Part shown: positions 1 through 64,000 of the stretch, piece by piece
How positions within the stretch are numbered: position 1 is the first letter of the stretch
Layout of the letters: every line of letters begins with the position of its first letter
DNA from: Kappaphycus alvarezii
Taxonomy: Eukaryota; Rhodophyta; Florideophyceae; Gigartinales; Solieriaceae
DNA: 64,000 nucleotides
Direction: 5' to 3'
Assembly (NCBI GenBank): GCA_002205965.3
Contig: NADL03000523.1
Span: forward strand, 1,674,001 to 1,738,000
Translations under genes and position numbers: made by a program
Notes under the pieces: model-generated
What the model saw: only the letters and a program-made list of their open reading frames with translations
Database searches by the model: none
What the model was told of the DNA's origin: nothing

Positions 1-2540
1 CCACGTTTCTCTATAATCGACTATCTGCCTTCTCTTCTTCTCACTTTATCGGTCACCGAAGAAAATTTTCAAAAACTACCCCAAACTAGCACGCAAATGT
101 TTCCCTGTTACTGCATACATATTACATAGACTAAAAGTTGGGCCCCAGCATGCTTGCGCTTTTCATTCTTCTGATTTCATTCATATAATATTGTGTGTGG
201 CTAGGTTTAAGCCACGGAAAAAGAGTCCTAGTTGCATGAGTAAAAAAAATACTCTCCATCTCCTGTGCATTTCTATTTTGATTATATGGTACTGAGTTTT
301 AGAGAGAAAACTTTGGGGTTCAATTTTTGTTTTTCTTTCAAAGTTGGGACTCTTTAAAAATAAATCATAGGCCTCTTTGGCACTAATCACATTAAGGTTC
401 ATAGCTATACCAGAGTAAGAGGCCGAATAATCTCATTAATGAATAAAAATATTTCATTGTATCCACCAAAGTTGACTCTTGATTCAAATGGCTCTCCAAA
501 AAGCTCAATAATTTAATACATAAATGAGTACCTTTGAATGATGTTAAAATTTAAGATAGTTTGTGAGAGTGAGCAGTAATTAATTCAGTATTATGCTGTA
601 GAAAATCAGATATCGAAGAAAAACCGATATCTCAGGAATTTTATGTCATTAGTCTCATCTCGCTTATGTTGTACTGCGGGCAACTTAATATCAAAAAAAT
701 ATGATAAAAAAGGACTATAAGGTGATAATTGAAGCTCTAGTCAGACTTTTCCTAAATATTAGTGTTACAAGGCAAAAATAATCAGAAGAGTAGCCCTGTA
801 CTCCTCCTTCTTGCAGTAGATAATTACAGAATAGCTCTATATTTCTATGAGTTACTGACACTGCAAGCATTTGAGAAAAATGTGGATCTATAGATCTGTG
901 ATAAAATACTGCAGTGCTGTACCAATTTGTTTCCTATATATTTCCGTACACTTTATAGTAAAAAGATATTATCATTCTACTACTTCTATGCGTTACAATC
1001 CTTTTAAAAATTTTCAACCGGAAACATCTTTTTGGAACAATTAAGCCATTAAAACTAGAAAGAAAAAACAAAAACACAATAATTAATCATGATTGTTAAA
1101 TTTTACATACGCGGAAAATGAAAATTCATAGATAAGTATAGATAATGAATTTCAAAAAAAATTATTGGAACGGTATAAATTTCCAATCTATCAATATTGA
1201 AAATTTCTCAGCAAATATACCTTAAATAACTTGTAAGAAAAATAAATCCTCTCGTATTTTCAGTTTTAAGCTTACGTTGAACTTATTCTTGTTTGATAAT
1301 TTTAACTCATCCGTAAAGTCCTTTAATGGCCATTTTTCTCATTTAGATTTTTCTGAAGTTTTGTGAAAAATCAATCTCCCTATTTATAGCTGTCATCAGT
1401 GGAGAATCATTTGTTAATTTAGTCGGTTTTTCTAACCGTGTTATATAAACGAAATAATTGAGCGTTTCTGTCAGAATGAAGATCGCTTGTTTGATAATTT
1501 ATACGTAAGGTTTTCACCTGCTCGCAATTATTTACGTCATCATTTGGGTGAGAAGGTTTGTAGACTATAAGTCGTTGATATATTACTTATAGCGCAGCAC
1601 TTATCAATTTCTGTCCTAAAACAACTAATGAAAGTTTCAGTCGATAACACGGCACGATTATTTGTCAAGGTACAGAGAAGACTCATAATAAATCTCTCTG
1701 CTTCCGCCGAAACTGAAAACATCAGAAATAAAATAAATCACTATAAATAGACAAGTATGAGGAAGCCCTTTTAGAATAACCTTTTTATACTATCTGTTCA
1801 TTTCCCTTGATATGTGAAGTTTAAGGCATTGTAAATATAACTTGTGTAGCATGCCTATCTACTAAGTTTTATCGCAATCAGTTCAGTTTTTAGCACCTCT
1901 GCTTAGTGTTGTAGCAGACGTGTTAAAATATAATGTGTAACCCCGCGTAAAAATATGAATCTTGTATAGCGACTCCTATCCACTGTAAATTCCATATGTG
2001 GTACCCAGATCTAGTCTTTGACACCTCAATAAGGACCGTATGCTAATATTGTGAATTATGCTCCAAGAACAGTTGTATGTTTTTTTATGACGGATGATAC
2101 CACACACAGCTATATCACTGCGAACAATACTGATTATAGACTCTCTAAAGTTAACATTTAGCACCTCTTTGTCAAGAAAAATGCCCATGGATTATGAACA
2201 TAACAAACGACGAAATCTGCTTAACTTCATGCTGTAGTAAATCGATGGCTCGATGATGACTAAATTCAAATAACGTCTCAACCAAATTATAAATTTTCCT
2301 GATATTGAAAATTTTTCATAAACGATACGAATAATTGGGTAAATCGAGCATTTAATTCCTAAAATTTCACTTAAATATTAAAAAAGCCCACAATATCAGA
2401 AGAAATCATTAAAATTTATCGTTATCCGCAAACAGTGCTTATAACTTTTATAATAAAAGTCGTATGAGTCAAATTATGTTGGAAAATTTCAAAGAACGTT
2501 TATTTGGTTAAAATACTGAGTCTCAGTGAGAGAAGATAGG
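1..2540. other. AT-rich stretch without a recognisable gene
   Basis: All six frames are broken by frequent stops. The few open frames of 60-73 codons are rich in Leu, Phe, Ile and Ser and show no motif. I see no inverted or tandem repeat that stands out. It is best read as old, decayed intergenic or transposon DNA. Confidence 0.6.
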
Positions 2541-3110
2541 AGTAAATTTTTGGGATATTTTAATGTATGGAAGATGTGGTCAGTTGTATCCACGCCGCTA
2601 GCGCGTTTTGCTGGATAAGTCGTCACTAATGAGTAATACTAAATAACAATCTTCACAGGGCCGTCTCAATGCCATAGAGCAGGCATACAGCGTTAGACGT
2701 GGCGGCTGCGGCAGCCTGCCTTTGGGTAGGCACCGCTCTAACCTTTCCATTGGTCTCCATCGCTCGGACTGCCACGTTCCTGGCGAAATCGGTTAGCACC
2801 GCGTACGCGTCTGTGTTGCAGCCTCCAAGGGTGGATATTGGGATAGAAAAAAGCATTCGTCCTGCAGAACTCGCGATCAGAGGTTCATACCTCCTACGCC
2901 ATTCAAGGAGTTGAGGGAATTTAAAGTTCGCACTTTCCTATTAGAAGGCGCAAGAGGATTGACGAACGTGACGTCCAAAACAGTCCGATCCTCCTTTGCC
3001 ACCAATTGCCTCGAAATCAAGCCTTGTGTGGTGAAGTTCAGAGAAGTTTTGAGGTTATTAGTTGAAAGTTTTGAATTTTTTGCCCGAAGAACAGTCATTA
3101 GATACATATT
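2541..3110 (-). mobile_element. LINE 3' end: restriction-like endonuclease remnant plus family C tail
   Basis: On the minus strand two frames carry parts of the C-terminal endonuclease seen repeatedly in this window. One (3107-2877) has DVTFVNPLAPSNRKVRT; the other (2856-2653) has IPISTLGGCNTDAYAVLTD followed by ARNVAVRAMET. The conserved GGWHPDA has become GGCNTDA, and a frame change lies between the halves. The frame ends at 2653 and is followed by about 110 bases of 3' UTR. That UTR ends in the family C tail (2541-2600: CCACATCTTCCATACATTAA on the minus strand, then AAATATCCCAAAAATTTACT). The copy is 5'-truncated and dead. The same endonuclease-UTR-tail order recurs at 22 kb and 49.8 kb. 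Confidence 0.75.
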
Positions 3111-4323
3111 TTCTCAGTTCGGTCAAAAAACTTCCTCAATAATGAACACTGCTCGCAAAGTGACCAATTTTATACCCACTAAGGGATAAAAGAAGAAATA
3201 TTTGAGCAAGAATTCGAGTAAAAGTACTGTCGAAAGATTTGATTCATATTTCTATGAATCTTTTTGATATCAATATATATTGTACTTTACCGTTGAGGTC
3301 TCAATGATGAACATCCCAGTTGCATATTTCAGCAGCTAAACAGGTATGTTTCTAAAAATTCCTCCAATACCGAGTACACGTCCTCATTTGTACTACTCTA
3401 GCCTTGCAAGAAAAATTATTAGACAGGAATATTCTAGAATTCCCGAAAGCAAAATAAATTAACTGAGGAATTAAATTAGTTGTTTTTCTCTCTGGATCCA
3501 TATTGTTTTATTTTCTAACTATTTTGAAACCACATGGATACGAAAAGAGCTAATTTACCAGACATTTGTGACAGTGGGAATGTGTGAGATTCAAAATCTG
3601 TGACAATAATCCTTTTAAAATTCGGAGCTCTAAAATTCAAGCGTTAGCTTGAAAATTCTTGCAAGATTGGAATCATGCAGTACAAAAAGAATGTCCGAAA
3701 ACTGAAGAATAGAGATAAACTAAGGTATATAGGAACATGGTCACATTATCCCGGTATCAGAAGAGAGCTCTCTGCAATGGGTATAAAGTTTTCAGGTATT
3801 ACAAGCGTTTGCCAAATATATTAAATTGAAATTACATATTACATGAACCGACTTAATGTTCCTCGAATATTTTTATCAATTTTTATATTTTCGGTGTTTC
3901 CACGTGTGTATATTTGTGAATAGATTATGGAGAGTAGCAAGCATGCCGAGCGTCCTTGATTCTTGAGGCCTCCGAGGGTACAAGTATCGCCGGCGGCCCT
4001 TGGCCGGACACAGTTTCCGTATGTCTATTTCTCTCCCGCCCACCCACCCATGCTTAGAGGCATCTCAACATGTCTGTGTCTCTGTAGGGGGCGAGCTTTA
4101 GCGGGTAGTACAAACAAGAGGCGGACATTCTTGTTCTGAAGTAAAGCCAGAAGAATCTTCACTAATGATAACTGATCTTTATCCTGATTTTGTTCAGTAA
4201 AAGTCATGCAGATTTGATAAATCATAATTCCGTACAGCATTGCCCATTTAATCTGTTTATATTCAAAAGGATAGCTATCCAAATGCATTCGATGACATAA
4301 TAATCTAATTGAGTAACTATGCA
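3111..4323. other. No gene seen; mostly AT-rich
   Basis: No frame shows coding character. A short GC-rich patch near 3960-4110 stands out from AT-rich surroundings, but its 87-codon minus frame has no recognisable motif. Confidence 0.5.
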
Positions 4324-4750
4324 GGTAATATAAAAGACCGGACCCTAACTACTAGAATAGTATAAAAGGGCGTGTATCTTGTGTTGTATCCAGACACGTT
4401 ACGGGTCCAGCGCTGAAATTCTAATCTGATTATCCTGTTTGTTCTGCGTATGAGGGAAACAGCTGTGCAACTGTGTTTTGACAAAGTCGACGAAGATCCA
4501 CAATGAGTAACTCAAGTGAGGAGACTGTGGATTCCAGTCGATTAAGAATCGAGAAACGCACTCCCGAGAATTATCACCTGTAGTCTCGAAATATGAAGCT
4601 TTCTCTGTTAAGCAAGGGCTCTTGACATATTTTCTCCGGTGAGGAGCAGGCGCCACGAGATGTTATAAGTGAGTACATTACCTAAGTTCAGAAGCAAGAT
4701 TGACTCTGCATTGGCTGATATCCTGTTAGCAGTAAGCGAGGAATGCAGTG

Positions 4751-4855
4751 CTTCGGCTATTGACTTTTGGTATCCCAAGCTAGTATGGGATACACTCAAA
4801 ACTTGCTTCGGTTATTGACCTAGGGGATCCCAAGCTAGTATGGGATACACTCAAA
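4751..4855 (+). repeat. 50-bp tandem duplication inside the copia remnant
   Basis: 4751-4800 and 4806-4855 are two copies of one 50-base unit, with a handful of differences and 5 bases between them. Each ends with CAAGCTAGTATGGGATACAC. It lies in the gag-side part of the decayed copia element and probably arose by local duplication. Confidence 0.85.
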
Positions 4856-5246
4856 TCACAGTTCATTGCTATATCCAAAACGGCCATGGATTCATATTTG
4901 GATAAGTATCAGTCCGGAAGGGTGAGGAGAACAACTACGTCTTATCTGAGATGCCAATCTCCCTTGATAAAGAACGATATTCTGGAAATTCCGAATTGTC
5001 CAAATCAAACGGCACCAATGAAGATAATGAAGAAAATAATAGTTTATCAGATGAAGTTGAGGTACTGAAGTACCCGACTCATTATCCCAATTGCACTAAT
5101 TCAGGACGACTAGTCTAACCTTCTGCACGATATAATGAGATATCTGCTATTGATCTCAATATACGCCCCAGTAATGAAGGGAAAAGAGTACCAAAGACCT
5201 ATAAGGAAGCAGTTCAAGTAAGCATTGCGCGGAATAGAAGGAAGAG

Positions 5247-5564
5247 ATGGAAGTAGAGTTCAAGAAAATCGAGTATAATGGCCCTTGGACGCTGGTTCCA
5301 CCGTCATCCGATATGAAGCCAGTCGGAAGCAAGTGGGTATTTGTGAATAAGATGGATGAGAAAGGTCATCTGAGAGGCCGTCCTGCGCGTCTTGTTGCGA
5401 AAGGCTTCATGGAACTGTTTGGAACTGACTATAAGGAGAGATTTTCTCTAGTGGCAACGTACTGTACTCTTCGTTCCTTGCTATCGGTGATTGCTCATGA
5501 AGACATCGCTCTATTGCAGCTTGACATTAAATCCGCTTTTTTAACAGGAAATTGGATAAAATGA
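5247..5564 (+). pseudogene. copia reverse transcriptase, N-terminal part
   Basis: The 105-residue frame matches the start of the copia-type RT domain (RVT_2). In order it has WTLVPPSSDMKPVGSKWVF, then RPARLVAKGF, then a DY-KE-FSLVATYCTLRSLLS stretch, and ends with LLQLDIKSAFLTGN. In this family the last motif holds the first catalytic Asp. Downstream, in other frames, the domain continues (MKQSEGF, then VSVDNLLLTG at about 5770-5800). The canonical YVDD has become SVDN there, so the active site is lost as well as the frame. Confidence 0.85.
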
Positions 5565-6031
5565 TTTGTATGAAGCAATCAGAAGGCTTTTTGGTCCTGA
5601 AAGAACCAAATGTGTGTTTCGCTTGCAAAGGCGTTGTACGGTTTGAAAAAAGCTTCTCGTGCCTCTTATGGCATGGTAAAAAGGATTATTACGAGTATGG
5701 GTTTCATGTAGTTCCAGTATGATCTGTTTCTGTATCTGAGCTTCACAAGTGGTCTTAGGACTATCGCTCTGGTTTCTGTGGACAATTTATTGTTGACTGG
5801 TAGGGTTGGTTCTTTCCTACGACATGTTGCGAATTGTATATCACTACTCGTGAACATTCGGATCGAGTAAAAAGTCAGTAAGCTTTAAGTAATTGTCATT
5901 GAACGCGACCATGATCTAGTAGCACTCAAGATAAGCAGCACTCTAATGATAGACCAAATATAAGATAAGTTTGGAATGTCAGAATGAAAAAGTTGTCCGC
6001 TCCTATCTTTCCTAGAGTGTAAATTGCTCCA

Positions 6032-6750
6032 TTGGCAGACAGTGACGATGACGAGTATAAGAGTTTGTCGAATGTGCCATATAAGGAATTAGTGGGCTCG
6101 CTGCTGTATATTGCGAATACAACGCGACCTGAAATTTCGTTTTCCCCTTTCCTTATCTCTCAGTGCATCGAAAATCCGATTCGCATACATTTGAATGCCG
6201 CCAAATCAGTTCCCCGCTTTCTCAAAGGAACAATGAATCATGGTATTACCTACGCAAATGCATCTCAGAATAAACCGCACAGGTACACAGATTCCGACTT
6301 GCCGATGATCGTTGTGGTCGCAAGTACACAAGTGTTTATTTGTTCATGGGTATAGGAGAGAATTTACATGGAGGGGCAGGAAGCAAAAAAACGTGGCACA
6401 TTTTGCAGTTGAATTTGAATACATTGCTATGAGCCATGCAGTTCGTGAGGCCATTTGGTTAAAGTATTTGATCTCAGAGATCAGTGGAGTTTAAGTACAC
6501 CACTTGAGTTTCTTTTTATGCGCGGACAACCAAGGAGCCATCAATGTCGCTAAAATGAGATTGTAAGCGAGAGATCCAGGCATATCAACGTGGAGTATCA
6601 TTTTCTGCGACATTATGTGCAAAAGGGAACGATCCTAATCACGTACGCCGAATCTACGAGTATGCTTGCTGATGCTTTGACGAAGTTGCTTCCCAGTCCG
6701 AAGCATTCTGGGTTCCGTGAGGAGATGAGAATGCTATCTTCAGACGATTG
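6032..6750 (+). pseudogene. copia RT thumb, RNase H and pol C-terminus, frame-broken
   Basis: 6032-6355 has VPYKELVGSLLYIANTTRPE and, further on, RFLKGTMNHGITYA, the copia post-RT region. 6312-6494 has EYIAMSHAVREAIWLKYLI, the RNase H region. 6510-6750 reads FLCADNQGAINVAK, then SRHINVEYHFLRHYV, then MLADALTKLLPSPKH, the typical pol C-terminus. The pieces lie in different frames separated by small indels. The last frame stops just before the purine tract and 3' LTR. Confidence 0.85.
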
Positions 6751-7069
6751 AGTGCAAGGGGGAGTGTTGAGGTAACGCACTAAATTATCTCTTTTAAGTG
6801 TTATTCTGTTGCGCTACCCAATCTATAACATTAGCTGTGTTCTTCTGATGATTTGCAATACTATTATGCCATGAAATATTTCCTGGTGATAATCTATGTA
6901 TTCGTTTGGGAATAACGAAGTTGTAAGAGGCAGTGTTAATCTGGCTAGCTGCACCAAGGATATAACACCGACTTGATGACTTTGTGCACGTAATATAAAC
7001 GGCCGGACCCTAACTAATGGAGCAGTAAAAATAAGAGTGTGGACACACGTTGTTTTGTGTGGTCAGACA

Positions 7070-7499
7070 AGGCTATTATCCCCCGCTGACCTACCTCTAC
7101 ATTTCTTTTTGCCGTGTTTTGCACACCTTGTGCCCTCGGTTCATATGATTCGATTCTTTGCAAGACTGTAGCATTCCGTAGATCAGGGGTCGTCCCTCAC
7201 AAACGGAGCGACAATTTCAGTGTGCAGGCGTGGATGGAGTGACTCGCACTCTCCCAGGCAAACTGTCCCCGCCAATGACGAACATTGCTACTGCAAGTGG
7301 AAAGAGGGAGATGCAACGCGTGGTGAGTCGTTTTTATACGTGTGGTTTTGGCTAGTGTCCGACGGAATGAGGAATCTCAAAGAAGAGATGCGCGCAGCGG
7401 GCATTGGACGACAAGTGCAATATCCGGTGCGCAGGTGTTGTCTTGGAGTAGAAACTGCAGTGCTGTGAGGTTGTAGACTCTTTCATACACGAGCCTCCC
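7070..7499. other. No gene seen between the copia LTR and the G-rich block
   Basis: The sequence is of mixed composition. A + frame of 82 codons (7220-7468) shows no motif. It may be part of the upstream flank of the desaturase locus. Confidence 0.4.
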
Positions 7500-8135
7500 C
7501 CCCCCCCTCTAATCTTTGGAAAATGGGGGTTGTGCATCCGTAATGAGTACAAGCGGCGCGACGAGATTTAAGAGAGCGGCGCCGGGCAGCAACTGGTTTC
7601 CCTGCAGGAATGTTGGCAGATACAGGCGTCAAGGTGGGATGGCCACCTGTGGTAAGATCGGTAGTCAGTTTCCGGGCAGTGTACAGATGCCGGGTTGGCA
7701 GACTGGCATGCGACGCAAGTACAGTATACGAGTCTGAAGTGGGGCTGGAGCGACATGGGAATGCGGTGTGTTGTCGGGGTTGCGGATTGCAAGGAAGCGA
7801 TGTTTCGGGGTGGTGCAGGCGGGGGACAAGGTGGGGGGAGAATGTGGAGGGTGCGGTGTGTCGGAGAGAGGGGAGCCGTGGCGAGCGAGTGTGGCAGGCA
7901 TGAGCGGGTGGTGGGGTGTGGGGTGGGGTTGTTTGTGAGTGTGTGGTGGGATGAGGATTGGTTGCAACGAGGGTACGAAGGGGAGAGAGGAGGCATGGTG
8001 GCACAGGTGTATAAGAATGATTGGGGGGAATGGAATGGTCGGTCGGGGGTCGGAAATGGATACATTACAGTGATAGTGAAAGTGACAGTGACAGTGGAAT
8101 TGGGGGGGGGGGGGGCGAGGGGGATGTGAGGCAGG
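7500..8135. other. G-rich (purine-skewed) block upstream of the desaturase
   Basis: The + strand is strongly G-rich and ends in a run of about 13 G near 8101-8113, preceded by a degenerate GTGACA-type repeat (8070-8096). Because stops are rare in such sequence, three overlapping frames of 170-200 codons are open on the minus strand. They are Pro/Ser/Thr/His-rich with no domain, so I do not call them genes. The composition switches to C-rich at about 8380, just ahead of the desaturase start. The block could be regulatory or the 5' flank of an unseen divergent transcript. Confidence 0.45.
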
Positions 8136-8419
8136 GAGGGAGTCAGGCAGGAAGTGACCAAACGGCATGAAACTTGTGCTCAGCATTGTGTTGATCCACC
8201 AGCCAGACCGGCAGCCAAATGTCCAACATTCCCCAACCGCTTTGCCCGACACCATGACGTCATCATACACTGGTCTAGAAACGCATGTTTCACGCTATAC
8301 TATATGATTCGCGATACAACAAACTTCATTTTTCTTCCATTCCAATGCGATGCCATGTATCGCTTGTGATGGATGATGGAGTGCGCCCACCGCATCCATC
8401 CATGTCTCCTCCGCCCCCC

Positions 8420-8543
8420 CCCCGCCCTTGTTCCCGTTCCCGTTCCCGCTCCCATCGCCCCCCTCTCCCCACCCCATAAAAATATCTACTCCCTCCCCAT
8501 CCGTTATCCCATCCCATCCCATCCCCCCCCACTCCCATCCACA
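8420..8543 (+). promoter_or_regulatory. Pyrimidine-rich leader with short tandem repeats
   Basis: The bases before the desaturase ATG are almost all C and T. They include a GTTCCC-type repeat near 8425-8450 and a CCCAT repeat at 8505-8525. The start context is CACAATGG. Similar C-rich leaders precede the genes at 38405 and about 41051. A role as 5' UTR or initiator region is inferred from position only. Confidence 0.4.
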
Positions 8544-11263
8544 ATGGTCGCCCTCCGCACCCATCCGCACCCATCCCAAACCCCCCCCTCCTACGATCCA
8601 AACCTCTGGTACATCTTCGGCCTCGCCTACGACCTCACCCCCTTCCTCTCCCACCACCCAGGCGGCCTAAAACCCCTCCTCATCTCCCGCGGCACCGACT
8701 GCACAAACCTCCTCCGCTCCTACCACTACCTCCCCACCCCCCACCTCCTCCGTCGTCTCCGCCCCTACCAACTCGCCACCCACCCCCCCACGACCCCTAC
8801 AACGACTACCCCGACGGCCCCCTCCCGGACTCCCCCTTCCACCAATCCCTCAAACGTCATCTCCTCCACTACCGTCGCAAAACCCCCCTCACCATCCGCA
8901 CCCCGCACCTTTGTCTCGTCCTCCTCTCCCTCCTCCTCCTCGTCTCCATGCTCCTCGCCCACCTCTACCATCCCCGCCTCTCCCTCGCACTCGCCCTCCC
9001 CCTCATCGCATGGCTCCCCACCTGCCTCGTCTCCCACGACGGCTCCCACTTTGCAACCCACCATCACCCGCTCCTCAACTCCCTCTCCGCCCTCCTCTGC
9101 TCCCCCTTTTACTTTAATTCCACCGTCTGGCTCCTCCAGCACGTCATCTCCCACCACCAGTACACCAACGACCCTCGTCGCGACGTCGACATGCATCACG
9201 GCTCCTGGCTCGCACGCATGTCCCGTGCACAGCCCTGGTATCCCTGGATGCCACGCACCGTCATCCCCTTCCTTCTCCTCCTCCAGCTCGTCTGGTCCAC
9301 CGTCTGGGAGTCTGTCATCCTCCCCGTCGCCCTGTTGCTCGACCTTGTGTGTGGGACACAACGCACCTTTCCCTCCCTCCCCAACAAAAACAACCTCGTC
9401 CGTCGCTACTGGCCCGCTATGCTCCTTCAACTCCTCCTCACTCTCACCGTCATGCTCGCCCCGTTTCTCACCTCCGCCCGTCGCATCCCCTTTCATCAAG
9501 CCTACGTCTATGGAATCCTCCCCTATCATATCAGCAGTGTTGTCTTCATTCTGGCCACCCAGTTTGCCCATCTCACGGACCGCAGCGCCGTTCGGATGGC
9601 CCGGTTGAAGGGCCGCCGTGATTCGTTTGCAGAGGCCCAGGTCGCGGCGAGTGTCGATGTGCGGCCCGCCTCGCACTGGTTGAATGTGCTGACCGGCGGC
9701 TTGAATACCCAGTCGTTGCATCACCTCGTGCCGGGGGTACATAACAGTCATTTCCCGGCCTTGTACCCTGAATATCGGCGCATTTGCAAGGAGCACGGCG
9801 TGGAATTGTGTGAGGCAGAGTCTGTGGTGGGGGAGTTTGTACGCTATTTGCGTGACGTGATTGGGATTAATCAGAGGCGTGGGGACGAGGGCGGTGGGAT
9901 GAATGAGACGAGGCAGGACGGGGGGGAGGTGACGTTTTCGGTGGAGGAGGTGGCGGGGAGGGATGATGTGTTGGTGATTGATGGGGGGGTGTATGGGATC
10001 GGGGAGTTTGAAAGGCGGCATCCGGGGGGGAGGGTGATTTCGACGCTGAGTGGATTGGATGCGACGAATATATTCTACTCGACGCATCGCGGGAGTGTGG
10101 GTGGGGTGGAAAAGGTGCTGGGGTCGTTGAGGATGGGACGTGTGCGGGAACGCGGGGGAAAGGGAGGGATCCCGGAGAGCACAGTGAGTGCTGTGCCGCG
10201 TGCGGATGAGTTTCTGGTAGAGCTGAACCGGGAGGTGAGTTGCGTGTTGAGGGAGGGGGAGGGACTGAGGGGGGAGGGGTTGCGTGCGGGGTGGGTGCGG
10301 ACTTGGACGTTGGTGGGGTGGATGATGGGGTATTGTATTGTGTTTGGGATGGGAGGGGTGGGAATGTTGGTGAGGGGGCTGGTGGCAGGGTGGATGGGGG
10401 TGTGTGCATGTGCGTTGGTGGGACAGGTGGCGCATGAGGAGACGCATGGGGTGTTGCGATGGTGGGGGGCGAGTGGGGAGGGGGGGAAGAGTGGGAGGCA
10501 TGGGTGGTTGAGGAGTTGGGTTGTGTCGACGGTGTGGGGCGTGCTGTGGCCGAGTATGTCGGAGCCGTACTTTCGGTTTGAACATACGACGCATCATGTG
10601 GAGCCTTTGAACCCGGAGTTTGATTATGAGGTGAGTGGGTTGTCGTACTTTGTGCGATACAAGGAGAGTCAGAGGTGGAGGGTTTGGCATCGGTGGCAAC
10701 ATGTTTATGCGTGGGCATTGTATGGGTTTTACATTTGGATGCAGACGGTGTTTGAGTATCCGTTGGGGTTCTTTCGCCGGTTTCACAAACGCTATGAACG
10801 TGGATTGTGGCATTGGTATAACTGGAGCGTGACTGCGGCCGTTTACGTTGTGTTGCCCATGTGGTTGGGAGTGGTGAATGCATGGCAACAGGCGACGTTG
10901 GTGTTGGTGTATACGTATGTTTGGCAACTGCTGTTGTATCTGGTGGCGGCGATTAATCATGCCGTGGATGTCAAGGCGCCGCCTCGGGAAGAGCTGAAGC
11001 ACATTTGGTCGTACCATGTGTTGCAGCATACGAGCAACTTTTGTGTGGGAGTGCCATTCTGGAACTGGTTATCCGGTGGTTTCAACATCCAGAACGAACA
11101 TCATTTGCTGAGCTGGATTCCGCAAGAGCACTTGTATCGTGCCGTCCCCGTCACAAAGCGTCTCTGTGCAAAGTACGGCTATCCCTACCACGAGTTTTCA
11201 TCGTTTGGCGCACTGTTGCAGTCGCATTATCGCGCGTTGCACAAGTTTGGCCAGCGGCCGTAG
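8544..11263 (+). CDS. Tandem front-end fatty acid desaturase (cyt b5-desaturase-cyt b5-desaturase), with one -1 frame change
   Basis: Front-end desaturases are ER membrane enzymes that insert Delta4/5/6-type double bases' equivalents, that is double bonds, into long-chain acyl lipids using cytochrome b5 electrons; this is the route to arachidonic and eicosapentaenoic acids. Reading 8544-8789, then -1 to 8789-11263, gives about 906 residues. Unit 1 has cyt b5 HPGG at 38-41 with His61 as likely second ligand, then histidine boxes HDGSH (165-169), HVISHH (200-205) and QSLHH (390-394). Unit 2 has HPGG at 493-496, then HEETH (631-635), HTTHH (681-685) and QNEHH (850-854). Gln in place of the first His of box 3 in both units is the front-end hallmark. 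Single front-end desaturases are about 450 residues, so this is two fused. The shift falls at C7 (8783-8789). Start at 8544 fits domain length. Regiospecificity cannot be read from sequence. Confidence 0.88.
8783..8789 (+). other. C7 run where the desaturase frame changes by -1
   Basis: The cyt b5 frame (from 8544) carries on without sense after this point. The desaturase frame (HDPYNDYPDGPL onward) starts at 8789, one base back. The run is set as C CCC CCC in the upstream frame, which fits the X XXY YYZ form of a -1 slippery heptamer. The simplest reading is a missing C in a homopolymer, either an assembly error or a real mutation. Programmed frameshifting is possible but unproven. Confidence 0.75.
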
Positions 11264-12033
11264 CTTGGCTAGCCTAGCCTAGTCTTTGTAGTACGTGTCC
11301 ATCAATTCAGTTATTCTATCATACTGTACTGTCACTGTCTCAAGTTCCATCCAAAAATATCACCCCATTCGCCCAATCAAACCCCTCCGCCAATTCACAC
11401 CAGCCTCTCGCACCTCTTTTCCGTCACGTTTGCACCGTTGCAACCGATTTTACCATTACAAGGGTTTCTTCGGCTACGGAGATGCACGTGCAACGTGCAA
11501 GCCCGTTGTGAGTGGTGTAAACTAGCCGCAGGGGGATGATCGCCTATTGCCGCCGTCATAAGGACGTTATTCGGGGGACGAGCCATTTGCTCAACCAAGT
11601 GGTCCGATCAGTCCCTACAAGAGACTTGGGCCAATATTCCACCGCGAGGGCGATTCTTCTTCAATGACACCTGTAGGCAAATGTTTTGCTACAATAGAAA
11701 CTTTAGAGATTCCCCCCGATAAGATGAGCATAATGACAAAGTGCTATCCGTGGAGGGGCCCAAATGTGTTGCATCGTTAGTGTAGACTGCTTTATTTCCC
11801 CGCCGCAGCCTGTTGATAACTGCTCATTAAAATCCTCAGGTCATCAACACTCCGCAATCTTCTGGTCCACAAGACTCGAGGACAGAGATTTGCTTGTAAC
11901 GTATGACCTATTGCAGACCGTGAGGCTTGGACCAAATTCTAGCTGATTTGGAAAAAACACGTTTTGCCCCGTTTTGGACCTCGATCACTTTACCACAGAC
12001 ATATGCAGGTGCAACATCGCATAACTATAGTAA
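11264..12033. other. Intergenic, no gene supported
   Basis: The stretch starts with the 3' flank of the desaturase gene. C-rich patches (11340-11430) and short frames are present, but no motif or repeat is recognised. Confidence 0.4.
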
Positions 12034-12243
12034 AGCCGAGTCTTCACTCCTCCCGTCGAGCATCCGCTGCGGGTTGCGACAGCGACCGCGTATTCGTCGA
12101 TTACCTTCGACGTCGTCGCAGACGGCGATCCAAGTGAGTCGAAGGCTAGCGGCACAAACTTCCATCCCAGTTTTGATCGTCCTGGGATGGCTTCACCGGG
12201 GATGGCTGCTACTTTGCTAGCAAGCTCCCTATTTTTCCGGTGA
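12034..12243 (+). other. Possible exon or gene fragment of 69 codons without an early ATG
   Basis: The frame after a TAA at 12031 runs to a TGA at 12241. It has balanced, protein-like composition: SSITFDVVADGDPSES, then KASGTNFHPSFDRPG, then a hydrophobic end. Its first ATG is late (GMASP). I recognise no family. It could be an exon of an intron-containing gene, a pseudogene fragment, or chance. Confidence 0.25.
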
Positions 12244-12248
12244 CTCGT

Positions 12249-12290
12249 AACCACGTGGACACACGTGGGAACACGTGCGATAACGTGTGA
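12249..12290. promoter_or_regulatory. Cluster of ACGTG motifs
   Basis: Four ACGTG-type cores lie within about 40 bases (CCACGTGG, ACACGTGG, ACACGTGC, AACGTGTG). CACGTG is the G-box/E-box core bound by bZIP and bHLH factors in plants and other eukaryotes. No clear gene start lies next to it, so function is a guess. Confidence 0.3.
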
Positions 12291-12663
12291 AAAAGGGCAC
12301 CGTAGCCATTTCAACAGGGCCCGTGACTAATGCCAGTTTACTGTACGCACCTCATTCCTCCCCACTCCTCCAACCCCCCCATCCGACCCCATCACCTCGA
12401 AAAAGATGACAATCAACATCAACTCCATTTTCCTTTGATTCCCTTCCCCTCGACCATCTTCGCAGGAAATCCAAAGAAAAAGTTAAAATCGGCTTTGACG
12501 GGAAAACAAGTCAAGGACACCCCATTTCAGACAATAATCAGTGAACAAGGAATGAGGCCAGCTGAAATTCTCTCTTAGCGAACACCACCCCTTTCACACG
12601 TTTATCATGTCCTACAAGGCCCCCAGAGATGATTTAACCATGTGAATAAATGGTCGAGACTCC

Positions 12664-13650
12664 ATGTATCACCGCAGTACGTGTGAAAGCTCAGTTTTAA
12701 ATGTGAGTCAAACACTTGTTTACTCACGGCGGCTAAATGTTCCTGGAACGTGTATTTCTATTCTGAGGCATTCATGCGGACTCTGTACTGATTTCAGATG
12801 TGTAGCATACTGCATTCAAGCTCAGTGTGTGCCTTTTTGTTGCCTAAATTCCCCTTCTTCATCATTTATTCGTCCGTACGTTGAGGAGAAACTCTCCAAA
12901 CGCTTTTGTAATCGCTTGGCCCCGACAGCGGATGTCAAAATTGATTACTGCCTGATTTATAATAAAAGAGAAAACTTCAGGCCAAGTTCAGTTTATGCTA
13001 CTACAATACCAGATAAGAAGCACTTCTACTTTCTTGAAACTTTTTTTCAAGCCCAGGAAAGGAAAAAGGAGTATCCAGAGGATAAGTTAAGAAAAAAGTG
13101 CCTTCAGACATTTATTTGCTGTGGTCTGTTATGTCCGGAACAACTAATGAACTTTTCGCCGATTTCTTCAACGAAAGCGACATTTTGGATGTCTTTTGTA
13201 GCCATGGTTACGAAGATATGTTTTTTGTTCCGAAAGGGATGTTTAAAGACATTGAGACGGTTGAGGAAGTTGGCGGAAGTCAACTTCCAGACTTTTTTAT
13301 CTAGGAGTAATTGTATTTCTATACGTGGGCGTCCAGAAATTGAGGGCTATATTGGCAATGATCTTAACAATGGAGCGTGTCAGAGTGATAAGCAGGAAAT
13401 TCACCGGGGATCCATTAATGAAAGTGTTAATATGGGTTACAGAATTGCAGCGACTTATTTTTCAGCCTGCACAATGGTTCAATTTTCTGTGTACATACGG
13501 AGATTGGTTAATTTAAACTGTGTGACAGTTCCACCCTTATTGAAGGTAAGCATAAAAAATTTTTCAAATTATTCAGCTCGTACGAAGCGACTGCCGAAAA
13601 TTTTGTACCGGAGACCACAACGTAAAAGGCGGATATCGGGATTTTTTTGA
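12664..13650 (+). other. Open frame of 328 codons, doubtful
   Basis: The frame is long for AT-rich surroundings. It is Cys-, Ser- and Arg-rich, with no repeated motif or domain I know. An overlapping + frame (13098-13304) encodes an acidic stretch with ELFADFFNESDILDVF and YEDMFFVPKGMFKDIETVEE, which looks more protein-like. A similar phrase, DVVDDFFSLFNES, recurs at about 13995-14035. The real product, if any, may therefore lie in the other frame and be broken. Treat this as unassigned. Confidence 0.25.
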
Positions 13651-16057
13651 AATAGAGAAAGGTAAGGTACAGATATATCTTTGAGTTGATTATGATTTTA
13701 CCAGGAGAGGATATTTTGAATTTTGGGGGCCCTAGCGAGAAATGCTGGCATTTTTTCCATGAATCCGTGATTTGGGGTAGGAGTCCTTTTCGTTCAGGAG
13801 TTACCTCCTAGAGGTGGACTCAGGATATGAGGTTACATAGATTTAGGTTGGGTCATTAAATAAGTGGAAATAGAGACGAAATAACTGAGTTTGGGAAAAA
13901 ATATTGACGGTGTAGTCCAATTCGAAGTGCAAGTGTCCAAAATTTTGAGTAAAGTGCGGTAACTAACGTTATTTATTGCTCAAGAGGATGTGTTCGACGT
14001 TGTCGACGATTTTTTCTCCCTTTTCAATGAATCAATGTCATGTAACATATGTATGCCCGCAGCGACGGAACTCACATTGATATCTAAGAAGGAACGAGCA
14101 GGACATGGTATGCGATCTGGTAAAGTCCTGATGGTAGCGAAAGTTCCGTCGCCGTCGCAAAAGACTGTGTTTGGCAGGATAGAAGTCGTCTGACTTCCAG
14201 TTGTTTCTCTATGTGCAGCTGCTTGTTTTTTCCTGTAAAAGCTTTTGGGTCGTCAAGATCAATAAGACACAATTTAAGAGGGAAAGGGAGAAAGGAATAA
14301 TATCTAAATTATTGGTACAGAGTACATATGAGGGAGAAAGGGGAATGTCAGTGTCGTTTGGGCGCAGGTACGAAAAGTATATATCTGAAAGCTTAATCGA
14401 CTCAAATATTATCTTTTCAAGATGTTTAAAAACGTAAATTTTCTTCTGAAAATGCCCTTTCTCATTATTACAGCCCTTGAAACACAGTTAATTAGATATT
14501 TCATTACCTCTGACTGTTCTTTGACGGTCAAATGCACACAGTTTTTTCTTTTACTCTGTTCCAAACTCCGAACAGATTATCTTGCTAGACGTATTTGTTT
14601 TTGAATCAGAGGTATTGTATTAGAGTAATTACCTTCTCCAGTGGGCAGCTCTGTTTGTAGTTTTTAGTACTCAAATACAGCAATCAATAAAAGCACCACT
14701 GTGCGGATATCCCTAGTCGTCTGATCCCCTAACAGATGGCCTTCTAATTTACTTTATTACTTCAAAGATGGCATAGTCACAGCTAATATCCTTTTCTGTT
14801 CCAACAATTTCTCATGTACGTTCAGATATTCTCCAGATTATCCACTCCTTTTATGTTGCTAGGATATTTAAAATTTTTCAAATGTTTTTGATAAGCATAA
14901 GCATGCTATGACTTGAGAGCAGTCGTTTTTAGTATCATATTGTCATTGCATTTCATCTAGAGAAAGAACCAGTAATCTTTGAGCAATAGGTTGTATGATC
15001 AAGCAATAGACGAATGGGAAAAATTTAAAGACGATAAATGGACCTATCTTGTAGGCTGGCTTAGTGAGGATGGAAATATACTGAACATAAGCAATTTCAG
15101 TCTTCTGTACATAAATTAATTTCGAAGTTGTGGCTTTATGTCTACATCGTCCTTTCGGATTTTAAAATGCCCCTCTGCGTGTTATTTTTCAAAATTTCAC
15201 CATCTCTCCATTAGGGTCGATCTTTTGAAGGAATAGACAAATACCGAGACATTGAATATTATCCGTTGTAACTTTGAGAAGCTTCCCTTATCATTCTCCC
15301 CCATTTTAATAATTCAGTACTTCTTAATAAGCTCAATGTAAGTTTACGACTCCTATTGCATACCTGCATATGGATTAGAGTCGAGAATAGGTCTGACAGT
15401 AGATTATTTTGTATTAAAAGGGATTCATACTGTATTATGCTAATATTTACTTCGCAATTTAGAAAATATACAACTCATCTAAAAAATTAGTTTCATCATC
15501 AGTTTAGTACAAAAAACATGTATACTTATCCCAGTATAAATTTATACATGATTGGATATTGAAGGACTGTGATTTGTTTTTTGGAAGCAAAGAACAGCGA
15601 AATTTGTAGTTCGTAATGCTCGAAGTAAAAATATACTATGGAGGACCTGATTATATTTACATGATAGTTTAAGTATTTTTAGGAATATCGCAATTTTCAT
15701 GTCATTTAAGCTAACACTAACAATGATAGAGCCCATTAAATAATTGTTTCTGAAATTAAAGGCAATTGAAATAAATAGACGTGAAGGGGATTTTCATCAA
15801 TATCTTAACATAAAAAATGCGAATTAGTGAAAAAAAATCCGGATAATATTCGAAAGTACATGACTAAACAAATTAGTTGAAATTAATTTATTTCAAAAAT
15901 ATTTATACTACAATTTTTATGAATATTTTTAAATTGTGCTTAACTAAATCCTCTTTATTGTCATGCAATTTTTTAATATCCTAATTTTCCCTTAGCATAT
16001 TTGTAATTCTCATTTTCTTGCCAAAATGTGCCTCAAGTCACCTATTTTAATGGCATT
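13651..16057. other. AT-rich stretch without a recognisable gene
   Basis: Dense stops occur in all frames; the longest open frames are about 60-78 codons without motifs. No repeat family recognised elsewhere in the window is present. Confidence 0.55.
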
Positions 16058-16190
16058 TAGCCGGCCCTGTTAGGAAGGTCATGTACTGTTACCCATCAAT
16101 GACGACTCATCTCGCATAGTGCATTAACGGGGTGGATATAACCGACCACATCTTCCATGCATTAAAATAACCCAAAAATTACCCATGTTT
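16058..16190 (+). mobile_element. 5'-truncated LINE 3' end (stop codon region, 3' UTR, family C tail)
   Basis: 16058-16190 matches the end of the LINE copy at 22.27-22.61 kb: an AGCCGGCCxTGT start, a TGACGACT core, then GTGGATATAACCGACCACAT and CTTCCATGCATTAAAATAAC, ending in CCAAAAATTACCC. It lies alone in old AT-rich DNA. It contains only the last few codons and the UTR, as expected for an extreme 5' truncation. Confidence 0.7.
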
Positions 16191-19084
16191 TAACTATCCT
16201 AATAGCTTAAAAAGTGCACGAAGTTTTCCTTCAAATCTTCAAGAAACTTATAAGCAAAGTTTTGCATTATGTATTCTAAAAATAATGTTAAGAACTCTTC
16301 AGTTTCCAGATTCAGTGCCTTTTCGTTTTAATATTTCATGAGTGGAATAGAAAATCCCATTTATTTTTTGTTTCACGATTTTTTCGTTATATTTTAATGC
16401 GCATATTCTCTTATTTCTCTAATTGACTATTTTAAATATCCCTGCGATACGATTTTGCGACTTCTGGCTAAAAACTTAAGCCCGTAAATTGATAATTTTA
16501 GTTTCATAGATTGAAAGTCTCATAATTTAAAGTGAAACGACTTTTATTTATAAGCGCAGTGATTTGATAGGCTCTTGTTAGTGACTCATCTCGCATACTT
16601 CGCTCATCTCTTTTCATGATTGCGATAACATATTTAATTCGCCTACTAATTACAATTTTTTGATTTTCGCAACTCACATCACACAGATTCGCACGCAAAT
16701 CTCTTTCCTTCGATATTAAATGGAAGCGAGCATTTATCGTCTAACACAAAGTTCTCTCTCCTCCTTAAATAAGCATATGAAGTGCAAAAACTTGCTTTCG
16801 ATGAGCATTGCATTTTTCAGGGTACGCCGCGGATAAGTTCAACCATTTTAGTCTATTCGAAGTTTTGAGGTTCTTTTCTTTTCTCTTTCTATTCTTTGCT
16901 TCATTATTTTTATAAGATTATTCATAAGACTGTAAAAGCAACTAAAGACGATACATATGAGATTCACTTGGCTTTTAAATTTTTGAGGACTATGATCTTT
17001 TAGATCCATTTTTGCGTGTTGAATATGTGATAATATGCCCTTATCGCACATTAATCACGTCCCTTGAATCAGCAAAAAATTGTGCTCTAAGATGGTAAAT
17101 GTTACGAGTTTTATTAATATAGTCAGATTATCTGACAATATTCCTATCTGAAAGAGTATAATAGCAGTTCAAATTTTATAAATGATTCTTGTACCTTTTT
17201 TGAAATAATTTCTTCCGATAAAATTATACCTTTTCTTTTGAATTCTAAAGCATAGAACACAGTCATAATATTAAATTACATTGGTATGAAGTTGTTAAAG
17301 TAACCGCAGTCAAAACTGGATTGGAAGTGGTTAAGAAAATTACAGCTAATTTTACGAAAATAATTGCTATTGATTTAATTTTATTATTAAATAAATAAAC
17401 CAGATTCGAATAGATAAATTTCTTAAACGAAATAGAGCATGAAAATATTCTCTTAAGTCCGTTTTCTGAAAATAAGAATTAATCAGAGAGATTTCAGCTG
17501 TGTATAGAAGTACACGCACAGAGGGGTCTATGATTTCCTGTAAGCATATTTTGGCTTATTCTGTACGCTATTGGATCCACATTCTGTGGGTATAAGCTTA
17601 AAAAACTAAAACTTATTTATGAAATGGAATTGAGGCAGTAGAAAATTTGCAACTGAAGATACAAAAATAGATACCGAAAGTAGCAGTGTCTATTAAAGTT
17701 GCTTTCGCTCGTACGCAGACCGAGTTTCAATTTTTTAAATTCATGATTACAATACAATGTTTCCGTTCAGCTTCTTTTTAATGTTTGGATTCAAGGAGTT
17801 CTAATATCCACCATATAGTGATGCAATAATATTTTTCTTTTGGCGCACTATTAACTAGTGCATCGATGTTGCCATATCCTTGTCCAGACTGATGAGTAAT
17901 ACTGCATTATTTTATTTATTGTCTCCTTCATCACGAAAATTGGGCACAATTATAAAGTTCCTATGCCACTGGTAGTGATTCTTAGGTAGTGTCAGTGAAG
18001 TTTTATGATGATTTCGGTCCGGCAAAAGAATTTATGACACTTAAAATAAGGCTTTTTAGATGTTCTTTAGCCTACCCGACATCATCAGACAATCTCGCAA
18101 TTTAACGGAATTTTTTGATCCCAGACATCCATTGCTACCTTAGAACTGGTATATTGGCTAGAGTGGAATGAAAATTACACCTTTACATAACAAATGCATA
18201 ATTTTGGCATTCCTTAAAGAAAATTTCAGAGTTGAAGGCTCTATCACAGATTAATTTTATAATTGTTAGGGTCGGAGGAAGCTCTTGATATTTTCGATCT
18301 ACAATTACTGATTATCGCTTGATACTGCTTACATTAAACTTTAATTTTACCCTGATATTCTTGAAAGATACATGTTTACTACAACTTCGCGAGTCCAGCC
18401 TGTACTGATTCAATCATGTAACATGAATCAAAGGCGCATCTCCCATATTTATCCATATTATTCAATTCTTATACAAGTGTTGGAATTTGTTTGCTTCAAA
18501 CCCTATTATACATAATCTTGTCCCCATAAATGACTGTTCAAGTTTTGGAATCATTGTGTTACAAAAATATCTCACTTTCCGGCTACAGTCTCTTAAATAA
18601 AGCAGTATTTCTATCATTACATTCGATATGGAATAGATTCTGGTTTATCAATTCTTTTTGAGAAAAACTTGCTAAATTTAAATATTTTTGGCGTTTCCTG
18701 CAAGCTGAACGTAAGACAGTTATCCCTATACAATCAAAGAGATGTGAAAGCTGTACTATAATTGGCTGAATTTTTCCATAATGACTGTAGTATTCTGGAG
18801 ATTTGCTTTACTTATTGAAAGACTATTCTTTTACGACAATACTTATACGTTCACATGCACGCAACCCATACCAGTTGAATGGGTTTCAGCCACCTTACCT
18901 GTTACAGTAAATAATCTCACCTTGTTCTCCCTTTTGACCTTCTTCAATGGAATTTTTCACGAAAAGCAATGATGAAATGTTTACAACTATGAATTTGGAG
19001 AAAAACTCTTCCCTGATACTTTCATGGAGTAATGGGACGACGTATTAACGCACATGCCTGATTGCAATGATGAATTAGTCAGAA
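16191..19084. other. AT-rich stretch without a recognisable gene
   Basis: Stops are frequent and the open frames (60-67 codons) lack motifs. I see no boundaries of an inserted element. Confidence 0.55.
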
Positions 19085-19175
19085 ATAATAGGATTTTTTG
19101 GAGGTTTTGTTCTTGGAAGATGTAACCGATTCCATCATAAAATACTCCAGGCAACCATAATCGACTAAAGAAGGC
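19085..19175 (-). repeat. Family A LINE tail, degenerate copy
   Basis: The + strand has GGTTTTGTTCTTGGAAGATG, then CCGATTCCATCATAAAATAC, then CCAGGCAACCATAATCGACT. This follows the longer family A order (TCTTGGAAGATATATCCGAT, CCATCC, CCAGACAACCACAGTCGACT). The terminal GGGGAAAGG part is decayed. Confidence 0.55.
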
Positions 19176-19284
19176 AGAGATGGCCTAGAGGCGAGAGTTC
19201 CATAATGGGAGTACATACTGTAGCTCTGTATTGTAAGCAGGTGATGCAATCAGTGCCGTCTGAGCGGGCGGGTACCAAACTAGA

Positions 19285-19680
19285 GTGAGGGGTCATGCAT
19301 TGGGGTGGGGAACATACGGGGAGCGGGCGTCATGGAAGAGTGAGAACATGGATGTTCCCTCTGAGCGGTGGGTTGGTGGAGTCTGTGAAGGAGGCTCTGT
19401 GTCGGCTCCTGAACCGAGCGAGCAATTGAGGGGTGGGGTTAGCGTCGATGGAACCAATGGAGAAATAAGGAAAGGATGAGGCGCAGCCTATGGTCCTGAA
19501 AGAGAGGGTTTGTGGGGAAGCGGAGGAAATGAGCCGACGTAGAGGGTGTGGGGGATGGAGCGCGGGGGATTGGTTGGGTGTAACCGAGGCGCAGAGTTAC
19601 TGTGGGCATTCCAGATTGAGAGTAAGACATAGGGACAGAGCGGGCGGTGGAGCTAGATATACCTAGTAACACCAACCTAG
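19285..19680 (-). mobile_element. Remnant of the LINE type found at 35.3-36.9 kb
   Basis: The minus frame 19675-19439 ends LRLILSLFLHWFHRR. This matches RRLALRWFLHWFPHH in the LINE piece at 36661-36760. The surrounding 400 bases are GC-rich against an AT-rich background. Only the RT C-terminal side is left. Confidence 0.45.
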
Positions 19681-20092
19681 AACTACCACATTGGAGGGGA
19701 GGTGGGGAAAATGGGGAGGTTTACTTTATTTTCCTGATACAATAAAAGCAATAGCGCAGACGAGACCTACTTTGAGTAGCCACTGACATAACCAGAGAAC
19801 GGACGTTCTCTCGAATATACATACTTCCAAGTTGTGGCCTAAGGTGTCGCTCAAAACCCCTTCCAGCGAGGGTATGTGGGGATAGTTTATCTGCGAGTGG
19901 TGCAAATTTTGAGAATCCTATGAATTTGCATTCGAACCATTATTGAGGATCCACAGTATCGGACGAATAACGGAGCATTGTACACTCTAGAAAGGGGGAA
20001 CGCGGTGGGTAAGCTGGCTGATACTCAGTCAACTTTATTGGTAGTGTGCATGTCCATGAAATGTTGTGACAGGCGCTGATGGCTCTTCACTG

Positions 20093-20157
20093 TACCATCA
20101 TAGATCAGATATATATTCCAAAAGTAAAACACCCAAACCTTTCCCCTTCTACCATCA
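20093..20157 (+). repeat. 49-bp family A insertion with an 8-bp target duplication
   Basis: TACCATCA at 20093-20100 and again at 20150-20157 flank a 49-base insert. The insert reads TAGATCAGATATATATTCCA, then AAAGTAAAACACCCAAACC, then TTTCCCC. It is a very short family A 3' end whose 5' end is cut after the TAGATC. Confidence 0.8.
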
Positions 20158-20230
20158 GCGACTGCTTCATGCAGCACAGGAAACAGCAGACCATGTCTAC
20201 ATAAACTCAGCCCAAATCTTCCCCATTCTT

Positions 20231-20740
20231 TCAGGAAGTAGAAGGGAAGCCAGCAAGCGAAAAAGCCACATTGGAGGCTACTGCCAATGCGGAGTGTCGC
20301 TGTAAAAGAATACCTTGCACCTCGATACCCGTTCCATCGTACGACAGGCGATGGTTCTCACGAGCTCCTTGACAACGGCGAACGCTGCCGGATGCCAGCC
20401 TCCGATCGTTGAGATGGGGACAACAACCAGCCTGCTTTCCCCGGCAATTCAACAAGAAATCCTTGCTATTTTCACTTCTCTGCGTGGGCTGCGTTGAGGC
20501 TAGTGGGTGGGTTAAACCTCTTCGCTCTGGCATGGTGTCGGTATACCCTTTTTGAGTCGATTGCGGTTGTCTGGAAAACCATGGGATAGATCGGATATAT
20601 CTTCCAAGAGTAAAACACCCAAACCTTTCCTCTGGCATGGAGAGAAGCATGATGGTTGACTAAGATTACGTCAAAATAGTCCGTGCCAGCAGCGGCTCCG
20701 ATCGCCTTGGTATCGGGCCTCATCCTGTGTTGGCAGTTTA
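20231..20740 (-). pseudogene. LINE restriction-like endonuclease, interrupted by a family A copy
   Basis: Minus frame 20723-20472 carries RPDTKAIGAAAGTDYFDVIL, the family's RPDIKA-G--GTDFFDVTF block, and later RFNPPTSLNAAHAEK. The continuation in another frame has VVVPISTIGGWHPAAFAVV at about 20430-20370. A family A insert (20536-20629) with its 11-bp duplication interrupts the first block without breaking the frame. The second half is frame-shifted. It is a dead copy of the C-terminal domain. Confidence 0.8.
20525..20640 (+). repeat. 94-bp family A insertion with an 11-bp target duplication
   Basis: CTCTGGCATGG occurs exactly at 20525-20535 and 20630-20640. The 94 bases between are a longer family A 3' end. 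They begin TGTCGGTATACC, pass through GAGTCGATTGCGGTTGTCTG and TCGGATATATCTTCCAAGAG, and end in the shared TAAAACACCCAAACCTTTC tail. Insert plus duplication is 105 bases (35 codons), so the host LINE frame stays open. Confidence 0.9.
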
Positions 20741-21601
20741 TACAGTACGATGCTCAATGTATGGATGTCGGCCCGCGCCTTTGCAAGGTCATTTCTGAGG
20801 AGGGCCACCTGGTTGTTATGTAATGAGTAAATAATCATGCTGTATCTCTTTCTACCAACTGTAATTGGTGACTATAACTAGAGCAATTCATACAATTTTC
20901 TACCATGCAATGAATATTCCTTCAATCCAATCCTTGGGAAAGGACTATACCGTCACAAGAACTGGGAGAACGGCCGGGTTTTCGGAAGAAGGGAAGATTA
21001 TTGCACAGCGTGGGGGTGAAATTTGAAGTATCTCCATTGGTGGATGTAAATTTGTTAGACGAGATACAGATATCATCAGCAAAATATGTCAATGACATAG
21101 CTTCCCACTAATGTGGGAACTATCGGACGTTTTCACCGCATCGACAAGCCAGTTGAATTCTGGTCAAGTTTCATTATTGATTACGAGGATTCTCAGCGGA
21201 AGGAGTTCGGGATGAAACGAGATAGTTCAGTACGAGCGTTGCAGTCAGAGATATGACTTGGGAGCTACGAATTGCTATAGCGCAAGGTGGTGCGAGAGGA
21301 CCAGTTGGTATCTCTTGGAAATAGCGCTAAAGGGAAGGAATGGGTAAGGATAAGCCTCAGAACGGAAGGAACCATTTACTTGTTTGTCCAGCGAGTTTCA
21401 TCAGTTTAGAATCAACCGGCAGAGCATTGAGAATCTCGAAAATAACAAGCGATTGAACCCCCAACCAGAACACCTCAAATGCTACCATCTTCAGGAGTTC
21501 CAGTTAATTACCCTCAATGTGTTATTACTCTGCTAGTTGCATTGCCAGTGACTTGCAATGCGGCTTGTTTGTTTGCTTGTTTCGCCTCTACTTGTGGGTA
21601 G
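20741..21601. other. No gene seen
   Basis: Mixed-composition sequence between LINE pieces. No frame shows coding motifs. Confidence 0.4.
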
Positions 21602-21700
21602 AGGGGAAAGGTTTGGGTATTTTTACTCTTGGAAGATATATTCGATCCATCCTAAAGTTTTCCAGACAATCACAATTACAGAAAACGAACCCTCTTTATT
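21602..21700 (-). repeat. Family A LINE tail, long form
   Basis: On the + strand GGGAAAGGTTTGGGTATTTT, then TACTCTTGGAAGATATATTC, then GATCCATCCTAAAGTTTTCC, then AGACAATCACAATTACAGAA. It is the same unit as at 20.5 kb and 25.4 kb in the opposite orientation to the former. I could not find a clear target duplication. Confidence 0.75.
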
Positions 21701-21749
21701 CCCTCGCTAATTTTTGGCTTCCTGCGGTACGGTAGTAGACGTCAATAGC

Positions 21750-22615
21750 CTCTTCGAAAACTTGCAGAAAGCAGACCGCCACCGTGCTATCGAGCAGCGA
21801 CAGGGTCTTCACGGATGGCACAAGACCAGACATTAAGGCAATGGGCAGCACGAGGCGGTTAACGAAAGTGAAATAGAGGAACAGACTTTCTCTATTTCAC
21901 GTTCGTCAACCCCATCGCGCCTTCCAACAGAAGAGAGCGTACGTTAAATCCACTCATCTACCCCAATTCAGCAATATCCGCTTAGATCCCCCCGCTAGAA
22001 GTGTTAGACGACGAAGTAAACTAACCCATCATTCCCCCATATCCGCCAAGCGCAAAAGGTATGAACCTTTTCTCGCAACTTCTGCTAGAGGAAGGCTTGT
22101 GCCTATCCCAATATCCACCCAGGAGGCTGGCATCCAGACGCGCATGCGGTGCTAACCGATGTCGCGCGGAACGTGGCCGTCTTTGCGATGGAGACTTATA
22201 GGAAGGGTCGAGCGGTGCTACCTCAAAGGCACGCTACCGCGGCCGTTATGTCTAAGGCGACATGTCTGCTCGCTGGCATTGAGCCGGCCATGTAGGGAAG
22301 TTCCGTAGTGTTACGCAGTGACGACTTGGCCGGCGCAACGCACTTCCAGCGTGGTGGTTAATCTGTACGAGTTGTACAGTATGGCACAGAAGGGTGCGAA
22401 AGGTATTCAGAAATTAACTATGAATGCGTGTGGCGGGTGGAGACCTGTAGCGCCTGCATCACGTGGAGCATAAACGCAAAACGGGTGACGAGGTCGCGAA
22501 GATCCTGTTGAGGGGAGGAACCGCGACGGGAAGCAGAGAAGGAAGCACTTCAAGCGGCGTGGATATACCCGACCACATCCTCCATAAATTCAAGTAACCC
22601 AAAATCCTCTCTTCG
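21750..22615 (+). mobile_element. LINE 3' part: endonuclease remnant, 3' UTR and family C tail
   Basis: In the + direction 21810-21860 reads TRPDIKAMGSTRR and 21885-21960 reads GTDFLYFTFVNPIAPSNRR. The expected continuous block is interrupted by about 20 bases that are an inverted copy of the following sequence. The domain continues with the GGCTGGCATCCAGACGC (GGWHPDA) region at about 22120 and CGCGGAACGTGGCCG (ARNVAV). It ends at a TAG near 22293. The 3' UTR holds a 205-bp insertion and ends in the family C tail at 22557-22615. Several frame changes make it non-functional. Confidence 0.8.
22340..22551. repeat. 205-bp insertion between 7-bp direct repeats in a LINE 3' UTR
   Basis: GCACTTC at 22340-22346 and 22545-22551 bracket sequence absent from the matching UTRs at 2.6 kb and 16.1 kb. 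The insert is GC-rich and shows no coding frame and no obvious inverted ends. It could be a small non-autonomous element. Confidence 0.5.
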
Positions 22616-22617
22616 AA

Positions 22618-22680
22618 AAGGGGGAAATTTGGGGTGTTTTTAATGCATGAAAAATATGGTCAGCTGTTCCCTAAGGGATG
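22618..22680 (-). repeat. Family C LINE tail
   Basis: The + strand reads GGGGGAAATTTGGGGTGTTT then TTAATGCATGAAAAATATGG and TCAGCTGTTCCC. It abuts the previous tail head to head, so the two C-rich ends face each other. Confidence 0.75.
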
Positions 22681-23569
22681 TCGTGATGGTAGAGGCTTAC
22701 AATGTAAAGGGTTGGCGGAAATGTCTATTATTAAAAGGCCAGATACCGCACCTACTCATCATGATTCCACTGATTTGTTAACCTATTTCAGATTCCACAC
22801 CCTCGCCAGCATCAATTTCATCGATAATTAAGAAAAATACCCATAGTTCTACTGTACCATCAAAATCACAGGCAGTCGCCAGCTTGGCTCTAGATTAAAC
22901 ATATGAATTGATAGCCTTTTCCTTCTGAAGAAACGCCGCTAGGATGATCACGTACGCCCCCAACTGCTTCCCAACTGTGCTAACAGCTACTTTGTGGTAG
23001 CAGAAAATTTCGACGGTTGCAGTATTGATACTTCAAGCAGCTGTACTGTACAGTATAGAATGGACGTTCAAAGGACTCGATCCTTTACAATCATCAATAT
23101 ATCAACCTCAACTCCTCTATCAAAATATTTTGAACGCCCAAATCCTGGGCAGGCTAGCGGAACACTTGAGCATACAATTCGAAGACTCCCCGCCTAGTCA
23201 TGTAGAAGTTTCTTTTTTTGCACCTTTTCAAGATCTAGAAGTATTTTTAGTCCATCTTCTCATCACCACTCAATGCCATTGCAAGATGCTGGACATTGGT
23301 TCTAGCGCCGAGGAAAAGAAACTCCTCTTTGATGGGGAGATATCGGTACATTTCCAGTCTCTTCCTCTGCTTGTTGGCGCTTTACTGCTGCTTTAGTGCT
23401 GCAAACCCGTGTTCCAGTGGAAGCATACTTCTTCAGCCATGAAAGCCGGGCACAACTAACAATACGCTTCCCCACGGAGTGTACATAAGAGAACTTACCG
23501 CGTTACATATCCAGATGCATCAACAACTTCTCGTGTCTTTCTTACAACTTTCCGTACCCTTTTAGCCCC
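22681..23569. other. Upstream flank of the dioxygenase gene, no gene supported
   Basis: Open frames of 67 and 123 codons (22994-23396) show no motif and have poor coding character. One TACTGTACAGTA palindrome lies at about 23042-23054. Promoter elements could not be identified. Confidence 0.4.
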
Positions 23570-24274
23570 ATGGTTCTTGTATCTGGAAAATCCGTGCTTT
23601 GCCTACCAGTGCTTACCACACGTGAGAGTCATGAAGTGCTGTCAGTATGTGGAGAGCTGGGGCCCGATCCCTCATCTAAGGACTTCGTAACTCGGACGAA
23701 AAATATCGCATTTGTTCTTTGCATTGATGACGTCTGGTACCAGATTAACCGCAACTACTTCAATCAGTCGAAGTCTTACAATTCACTGTCCGGTGGGTAC
23801 CGTCGCTACTACCGTGAGTTACCTCGGAATTTTATCGAAAATAGGACAGTACAGGCCTTACTGACGCGTTTTAAGCAGATTCATGATATTCCCGAGGGAC
23901 AGTTGGTCCTCGTGCACGTACAGACCAGTCACGTAGGTCCAAGAGACGAGTATAGATGCCTTACAGGGCATGGAATTCACACAGATGGACAGGAAAAAGC
24001 GATGATTTTGTGTCTGAGACGCCGAAACGTGATCGGTGCTCTCAACTCCTTCTACGGAGATCAGCATGGAGAAGAGGTTATTGTGCATCCGTTTGTGTTA
24101 AAAGAGGGCCATGCATGTTTCTGGGAGGATAACCAGATCTTCCACCATGCTTCAGGGGCAGCATGTATGGACGGAGTGGGTACTGGTGAAAGGACTGTGA
24201 TGGTAGCAACTTACCCCGCAAAGTTCCTACTTGAGGGGATAGATAATCCCAACAATAATTTGCGGAGGTTCTAA
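23570..24274 (+). CDS. 2-oxoglutarate/Fe(II)-dependent dioxygenase, PF10014 (BsmA) type
   Basis: The predicted protein has 234 residues, the usual size of this single-domain family, whose known bacterial members hydroxylate free amino acids such as L-isoleucine. The iron-binding facial triad is visible: HTD at residues 137-139 in GHGIHTDGQEKAM, and a distal His at 192 or 193 in NQIFHHASG. The stretch between (LCLRRRNVIGALNSFYGDQ) follows the family's R-N-GG-S-Y pattern with one Gly lost. The C-terminal GERTVMVATYP resembles the family's last strand, where an Arg binds 2-oxoglutarate. No signal peptide is obvious, so a cytosolic enzyme is likely. Start at 23570 follows CCCC and gives a complete domain. 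It is one intact exon among LINE debris. Substrate unknown; a captured gene is possible. Confidence 0.8.
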   Translation: MVLVSGKSVLCLPVLTTRESHEVLSVCGELGPDPSSKDFVTRTKNIAFVLCIDDVWYQINRNYFNQSKSYNSLSGGYRRYYRELPRNFIENRTVQALLTRFKQIHDIPEGQLVLVHVQTSHVGPRDEYRCLTGHGIHTDGQEKAMILCLRRRNVIGALNSFYGDQHGEEVIVHPFVLKEGHACFWEDNQIFHHASGAACMDGVGTGERTVMVATYPAKFLLEGIDNPNNNLRRF

Positions 24275-24309
24275 CTAACCTGTCGTCATATAAAGTGCGA
24301 CAGGTGAGT

Positions 24310-24425
24310 CAAGTGGGGGGAATTTGGGTGCGTCACTGATTAGAGATGTAGGACCGCTACTTCCCCGAGACGCAGGGGGTAAGTCTGTGTAATGGCGAGT
24401 CAAGCTACATTTTCAAAAAATGAAG
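24310..24425 (-). repeat. Family B LINE tail
   Basis: + strand: GGGGGGAATTTGGGTGCGTC, then ACTGATTAGAGATGTAGGAC, then CGCTACTTCCCCGAGACGCA, then GGGGGTAAGTCTGTGTAATG. The same series occurs at 34.0, 45.4, 50.3 and 63.3 kb. It begins just downstream of the dioxygenase stop codon (24274). Confidence 0.8.
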
Positions 24426-24489
24426 CAATAGTGCAGTCGCCTCCTTTGAGTACAAAGATAGTGCCGGGGTAAGTATGCTGCTTTAATGT

Positions 24490-24812
24490 TTGTTACTGTC
24501 CACGGAGAAGGACACTAACCTGCCTGTGATGGGACCCTACGGCACGGAGCATTTGTGGGTGCCTGCTCGCTGGATGGACTGGTCTGATCTCAACTCTTCG
24601 GACGGCGAAGACGTCCGTGATGTCGCTGCCGATCTGGAGGGGTTAGAGGCTGGTGGGGAGAAGGATGAGTAAGGGGCGGGCATATCTCGTGGTATGCTCC
24701 AGGTAACTTTGCTGGCAGATAGGACTTTCAATCATCGGTAACCCCCTAATATACCCCGGGCCCCAACCGACCACATTTTTCAAAAATTAAAGCGCCCAGA
24801 CATTTCCCCTGT
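24490..24812 (+). mobile_element. LINE-type 3' end with a second ORF kind (TNLPVMGPYG) and family C tail
   Basis: The frame 24490-24672 reads TEKDTNLPVMGPYGTEHLWV, then PARWMDWSDLNSSDGEDV, and ends in acidic GLEAGGEKDE. The same end, inverted, is at 33.0-33.3 kb. After the stop come about 85 bases, then CCCCGGGCCCCAACCGACCA, CATTTTTCAAAAATTAAAGC and GCCCAGACATTTCCCC (family C tail, to 24812). The ORF does not match the endonuclease, so this is a different element sharing the tail. Function unknown. Confidence 0.6.
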
Positions 24813-25090
24813 TACTGTCCTAGTTATCAAATAAGTATCCCCCAAAACAATTTCTGGTGGGTCGAACTGCTTAATTGACTTCTCGTTATCGCCGCTTCAT
24901 TCTGTTTATTGTCTTATAAACCAGTCCATATTACTCTAAATTAAGCGAATAATTTGCTCATCAGTGTGTATATAATATTACTTTACTCATGATGTTTCTG
25001 GAGTGTACACTCACTGAGCGACTATTTAGTTAGGAAATGGATGGTAAACATCGGTCATGTGCTGTGGGGCACGGGAAATGATGGCTATAG
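24813..25090. other. No gene seen
   Basis: AT-rich spacer between family C tails, without open frames or repeats of note. Confidence 0.4.
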
Positions 25091-25225
25091 CCACCATATA
25101 AGGGGAAGATTTGGGTGTTTTAATATTTGAAAGACAAGGTCAGCTGTTTCCAGGGGGGAATTTTTGGGTTATTTTAATGCATGGAAGATGTGGTCGGTTA
25201 TATCCACGCGGCTAATGCGTTATGT
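25091..25225 (-). repeat. Two family C LINE tails in tandem
   Basis: 25098-25150 reads GGGGAAGATTTGGGTGTTTT then AATATTTGAAAGACAAGGTC. 25154-25225 reads GGGGGGAATTTTTGGGTTAT, TTTAATGCATGGAAGATGTG, then GTCGGTTATATCCACGCGGC and TAATGCG. The second matches the UTR ends at 2.5 kb and 16.1 kb closely. Two short copies side by side suggest one inserted at the end of the other. Confidence 0.8.
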
Positions 25226-25435
25226 GTTTCCAGTGCTACATGAAGCAATTGCGGATTGGCCGGGGAGAAATACTGTGGCACAGCACGCAGAATATTCGTT
25301 AGAGGGCTCGCTCGAGCCCAACCAGGAGGCAGGCCGTGTTGGACGTGGCAGCGATCGCAGCATACCTTTGCATCAATATCCCCAGCACCATTCCATAAAT
25401 TTCCATGAATGTATATGGATTTATATTATAAAGTC

Positions 25436-25540
25436 GGGGAAAATGTTAGGTGTTTTTACTATTGGAAGATGTTTTCAATCTATTTTATAGTTTTCCAGAC
25501 AACCACAGTCGACTCGAAAAGGTGTCCCGACACAGCAATG
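25436..25540 (-). repeat. Family A LINE tail, long form
   Basis: + strand: GGGGAAAATGTTAGGTGTTT, TTACTATTGGAAGATGTTTT, CAATCTATTTTATAGTTTTC, CAGACAACCACAGTCGACTC, then GAAAAGGTGTCCCGACACAG. It extends the 20.5-kb copy to the 5' side of the element. Confidence 0.8.
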
Positions 25541-25848
25541 GGGGAGGAACTACGCTCCCTAAAAGCCTATCTTTATTGTAAAGTTGAAAGATAATCGTTT
25601 GTATTGTTCTCGGTCATTCGCTCGCTCACTCGGTCATACATTCGTGGCCAAGAAGCGTTGATATACTGTATATAACGATCTAAGAGATCATCATTACTTG
25701 CAGAAAATATCAACCTCTTCACTTGTACGTGCCTAGACACAAGAATAAGTGTTGAATGGGTACTTTCAAGGTTCTAGTGTCGGAAAATATCGGGAAGAAA
25801 CAGAGAGATGAACAGAATAGGGCAAAAGCATCATCTTCTGAGCATTTT

Positions 25849-25995
25849 CGAATATATTTTCCAACAGTAAAAGTCCCAAACTTCCTCCTTTCGAATTTCA
25901 ACATCTAGAACTAAATACATTCGTGTAATTTTGATTCTGGAAACTGGGGAAAGGATTTGGGGGTTTGACTCTTGGAAAATATTTTCTAGAATATT
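25849..25995. repeat. Two family A tails in inverted orientation
   Basis: 25853-25888 (element strand +) reads ATATTTTCCAACAGTAAAAG then TCCCAAACTTCC. 25948-25993 (element strand -) reads GGGGAAAGGATTTGGGGGTT then TGACTCTTGGAAAATATTTT. The pair could fold into an imperfect hairpin with about 60 bases of loop. Confidence 0.65.
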
Positions 25996-26268
25996 GTCTG
26001 TCGCATTGGGGCACAAAGTCCGGATGATTCCAATTTTGAAGGGAGCAGTCTGCTTTTCCCAATGCCGGGGCGTCCCTCAACTAGTTCTGATATGCACTAA
26101 ACTTGTGCCCGCTAAATGAGTCTAGAGCAGGACCTACTTCGGATACGGAATCTGAGCTTGCCAGATGTTTTTACAGTATCTGAATTTGAGAGATGTTTTC
26201 AATTTGAATGAGTTTGGGAAATTCATGGATTGACTTTTTATTTTATGATACACTGGTATTAGTAGATT

Positions 26269-26800
26269 TCAGTAAAGGCCAAGGTTCTGGATGATCCCAA
26301 GAGTGACTTTGCAAAATCTATATAATCGGCGCATAAATTCCCACCCCTTTTCGATGGGTGGCAGGCATGGGTATGGCACCTGACCACTTGATTTGTTCCT
26401 TTTCTCGATAAAATAGAAATTCTTTTCCAAATTGGAAAGAAAATTTCGTGGCGGCTGGGAGATTGGGTTGAAGTGCATATTGGATCCAAAGTTGGCATGT
26501 GATCGTTTGCGTTTCAGCGCGAGCTGCTGCAAAGCCCTCATTAAATCTTCTTTTTTGGTAACGATTTGTATATGGCGGAGCAATTGGAATTATGCCGTAG
26601 AAAAGAGGAGACAAGACTGTTCTGTGGGAATTAATTGTGCTATTCATAGCTTTGACGGCAACTTGTAACGCGAGGATAAATTTACGGCAGGAATGGTCAG
26701 GGTAACTTTTTAACGTATTCGAAGAACGTGATCTTGTTACCGTTCTCGAGTAGCAGAAGAGTTGCGAGATAAAACTGAACATATTTCGAGTTTGATACAT
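26269..26800 (-). pseudogene. LTR-retrotransposon integrase/pol remnant
   Basis: The 160-codon minus frame has AVKAMNSTINSHRTVLSPLF then YGIIPIAPP, then FNEGFAAARAE, and near the end KEFLFYREKEQIKWSGAI. This order (N-T--G---P--L-FG--P; A---A; LVYRE----W-GP) is that of the integrase C-terminal part of LTR elements. The overlapping frame 26583-26269 carries the shifted continuation. No LTR is recognised nearby. Confidence 0.5.
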
Positions 26801-26819
26801 GCCATAATTGTTGTATCTC

Positions 26820-28560
26820 GGAAGTATGTTGACACAAAAGCAGATCCCGTACCAACCTAGAATTTATACGGGAACTCTAGTTACACTATGGTTCATCATT
26901 TCAGAAAATCGCGCAGAAAATCATCAACGGATTGACCTGTTAGGATCTCAGGGGCACTAAAGTGTGCACTAACGTCTACAATATACTCGGCACTATACTG
27001 CCTAGTATATTGTGGACGTTGTCTGCAACTAAACTTTACTTGTCGACTATTTATAGTCTGAGGAGAATTCGTATCTGTGTTTTACGACTTCCATTAATAT
27101 GAAGAGAAATTCATCATCAGGAATTTGTATACGAACCGGAATTTTTTCGACGCTTGGATAGCATCCGTAACCTAAACGGAAGTACGTTCACGAAGTTTTC
27201 GGTGAGTTACTGATGATTTTGACCTTTGCCATTTTGAAGTAAGCGATTCCTTTGATATTGCCAAGTACAGACCCCTGGGCTCTTTTTCCAAGCATCTGAT
27301 TGGAAATTTTAATGATACGGCAATTTGATGTCTGAAATTTTTGTGAGAGAACGTCTACAATTTCTTCGGGATAAGGGCGGTAATTGTTTGTCTTTTGCCA
27401 AATAAAATCTTTTGCGGTTTTTTTGGTCAAAGGTATTGAAAACGGAACAAGCCTGGAATCGAGCACCCTTATCGAAAAAACTGTAAAAGTATTGGAATTT
27501 ATCATCGGATTGTTAAGATTGTTTGAAGCTATCTGAAAGACATTATGAATACCGACTTTTGATTCGTCGTTGTTTCTGAATGATGGAATCTTTTAATTTA
27601 GTCGGTAACTGAAGATTCTGGCTCATTGAGCCTCTCAAACTTATTAAATGTAGGTTCCATGTGGTTTTAATATTCTTCCTTATCTGTAGGGCCAGATTAA
27701 ATTTCTTGTATTTTTCGAACAGCACTCGTTTGAGGTTATTTTCCACCAGATTAGTTTCTGAAATGAGTAAAATTATATCCTGCAATCTGTTTCGGGTTTT
27801 GTTTAGGATAATTGGCCAAGATATGATAAGATGAATAACATCCCTAAAAACGAATAGGATTTGCTTTATTTTCAGAGCGAAGATGCCGGTGTTTGTAGTT
27901 TTTTGGTTTCTGACAACGCCCATAACCGGCTTGGAGGTCGTGACTCGTGATATAGATAGACTGATTTACATAATGGTTGCCGTAGATGGACTAGTTTTAT
28001 TGAGCAAATCTGGTTTCCTCCATTGTTTTAATAGTGCAATGTAGCATAGCGTACACTCTCTGGTGCCATATCGTCGCGGAAGTAGCGCGAGCTAGAGGGT
28101 CTCGTACCAAGTCGCAGTTTCTGACCTCGTTTCGCAAGTATTTCACTTTGTTTCCTCCAGAGAGGCGGGGGGAGGAGCTTCGGTCTAATGTTTATTAATG
28201 ACAAAATTAATCATACTATAAGCGATTCAGTGAATCAGTACCTCGGAGACAAATTTCTGTAAAAATAAAATGTATAGAAAGAGAAACAAGCGTTTTTAGG
28301 CCGTAATGCTATTTACTTCAGGGCCCGTAAGTGCGATAGCCTCTCTATAGTCTCGGAACTATCCTTCATTGTGCGCTTGGTAATAATTTATTACGTTTGA
28401 AGTGAACAGTATACTAATTAACTGAAAAACCGACTAATTGGGAAAGCGCGGCATGAGTAGTTGTTCTATTAAGAGAATATTTGAAGTCTTCAATGCATGT
28501 ATCTAGAAAATTTATGGCAGTCATGGAAATTTATGGGAGCCATAGCTGAAACTGGCGGCA
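26820..28560. other. Gene-poor; two unassigned minus frames
   Basis: Minus frames 27505-27188 (105 codons) and 27923-27543 (126 codons) are Lys/Asn/Ile-rich. The first has TKKTAKDFIWQKTNNYRPYP then EEIVDVLSQKF. They could be decayed transposon ORFs, but I cannot place them in a family. Confidence 0.3.
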
Positions 28561-29470
28561 ATTAGTAGTGCTCTTTTAGTTTTTTCAGGTTAAATTGGTT
28601 CATAACGTGCGGAGTGAGGGTAATTTGCGGGTATTTTTTGTCCGACTGGATCATGTTGTGGTAGGTTTTTGGGGTTGCAAAGTATATTTGATGTATTATC
28701 TGGCAACGGAGAAAATATGCTCTCGAAATATTGTAAGTAAAAGTTCTCACACTATTTTTTGGCCTTTTTGGCAACCACTATGTCATGTTTTTCACAGGAA
28801 AATGGCAATCCGCGAGAACTTGTGGGTTCCGAAAAAAGGATTGCAAAAAATATTATCTAGTACTGAAAAGCATTCGCCACTGTTTGACAAAGATCTTCGC
28901 CGAACATGTTTCCCCCCTCATACCCGCAGATGGAGTTAAAATATCCCTTCTGATTCTCCATTATTATACTTCGGCTTTGCAGGAACACCATGAGTATCCA
29001 TGCTCAAGAGGTGTAATTTTATATGTATATAATTACAAAGTATGGTGTGTCGACTGGTTTTGAGTGCCTTGATTCCCATCTTGGCCCTTCCTGTATTTTT
29101 GGTGGAGGCAGAGAGGGCGCGTGATGTATGAGGGTTTACAATAAAAACGTTGTTTGCCTGCGAGCGAGGTGACAGGACGATTTCATCTATGAGAATGCCC
29201 ATACAAAGTCTCTCGTTGGCGTGGTATTGATCTTGGCAGGGAAGCATATACTCGTTCTGAGGAGGATGGCGGGTGGTAGGGTGGCGGAGGATAGAGATAA
29301 GCATGTAACGGATGTGCTTGTGTCTGCGAATTTACACTTCTAGCGAGGGGAAACTTGTAGCGTGCACAACAAGGGGGTCGAAGAGGGGCGGGGGGTCGGG
29401 ACGGGAGTTAACTCATCTGGGGCAGGGCTGTGTGCCATCGAAGAGAGGATTCCCTAGGCAAATTTGAACC
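28561..29470. other. No gene supported
   Basis: Overlapping frames of about 70-120 codons on both strands show no motif. Confidence 0.35.
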
Positions 29471-30672
29471 ATCAAATTCCACACTTCAGGTTCCACCTTG
29501 GTGCAGGATCCAGGCTCCGGCAGGTCGGTGAAGGGGAGGTAGGAGGACTGCTTGCGACAGTATAGGTTACTTGCGAGGCGGCGTGAAGGGGATTCGATTC
29601 CGGAAGTGGAGGAGAGGTACGATGCGGGGCGAGACTTGTGGCAGATGGGCGACAGCGTTTGTTATGCACCAAGGATAGAGCCCTGCCGCTGAATGGAGGC
29701 GAGGACATTAGGCAATTGAAACTAAGGAGGGAGGAGTAGTTAGAAGGAGAGGTTTGTAAAGGAAGCGGAGAGGGCTGACGTGAGGCAGTCTCCAAGGGGG
29801 GATTTAAGGAGTCGCGGGTGAGGGAAAAATTTGACAGCAGGGAACTGTAGCAGGAGAAAGATGAGATGGTAGCCGTCAAGGGCAGGCCAAGGCCACCAGA
29901 GAAAACGATAAAGAAGCGCACAGCCAAGCACCGTAGTGGAGGTCCCTATGAATAGCCTCGAATGCCCCTCACAGTTCCATATCAAAAATTCTTGAAGAAC
30001 ACAGATAATTCGGGATGCGATAGCGTCGTAGCGTAGGGTGTGGAAAGCCGTTTGGGTCGCGAAGAGGCTTTAGTGCTTCCCATTGTTTCTTTGCGGGCTG
30101 GATTCGTGTGCTGATGATCGCGCGGCTAGCTTCGTGGTGCCCTATTGTGGTGCAAAGAGTAGTTATGGCCGTGGAGCGGTTGACCGTGCACGGTAGAGCG
30201 GTTTGCTTCGGGAGAGTGGACCACCAAGCCTCGGTTTTCTGGAGATTGATGACAATACCAAAATCAGATCCATCAGATTCAATGTGACGCAGAAAGTAGG
30301 CGGCGGAGTCCATTGCCTAACGATGTTTCCGTTATCAGCTTACCAAGGCTGTAGCGGAACAGTAGGGAATGAATCACGTAAGCGAATGGGGACAGGGTGG
30401 ATTGATAGCGCGTAGAAGCGCATGGAAAGTGGATCTCCCTGGTTATTACCGGTCCTACAGGAGACAAAGTAGGTGCCGGAAAGAAGGTGTGATCGGTAGC
30501 CGTATATCAGGTGCGCGTAGCGAGAAATCCGTAGGGCGTGAGTGATGACTTCGCGGAACAGATGGGATCGCTCAACCCGGTTGAATGCATTCGTCCATCG
30601 CTCCTTTTTTTCGGCCCCTACTTTGTCTCCTGTAGGACCGGTACACACCAGGGCGATCAACTTGCCATGCAC
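29471..30672 (-). mobile_element. Degenerate LINE with reverse transcriptase core
   Basis: Minus frame 30672-30340 has NAFNRVERSHLFREV, the equivalent of the RT motif with the first catalytic Asp in this clade, and CRTGNNQGDPLSMRFYALSI followed by HPV, the RT 'GxxQGDPLG-LLF' motif. Frame 30313-29969 continues the domain (GIVINLQKTEAWW), with a frame change between. 29927-29472 is low-complexity Ser/Pro sequence that may be the C-terminal region. It resembles the RT at 43-45 kb more than the one at 35 kb. Confidence 0.65.
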
Positions 30673-30749
30673 TTCTACGCGCTATCAATCCACCCTGTCC
30701 TCACTCGTTTACGTGAAAAAGTAAGCTGGCTGGGTATCAGCCGGCTTAC
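30600..30749 (+). repeat. Inverted partial copy of the same RT, ending in a hairpin
   Basis: The + strand 30610-30720 encodes YFVSCRTGTHQGDQLAMHFY then ALSIHPV, mirroring minus 30475-30365. The two arms of about 105 bases are close to 90 percent alike. Immediately after, 30721-30749 is a 12-bp stem (GTAAGCTGGCTG / CAGCCGGCTTAC, one mismatch) with a 5-base loop. Confidence 0.75.
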
Positions 30750-30822
30750 CTTTTACAGTACAATATTTGTAAATACTGTAAATCCCCCGTGTTCCCTAAT
30801 GTGACTACAGTCCTGTACAGTA

Positions 30823-32951
30823 CACCCAGTAGCTGCAACTAATGTAGACCACGATGAATGTTGTAAACAGATTATTATGGCGCCTACAAGAATTATTGTG
30901 GCCTACAATACAACATGTACCACTCTATTTGCGGTACAGAATCATTTAATGTGGGCCACGTTATAACAATACGCCTAAATTAGTGTGGCCAAACCAAGCC
31001 ATCTAATTGGCTGCAGAAAACACTGGACAACCTTCAAAGCGGTTCCTGTGCTTCTTGATAATCTCCTGAACAGCAGGAAAAAGCTGCTTTTCCTCCCACA
31101 ACCCATTGAATTTCAATGCCATCCCGGTACGTATCATTGCCTTCCTTTCGTATGATAACCCAGATGCATCCCTCTGACGATTAACATCACCTAAAGCAAG
31201 TGCGGCAAGCTTCAGAAAGTAAGACTTACCCGGTTTTAACAACTTTCCAGAACCACCTCACTGTCCCTTCAGTATCATATCCATCTTATACTTTTCCCAC
31301 CGCGAGCACCGTGCACTTTTGATCTTCCGTATAACCAACGAATCAGCGGGCTGAACAGGATGTGTGGCATTCTTCGGAAAGTACATCAGCGTAGTTTTAA
31401 TCTTTTGAGCTGCTTGTATCAACTCTGAAGTGAGATTATGACCGCTACAGTTTTCAACAAACAGAGTACGTTTTCTGCCATTCGGTAGAGCTTTGATCAC
31501 TTTGGCCTCGGAAAGCCATTGTGCCATAACTTTTGTATCCATCCAAATTTTGCGTCCAGACCGATATGAAACATCATCTATGTTGTCAGTAACACCACGT
31601 ATCGGATAGCTCCTCGAGTCGTTTCTAAACACCATGAACCCCGGCTGGATTTTAGCATCTCTACCACCGCTTATGCGAACCACAATTGTCATGTCTTCTC
31701 CACGTGAAACTTAAGCAGCCCACTTGACGACTTCGTCACCAGAGAATCCCAAAGTCTTTCTGTTGTCAACATTTATGACAAAATGTGTCTCATCCGCGTT
31801 TTCAACGTCATCTTCACTGAGTTCCCCGCTACCAAATGCTCTGGCAATTACTCCCAGGTGAAAGACTACTTCCTTGTGAATAAGTTCTTCTTTTGCCGGG
31901 GATAACAGAAGTTTTCCTGTTACAGATCGACTTACGATACGATGCCTGTCAGCAAAGTTCTGCACCCATCTTCTGGTTATACACTGAGATATAATCAGGT
32001 TTCTTTGAGCATCTACTGTGTACCTATTGTACATTTCATTCGCTCTTTGCTCAATGAGCGAGAGTTTTAAAGCGTGAAGGTTTTCCCAGTTAAACTTTAC
32101 GCCTAACTTCCGAAGGCGATCGAACTCTGCGAGTAGATTTTCATGCAGTGCTGCAACCGACGGAGTAATCTTTCGTCCTCTTCCTGCCCGCGCTTTAAGG
32201 TAAACACGCTTCAAACCGAAGCTTGTCGTCCTGGTAATGGAGGAACAGCTCCCTCGAGATTGTGGAGTACCGTTTTCATTAAGATACATCAGTTTGGCAC
32301 GCCATATATGGCTTGCTTTCTGGAGATTGGCTTTCATGTTGCCCTTAAAGAACTGAGGGAAATGGTACACAGCTTTGGAAATTAGGTGCATAGAACCAAC
32401 GCGATTGCTCTCCGACTGCATCCATGTCGCAATCTTAATGCGGTCATCAATTCGCAGAACGTGATCTTTGTCTCGTTTAGATGATGGTGAAGATGAGTTT
32501 GCCGATGATGCAGTGCATGGTAAGTCACTACCGGATGGTGAGGCGTTTTCAGTTGACTGGGTTCGACAACTAGACAAGGAAGTTAAAGGGACGGTATTGG
32601 CTTTTTGAAGGCCGCAATTATGGGAGAGGCACTTGGGATCATTTGAATTATGCCTGATGGCAGATCGAAGTCACGACCTGCGTATCAGCTGGTGTGTAGG
32701 GTCTTTAAAAGTTTAGGTAAAGCATAATACTGCTGAGAACAACTGGTGATGAGCAGTGTTTGTTTCGGTGTGCAAATGTTCGCGCCAATTTGGTGGATTC
32801 GCGGCGAGATCAATAACGGTCAGAAGGTCGGAGAGCAAGCCAACATTAATTGAAACCGGCTGGACGAAGAAGGTGACACATATTGATGTGGGCCACGTAA
32901 ATACTTGTACCCACATAAAATCGCACCCACTCTATTTGTAGTCACTGGGTG
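30823..32951 (-). mobile_element. Complete pogo-like DNA transposon with TA target duplication
   Basis: The left end is CACCCAGTAGCTGCAACTAA (from 30823). The right end, read on the minus strand from 32951, is CACCCAGTGACTACAAATAG. Seventeen of the first 23 bases match, and TA lies directly outside both ends (30821-30822 and 32952-32953), as expected for Tc1/mariner-pogo elements. Length is 2129 bp with one transposase frame inside. The element sits next to a family C tail that begins TAGTGCCGGGG. Confidence 0.8.
31003..32577 (-). pseudogene. pogo-like DDE transposase with two in-frame stops
   Basis: The minus frame from 32577 to the stop at 31003 is about 524 codons, a usual length for a DDE_1 transposase, which cuts and rejoins DNA at the element ends. 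First catalytic block: ENADETHFVINVDN. Second: LFVENCSGHN, where the usual Asp is Glu. Third: HPVQPADSLVIRKIK. A TAA follows KWAA near 31711 and a TGA follows LKGQ near 31258; both keep the frame on each side, and the second fits a Trp codon changed to TGA. The N-terminus has Ser-rich sequence, then a basic region likely to bind DNA. With two stops and the D-to-E change, activity is unlikely. A stop-suppressed product is a remote alternative. Confidence 0.85.
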
Positions 32952-32952
32952 T

Positions 32953-33656
32953 AGTGCCGGGGAATTTTTGGGTGCTTTACAGTAATATTTGAAAGAAAGA
33001 AGTTTAATGCGTTCAGTAGAAACGATGTGGTCGGTTGGGGCCAGGAGGATTACTACTGCAGTAATGGAAAATCCTATTTGCTAATATCTTGCACTACGAG
33101 ATACTCCCACCTCTTACTCATCCTTCTCCCCACCAATTTCTAACCCCTCCAGATCGGCGGCGGCGTCACCGACGCCGTCGCCTTCTGAAGAGTTGAGATC
33201 AGACCAGTCCGTTCAGCGAGCAGGCACCCACAAACGCTCCGTACCGTATGGTTGCATCACAGGCAGGTTAGTGTCCTCCGTGGCCGTACTAACCCCACTC
33301 TTGCGCCATGGCGTCTGCCCGTAGACGCCTTCGGGTGTTTTTTGGAAATCGGCAGCTTCCGCAAAGGTGGAGGATTGGAGCTTCCCGCCACTAGGTGACG
33401 GGCGCTGGGTGTTCCGTACCACAGTGTAGTTCACTATAGGCCTGTTTCTTTGGGGAACAGACCGAGCCGAGTGATAAGCTGACCGTACGCCATCAAATAT
33501 TGCGAGCAAATGGTCCCTTACGGAGCGGTGTGAACTGCTGGAGTTGAGACACGAGATGCTTGACCTGTGCCTGTAGACCGTTGAAGTCTTGTCCCGATTC
33601 ACGGAGCAGGCAACGGACGCACTTTCACGCTCCGGTACAAATTTACTGGGTACCAA
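32953..33656 (-). mobile_element. Second copy of the TNLPVMxPYG element end with family C tail
   Basis: Minus frame 33656-33213 (147 codons) ends TEDTNLPVMQPYGTERLWVP. The sequence continues to 33120 with WTDWSDLNSS and an acidic end, matching 24.5-24.67 kb. The N-terminal part is Ser/Arg-rich with RSVRDHLLAIFDGVRSAYHS. The tail lies at 32953-33050 and contains an extra segment (CTTTCTTTCAAATATTACTG). Two copies in opposite orientation point to a repeated element, but I do not recognise the protein. Confidence 0.55.
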
Positions 33657-33678
33657 CCCACATATCTACCACAGTAAA

Positions 33679-33990
33679 TTAACCCCCCATTTTCATTTTC
33701 ATCATCTTTTTAGAGGGGGGAATGTGGGGTGGCTTAATATTTGCCTTTCTAGAGCGAAGTAGGCCAGTCACAAAAGTAAGGAAAGATTCTCCGGGCAGCT
33801 TAAGCTTCCGCGGGATGTCCGACCAAGCGGCCTCCGCCTCTGCAAAAGGCGTTTCGGGATCCTCCGGGATGTCCAAATCATGCTAATCTCCTTCGTCCTC
33901 GCCGTCCACTCCGTAATCGTCTAACAAGCCGAACTTAGGGACGTTGTGCTTGTGCTTTTCTTCAGTTTCACAAGAGGAAGGGGGGGCGGA
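33679..33990 (-). pseudogene. Acidic ORF fragment running into a family C-like tail
   Basis: The minus strand reads KHNVPKFGLLDDYGVDGED, a stop near 33883, then LDIPEDPETPFAEAEAAWSD then IPRKLKLPGESFLTFVTGLL. It goes straight into AAATATTAAGCCACCCCACA and TTCCCCCC (33712-33735). A third kind of coding end is therefore joined to the same tail. The family is not recognised. Confidence 0.4.
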
Positions 33991-34530
33991 AGTTGGCGAG
34001 CTTTACTGATTAGGGATGCAGGACGGCTATTTCGCGAAGACTAGGGGGGAGAAGTCTGTGTATTACAGAGTCTGAAAATGAGGCCGAGTCATGAGGTACG
34101 ACCTGACAGGGCTGGTGTGAGGCCAGCCGTAAGGCATGCTGCGTTGGACGAAACAGTCGCCGCAGCGTGTCTTTGCATACTGTCAGATCGCACCCGCCTG
34201 AAGGTCTCCATGGCTCGTACGGCGACGTGCCTAGCCACGTCTGTGAGCACTGCGAATGCGTCTGGGTGCCACCTGCCAAGAGTGGATATCGGGACTGGGA
34301 TCATGCGTGGTGATAAGTCTTGATACCTCCTGAAATTTTTATGCTTTCGCGGCATTCAGAGATGTCAAAGGGTTGAAGCAAGGGGTTCGTGTGTTGAAGG
34401 GAGCAAGTGGAATGACGAATGTAACGTCGAAAAAGTCTGTCCCTCCGGTGCTCCCTATAGCCTTGATGTCTGGCCTTGTGCTATGTTGGCGGGGCTCCAC
34501 GGCCGAGGATCCCGCACGCGTCGAGGGGAA
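33985..34530 (-). mobile_element. LINE 3' end: endonuclease remnant with family B tail
   Basis: Minus frame 34659-34339 has RPDIKAIGSTGGTDFFDVTF then VIPLAPFNTRT and FNPLTSLNAAKA. Frame 34355-34089 has IPVSTLGRWHPDAFAVLTDV (I-P-I/V-STLG) then ARHVAVRAMETFRR. One frame change separates them. The coding end (34089) is followed by the family B tail (34085-33985): TTTCAGACTCTGTAATACAC on the minus strand, then ATCCCTAATCAGTAAAGCTC. This links family B to the endonuclease LINEs. Confidence 0.8.
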
Positions 34531-34617
34531 CGGTGACCTCTTCATGTAAAAAAAAGACGAGTGCCTGGTGGGTGTACAGTACACTCCAAATGACAGATGA
34601 GTAAATAAAATGTTATA

Positions 34618-34734
34618 TTGACCATTGATTGGTGAAATCAAAGCTGCCGAGCAGCACATTACAGTAGATTTGACAAAGTGTGACGGGTGCCCTGATGCTC
34701 ACGAGATGACGAAAGTACGAAACTTCTCCGGTCC
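34618..34734. repeat. Outer repeat shared with 37683-38020
   Basis: ACCATTGATTGGTGAAATCA, AAGCTGCCGAGCAGCACATT and ACAGTAGAT occur here and, in the same orientation with small changes, at 37685-37752. The following ACAAAGTGTGACGGGTGCC occurs again at 37982-38000. The right-hand version is split by about 230 extra bases. Confidence 0.75.
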
Positions 34735-35282
34735 CCACCGTCCTCCTTATCTTACTGACCTCCTCAAGTTCTGTTTTCGCTCTTCTCGGCGCCCGCGCTG
34801 AACTTGGCGCGGGCGCCAGACCTGTGTCCGCCCGCAGGTCCTGGCGACGGAACAACCATGACTCAAGATCTCTCGCTGCACCGATGTTGCTGATGGTTAT
34901 TTCGAGTGGATTGTCGTCCCGCGCCCCAGCGCACGTGGGACGACCTGGGAAAGGCGTGTAAGGACGGCTCTTCCACTCGGACAGGGTTTTCAAAGTTCGC
35001 TGTTTCCTATCGCTTTTTAACCTACTGTCTTTGTTACAGTCTCCAAAGGAACGTGGTCTGCGCAGCCCTGTCAGTCTGTCGGCAAGTTCGTTAGTCCGGA
35101 GTTTTCTTCGTCGTGGTTGTCGTCGTCTGTAAGTTGTCATGCTTACACTAGAAGTATTTCTTTCAAGCTGTCTGGATCTCGTATTTAGATGGTGGAATTT
35201 TCTTCAAGTATCCCCTTTGTCCTTGTTGGAGTGGGTGATGGTTCAGCCGTCGCCAGGAGATGTTCTTCGTCTTCTAGTGTAA
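34735..35282 (-). repeat. Left arm of a ~560-bp inverted repeat; carries an Arg-rich ORF
   Basis: Reverse-complemented, this arm matches 37051-37605 at well over 90 percent by eye. On the minus strand it holds a 175-codon frame (35140-34613) starting MTTYRRRQPRRRKLRTNELA. It has RPRSFGDCNKDSRLKSDRKQ and, later, LESWLFRRQDLRAD. The composition is basic, as in nucleic-acid-binding gag/ORF1 proteins, but I recognise no domain. The outer edge is a 140-bp unit (35143-35282) with 12-bp inverted ends. Confidence 0.75.
35143..35282. repeat. 140-bp unit with 12-bp terminal inverted repeats (left copy)
   Basis: It starts TTACACTAGAAG and ends CTTCTAGTGTAA, a perfect inverted pair. The matching unit in the other arm is 37051-37186 (136 bp) with the same ends. 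A worn third copy (CTTACAGCGGGAGT ... GTCTAGCAGAAC) is at 37797-37922. Confidence 0.8.
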
Positions 35283-36975
35283 CCCACCACCGAACACTCC
35301 ACTACACCCACAACTGGGCCACAGGCACCCTGATCCCGGTCCACAGACGCGGGGACCAACAAACTCCAGCGAATTACCGCCCACTTTGCCTCTTATCGCA
35401 CTGCCGGAAAGCCATCGAAGGAGGTCTCGCCTCTTTCCTAGCCGACCTCACAGACCCCGACCCAATGCAATTTGGCTTTCAAAGAAAAATAGGCCCCCTC
35501 CACGCTCTCATAGCCACGGAAGCAGCCACTAGACAAGGGGATCGCTGGCTCGCTGCCCTGGACATGCTCAAGGCCTACGACAGGGTCAACCGTCAACTGC
35601 TCTTACACGACTGCGGACGCATGCTCCCCCACACAGAAACAGCCATGATAAGGGCATGCCTCCTGCCCCTCACGGTCCGGACAAGAGACGACTGTACCTC
35701 TACGACAACGGAAATCCGCCTCGGTCTCACCCAAGGTTCCCCTCTCTCCCCACTCCTTTTCAATGTCTTTATTACTGGCCTTCCCGACGCCCTGACGGCC
35801 ATCACGAACTCCCTCTCCCTCCCTCCTCCATGCAAACTATTCGCAGACGACGTCCTCCTCCACTCCCACGACCCTTCCCTCCTCCAGACTCTCCTCGACG
35901 AATGTCAACGGTGGGCATCGGCCAGACTTATGAACTGGGAACCCAACAAGTGCATAGTAATCTCCCAACACCCGGGCCACCCAGCACTACCACTCACAAT
36001 CCATTCCACGGCAATCCCTCTCTCCGACAAGGCCCCATACCTAGGGATGACAATCACCCCCCAGGGGATACACTCCGACGCGACCATCATCAGGGCACAA
36101 CATACCCTACAAGGCACCCGGTCCCTGTTACACACAATGCCCCTAGCTACTGACATGACCCCCGCCCGTCCTGGCCACCTCCTCCACACCTTCATACGCA
36201 GCACGTACCTCTACTGAGCTATCCTGCTGCGCGACCTCGACGAGCTCCATCGCGCCGACCTCTCCATCCAGCGGCACCTCTTCGCATCCTACCTCCGCAC
36301 GAGAGGTACATTCAACACCACTCATCTATCCCGTCTACGAGCCATCCTCCAAATCCCGGACCTCACCAGCCTCCTTCAACGACAAGCCTCCAACTTCCTC
36401 TCCACCCTTCAAGCTACCACCAAGATGGGCAAAGGCAACTAGAAGTCAACGGCGGCCCGCACAATACAAAACATCACAACCTATGGAACCAACTCGGTTC
36501 TCCACAAAACCCTCACCTCCGCATCCCAGATGCACCCATCCCACCTCTACACCACCGTCTGGAATACCCGTAACAGCCCCCCATCCCGCCGCCAACGTCG
36601 CTTCTTACCCCGACATGCACCCGCTGTAACACAAATCGGAACATTCCCATCCTTCCTCACCTCCCCCATCCTCAAGGGGCACCCACGTCGCCTCGCCTTA
36701 CGCTGGTTCCTACACTGGTTCCCACATCACCCAGTGCCTACGACAACGCCATACAGAACCGCTACCAGGACCATGTAACCCCTCCGGAACAACGCCATCA
36801 CCGACAGCCAACTTTAACGACTACGGGACGCCATCATTGTACTATATTCTCATCGTTAGCGGCCATTACATTGCACCTCCCTACTATCCCTAACCCCAAA
36901 GTGCCACTATAATGCACACCGACGTCCAACCAAACAACTCCCCTCATGCATTACAGTATTTCACCTGCGAGATTA
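35283..36975 (+). mobile_element. 5'-truncated LINE with reverse transcriptase
   Basis: This non-LTR retrotransposon piece fills the space between the two inverted arms. In the frame closing at 36217 it has ATGTLIPVHRRGDQQTPANY then RPLCLL, then ALDMLKAYDRVNRQLL, GLTQGSPLSPLLFNVFITGL and CKLFADDVLLHSHD. These are the RT motifs in order, including the catalytic FADD. A single TGA at 36215 interrupts the frame. In frame after it come LLRDLDELHRADLSIQRHLF and further Leu-rich sequence to a TAG near 36440. RRLALRWFLHWFPHH (about 36690-36740) is also seen at 19.4 kb. No endonuclease is present, so it is truncated and inactive. Confidence 0.85.
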
Positions 36976-37050
36976 CCCTGACAACATACTGTATCCCACT
37001 GGGGGGGGAGCTTTTGATGTGTTCAAAAACCTGAACCGTACAGGTAGTGG

Positions 37051-37605
37051 TTACACTAGAAGACTAAGAACATCTCCAGGCGACGGCTGAACCATCACCC
37101 ACTCCAGCAAGGACAAAGGGGGGACTAGAAGAAAATTCCACCATCTAAATACGGGATCCAGACAGCTTGAATTACTTCTAGTGTAAGCATGACAACTTAC
37201 AGACGACGACAACCAAGACGAAGAAAACTCCGGACGAACGAGCTTGCCGACGCACAGACAGGGCTGCGCAGACCACGTTCCTTCGGAGACTGGAACAAAG
37301 ACAGTAGGTTGAAAAGCGATAGGAAACAGCGAACTTTGAAAACCCTGTTCGAGTGGAAGAGCTGTCCTTACACGTCTTTTCCAGGTCGTCCCGCGCGCGC
37401 TGGGGGCGCGGGACGAGAATCCGCTCGAAATAACCATCGGCAACAACGGTGCAGCAAGAGATCTTGATTCATGGTTGTTCCGTCGCCAGGACCTGCGGGC
37501 GGACATAGATCCGGCGCCCGCGCCAAGTTCAGCGCGGGCGCCTAGAAGAGCGACAGCAAACCTTGAGGAGGTCATTAAGATAGGGAGGACGGCGGGGACA
37601 GGGCA
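37051..37605 (+). repeat. Right arm of the inverted repeat
   Basis: It begins exactly at TTACACTAGAAG (37051) and mirrors the left arm. The ORF (37189-37467) starts identically, MTTYRRRQPRRRKLRTNELA, but frame-shifts after GRPARAGG. Long, near-identical opposed arms make this a fold-back structure. Confidence 0.8.
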
Positions 37606-37682
37606 AGGTGCAGGAGCCTACTCTTGTTTTATCCCACTAGGCGGCTTATTTTAGTTAGGAATTTAAATAAATGTTGTTCACC

Positions 37683-38030
37683 ACACCATTGATTGATGAA
37701 ATTAAAGCTGCCGAGCTGCACATTACAGTACATTACAGTAGATGTGACAAGCTCGCTCGTCCGGAGTTCTCGCGTCTCTATCTGTAAGGCTATGTGCTTA
37801 CAGCGGGAGTTTTTTAAGCCTCCTGAATCCTCGGTTCAGGTGGTGGAGTTTTCCTCCGGTCCCTTTCTCGCTGGATTGGGCAATTGGTTCAGCCATTGCC
37901 CGGAGTCGTCCGTCTAGCAGAACCCGAGGTCCTGTGTAGTGCGGACTTGTCTTCAAACAATAAAGCGCCATTCTTCTATGGGACAAAGTGTGACGGGTGC
38001 CTTGCTGGTCACGAGATCTCTTTGTGAGAC
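37683..38030 (+). repeat. Outer repeat, split by ~230 bp related to the arm edge
   Basis: 37683-37752 and 37980-38020 together correspond to 34618-34710. The inserted stretch 37753-37980 resembles + strand 35085-35290 (GTCCGGAGTT, then GGTGGAGTTTTCCTC, then GGTTCAGCC). It is a third, more diverged copy of the arm edge. Confidence 0.6.
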
Positions 38031-38404
38031 GCAAGCCACGTGCGACGCGTCCCAATTTTTTTATGACACGCTGAGAATCAAGTAATCAGAACCTCGCGCA
38101 CACGTATTCCAGGCATGCCACATATTCCACGCATACAGACTGCCAAACACTCCAATCCGACACTGATCTGAGATATTTGACGCACCAACCAGTTTGCCCA
38201 ACCCAAAGGCGTCAAACAATCCACTTCGCGCCCTACCTCCAGCCCAGCGAGCGGCGGTCCAGCGCATACAACCTACCACCACATACCCCTCCCCTCCGCA
38301 CCCCCCAACCCCTCAACCTCCCAACCTCTCGCAATGCCCGCCACTCCCCCATCCGCATGCCTCCAACACCCCCCCTCGCCACCCCTTCTCCCCCCCCCGA
38401 ACCC

Positions 38405-39604
38405 ATGTGCGGTACCCCAACCCTGGAGTTACTCTTTGTCACCGTCTCGCTTCTCACCTCTGCCGGCCTTAGTTTAATCCCGTCGACGCGTGCGCGGGCA
38501 CGCGCCAATGAAGGGCGTCCGCACTTGATGTTGGTGGGATTTTCGCTGTTGCTTGCGTTGTTGGCGTTGGTTATGTCGGGGGCGAGTTTGTTTCTGGGGT
38601 GGACGGGGGTCATATCGTTTGATGCGTTAACTTCGATTGTGTTTGCGTTGGTCCCGGCGTTGATATCTATGCCTATTGATACGTTTCAGTATATTATTTT
38701 TCGGTGCTTTGTGTTGCGGTACAAGTCGTTGCGGCCGCGCAATTCAACGTTTCGTTATATGACGTTTGATCGGGGGGGAGAGAAGGGGGATGAGAGGATG
38801 GTGTGGTTTATCAAGTTGTTTCCACGCAAGCCGTTTTTGCCGTTTTATACTTCGCAGGAGTATCTGTTTGAGCATCACCAGCGTTTGGGACGCTCCGAGT
38901 TTATCACGGTGAGGGATGGCACGGTGGTTGCGCGGCGCAGTAATTTGCTAGTGGTGCGTAACTTTGATGCCAATTCCAAGGCACGATGGTGGGCCAATTT
39001 GTGCTCGTCGGCGTGGCTGCTAGCGCGTCCATCGTTGGTGCATCTGGACACGCAGGACCAGATTATCCATGCGTTGGCGTTGTTGTCGGATATTATTGCG
39101 TTGGGAAAGGTGGTGCTGGAGTTGAAGCGAGGGTGTCTGGAGGAGATGCTGAGACGGACATTTGCGCCGCCGAGAAAGATGAAGAGGAGTACGCAGTTTG
39201 TGTGTAATTCGATTCTGGAGGTGACGGGGCTGCGTGAATGGGGGCCGATTCCGGACCGTGTGATGGGTGAGGGGTATACGTACCCTGAGACGAATCCGGA
39301 ATGGTATGGTCTGATGTTTGCGACGTTGAATGTGCTGTCGGATAATTTTGGGCAGCGACGATTTTATCGGGGAAGGAATCAGGAGAGCGTGGTGTTTGTG
39401 CTGGAGAGGCACAATATGGAGAGGAATAAGGAGCTGGGCGACAAGTTTGGGTATACTTTGTTGGAGCGTATGTCGGCGCAATCTGTGCTTGATTACCTTG
39501 AGGGTTATCAAGTCAGTGACAACTTTGAGGCGGTGGTTGGTGGCCAACTTGATGCATGGATCACGTCGTGGGATAATGCAGCCATGCTTCACCGCATGGA
39601 CTGA
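38405..39604 (+). CDS. Unrecognised protein with three N-terminal hydrophobic segments
   Basis: I do not recognise the family. From ATG 38405 the product is 399 residues. An in-frame ATG at 38357 would add 16 Pro-rich residues, and 38177 would add more of the C-rich leader. Hydrophobic stretches at about 7-25, 41-65 and 69-90 predict a membrane protein with a large C-terminal soluble part. That part has EEYLFEHHQRLGR-type polar sequence (QEYLFEHHQRLG), a WWANLCSSAWLLARP segment, a YTYPETNPEWYGLMFATLNV stretch and a C-terminal EGYQVSDNFEAVVGGQLDAW. There are no Cys clusters, nucleotide-binding loops or catalytic triads I can name. Evidence for reality: 400 clean codons, even composition and a C-rich leader like those of neighbouring genes. 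Coding-strand skew changes from C to G near 38480. Confidence 0.7.
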   Translation: MCGTPTLELLFVTVSLLTSAGLSLIPSTRARARANEGRPHLMLVGFSLLLALLALVMSGASLFLGWTGVISFDALTSIVFALVPALISMPIDTFQYIIFRCFVLRYKSLRPRNSTFRYMTFDRGGEKGDERMVWFIKLFPRKPFLPFYTSQEYLFEHHQRLGRSEFITVRDGTVVARRSNLLVVRNFDANSKARWWANLCSSAWLLARPSLVHLDTQDQIIHALALLSDIIALGKVVLELKRGCLEEMLRRTFAPPRKMKRSTQFVCNSILEVTGLREWGPIPDRVMGEGYTYPETNPEWYGLMFATLNVLSDNFGQRRFYRGRNQESVVFVLERHNMERNKELGDKFGYTLLERMSAQSVLDYLEGYQVSDNFEAVVGGQLDAWITSWDNAAMLHRMD

Positions 39605-41050
39605 CGCACCTAGAGTATTTGGCCACTCGGATTGTTGTGAATAGAGTTGTCTACTGTACAGTACATTTACATATCTCGTACAGTATGTACCCGGAGCCCT
39701 CTCGGCGTCTGCATTACACCTGTAAAGAGAATTACACCACCGTCCACAAAATGCTGTACTGCCACTGTGGCACCTGGAATCCAATTCGGCACGATTCGGC
39801 ACGATTCGGTAAAACACGTGACAACGTTTCCAAAGGTTGAGGAAACCCATTGAAACCGGGATTTGCCGTGCATCAATCGTAGGCAACATTTCAGATGGAG
39901 AGCTCTCGAAAGGACAAATACTGTACAGTACTGTACTGTACAGTACTGTATGCAGTGTACAGTACAGTACAGTACTGTACAGTATTATACAGAAGGAGAG
40001 CACAACAAGCCCTTCCATCGTATACAATTGTACCGAACACTCGTACTCTGTACTCATATTGAATCATCAGATCTTATGTACACTACTCAAAGCTTCCCAT
40101 CCCCTCTACTCTTCAGTCCCAGACAGGTCAATGCACAGACACTCGTAACTTGCATCTGTCCCAACTCGGCACTCTCAACTTGCCATGCCTGATCAATTTA
40201 TATCCTTATGCTGCACCATACTTACTCTGCCAACGATTCTCAGCCCCTCTTGCATTGCCCAAACCAATCATCTCCACTACTTTTCACTAGATCACACCGA
40301 GTCACACTCACCGTGACTATCCCTGATCCGCTCACACCCCACACAGCCTTTTTACTCGGTACCAGGGTCATTTCCCACAGTGACCCCACTTGTCCCCCAA
40401 CGGATTACGAGTACTGGATGTAAACTTACACACAAAATCATCAGCACCGCGCCGCAGATCACCCTAAAAGACGGCCTACAGACCACCCATCACCCATACT
40501 CCATTCATACCCTTGAGTAATGACGTGCCTAACCCTTCCATATGTTTCCATTGTACCCACCGCTGCCTAGATCCGAAATCCACCCGTCGAAAAGAATGCA
40601 GTCCAACATCTTTAAACCTGAACTGGTGCCAACCTGCATCATCCCTTCCTTCACGTCACGTGTGATCATCCGCTACAAAACATTACATCACACTGAGCTC
40701 TCAACCGCTGCATGCAGCTACATACCCCCTCTAAACCCATCTTGCCCTTGTGGATCAGGCCGCCGACGCCATTATCATGACACGGATTCCCATTCTTTCC
40801 TTACAACAATACACCTCACACCCATGACAGCCTGTGCCCTGACACCTTGCCATTATCCACAATCACGCTTTCATTAACCCCCACAGCGCTACTGTCCCAC
40901 AATACATTGTATTCAAGCATGTCGCCCTGAAACAGGCGCATCAAATCACTGTATTCCCCCGGCTGCATCGCCTCTAACGAATACCCTGGCTGCATCGCCC
41001 CGCACAGAGTCCACCTCAATCACCTGCTACAATCTCCCTGCCACCACTGA
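39605..41050. other. Intergenic between the membrane protein and the RBR gene
   Basis: 39780-39810 has GATTCGGCAC repeats. 39919-39987 is a GTACAGTAC palindrome cluster, listed separately. From 40200 on the + strand is C-rich. Frame 40542-40877 ends NPSCPCGSGRRRHYHDTDSH then SFLTT, which recalls the Cys-His tail of LINE RT proteins, but the match is too weak to call. Confidence 0.45.
39919..39987. repeat. Cluster of overlapping GTACAGTAC / TACTGTA palindromes
   Basis: About 69 bases consist almost entirely of alternating CTGTA and CAGTA, such as TACTGTACAGTACTGTACTG then TACAGTACTGTATGCAGTGT and ACAGTACAGTACAGTACTGT. It can fold on itself in many registers. The same core appears singly at 23042, 30760, 30812, 39655 and 48480. 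Confidence 0.85.
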
Positions 41051-42178
41051 CCAATTCCGAAAACCCCCTTACAAACTTCCTCTCCTCATCCCCACATCAC
41101 CGAACACCAGTCACCCACACCGTCCCGCTATATCACCCCGCCTCCAACCCCACCACCCCCGACCCCCACCCACCCGTCATCCTTCCGAATCCCCACTCTC
41201 ACCCACCCATGCAGCCCCATCTTCCTACTCGACTACCTCGTCGCCCTACAACTCCACCTCTCCCTCACCGGCGGCGGCCACTTCGAAATCCAAACCCTCA
41301 ACGAAATCCTCGATGTATCCGACGCACCCCGCCCCGACCACGCCGACCACCTCCTGGACCTCACCACCACCTCCAACCTCCACGCCCAGACCCGTCTCAT
41401 AACAAACGACTCTTACTTTGCAAAGTCTGTGGCACTAGCCCATGCCGGCCTCCCCCCCGCCGACAAACCCTCTCAAGCGTTGACCATATCCGCCACGCGC
41501 GCTGTGGCGCACGCTTGGAAGGGCATGCAGTGCCTCATCTGCTTCGAGTACGCCATGCTGTCGTTTTGCTACGTGGCGGGGGAATGCGGCCATGCGTTCT
41601 GTGTCGGGTGCATGACGCGGTATTTGGGCGAGTGTGTGGCACGGGGGCGGTGGCCGATCAGGTGTCCGCAGTGTGGGCAGGGGTTGCGGGTTGAGGATTG
41701 TTTCAGGTTGCTTGCTGGGACGGGGGTGTTGTTGCAGCGGTTTGAGGCACAGGTGGTGATGAAGGGGTTTGTGAGTAGGTTGAGGTACTGCGCGAATGAG
41801 CGGTGTGGCGGGGCGTTTGATTGGGTGGTTGTGGGGGGGAGTTCGTCGCAAGGGGTGGTGCGCGTTGGGGAGGAAAGGGTGCTGTGCCCATTGTGTTATG
41901 AGGAAACTTGTGTGCGGTGTCGGACAAAGTGGCATCATGGGAAGAGTTGTCGGGAATTTGAGGCGGAAATGGTGAAGGGAGCGGCGCAGGGGCGCGTTTG
42001 GAAGCAGTGTCCTCGATGTGGCCATTTGATTGAGAAGAGGATCGGCGATTGTAACCACGTGAGGTGTATATGCGGGTGCGGATTTTGTTTTCGGTGCGGA
42101 AAGGCGTACAAGTCGCTTGTGGGGAGTGCGGAAAATCATCACGGGACACCCGCATGCCAGTGCTCGCTTTTTGGTTAA
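41051..42178 (+). CDS. RBR-type E3 ubiquitin ligase (RING1-IBR-RING2), 5' end unresolved
   Basis: RBR ligases take ubiquitin from an E2 onto a RING2 cysteine and pass it to a substrate. The frame ends at the stop at 42178. RING1: CLICFEYAMLSFCY, ECGHAFCVGCMTRYL, then CPQC. IBR: YCANERCGGAFDW, LCPLCYEETCVRC, with HHGKSC. RING2: QCPRCGHLIEKRIGDCNHVR then CICGCGFCFRCG; the Cys of DCNHV aligns with the catalytic Cys of the family's GGCNHM. The N-terminal part (FLLDYLVALQLHLS to YFAKSVALAHAG) fits the helical lead-in of fungal-type RBR proteins. The frame is open from 41051, but its first ATG is inside RING1. ATG 41209 is in another frame, one base off. A 5' intron or an indel near the CCCC at 41215-41218 would explain it. 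Start therefore approximate. Confidence 0.85.
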   Translation, partial: PIPKTPLQTSSPHPHITEHQSPTPSRYITPPPTPPPPTPTHPSSFRIPTLTHPCSPIFLLDYLVALQLHLSLTGGGHFEIQTLNEILDVSDAPRPDHADHLLDLTTTSNLHAQTRLITNDSYFAKSVALAHAGLPPADKPSQALTISATRAVAHAWKGMQCLICFEYAMLSFCYVAGECGHAFCVGCMTRYLGECVARGRWPIRCPQCGQGLRVEDCFRLLAGTGVLLQRFEAQVVMKGFVSRLRYCANERCGGAFDWVVVGGSSSQGVVRVGEERVLCPLCYEETCVRCRTKWHHGKSCREFEAEMVKGAAQGRVWKQCPRCGHLIEKRIGDCNHVRCICGCGFCFRCGKAYKSLVGSAENHHGTPACQCSLFG

Positions 42179-42589
42179 AGCGGGATTGGTGGTATGCTAG
42201 ATGACATTGCGGCTGTCGTGTGGCATTTAATAAACGCTAATTGCCCCTCCTGGAATTTTTGTCCCCCCCGTCTCAAAGAATCTATGCTTTATCCATAAAC
42301 GCCTTCGTGTACTGTTGCAGAAACGCAGAGCTGCAAAAGTGCACTCGAGGAGCAAGTCAAGCTTTGATCCTCCAGAGGATGAATCGTCGGTATCTCCCGC
42401 GTTTTGCTATCTCCACCGAGGGGTCGGCGATTCAACCTTGTCAGACCGTCCAATTTTCTCGAATCTGAAAGCCCAGAAAATTTTCGAGATTTCATAAAAG
42501 AGTTCATCGCATTCAAGTTCACTGTTTGTTATAAGCTGCAGCGACGTCGCTTGTCCTAGGACAAGAACACATTTTTGCCGATTTGATGC
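42179..42589. other. 3' flank of the RBR gene, no gene seen
   Basis: Short frames only. A CCCCCCC run at about 42264 follows TGGAATTTTTGTC, faintly like a LINE tail, but I could not confirm it. Confidence 0.4.
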
Positions 42590-42594
42590 TTCTA

Positions 42595-43228
42595 TTAGAG
42601 GAGAATCGATTTGGTGCTTGAATGTTTGAAAAAAGCGGTTCGGCTATCCCCCGGTGTATGCGAGACGTGTTCAGGATAATGGGTCATGTCACTCGTGTCC
42701 CTAATGGTTGGCTCAAAGCCTGTCAGCAGGCATGATGCAATGGAAATCACTGCTGCTGCCGCATGCCTTTGGGTTAAAACCGCTCGAACCGTCCCGTATG
42801 TCTCCATTGCCCTAACAGCCACGTTCCGCGCCACGTCGGTTAGCACTGCGGAGGCGTCTGGGTGCCAGCCCCCGAGGGTGGATGTAGGGATTGCCATGAG
42901 CCTGCTTCGGGCGGTCGCGATAAAAGATTCATATCTTCTATACTTTGCAGCCTTTGCCGCGTTGAGGGATGTGAGCGGGTTAAAAGGTGTGCACTCTCCT
43001 GTTGGATGGCGCGAGTGGGTTGACAAAAGTGACATCGAAGAAATCCGTGCCTCTAGTGCTTCCCATTGCCCTGATGTCCGACCTTGTAAGATGAAGGCCA
43101 TCCCTCGGCTCGATGGGGGGGTGACGAGCAGCTTTCTGCACGTCCTGGGCAAGCAAGGGGAAAGGTTTGGGTGTTTCACTCTTGGAAGATATATCCGATC
43201 TGGGCAAGCAAGTGAACTTGGCGGTCAT
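42595..43228 (-). pseudogene. LINE restriction-like endonuclease, best copy in the window
   Basis: Frame 43228-42980 has RSDIRAMGSTRGTDFFDVTF then VNPLAPSNRRVHTF. Frame 43179-42595 continues with FNPLTSLNAAKAAKYRRYES, IPTSTLGGWHPDASAVLTDV and ARNVAVRAMETYGTV. The RPDI-like start, DVT core and KY pair fit the PD-(D/E)xK fold of REL-endonucleases that nick target DNA. The second frame is displaced by one indel near 42985. A 55-base family A insertion plus duplication lies upstream (43145-43212). Confidence 0.8.
43145..43212 (-). repeat. 42-bp family A insertion with a 13-bp target duplication
   Basis: CTGGGCAAGCAAG occurs at 43145-43157 and 43200-43212. Between them lie only 42 bases of family A: GGGAAAGGTTTGGGTGTTTC, ACTCTTGGAAGATATATCCG, AT. 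It sits inside the LINE ORF between RT and endonuclease and adds 55 bases, breaking the frame. Confidence 0.85.
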
Positions 43229-45064
43229 GTCGAGAATTCGCGGGCGTCGATACTAGTCTTCAGACCCGCGCACGGGGAACAGTACGCCCATTCCTTCGCC
43301 CCTGGTAGCGCCATCGAAGCACGAAAAGACTGCCTCCTTCCGTCTCCGAGAGGTATACCGTCTTGCACAGCCTCGTGGACTGCTTCAGTGAGTGTCTTTT
43401 GCGGAGGTGTTTTGCTTGAGCAAAAGGCACTCAACGGAAGAATCCTTGACTGTAAGCAGGATTGAGACCAAAGCCGGCGAGCCTCCAGGGCGTCTTCATA
43501 TGTTGTGAGACTCCTGATGGAGGCTGACAAAACCTTTTCGCGCAGCCTGTTGGAGGCTGAACTGGAGGCCAGAAACGCAACACCTGCGATATCTTTCGCG
43601 GACGTGAATCCTAGTCCAAGGGACGGGTTTTTTTCCTCCTTGGATTTGACAGGTAGTTGCAGTTCCCGAGAAATTTCAGAATCGAGGACTCCTCCAGCCA
43701 ACGTTCGGACGCCACGCTCCATCATTCCGTCGAATATTGCAGCACCGTGTGAGGTGCACGATGGCGGTACTACGCGCAACAAATACCCGATCTTACAGAC
43801 CCCGAAGCAGTTGCGCAGGAACTGAAATGCCACTTTCGTATTCTCAATACCGACGACGGCGTTGAGGAATGCTTCGAGGGAATGTACATGAGAGGAGAAA
43901 AATTGCGTACTGAACTGTGCGGAGCAGACGGGGGCGTTGAGGACAGTAGTACCTGCACTGTATTCCTGCCTGAGTTCCATCGGGTAAAGGCTTTGCACTG
44001 CCTCAGGCGGTGCAGTAGGCCACCAAACCTTACATTTAGACAGCGAAAGATGAAGTCCTCGGGTTGTTGCATCGAGCGAGGAGAGGATGTCGAGTGCTTT
44101 GAGGAGGTGGTCGTGGCGCCCGATGATGTATCCATCGTCATGGTACCACAGTTGGAGCAAGAGATTTCCCATATTGCCATCTTCTTCGTCCCCAGAGACT
44201 AGGAGCTGATGAATTTTGAGTACGATGGGGTGCAGTACCAGGTCGAACAGGAGGCCGCCGAGGTTATCGCCCTGTTGTGTCCCTCGCACACTACGAATAG
44301 TGTGAGCACCGACCCACAGATATGCAGGTTCGTGCGCGTAGCAGTATGCGACCCACGGCAAAAGCTCGGGGATGAGATTTCTCGTGGCGTCCAAGAATGC
44401 AGAGCGGCTGCATAGGTTGAAGGCATTCTCAAAATACACGGTAAGCATCCCATAGTCGGAGTTATGTCCGAACTTTTGGACAACTCGTCGAACGCTGTGT
44501 ACGACTTTGTCCGTTCCACATCGAGTGGCTATCCCCACCTGCAGCGGTTGCAGGCAACTGGCTCCTTTCACAGTGGCTCTTTTCATAAGGCAGCTGCCCG
44601 CCAGCCTGCGAAGCGTTTCACTTACAGCGATTGGTCTCGGTGTCATGTCCTTCTTCGCGAGGTATGTGAGAGGTTTTCCAGCTATCCACGGAGCTAGGGC
44701 GGCTGGAGCTCTTCCGGCTACTAAAATATTCACGACTCTCGTGAGGTCTGCTAAGAATCCAGCGTGTCCGGATAAGGACGGAGACCTTATCAGTTCTACG
44801 AGGTGGCTGGGCCGAAGACCGGAACCCCCCCCTAGAAGAGCCCAGTTTAAAACCTCTGATAGCTGATTGGACCTCTTCTTCACTGAAATCTCGAAATGGG
44901 TGGACGGACTCCATCGCAATTGGTCCTCCTTTTTCGGTTTCGGCAGGCAGTTGTGGGTGTTTGGCGAGGAGCGCATCAACTACGCCTGGCGTTGGTGGGA
45001 GGACCCCCAGAGAATTTAATGCTTCTATTGTGAAGATTGTAATTAAAATAATAGTACTGAACAA
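43225..45064 (-). pseudogene. LINE reverse transcriptase, one frame change at a homopolymer
   Basis: Frame 1 (45064 to about 44830) ends EEEVQSAIRGFKLGSSRGG. Frame 2 takes up with GSGLRPSHLVELIRS and runs to 43225. The switch falls on a run of eight G (44825-44832 on the map). RT motifs in frame 2: LTYLAKKDMTPRPIAVSET, MLTVYFENAFNLCSR (the first catalytic Asp appears as Glu), SVRGTQQGDNLGGLLFDLVL and LLQLWYHDDGYIIGRHDHLL with the catalytic DD. A C-terminal region with LGLGFTSAKDIAGVAFLASS follows. The upstream fragment lacks the full N-terminus. It is probably recent, as only one indel breaks 600 codons. Confidence 0.85.
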
Positions 45065-45319
45065 AGTATTAAATGAACACAGTGGTTATTGAGTCAGGGG
45101 TAGAAGCGGAGAACAGTGAGGTTACGATGATCATTGGGATTAGGACACTTGATTCTATAACCCTTCAAGTTGCAGCTTCAATATCTTATTCAATACCTAA
45201 ACTCTAGCCCCAAGAGTCTGTGGACGCTGAATAGTAACTCACTGGTACAGTAGCACAGAAAGAATAATTGACAAAGCCGTCAAATTTCATCTTTGGCTTT
45301 ATTCAATTTACTTTGACGA
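45065..45319. other. No gene seen
   Basis: AT-leaning spacer between the LINE 5' truncation point and a family B tail. Confidence 0.4.
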
Positions 45320-45480
45320 CTGGTCTTACACCAGCCTTGTGAGATAGTCCAGCCTGACTCTGTCTCCTTCTCACATCCTCCAATACACAGACCTGACCAC
45401 CGCTTGTCTCGGAAAATAGCCGTCCTACATCTCTGATCTCAGGAAAGCACCCAAAATTCGGGGAAAGGGGGGTGTCTTTA
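45320..45480 (+). repeat. Family B LINE tail
   Basis: The + strand reads TCCAATACACAGACCTGACC, ACCGCTTGTCTCGGAAAATA, GCCGTCCTACATCTCTGATC, TCAGGAAAGCACCCAAAATT, then CGGGG. It is 5'-truncated; no endonuclease precedes it. Confidence 0.75.
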
Positions 45481-45658
45481 TTGAGATGTATGGATTGGCT
45501 GGAACCCATTTGGAGTTACAAATCTGAATGTCATATTAAATACATGTACCGATGATCGAAGCAATGTACAAATCATTGCTGTCGAATGCTAGCACCAGCA
45601 ACAGTCTACCAGAAAGTCGATGGGATTCCAGCCAGCAGACAAGCGGCGTTAGAAGTTA

Positions 45659-48350
45659 CCTTCCAGAAAGGCTAATTTTCGGACACATAGTGAAGAAATA
45701 AAAATAAAAATAGGAAGGCCAGGCCAACGTTTTAAACAAACGTCACCACGTGATTGGGCATCAGATTTAACATCACAGAGGGGGTATAGGAATAGTAGAG
45801 TTGAAATGAGCTCAAAAAATTCTGGACAGCATCTAGTCTGCCCAAGGGGGGTGTCCAACGCATGAGAGGGTTTAATTTCGGACAGAAAATCAAGGTGCTG
45901 GCAAGGAACAAACGAGGTCGTTCACTATCTCCGCCGCTACTTTGAACGACCTAACTCGCGGAAAACGCTGCGTACGCCTTTTGTGAGAGCCACTATTGTA
46001 GCCATCATGACTACCAGACATATATGTCTTGTAAACCTCCATCGAGACCTTGGCCAAGCTCTCAATCTCACAACGTCTTCTCGCACGATCCTTATTCATC
46101 TGCTCTACTCTTCGTCGCTTTGCATCTCTCTCGGCGGACTTTTGTTCCTTCCTCATTGCGTCCTCCATGCATTTACGACGCTTCCGTGCCTGTTGCTCCA
46201 ATCTACGGCTAATATGTGCTTGTTGCTTCCGTTTCTCCTCCTCCTCTCGCAGTGTCGGTCTTCTCGCTCTCTCTATTTGCCGTTGCTGCTGCCTCTTGCG
46301 TTTCGCTTCTATTCGGGCAAGCCGAGCTTGTTGCTTTTTAAGCTTCGCCTGCTCTTTCTCTGTTGTTGTTGAAGTTCCTTCGCCTCCTTTTGTCTACCTC
46401 GAGCCAACATGTCACCCATCGTCACACATTCCGCCGCCGCTCCGCTTTCTAAGACTGTTCTACCGGTTCGGGTCCAGTTTCCCGCGTCAGGGCCTTTGTT
46501 ATTAGAAACCTTCGTGCTGTCTTCTGTAAGAATGTCGTTGACTGTTTCAGCATTTCTTATTATCAAGGTCAGCTTCTGAATTGCTTGCGATGGTCCATGG
46601 GTTGCGTTCAAAATTTTCACAGCCTCATTATACGTTTCTTTGTCACTGTGTCGAAGACGTATCGTTCGTAAACGAGATGATACAGTTGTTCCACCAAGTC
46701 GCTCGGTTTCTTTCTCCACTAATGTTTGCGGTATAGATTTCAGAGGCCGGAACCGTGACGGGAAAGATGGATCGAAGGGAAATACTCCTGTCTTGCGAAA
46801 CAATGTACGAATGTCAGAAATGGTCATGTTCAGAAAAGCATACACACCACAGGAAAGATTAACGCCAACTTGTCGAAGGTTCAATATTTGAACTCTTCTG
46901 CAGTTCGTCACGAAAATGTTTCAATGACTTTTTGAACCCGCAGTTAACATTCTGGTCGCATGGTTGTAAGAAATGGGAGGTGTTAGCGGGGCTAGCGACA
47001 GCTTCAGAATTATTTTTTTGACATTGATCAATCCACTCGGTTCCGTTTCTCGAACTGTGACCGTCAAGGGTCAAAACGTAGGCCATGTCTTCTGGAACGA
47101 CCTTACGAACCTCGTTGTTTATATGGGTCATAAGCGCTGGAAGCACTGAAATTTCCATAGATCCATTCTCCATCATCTTGATAACTGCGTCCTCCGGAAA
47201 ACATCCATCTCTAAAGTACTTGTCACAAATAGAACTGCTCTCTCCTTTCCCTTTCCTTGTGTCCACAAACGCTTCAACCCAGTCAGTCATTACTCTTTGA
47301 CCGGCAACAATGAAAAATGGAGCCGTCTTTCTACCTGATGCTGAAACAGCAACAGCTGCTGTTATATGCTTATTGGGGCCGTTGACGGATGATTTTGACT
47401 TATATGGCCCGTGATGTCCAGAGGAGGAGCAATATGCCTTCTTGAAAGTTGAATCTGTAGCATCTACAGCTGTCTCATCCATGTTCCAAACACGGTCAGG
47501 GTCGCCTAAAATACCAGGATGTTTATCCTCTATGCTCTGAAGAACCGTGAAGAAGGACTGCACATGCTCTCTATTCTCTGCTCGCAGTTTTGCAGATTCC
47601 TTGCTTTCCACTTTCCTGTAAGTTATTTCACGATGCCGTGATCGAAAAGCACGAACAGCCTCATTGCTAGGAATACCACTAGCCCAGCCTTTCCGTCCGT
47701 CGCCTGCAATGGTTGCCATAATGCGTTTTAAATCTTCGTTAGTCATCGCAAACCCTATTGATGCTGCAAAACGTATACCTGTTACAATCAATCCCTCTTC
47801 CTCCTCCGTGAGTACAGTACGTTTCCCAACTCGACTGCATTGTACCAAACGTTCAATGTTGACCTGGTCATTCCTGCGACATAACTCTTTCAATTCTCCA
47901 ACCGTGGATTTCGGAACACCAGTAGCAGCTGATATTTTTCGCAGCGTCAATTGAGTTGTCCTAAGCAGTTTAACTGCCATGCGGCGCGCTTCGCTACGTT
48001 TAGTTAGTATGTCGTTGGTCCTTTTTCGGTTGTTTGCTAGACGTCGCATTGACGGAGGCATTTTGCCGAAAGTGACAAGAACTAAACGAATGTTATTGCC
48101 GCCATCAGTCGTGGCCGTTGTTTATTTTGGTTTTGTCTCCTGTTTCGGTGTGTTTTGGCGCCATCACGCATCAAACCGGTATTGTACAATCCACCAGTTG
48201 TGAGTATACGATTGTCGCTATACTAATGGCTACTCAGAGGAACCCATTGGGAATAATACGATGTTCTTAACGGCCATTGAAGAAGGAGGAAAACTAAGTC
48301 AAGTTTGTCCGAAAAAAGACCCATGTCCAAAAATTAGCCTTTCTGCAAGG
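45659..48350 (-). mobile_element. Complete pogo-like DNA transposon with matched inverted ends
   Basis: The left end reads CCTTCCAGAAAGGCTAATTT then TCGGACA. The right end, on the minus strand from 48350, reads CCTTGCAGAAAGGCTAATTT then TTGGACA. That is 27 bases with two mismatches. TA lies outside both ends (45657-45658 and 48351-48352). Length is 2692 bp. Copies of TTTCGGACA near 45678, 45882 and 48308 (minus) may be subterminal transposase sites. The closely matched ends suggest a fairly recent insertion. Confidence 0.88.
45890..48061 (-). pseudogene. pogo-like DDE transposase, two compensating frame changes
   Basis: The N-terminal 400 codons (48061-46859) are intact. A helix-turn-helix (LRKISAATGVPKSTVGELK) follows a basic start. 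The DDE_1 catalytic core has VWNMDETAVD, MAYVLTLDGHSSRNG and HFLQPCDQNVN, so all three acidic residues are present. The frame then shifts near 46880 to 46911-46309, which carries ISDIRTLFRKTGVFPFDPSF, the family's usual block after the core. It shifts back at a CAA repeat near 46360, running on to 45890 as a long Lys/Arg/Gln/Glu helix (likely coiled coil) ending RTQRFPRVRSFKVAAEIVND. The two shifts cancel. Either both are mutations or a small intron hides one. The core may still be functional; the C-terminus is not as written. Confidence 0.85.
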
Positions 48351-48540
48351 TATAACGACGGGTTATAGCACAGTAGCCATTGGGTTGAAATGCACGGTTC
48401 ACAGTTTGGCTTCAAAAACAGTAGTCGCTAATTTTGAATGAATTTAACGCATATGCTTTAATGGCGGAGCGATACTACAGTACAGTACTGTAGAAGAAGA
48501 AGAAGACTTTACCAAGCAGGAAAGGGGGGGCTAGCGGCCC

Positions 48541-49559
48541 TCAAAGGGGGAAAAATCTATCCGAGGCAGGAGAGGTTGAGTTGTCGTCGGTTGATCGCGA
48601 CAGAAGTTCGTTGTTGTATGAGCGAGCTGCTAATCGTGAACAAGCGATCGCGCTCGAAGGCAGGGCTACTGCCTTTCCGTAGAGCGATGTACTCAGCAAT
48701 TCTGGACAGACCTTGTTCGGCACCGGGACCGGCAGACCCGTATATATCGAAAGCCATCGGGTGGAAGTCGATACGTAGTTCGCCGCAGAGGTGGCCATAG
48801 CGGAAAGATATCGCGCGCTCAGATGCAGTAAGGGCAGCGAGGGGCGTGTGGATCCTCTGTTGGGCGTATGGAGCGGAGTGGGGGCTGATGACAGTGACGT
48901 CGTAGCCCTGCGGCACGGGAGAGAACTGGTCATCATCGATGTAGATGTCGAGGCGCCGGGGGGGAGTTGGAGGGTCGGGGAAAGTCTTGCGGGAAGGTCA
49001 ATTCCCGGACAGGGCGAATCCCAATTGATAAGCGTGATACCTCGGAAATGAGGCGGTCGCGAACACAATTGTGGCGCCGAATGGAGCCGTCGGCGCAGGG
49101 ACAGACAGAGGCGTGGTGTCCGTAGGAATCCAGGGTGGGGACAGGGCGGAAGTGGGCGGCGGCGCAATAGGTGCAGGGTTGTGTGCCAAGGAAGATGGGT
49201 ACACCAAGACGGAGGCAAACCATGGTTCGCCAGACTTCAGGAGCGGCCCGGGTACCGAGATGGCTCTGCGGGAGGTTTTGAAAGGGACGGGAGGCGTGGG
49301 AAGAAGCGGCGGAAGCTAGGCGGCAGAGTAGCCGGGAGCCTTGGGGGGGAGGAGAGATCGACGGAAGAGAGAAGTTTGGCGTGAAGCGCCTTTGAGATCT
49401 CAGCAGTAGCGGTTGTCTGGAAGCCATACAGGCCGGGGGAAGAAGAGGCGCGGAGGCCAGCAAGGACGGCGGTACTGTAGCACGCCCATTTTCACCGGAG
49501 TGTTTTCTCCGACGCCGCCACACTGCAAAGGCTAATAGGAATTTCACCCTATGTCCCAC
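48541..49559 (-). pseudogene. LINE C-terminal region: zinc-binding motif and endonuclease, frame-broken
   Basis: Minus frame 49559-48933 has LRLGVPIFLGTQPCTYCAAA, then LDSYGHHASVCPC and IRRHNCVRDRLISEVSRL. This is the Cys-Cys-His-Cys block of R2/L1-type RT proteins. Frame 48916-48557 has GYDVTVISPHSAPYAQQ and, later, GELRIDFHPMAFDIYGSAG, corresponding to the DVTF core and the PIST-GGW region. It differs from the other endonuclease copies, so it belongs to a separate subfamily. The short GAAGAAGAAGAAG repeat at 48493-48506 lies downstream. Confidence 0.65.
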
Positions 49560-49619
49560 TCGCAGTAAACTAACCCAAACGTTCCCCCACTTTTGATCCG
49601 CTCACCTCCCTCAATGCGG

Positions 49620-49968
49620 CCGTCCCCGCGAAGCATAGAAAAAATGAATCTTTTATCGCAACTTCTGTGAGAGGTAGGCTCGTGCCTATCCCTATATCTA
49701 TCTACTCTCGGAAGTTGGTACCCAGACGCCTATAGGGTGCTAACGGTTGTCGCGCGGAACGTGGCCGTTAGGGCGGTGGAGACCAATGGAAAGGTCCGAG
49801 TTGGCCTGCTAGTCCATGGCCGTAATGTCAAACGCCGCATTCCCGCTGGCCGGCATTGAGCCGGCTTTTGAGGGAAAATTGAGAGGTACCACTGGTCACC
49901 CTGTAGGATATACCGGGCCACAACCGACCATATCTTTCAAATATAAAAGCACCCCACATTTACCCCTA
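49620..49968 (+). mobile_element. LINE 3' end: endonuclease remnant and family C tail
   Basis: + strand 49685-49770 corresponds to the PIST-GGWHPDA-ARNVAV region (GCGCGGAACGTGGCCGTTAG). The frame ends at a TGA near 49870 (GIEPAF). Family C follows at 49905-49968: ATATACCGGGCCACAACCGA, CCATATCTTTCAAATATAAA, AGCACCCCACATTTACCCC. A direct counterpart to the copies at 2.5 kb and 22 kb. Confidence 0.75.
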
Positions 49969-50299
49969 CAATCTAGTAGAGTGTCGATTTGAGACCGGCC
50001 GGCAGACAACCCGCCTGGGAAGGGAACAATATGATTAGCACACAAACTGGTCGTTTGTTAGAATCATGATGTCATGTAGAATTGCAACCATGGGGTTTCC
50101 AGCTGCCATTTTTCCATACATATGATTCTATAATAATCGCCTCTTCATGCGAACTGGATCATGAAAGGAAACTAGCATTCCGTGCGGATAAAAAATAGTT
50201 ACAGAATTTACGGTATTAGAAAACTTACGCCTGCACTATTCACAAACTGATTTTCTAGTTCCTGAAACTAAATCGTACAAATATTACACGTAGGGGACA
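49969..50299. other. No gene seen
   Basis: Mixed composition, no motif. Confidence 0.4.
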
Positions 50300-50418
50300 A
50301 ATATGCGGATGACCCCGCCTCATTTTCAGACTCTCTAATACACAGACCTGCCCCCCAGTTTTCGGAAAATAACCGTCCTACATCCCTAATCAGTAAAACA
50401 CCCCAATCCCCCCCTGCA
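50300..50418 (+). repeat. Family B LINE tail
   Basis: + strand: CCTCATTTTCAGACTCTCTA, ATACACAGACCTGCCCCCCA, GTTTTCGGAAAATAACCGTC, CTACATCCCTAATCAGTAAA, ACACCCCAATCCCCCCC. It is the best-preserved family B copy. Confidence 0.85.
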
Positions 50419-50683
50419 ATATTACAATTGCAGAAATTTGGAGAAATTCTATGACTTTTTTCCTGAGAAGTGACTAAATAGTGTACTCTTTTCTGTAACT
50501 CAGATCCGGACACGAAACCCGCGTGGACACCTCAAGCGGGAGGCAGCTTTTGCAGATACTTGATTCAGGTCAACACGCGTCTCCATTGACAGGAACAAAG
50601 ACGTTCAGCATCATGGGGTTGACATGGAATCACTTTCATCGAATCCTCCGCGTCCTTCTCCAAACATATCCCTTTCCAATTCC

Positions 50684-50745
50684 TCTGATCTACATGGGGG
50701 AAAAGGTTTAGGTGTTTTACTGTTGGAAGATATATCTGATCTACA
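50684..50745 (-). repeat. 40-bp family A insertion with an 11-bp target duplication
   Basis: TCTGATCTACA occurs at 50684-50694 and 50735-50745. Between them lies TGGGGGAAAAGGTTTAGGTG, TTTTACTGTTGGAAGATATA. The right flank resembles the family A consensus (TCCGATC), so the true edge may be a few bases further; the exact repeat is nonetheless there. Confidence 0.75.
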
Positions 50746-51234
50746 CCGAACCCTTCTTCGCTTTCCCCTTGTGACACCGTCCCCGCCGCTACTAGGAACA
50801 AGAACGACCGACACCCGACCTTCACTGTTACTTACGATATAATTAAATCTCAGGAGGTCGCAGCAGTTAAGACACACGTTGCTCGCTGCGGAGAGGTCAC
50901 GCGGAGGTTCGGGGTGGCTGCAGAGAAAACCAACGCTCACCCTAACCACTCCGGGAAATTCAACGGGAAGAGAGTTCAAGACCGCTTCAGGAAACTCTTA
51001 GATACTTTCGAGGGGAATGATATCGCGGAACGAATGATGTCCAGAATACGTGGAGAGGTAGGGGAGCCGGACGAGCTGTTAGCGATTATGGTGGAGGAGA
51101 AGAACAACATGAAGAGTAAAACATTTGCGGACCGAATCGTTCGTTCTAATCAAAAGAGAAGGAAGGAGGAGGTCTGCCGCGATCTTGTACAACCTTTCCT
51201 AGTTCGTTCTGTCTGTGGTGGGTCATATATTTAA
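50740..51234 (+). pseudogene. Myb/SANT-like DNA-binding protein fragment
   Basis: An open frame without an early ATG runs from the stop before 50740 to the stop at 51234. It reads RHPTFTVTYDIIKSQEVAAV, KTHVARCGEVTRRFGVAAEK, then KFNGKRVQDRFRKLLDTFEG and MMSRIRGEVGEPDELLAIMV. This is the helix-turn-helix-like block (E-L-- V --HG---  R-V-DR---LL--F) of Myb/SANT or MADF-like proteins that often accompany transposons. The expected Trp at the start is Phe. Upstream, only the family A insertion separates it from other sequence, so the 5' end may have been lost there. The C-terminus ends abruptly. Probably a remnant of a repeated gene. Confidence 0.5.
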
Positions 51235-54200
51235 GGGTCTCTCAAGGAAGGGAGCGGACTTCATTTGTAGGGTGTGTAGAGAGACGGAACGAACGGGGCC
51301 GAAGCAAGACACAGGTAGAAAACTTCCATTTTCTGCTTCGATAAGTTGATTTGGCCTGAGTTTGGTCTCACTGCCACTCAAGTGCCACGTCTGGAGTTGA
51401 GGAAATCTAAGAAAGTAGCATAAAGAAGTAGTATGGTATCATAATAATACCCCTGAAAGTAAGTGAAATATGTTTGCTTAAATGAAATTATTCAATATAC
51501 TGTTTCTTTTCTGAAATAATTACTAAGTATATCATATCTAAGTTATTTCAGAAATCTATTTCAGGAAATCTTCAGGCGTAAATCCTAAGTTTTGGATTGA
51601 TTTTCATTTACGATTTTTCCTTAATTACGTAAGCGTACAACCTAGCTGTAGAGCGTTGCAATAATTATAGACGCAAACTTCCAAGGACCCACCAAAAATA
51701 TTCGCCTTGACACATGTTGATAAAGCGAAGACCTTCATCTACTTCAATAGCCATTATGATTGCATTTCATAGATTATTTATGAAATCAAAAAGAATTGAA
51801 TACTTGGAGATGAATTTAAAGCCAAATAATGAGGTTGACAGATAATATATTGAAAAGTTTGAAATTAAAGCCTTCAGAAAGATAAATAACTCTCTTGGAT
51901 CGAAAAAGTTTCCAAAATAGAGCAATTTAGAATCCTAGAAGGCATGTGCCAGTACAAAAGCTGTTCTTTAGGCAAATTTCTGTTCTCTTCATCCCAAAAT
52001 CCACGCTGGACCTCCCTCCTTTCAAACTAATCGTACCAAATTTTCTTTCTACAAAAAAAATCCTACTGTCCTTTTTCTTTATGAATCCAAATTCACTGTA
52101 TGACTCCATCTTCTATTTTATGTTTGAAGATTTGGTCCTCCTTTTTCAAAAAGAATCCTTTCGGCTCGTAATCGGCTTCGCCCTACAAATTCAGTTCCGA
52201 TATTTTTTCAAGCATATTTTTATTATTTCCGTGAATGCATACAAATTAAATGCCCGAGCGTGGCTTCGCATTTTTTATTTCGCCCATATATTACCCTATA
52301 TGTTTATTGATAAATCACAGTTAATGCATATGACTGTCAGCATCGGTTTAATTTGCAGGCAGTAGACAACCAAAGGGGAATGAAATATCAAAAAATTAAT
52401 TACATAGAATTGAAATCAAGGGAAAATGTCTGGAATGGAGAGATAATTTCTAGAGTTCCGTTACTTTTCCCATGAGCAAAATAAAAAACAGCTGATAAAT
52501 CTTTTTAATGACCTGTTGTTGTTATTCCCTAGAAATAAATCCAATTTAATATGATTTATTTTTTTTGGTCGCTGCAATTTTTAGAGCACATTCTTCGACA
52601 GGAAGCATGCCAACTGTTCCCTATTTAGGCAGTAAAAGATTTTCTTTGTTAAATTATTCTACCTTTTCTTGCGATTGGAAAAGTACTCTATTAAAAAAAC
52701 AAACTGTAAGAAGGACAAAAAATGATGCCTTTCCCTAGACAAAAAATTATCTGGCCCTCCCTGCAGAGTTTTATTTTGGATTAAAATAAAAATCCAACTC
52801 AGATAGTTTAGGCTTGTAAGAACTTTCGGTTAAGGGAATCTAACGTAGTACAGTATATATTTGTTTCTCAGATCTACTAGAAAATCAATTCGCTTCCATT
52901 TGTTGATTGCTTCTTTTTTTAACAGAATAACCTTGAAAAGTATGGACATGAGCAGAAATTATTATTTAATTTTTCTCTTATTCGAAGAGTAATGATCATT
53001 TTTGGTAATAAAGAGAAACCAATTCAATTACGATGTTTTTAGCTCCGGAGAGATACATCTATTGATTTTATATTGGAAAGTCGCAATAAAACTAGGCAAA
53101 TGTTATTTTAACACTACTGCCTGTAAAATATAGTATGCTGTTTTTTCATTAAGTAAGACTTCGAATTTCTCCTAGTACTATTTAAAATGAAAAGGTTATA
53201 TGATAACCCAATATACTGTTACTTTTAATGATTATTGAGAATCACGCTATATTGTTTTTCAATAACATGTCAGATCAGAGATTAATTTAAAGAAAATGTA
53301 ACAAATAAAAGTAATGGCTGACTAGATTTTTAGTAATATCTACCATTTTGCTTGAATTATGCATCAAAAAAGGAAAGAACTAACAGGGTTTGTAAATATA
53401 AATAAATTTATACTTTAAATCCATTTTGTTTAGGGGAAATTTTAACTATATTTATTCCGAAAACTCGCACAAGAAAGTTATGCATTGCAAAGAAAGAATT
53501 CAAGGGAAAAATTTTTAATTTCATGTAGAAAATAGATGATTTACTTTTTATGAAGCATTGATTTCAGAAAGAGCAGGGGAGAATGAAATATCAATACGAA
53601 AACTGTTTTTTTGTGACAGGCTCTTCAATCTTATATTTTTGAGTACATACGCAGGCAGTTACAAGAATTCGCAGAGTGTTTTCCTGTATATTTTGAACCC
53701 ATGGTATAGGATAAAGTCTTTTGACTACAGCGTAATTATTACAAAATGAATGTCCCATTTAACTACATGTGTAATATTGGTACTGGGAAATATCCGGGAT
53801 ACAGAGCAAATCAAGATAACTTAACAGTCTTATCAAGACCACAGCAATGCATGTTTGGTAATAAATTCGGCATCATCTCGGAGACTAGGTAAAGAGTAAA
53901 GCAGACAGATTGCTTCTATGATAGAATCAAATTACTTTTAGTAAAGTTAACTTTTTATCTGTTTTTACATATGTAAAAAACTCTCCGAGCGAAACAAAGA
54001 GAAACATTTCGAAAATAAATTGTTTGGTGCTCCGTCTTTCTACATAATTAGAGATAAAAAATCCGGAAAAAAGCTTCAAAAGAGTATCCAGTAAATCCAA
54101 AAGTGAGTCCACGAAGGTATAAAGATAAATTTTTTTGACTGTTCTGAATTCTGAAGTAGTTTTTTATGAGTGTAAGTCAAAACTCACACAGGGGAATGTA

Positions 54201-55330
54201 TAGCGAATTCGAAGATAACTCAAAAATATCTACCAATTTCAAAAAAGTTTATTTTTCTCCTCGTAAATGTTGTGAGACTTATTCGGGCTTCACGAAGCGC
54301 ATATCGTAAACTAAATATGAATAAATTTCATTTTTATGGTACTAAGATAATATATCACATTTTTCATCGTAACTTTCTATGGAAATAGTAACTGAGACAC
54401 TTCCCAACTTTACAGAATATGATAAAATTGAGAAGCTTAAGTTCCAGATCCAAGAATGTAACTTTTTTCGGCGTGAAGTTCAAGGACCATTTACTGATAT
54501 CAATTTAGCCAAGAGCCTGTATTTATCAGTAGTTCTAACCGTCCCATAGGTTAGCAAGATAGATTTGAGCCCTTTTGAAAATGCATAATTTGAAGTTTCA
54601 AAGATTTGAAATGAAATTCTAGGCATTGTACAAAGAAAACGAAAGAAAAAGTGGACTCTGACTATTATGGGAATTGCGGAAATAACTTCGATTACCACAG
54701 AAACAGTATTTTGTCAATTTTTTGTGATTAATATTGATATATAAGAATTAATTCTTACCATAAGCATACTAAAATTTACTGTACCTATAAAATTTCACGT
54801 CTAAATTGAACAATGGAAAATTTAATACATGAAACGACCGAAATAAATTCCTCTGTCTTTCAAAGTATAAGATATTCCATTACTCAAGTTTGATACTAAA
54901 TCACTAATATCTGATTTTCTCTTTGACTGACTTCTGCTGAGACAAGCATTTTTTTGAAATTTCGAAACGATAGTTCAAGGCCTTCTCAGTCATGCAGCAC
55001 GTTGCGCATTTTGCATTCAGCGCTTGCTTCATTGCAGTATATAGTTAAGAAAATATCCACTCGTCCCATGAACGAAGCTGAAGAGTCAGATCCTGTTTAC
55101 AATGTTAAAGAGGGGGCAAAAGGCTTAAAGTAAATAAATAATAATAATCGGTCGTACTAAAAGTGCGATATAAAGCCTGAGTCAATGACCCATTGCTTGT
55201 ATAGAAGAGTCATTCTTCACGCAAACTGGATTTGAATCTCTTGTATAGGGTAATTCTCGGCGAACAGGCAAAAAGAACTCACGAGTCTCAGCGTTTTGAT
55301 CACTTGTGAGCCATTTAGGGACTTTCAAGT
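51235..55330. other. AT-rich stretch without a recognisable gene
   Basis: The 139-codon frame at 51946-52365 is Phe/Ile/Leu-rich, as expected by chance in T-rich sequence, and has no motif. I see no LINE tail or element end here. Confidence 0.5.
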
Positions 55331-55339
55331 GCTTTTCCT

Positions 55340-55777
55340 TACATTTTAGAGATGCTTAAGAGCTACCTGAAATTTGGGAGCGATTCTAGGAAACATTTTG
55401 TAACAAAGAATGCCATTCAGAAGCTTTCTACTGTGAATACAGACCTCTGCAGTTACTCAAGAGCGATCCTGGGGTCCCCTTCTTCCGGCAAGAGGAGATT
55501 TTTGGGAAATTTTGGGAGGTTCCTGATCATGTTGGGCATGACATTGATCTCCCTTATAGTGCCAAGTCTGGACAGTTTCGAATGAAAGTTTCTCAACATC
55601 GACGTAAGCAGCGCTTAGTGCTTGGATGGGACCTTCAACGCGATCCGGAAGCCAGTTAAGGAATGCAATAGCCATTTCGCAGTCCCCTAAATTGACGTAC
55701 ATTGAATTCAGAGTGCCCGCAAATTGCCGACTAGAAGCGATGAACGGGGGTAAGTTTTCGTTTTCCTTCATCTTCAA
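55340..55777 (-). pseudogene. copia gag fragment
   Basis: Minus frame 55777-55457 reads MKMKENENLPPFIASSRQFA, then MYVNLGDCEMAIAFLNWLPD then RVEGPIQALSAAYVDVEKLS and FETVQTWHYKGDQ. This is the copia gag (UBN2-type) pattern: an L----E---L----  LL-SLP block, then L-ALSA, then a L-FE-V run. Stops follow, and no zinc knuckle can be read. Confidence 0.6.
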
Positions 55778-58560
55778 GGTATAAAGAGGCGCCCGGCAGC
55801 GAGTTTATTGAGAAATCTGTGTTTCTCAAATATATAACAGATGAGAGACCACATCATCTTGGCCGTATTGGCAAATGTGACCTGCTATTGATGAGTGCCA
55901 AACAGGGTTAGTCCAATCATGTATTTGCCTTGCAATATGCCTTCTTGCGGGCGAAGTATGTTGGTGACAATGACTCGAGAGGATCCTCAGTAAAAAGATC
56001 AACAAAATCTTTCAACGAAATCAAGAGCTTCATCCTTGATAACAATTTGCGGGTATTTTTTGGGGGCGGTCTTGAGCTACGGATTACAACGTCGATATTC
56101 CGGTTTGTCTCCGATCTTGATGTTTTTGCAGTTGATTTCGTAACCATTCTTGGGCAAAAAATTCTCCATTGGTGACTGGAAAACAGAGCAGAGATTTATT
56201 TTGAGTGAAAAAGTAGTATTCTTCTACTGAATATTCCCCGGTAGCCTCTTGAGAGAGTAGCTCGATCCCCCTTTCCAATCTTAGTTGCAACTTCCTTCTT
56301 GAAACTTTTTGGCATAATTTACGGATAAAATTTTCTGCATAATGAGTCTGATAAAGTTCTTAGCGTTGAGTCCAGAGAGTACGAGTAAGGTACTTCAAGT
56401 TAATGTTTCAACAAGTCAACCAACCTCTATCATGGTGCTGCTATCTGCGCAAGGTAGGATATATGCCTTGATGTTTCGAAGTCGGCATGGTATAGCAACT
56501 TTTTGGTGAGTCTTGTTGATCTGTACTTTTCCTCTAACTTCAAAAGGGTGTCTATACACATTAAAAATAAATTGAGCTTGTGACAAGTGGGTGGTCAAGA
56601 TTTCCATACCCCCTAAAAACATGAAGATGTCGTCTGAAGCGTCGATTTGAGCTGCAACAGAATCGATTCGGCATGGAAACTTGTGGCCTCGAAGCTATAC
56701 CAGGACCATAGCTGACCTTGTTGGAGAGGGTAAATAAGCTTTGGAGCTAAAGGTTCTAGAGAGTGGAGAGGAGCTGAGACTTTGTCTTCACAGTTTCTTG
56801 GTCTTTTCTTGGCTCCGTGAGCCTCGAGAAGATGTTTCCTCATTTCGGCCGATGTATAATATCAGTCCTTAACGAGGTGATTTTCGTTTCATCCGGGGTG
56901 ATAGCTGATAGCTAGTCGTTATTTCCGCAAATAGAGATAGAGGATTTGGATCCGATGAAGCGAAGCATTTAGTAAAGTATGCATAATGAAGAACCCGATT
57001 ATCTATTAAAATTGCAATTAGAGACAAGAAAGAAATTATATCGTGCACTTTCGTGTGCTGGCCCATACTATTTTCATGCTGTATCACTTTTTCAGTGCGC
57101 TGTCTGACCGATCGACCTTCCTGGACAATAGCATATCCATTTCTGTCGCCGTTGATATGCGTTGCAACCATAAGAATTAGCACTCAGAAAAAAATCCAAC
57201 CCTCCGACGTGCTTGAAAGCAGTCCAAACGAACAAGCTACGAAAATAATATGGGGTTATAACCGTAATAACGATCAAAAAATGGCTCGATATCATTACTA
57301 TCTCTACGATCGGAAATGGTATTCTGATGCGTCCTGTTACATGAAAGAGGTGGCCAAATCGGCCGTCACCTAAGCTTTAGACCAGTATTCCTGGGCGAGG
57401 GTGACAATTATTCAACGCAACTCCGAGAAAATAGTCTATCCTACTGCTGCCTGCTTGTTTAACTAACCATTTCTTGAATAGACTATCAGACATTGTTCAG
57501 TTGATAAATGTTATGCGCAACATTGGTGGAGAGAAGAACGCTTTGCACTACACAAAAACTGCTACTTGCGGCGGGTTATCGCTCACATTAAATGGATATA
57601 TCAGGGTCAAAAATTTATCATCCGATCACGAGCAATGTTACGGGGAACAAATCACCAGTACTTCTTTAATAGTGGCAATTTTCAACCATTTCAGTCGATT
57701 TTAGTACGAGTCTGTGGGATTTTTAATTTTTGCAGCGACTATTTAAACTGTGAATGGGGAACGTCAGGCTCCGACTCCCTTTAGGAGCTATATACCACCG
57801 AAAAAGACCCGAACTCCAATAACTCCAGGTCGAACCTCAACAATCACCACTACTAAGTTGTCTCTCAACTTTGATATCCCCTCAATTTCCATCTTCTGGC
57901 GGCGTTATTTATTTTTAGACGAGGTCTTCGTCTAACGATACTTGAGAGTTAAGATCCTAAACCTCTTCGCTACAAAGGGCGGAACATTTTGTGTGCACAT
58001 GTAAGCATGGGATGTCGGAGAAATTGTACCGGAAGAGTTATAAAGTAATTTATGAGGTAAAGAGGTCGAAAAGCGGTCAAGAATCTTGCCAGAAGTACAG
58101 AGTTGAGAAAGAGGTAAAGAATATGAGATAGATAAAGAGGCTGGAGAAAGGTAAGGAGTGAAAGTCGTAATGTATATTTATGCAGAAAACCGCCCCCTGG
58201 TAGCGCTCTAGTTCTTCCCATCCTCTCTAATTGCAGCCCTCTTTCCGGTCATGTACGGGCAAAGAAAATGATCCCTGCTTACAGCGCGAAAGTTGGAAAC
58301 ATCGGCGAGACCTAGCGCATAGAGGAGCGAGGAAGGATTGATTGGAACTCAAAATTTTTACGCAATAGGTACCTTGAATTGATTTATGAGTAGTTGAAAA
58401 CGAGAAAAGGAGGCAGAAAGGCCCCTTTATCAGGAAAACACTTTCCGCCCTGGAGAAACTCTAGTGCTGAAGTGGATGCGGTCGGTTATTTGTATTTTAG
58501 ATTCAGCCACATGGATTGAATGCAAATTAAGGAATAATAATCTTTTCATCATTCGCAGTA
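55778..58560. other. Gene-poor; possible BED-finger scrap
   Basis: Minus frame 56843-56613 begins MRKHLLEAHGAKKRPRN, which recalls the end of a BED zinc finger from hAT transposons, but the Cys pair is not in frame. Other frames on both strands (57053-57373, 57474-57704) show no family motif. Confidence 0.3.
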
Positions 58561-58569
58561 ACCCGTTCT

Positions 58570-61500
58570 GACATGGCCGTTCGCAGATGTCGCCTTTTCC
58601 TCTCCTTGGGTAGAACCCAGGGGGCAAAGCAGCCCTTCTTCGAACTGATCCCCCATTATCCACCAGAGAAGCTACCTTTCAGTCCTCGGCTTCTGTTCAT
58701 CCCATGCAACACTTTCCTGTCACTCTCACGCCTCCCCATAGTTTGCTACTGCCGCTCAGGTTCTTTGTCTCGAATTTCCGCCGTGTTATTCATAGCTTGC
58801 ACTCTTCAACCGCTTCTCAGTCCGATGGTATGTCCCCTTTTTCCTGCGAATGCTACTCTGCCGGTCAGGGGGCTTCTTAACGGCCGAGATTTCCTTCATG
58901 CTCTGACAAAGTTCCTAAGCCTCTGCTTGAATGGCGAACTGCCAGCTGCATGCTGCTCATACTTCTGCGGAGGCCGTTTCGCTACGCTGGCGAAAGAAAA
59001 CGGGGGAATCCGTCCGATCGCTGTATAGCTTCCCTTCCGGCACCTAGTTTCTAGAGTCCCGGCGCACAATGTATATCCCGTCCTTCGCTCATATAAGTGT
59101 TAATGGTGACACACTTACGTTATTGCACGTGTTTGCCAAATAACTTATGCCTCCTCAAAGAGTCATACAGCTTTGGATAAGTGCAATAATAGTACGTACG
59201 TGTGGTAATCAATCTATTTTATTGATTTGTCTATCGACAACAACTGTTGACCTCAGGAGAGAGGCAGCACAGATCTAAGGCGTCGACAGACACGTCTGAA
59301 CCAGAAAGTTACTTAGAAAAAATAACCGACTCCCCGAGCAGAAGAGGGAGAAAGGGGGCATCCCAGAGGGACTTCTGGGTTCTTGTGCCCATTTTTGTGC
59401 TTCGTCCAAACAGCGACTACGCCCGAGCGACTGGGGTTTCTCTGTCACTCTATCCTGAACAACAATAATTTTGCCCAATCAGCAGAGAGTCGGCGCTAGG
59501 AATAGTACCGATGCGATCATTCACTCCGTGCGTCGTCTTTCCCAGCACATCAAGTTCCACGACCACTTGCTGGTTCATATGGACGCTCACAACGCTTTCA
59601 GACGCATTTACCGTTAGCGAATTCTTGAAGCGATACAAAACTTTGTCCAGGCCTTGTGCTTTGGGCTCACTACTTCTACAGAACCGTTACAAAGCTCGCT
59701 TTCGGTCCCTACTACGTCGTGTTGTGCCAAGGGCACTCAGAGAAGAGATACCCTCGGCCACGTGCTTTTTTCCATTGATATTCATCCTCTATTGCTCTCA
59801 TTGCAAGAGATATTGTTGTCTTGTATCCGTTTGTAACGGGTTATAACTTTGCTGATGCATTTGCGAGTCCCGAGTCAGAAGTTAATTTCCATGCCCCGTA
59901 ATTATATGCCACGCATTCATATGCTACGCAATTCCAACTCACCTCGCTCTCGCTCGCTGGGTTGACGCGCAAGCTAGACAGGAGTCCATCCACAAAGCCT
60001 CGGTGATTGCGCAGTAGTATATATATGAGGTGGACTAGCAACATTCACAATAAAGAACAGGCAGGAAAAAAAACGAAAACTATCCATCTCAAAAGTTCTC
60101 ACCTGCTCCGAATGCATGGTATACAGATGCAGGCAAAATTTTCCATCCGTGTTCCCAAGCCGCTGCCGCCATCCGTTTAATCCAGCTCGAGAGGGGTCCA
60201 CATGTATTCCAGTTGAACCTTTCCAAAACCCAAGTGTACGATTTCTACCCTTCCGAGGCCCCTTTTTCACTTCCCTGCCCCTTTTCTATCCCCCAGTTTC
60301 TAGGTGCTGGTATCTACGATTAGGTCAGACACGTTTTTTCCCGAGATCTTCACAAAAAGTCAAACTGCCGTGGACCGTATCTTCCAATCTTTCCGAGTTA
60401 TGGACGATTCAAAATTGGCTTTCCACTTCCACTGATTCTACCCGAACTCCTCCCAGGCCATGTAATTCCCCCACTCAATCTATGATACTCGCCCCAAGAT
60501 TCGATCAGAAGCAGAGGGTAGCATTCCACGAATTGCAATTGGCCTGATCGGATCGGGCCTGGCTCCGGGCCTCTCTCCCCTTTTCAATGGGCGGCCTCGG
60601 TCTACTGCAAACGTCAGACATTACAGAGACGGCTTACGCAGCATCTCTAATCGATTATTACTGTCTTATCTCCGATCTGCAGACCCCTTTCACTATCGCC
60701 TATTGGAGGAAGTCCCCCGGTTTGCGATCTCGCTCCTATCTTCCTGCCATCAACAGCTGTCTTCGTCGCCAACAGCTACTGATCTTTTCGAGCGTTGTTT
60801 CCCGCCTGTTCCTGGGGAAAAAATTCAATATTCGATCACAACTGAACTCATGCTTTCGAAGTCTGACGGATTTTTCTTGTCCCCAGCAGCACTTGACAGA
60901 GCACGGCTCCTCCGCATTGCCACATTCTCCTCCTCTTCCGTTTTCTCTTCTCTTAATCACCCACATCGCAGTATGTACATGGATACACGTGCGTGGAAGG
61001 TCGCCTTGACTATCCTTCTCGGTATCGCGGTATTCCTAGGATCCACTCGTTGTACGATGTGATCCCGGCGCTCTGTCGATGCCGCCTTCGTCTTTGAGCC
61101 AAGCGGCTGACATGCGTTGACTTTCTAGTACGAAAACGGCTTGAATCGGCGGCAACACGTCCTTTGCAACGTTCTCGCTCGCTTCTGTAAGGAACTTTGC
61201 GTCTCTGCACTCGTCGAACATACGCTTCCCGTCCAGGATCTCAATTCTTCTATTCATTGCGAGTCCTGTCTATTACGAATGGACACCTACTGTACATTCC
61301 TGGTGCCTATGGTCTGCACAACAATTATATTGCCGTCGGCAATACTACTGCCCATCCTTCTGCTCGCAGCCACATCTCGCCGAGTACAGATACCGCAGGC
61401 GCTGCCGCGACACTCGCAGAGCGGGAGTAACATCGTCATTAAGGCGATTACTTCCACCAACAAGATATACTACTTTCCTCCGTCGTAGTTAATATCTATG

Positions 61501-61680
61501 GAGCCTTAGGTGATGAAAAACGGAGGTTTTCCCGACCCAATCGCCTAAACCATCGCAGCTTTTCGTCGTGTTTCCTCTCCTCAGCAAGAAGTTCGCGAAT
61601 TATTTACTCGTTTTGCGTTTAGCCTCCAAGTAATGCAGGGGCGACAGGTTGCTACCCGCCGTCTGCCTGTATAGTTGATC
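58570..61680 (+). mobile_element. Decayed R2-like LINE
   Basis: + frames in RT order. 58573-59028 has LLNGRDFLHALTKFLSLCLN and FATLAKENGGIRPIAV, the region before RT motif 1. 59654-59840 has GTQRRDTLGHVLFSIDIHPL then LLSLQ, the GTQQGDPLG-LF motif. 60587-60720 has MGGLGLLQTSDITETAYAAS. About 61560-61680 has VRELFTRFAFSLQVMQGRQV then ATRRLPV before a TAG. Each piece is in a different frame, so it is an old copy. No family A, B or C tail is visible at its end. Confidence 0.55.
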
Positions 61681-61689
61681 TCTGAATAC

Positions 61690-62910
61690 TCTCCGCACAA
61701 TTCCATACCTTAGAATTCCTTAATATCTCTAGTTACTTTCTGAATACCTATAGTACCCTTCTGTGCCATACTGTACAACTCGGAAAAAATCACCACCTAG
61801 ATTTTCCGTTCCGCTCTCTAAAAAAGCTCATCGCGGCCCGTATAACGAAAGCGGCGGCGAACGATGCCGCAGCGAAGGACTCGGGTAGAAGGATGTCGAT
61901 GAGGGCGGGGTGGTAGGGGTAGAAGAAGAGAGGGTTTTATGGGGAGTTTAGTAAAGTGAATGGGCCTATTGCCCTTAAACTCGCAAATATTTGGATAACA
62001 GGGCTCGTTTGATTTGACTTGACCGACTAGATTGAACTTTATGAAACCGTTAGCTGGTTCTGGCCGTTACTCAGCTGTACCCCTGTATTTATTTTCCTCT
62101 AGGTAGACTAGCAAAGGCAGAATTTCATTGTCTAACGATAGCAGGGAGAGGTCTGTAGGAGACTCAAGGCCTGTGAAACAGTGTAGATTCTAACGTTTCG
62201 CTACCCAGCCAGGTACGGTAACAAGGGATACTACGACAGAAAGCAGAGTTCGCCCAACAGGATGGACCCAATAGAGGAAGCGCTACCTATAAGGGGAACT
62301 TAAAAGGGGAATTGCATACACTATTTGACTGTATATAGTGTGGATGGCTATGTCACCCACATACAGTATATGACATTTTAAACTAAAATACTATACTGTA
62401 CCTGCCTTGAGTTTAATCTACCGGGTCACCTAGTATATTGATAAATCACATACTGTAACCCCATTAGAAAATTTTAAATTGTAATTAGTAGCACCTCAAT
62501 GGATTTTCTATCTTCAATATGAGAGACCAAAGCCGATATGACCTGAATTTTCTCAGTTTCATTCAAACTGTTATGTAGAGTAGCAAAAGCCGTCACCAGT
62601 TTTGTACTGAGGACGGATTTTGAGCTGATTCTATCACATTCAATTATCCCCCAGACCGTACTCTTGGCTTAGTAGGGCATACGAAGATAAAAAATCTGTG
62701 TTAGACATTAACACGGGTGACATCACTGGAGACATTAAAGCGCAGATAATCCACCTTCAAATTGAATAGCTCGTCGATATAATACCACATGTATCAGCTA
62801 AATCACCATTTTCCCGGCGACAACCATGAAGTGAAAATTGTTTTTCATTACTTCAATGTCCAATTGTCTTACGGAAAATTGGTCTTAAGCCTTTTAGGGG
62901 ACTAGATCTA
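61690..62910. other. No gene seen
   Basis: Mostly AT-rich with short frames. TATACTGTACC-type palindromes appear near 62330-62460. Confidence 0.45.
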
Positions 62911-62911
62911 T

Positions 62912-62992
62912 AGAGCAAAAGTTTGATTGTTTTACTCTTGGAAGATAAATTAGATCTACCTTAAAAATTTCCAGACAACCACAGTCTTGGGC
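62912..62992 (-). repeat. Family A LINE tail, worn
   Basis: + strand: AAAGTTTGATTGTTTTACTC, TTGGAAGATAAATTAGATCT, ACCTTAAAAATTTCCAGACA, ACCACAGTCTTGG. The terminal GGGG is lost. Confidence 0.7.
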
Positions 62993-63334
62993 GGCGTCTG
63001 CATAGGTCACTTTCTTGTGTTTTTTGTTGGCCGAAAGTAGTACTCTGTCGCAGCAGTCCTTTTTTGTGCTTCATGTATTTGATAACACACTATCTACTGC
63101 TGAACCCGATGTCATTGCCCATATAATGGAGGGTAAGTCGATCTGCTGTAATATTTGAAATATGCAGTCAATATTATACCGGACTACTTTAGAGAGTAAC
63201 GAATACAACGATATTCTTTCTGTATAGCCATATAGATGCCAGTAACTACAAACTAAGCTCGCAGTACTGGACAATACAAAAGCATCAACTTGCCTCTGGG
63301 TTAAGATCAGTCGAACCTCGTATTATGTCAGTGT

Positions 63335-63440
63335 CCAAATAGGAGGGGCCTGTAATTTGGAGTGCTTTACTGATTGGAAATATAGGACGTATTTTTACGA
63401 AAAGTGGTGAAAGAGAGAGGGAGGCAGTCTGGGCGCTGCT
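63335..63440 (-). repeat. Family B LINE tail, worn
   Basis: + strand: AATTTGGAGTGCTTTACTGA, TTGGAAATATAGGACGTATT, TTTACGAAAAGTGGTGAAAG. A further weak echo (GAAGTTCTGTGTATTGAAGG) is at 63870-63890. The rest of the window to 64000 shows no gene. Confidence 0.6.
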
Positions 63441-64000
63441 AAAGAAGTAGTAGAGACGATGGCAGTGGGTTTCAGAAAGCTGGCAGCGAGGGGTCAATGG
63501 ATTGTAGCTAGATTACCTCAAGAATCAAGAAGACTCGCCCCTTTCACAGTGAGTACTGTCGCTATAGCGTACCACAGGTAGATTTTCGCTCAATTACTAA
63601 AAACTACAGTAGTATTTAAACAAAGGTGCTCATAAAAGTGTATTTACTGGAGGAACTATCATAAAGACCTGTAGCGTACCGTTACTTCAAATAAACTGGT
63701 TGCACATAATAAAGACTGGGTATAAATATCCGAAGGATTAACACCAATTTATAGAGCCATATCCCTTTTTAAGCTCTCTGTTACACCACTGTGTAATAGA
63801 GAACCAGAATAACGGCAGCCACCAAGTCTCTACTACAATGTGGTATAACAGCGAAATTGTCACAAAGGGGGAAGTTCTGTGTATTGAAGGGGCTGAAAAG
63901 GAGAAAGACAGAGCCAAGCGGGACTATCTTACAAGAGTTTTGTAAGACCAGCTGAAAGACATGACACTGTGGGCATCGCCTCAGCTTGTCATTGAAGAAG

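Follow-up and report, generated by a model that had tools for sequence, protein, structure and literature searches.

About two dozen short copies terminated, on the element strand, in one shared tail in the window, which is the whole 64,000-nt stretch of DNA analyzed here (Kappaphycus alvarezii GCA_002205965.3, contig NADL03000523.1, positions 1,674,001–1,738,000, forward strand). The copies designated A, B, C1, C2, and D were the 3′ ends of one LINE clade with RT and a restriction-like endonuclease (EN) motif. Very probably, these were R2-like LINE families whose tail is recognized by their RTs and whose copies arose by target-primed reverse transcription (TPRT), and the TN element, which carried the same tail, was copied in trans.

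According to this scheme, an R2-like LINE clade with a C-terminal restriction-like endonuclease would have split into A, B, C1, C2, D, and probably E, and each RNA would end in a ~42-nt tail recognized by its RT. The endonuclease would nick dispersed DNA, preferably at CA^CT; the exposed DNA 3′ end would prime reverse transcription starting at the CCCC terminus of the RNA, and upstream joining of the copy would leave an 8–13-bp duplication. Copying would often halt soon past the tail, and insertions of 30–60 nt would consequently be common. The remaining 3′ UTR would drift while the tail stays, and TN, with its C2-like tail, would be copied in trans. A narrower version, in which the conserved tail is the ~42-nt RNA footprint of an RLE LINE RT that reads sequence in a tail lacking a conserved stem, many events end where this footprint is exhausted, and the protein-coding, RT-less parasite TN took over that of C2, is offered tentatively, with less than an even chance of being right.

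The features of the window are given below. L numbers denote loci, which were picked by tail or RT match, so that densities and length fractions do not come from a random sample.

42613..45085, minus: LINE copy, aligned with its sister copies, that contains RT (frame 43225-44979) and a restriction-like endonuclease motif; the EN (about 42700-43140) is frameshifted and has lost its CCHC region; the C2-like tail at 42613-42650 is decayed (E 1.2); RVT_1 E 5.6e-6, under Pfam's cut-off; among PDB sequences, R2 matched best (E 0.0055)
43157..43199, minus: family A tail-only insertion, 43 nt, inside the preceding LINE; TSD TTGCTTGCCCAG (43200-43211, 43145-43156); sister LINE copies, among them L030, L027, and L031, have the site empty
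32959..33950, minus: degenerate TN element with C2-like 3′ UTR and tail, by alignment to L059; protein repeat family
33715..33744, minus: probable 30-nt tail-only insertion, C2-type, in the TN ORF, read by eye against L059, which misses ~120 nt here; candidate TSD TCTAGAAAG/TCTAAAAAG (33745-33753, 33706-33714) with one mismatch, then another repeat, also by eye
24502..24809, plus: 5′-truncated TN with C2-like 3′ UTR and tail; TSD TGTTACTGTCC (24491-24501, 24810-24820)
33978..34480, minus: family B LINE 3′ end with EN coding end, 3′ UTR, and tail
50289..50417, plus: 5′-truncated family B 3′ end; TSD AATATTACA (50280-50288, 50418-50426)
24314..24396, minus: family B 3′ end; 8-nt candidate TSD CTTGACTC, equalled at 3% of control sites within 150 nt
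45316..45460, plus: family B 3′ end facing, tail to tail, a tail-like end on the minus strand (45460-45497) that differs from B
63356..63440, minus: degenerate family B tail region; weak profile match (E 1.9)
49590..49966, plus: family C2 LINE 3′ end with EN remnant, 3′ UTR, and tail; 378-nt match to L039; tail E 5.9e-7
2541..3036, minus: family C1 LINE 3′ end with EN remnant, 3′ UTR, and tail; 498-nt match to L032; tail E 6.6e-6
16050..16184, plus: family C1 3′ end, by tail profile
22043..22608, plus: C1-like LINE 3′ end with EN remnant and tail, by tail profile
22621..22722, minus: family D, 102 nt of 3′ UTR and tail, the tail facing that of the C1-like copy 22043..22608
25154..25224, minus: C1 insertion, 71 nt; TSD CTGGAAACA (25145-25153, 25225-25233); directly upstream of the tail copy 25102-25144
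25102..25144, minus: D/E-like tail copy (E 1.3e-6)
20536..20629, plus: family A insertion, 94 nt; TSD CTCTGGCATGG (20525-20535, 20630-20640); empty site in LINE copies L021, L012, and L059; another 14 copies match it at 100% identity over 94-96 nt
20100..20149, plus: family A tail-only copy; imperfect 8-nt TSD TACCATCA
25854..25888, plus: family A tail-only copy, 35 nt; 8-nt TSD TTTCGAAT, equalled at 3% of control sites
50695..50734, minus: family A tail-only copy, 40 nt; 11-nt TSD TGTAGATCAGA overlaps family sequence, leaving the 5′ edge uncertain
21603..21677, minus: family A 3′ end, by tail profile
25437..25576, minus: family A 3′ end of some 140 nt, by tail profile
25947..25986, minus: family A tail-only copy, by tail profile
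62915..62988, minus: family A 3′ end, by tail profile
19093..19176, minus: degenerate family A 3′ end, by tail profile

The tail common to the families covered ~42–45 nt. An earlier sequence-only reading had noticed 20 bases of it; the tail proved real and the shared stretch longer. Tails could be aligned in 10 of 10 family pairs (z 2.8–8.2), whereas the 50 nt upstream could not (z −0.6 to 2.1), the B row of this test being a composite of two window copies. When aligned outward from the tail, upstream sequences differed between families and the ends were one-sided, as that reading had anticipated. Iterated profiling of the terminal ~42 nt detected 19 window copies at E ≤ 0.01 and 25 rows at E ≤ 10; the B copies had low profile scores yet were mutually alignable. 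Allowing at most 3 mismatches, the 20-mer itself matched twice in the window (0 in 100 shuffles), a looser edit-distance scan gave 13 window matches, some of which look false (0–6, mean 3.4, in 20 four-mer shuffles), and the 14-mer TAAAACACCCAAAT occurred 181 times genome-wide vs. 6 for the reversed control. The tail was poor in G and ended in CCCC, and 10 of 49 columns, mostly the TAAAACACCC core, were invariant across seven LINE tails and TN. The consensus fold of 8 tails (the 49 aligned columns) predicted no pairs of a conserved stem; single-tail folding yielded no common stem, and folds of longer single sequences varied by family. The exact tail had 0 matches in viral contigs.

The tail was found at 28 of 30 RT loci, on the same strand and 700–820 nt past the RT match; E was ≤ 0.01 at 26 of them, 0.14 at L038, and 0.059 at L039. 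It usually lay within 92–125 nt of the EN stop. With 33978..34480 as the query, all 40 scored genome matches entered the tail, 31 of them stopping no more than 6 nt short of the query end. The RT, with an RVT_1 domain, had 75 scored matches in its own genome, and open frames longer than 1,000 aa existed at 12 of the 30 loci, with near-identical copies present. On casual inspection, no LTRs were noticed at the RT ORFs. Downstream of RT, RPD-x13-D...K-x3-Y and the CCHC residues were invariant in 9 aligned rows; a CCHC knuckle with RPD-x(12-14)-D...K is the motif of restriction-like-endonuclease LINEs, and these motifs point to a putative restriction-like endonuclease fold. The RT profile matched R2 structures (8.8e-9), with the endonuclease stretch of the R2 match not significant. 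An N-terminal zinc finger occurred in C2 and D copies. An NCBIfam scan of three window proteins returned nothing for the LINE RT or EN frames, and among viral contigs two stretches fitted the RT pattern, of which none was confirmed. The fixed 28S rDNA site that marks the R2 clade proper was not observed, the flanks differing among the RT and tail loci read. Utopia/NeSL elements are set apart by their RT phylogeny and by a U2 snRNA or spliced-leader target.

In the RT tree, tail class tracked phylogeny, and A (7), C1 (7), and D (11) were each monophyletic at 100/100; the window LINE and L030 were labeled C2 by weak scores only (27 and 25). Locus L054 had both D and A 3′ ends (scores 86 vs. 80). 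Family A was the 3′ end of full-length LINEs, and its interpretation as a SINE was rejected. The sequence-only reading had distinguished families A, B, and C with unrelated 3′ ends. The profile agreed that all three end in tail variants, but C comprised at least three families, C1, C2, and D, and the ends were rather 3′ UTRs of separate families that belong to one clade and possess RTs of their own; E was probably a further family of this R2-like clade. The placement of C at the ends of LINEs at 2.5, 16.1, 22.6, 42.6, and 49.9 kb generally held, except that the 42.6 kb tail was decayed, and B did end a LINE at 34.0 kb.

That reading also had one or a few RTs mobilizing all families, with the tail as their common currency. 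We consider this doubtful, and as stated it was unsupported, given the monophyly of the A, C1, and D RTs. The 10 invariant tail columns and the trans use implied by TN speak for a common RT; against it, each family had its own RT, with the long open frames and near-identical copies noted above, family-specific tail differences were maintained, and no case was seen here of A RNA copied by a C RT. Since each family has its own RT, most of the tail sharing reflects descent, the tail being kept constant.

Insertions were dispersed, at least in the hundreds, with 8–13-bp duplications, and TSDs were commoner than expected by chance, as had been proposed. In a set of 135 copies (de-duplication took out 2 of 137 rows), 18 had a TSD of 9 nt or more within 130 nt, vs. 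1.3 with permuted flanks, and 24 had one of at least 10 nt within 2 kb, vs. 2.3. The other 117 had no 9-nt TSD within 130 nt, which may be explained by age and longer inserts. In the window, exact flanking repeats of at least 9 nt within 450 nt accompanied 6 of 25 copies, vs. 5% of random sites. Five clear empty sites were found in paralogous repeats, for inserts of 42–43, 61, 94, 99, and 218 nt. The nick preference was CA^CT, the CACT count having been picked after the sites had been inspected; CA preceded the TSD in 10 of 21 cases (P 5e-7). These 21 rows were 23 minus L041_3840 and L009_4713, which both remain in the 135-copy counts; L009_4713 repeats L009_1154. The 21-nt and 8-nt apparent TSDs of L041_3840 and L008_1326 were homologous EN sequence, and an 8-nt match at 62915 lay inside family sequence; these were rejected.

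The 3′ end was constant and truncation was 5′, as in LINEs. Many copies were extreme 5′ truncations, in line with the sequence-only reading, some with clear TSDs, and many were barely longer than the tail. It is conceivable, though unlikely, that tail-only insertions are copies of a discrete ~40-nt RNA, such as a fragment shielded by the RT while the remainder of the LINE RNA is degraded. Eight of 21 TSD-defined lengths, from families A, C1, and E, fell at 40–47 nt, matching the conserved tail, and in the length histogram the loss per nt was ~2.5 times higher at 40–60 than at 60–125 nt. However, starts varied (about 30, 35, 40–43, and 47 nt) and graded without a gap into longer truncations, inserts under ~30 nt being undetectable.

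TN was ~960 nt long, with a single ORF of ~270 aa and a tail as in the LINEs. The earlier reading had listed two further coding ends, TNLPVM and an acidic ORF; alignment to L059 identified them as the C- and N-terminal halves of TN, and the acidic ORF was rejected as an independent coding end. The acidic half gives the impression of an end owing to a 30-nt tail-only insertion that apparently lies within it. The suggestion of the earlier reading that a partner element borrows the tail was borne out by TN, in which no RT was found (two copies with flanks, L059 and the window, plus a 5′-end comparison of 39 copies). The tail end was reached within 5 nt by all 40 scored genome matches, window included, and the tail was present in 7 of 7 fetched copies. 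These scored copies were uniform through the tail, so a template-jump chimera was rejected as the source of each TN tail; a template jump may have given rise to the first TN-tail fusion.

Similarity to L059, a single-copy query blind beyond its own 5′ edge, started 5–33 nt before the ATG in all 39 other scored copies (5–16 nt in 33, 25–33 nt in 6). The L059 copy sat inside an EN gene that resumes past its tail, and the window copy adjoined a B tail. A separate 5′ end of TN, immediately upstream of the ATG, is likely. That it is the 3′ part of a larger LINE with RT further upstream is improbable. Copies were matched to L059 alone, upstream DNA was read for two copies, and one match lay within an 805-aa open frame, all of which would leave room for such a LINE. 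Against it, L059 and the window copy begin at nearly the same position although their surroundings differ, similarity ends nearer the ATG in 33 of 39 copies than in the other 6, and open-frame lengths vary between copies, as expected if flanks differ. The TN protein had no relatives in Pfam or PDB, and none among the LINE loci searched except a shared short repeat; TN therefore seems unlike a deleted LINE. Its ORF had a dN/dS of 0.84 (bootstrap 0.47–1.63) for one copy chosen as open and divergent, and 0.78 when the window pseudogene was used. TN would be copied in trans, with C2 as the likeliest partner.

SINEs have a Pol III-derived head and no ORF, and the ~270-aa ORF sets TN apart from them. 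Mobile, with its own ORF, a LINE 3′ end, and no RT found, TN corresponds to an RT-less protein-coding retroposon. HAL1 and HeT-A also have an ORF without RT and are copied by the machinery of another LINE; TN differs from them in its body, which seems not to stem from a LINE by deletion. R2/R1 hybrid SIDEs and the Persaeus SIDE are likewise non-autonomous partners with a LINE 3′ end, but they are internal LINE deletions, whereas the TN body was not LINE-derived as far as tested.

Sharing of the tail by descent only, without functional recognition and simply not yet diverged, is very improbable. The RT-bearing carriers examined do belong to one clade, but the adjoining 50 nt were dissimilar in all ten family pairs in which the tail was similar, and TN, which had no similarity to the LINE ORFs searched, kept the tail too. 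That the copies are DNA transposons, or Helitron-like ends bearing a terminal motif, can practically be dismissed: a constant terminal motif adjoined variable sequence, which would fit them, but truncation was one-sided, duplications varied in length, and the motif came right after an RT-EN ORF.

The R2-like LINEs resemble the R2-superclade RLE LINEs (R2, NeSL/Utopia, HERO, R4, and CRE; PMC4640811) in single-ORF architecture, sharing an N-terminal zinc finger, RT, CCHC knuckle, and C-terminal PD-(D/E)xK-like motif, and their nearest PDB sequences were R2 proteins. Most of those clades are described there as target-specific, HERO less so (PMC4640811), whereas here insertions were dispersed, with a short CA^CT preference and 8–13-bp duplications. 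Stringent-type LINEs need their 3′ tail for copying, and partner SINEs borrow it (PMC4176376; PMC3747384). Those tails are described with a stem-loop, whereas no conserved pair was predicted here, and here the same tail is kept by several families in one genome; the likeness lies in conservation and sharing. No prior report of this system was found in the open-access literature searched, although one may exist.

Several related, recently active LINE families with one short conserved tail, an apparently RT-less coding partner, and numerous tail-only insertions, all within one genome, constitute a natural experiment on the template needs of RTs, in which a short RNA is accompanied by matched variants from the families, suitable for in vitro swaps. 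The findings also suggest that insertions of 30–50 nt, which are easily overlooked by repeat annotation, may be a frequent LINE product.

The shared 3′ end of the LINE families in the window is longer than was thought. The sequence-only reading had described several unrelated 3′ ends with one 20-base tail; this 20-mer is real, and it is only the terminal part of a tail of ~42 nt on the element strand. A nucleotide profile built by iteration from these terminal ~42 nt detected 19 copies in the window at E ≤ 0.01. The tails of four families read as follows.

Family A: ..GGATATATCTTCCAAGAG-TAAAACACCCAAACCTTTCCCC
Family B: ..ACCGTCCTACATCCCTAATCAG-TAAAACACCCCAATCCCCCC
Family C1: ..CCGACCACATCTTCCATGCAT-TAAAATAACCCAAAAATTCCCC
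Family D: ..GCTGACCATATTTTTCATGCAT-TAAAAACACCCCAAATTTCCCC

The last 42 nt were alignable in 10 of 10 pairs of five LINE families (z 2.8–8.2, 300 shuffles each, the B row being a composite of two copies), and the 50 nt before the tail gave no alignment between the same families (z −0.6 to 2.1). The tails contained 1–4 G per 42 nt. In an alignment of eight tails, including that of the TNLPVM element (TN), 10 of 49 columns were invariant and no conserved base pair was found.

The window RT, searched against its own genome (336,021,096 bases in 884 contigs), had 14,495 candidates in a loose first look and 75 scored matches. Among the 30 best loci, window copy counted, 28 had a tail oriented like the RT, 700–820 nt downstream of the RT match, and 26 of these reached E ≤ 0.01; the window LINE (42613–45085, − strand) and its closest relative, L030, were without a clear tail. 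The stop of the restriction-like endonuclease (EN) region could be read by motif in 23 of the 30 loci, where the 3′ UTR was about 92–125 nt; the exceptions were L034, with a longer UTR, and L052, with two tandem tails. Twelve of the 30 loci had an open frame of >1,000 aa. The RT motif YHDD, the knuckle C-x4-C-x9-H-x3-C and RPD-x13-D..K-x3-Y were invariant in a nine-row alignment, in which the C2 and D rows had C2H2-like fingers at the N-terminus. The profile matched R2 proteins in PDB at 8.8e-9 across the RT, and a second stretch of this match, in the EN, was not significant.

In a 30-row tree of the RTs, each of the tail classes A (7), C1 (7) and D (11) formed a single clade (100/100), and three C2 rows also grouped as a clade. 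Recent LINE activity is suggested by the median end branch, 0.0036, and by 14 copies of family A outside the window that were 100% identical to the window copy across 94–96 nt. A family B query running from EN through the tail gave 40 scored matches from 2,593 candidates, all 40 of which entered the tail and 31 of which ended ≤6 nt from the query end. Locus L009 showed tail copies with matching flanks (98–99% identity) ~3.5 kb apart, seen again in L010; the matching flanks indicated segmental or tandem duplication instead of new insertions.

Exact flanking repeats of ≥9 nt within 130 nt were present in 18 of 135 tail copies, vs. 1.3 when the 3′ flanks were permuted among copies, and repeats of ≥10 nt within 2 kb in 24 of 135 vs. 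2.3; these counts include a few artefact or duplicate rows. Age and longer inserts may explain the 117 of 135 copies without a repeat at the first threshold. An unoccupied site was clear in sister repeats for five insertions (42–43, 61, 94, 99, and 218 nt). CA directly preceded the duplication in 10 of 21 copies with duplications of ≥9 nt (background 7.1%, P 5e-7), and CACT, a motif chosen after seeing the sites, spanned the duplication edge in 8 of 21. The first non-C base 3′ of the tail was T in 90 of 135 copies (nearby background T 27%, C included).

In eight of these 21 cases the duplication-defined insert measured 40, 41, 41, 42, 42, 47, 47, and 47 nt; the size of the tail-only inserts equals that of the conserved tail. 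Two less certain window inserts were shorter: 35 nt (8-nt repeat) and 30 nt (9-nt repeat, one mismatch). Right-anchored similarity in 94 copies outside the RT loci extended 30–40 nt in 6, 40–60 nt in 32, 60–125 nt in 24, 125–500 nt in 22 and longer in 7, and 3 had no partner; the loci are a non-random sample with a few segmental duplicates (L009/L010), and inserts below ~30 nt are undetectable. The loss per nt was about 0.024 at 40–60 nt, 0.009 at 60–125 nt and 0.004 at 125–500 nt. Near 3790–3850 of L052, the two tandem tails end a family D LINE, which suggests that the RT may restart on the tail.

The tail is also borne by TN, a ~960-nt element (window copy 32959–33950, − strand) whose protein had no relatives found in Pfam or PDB. 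The protein frame at 33213–33665 had 153 own-genome matches (1,433 candidates, 150 scored), and open frames among the matches listed were 96–353 aa long apart from a single 805-aa frame; many lacked internal stops. At L059, a TN copy that ends at the tail lies within a LINE EN gene, which continues past the tail. The ORF has 262 aa there and 271 aa where a near-end frameshift is absent, and alignment to this copy showed that the acidic ORF previously taken for a separate coding end is the N-terminus of TN. The window copy is interrupted by ~120 nt absent from L059 (30 nt resembling the tail and flanked by a 9-nt repeat, followed by a further repeat) and has a ~116-nt deletion. A short repeat around TTAATTTACTGTGGTAGATATGTGGGTTGGTA (33646–33705, − strand) adjoins this tail-like insertion and recurs in part at L034, L012, L043, and L059. 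The dN/dS of the ORF was 0.84 (bootstrap 0.47–1.63), which gives no evidence of selection on the protein.

A query from ORF end to tail gave 40 scored matches (window included, 691 candidates), all ending ≤5 nt from the tail end at 95–100% identity, and the last ~54 nt of TN best matched C2-type copies. The L059 5′-junction query matched 39 other TN copies and one fragment; similarity started 5–33 nt before the ATG in all 39 (5–16 nt in 33), although this query is blind beyond the L059 edge and alone is compatible with a longer element. Two copies read with their flanks, together with the varied open-frame lengths, argue for a 5′ end of its own in TN.

Several other features were observed in the window.

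8480–11263 (+): single 927-aa open frame with a pair of fatty-acid desaturase stretches; one cytochrome b5 domain reported
34728–35284 and 37049–37602: inverted repeat, 558 nt, 92% identity, flanking the next feature
35189–36217 (+): second RT ORF (RVT_1, E 2.5e-22), apparently unlike the LINEs studied
46309–48121 (−): DDE_1 transposase frame (46859–48121), weak HTH match
48470–48500 and 62300–62460: TACTGTACAGTACTGTA-type runs
58531–61009 (+): possible remnants of a further RT-like ORF (..LAKENGGIRPIAV.. and downstream frames), from the ORF list only

The 927-aa frame looks as if two b5-desaturase genes had been fused in tandem. The domain matches (desaturase/cytochrome b5 frame, IBR RING protein, 2OG dioxygenase domain and DDE transposase) are read as pointing to eukaryotic DNA.

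LINE RTs that recognize tails, and partner elements that borrow them, are known (PMC4176376, PMC3747384), as is R2 5′ truncation (PMC7650587). Known LINEs with restriction-like endonucleases are mostly target-specific, HERO being less so (PMC4640811), whereas target choice here is weak and dispersed. Very probably, an R2-like LINE clade copies via the shared tail and carries TN in trans; the support for a separate 5′ start of TN is weaker, which holds this estimate down. The unusual aspect is that these features occur together: a single tail, lacking a conserved stem, kept by several families of one such clade; a coding rider in which no RT was found; weak and dispersed target choice; and inserts that do not exceed the tail in length.
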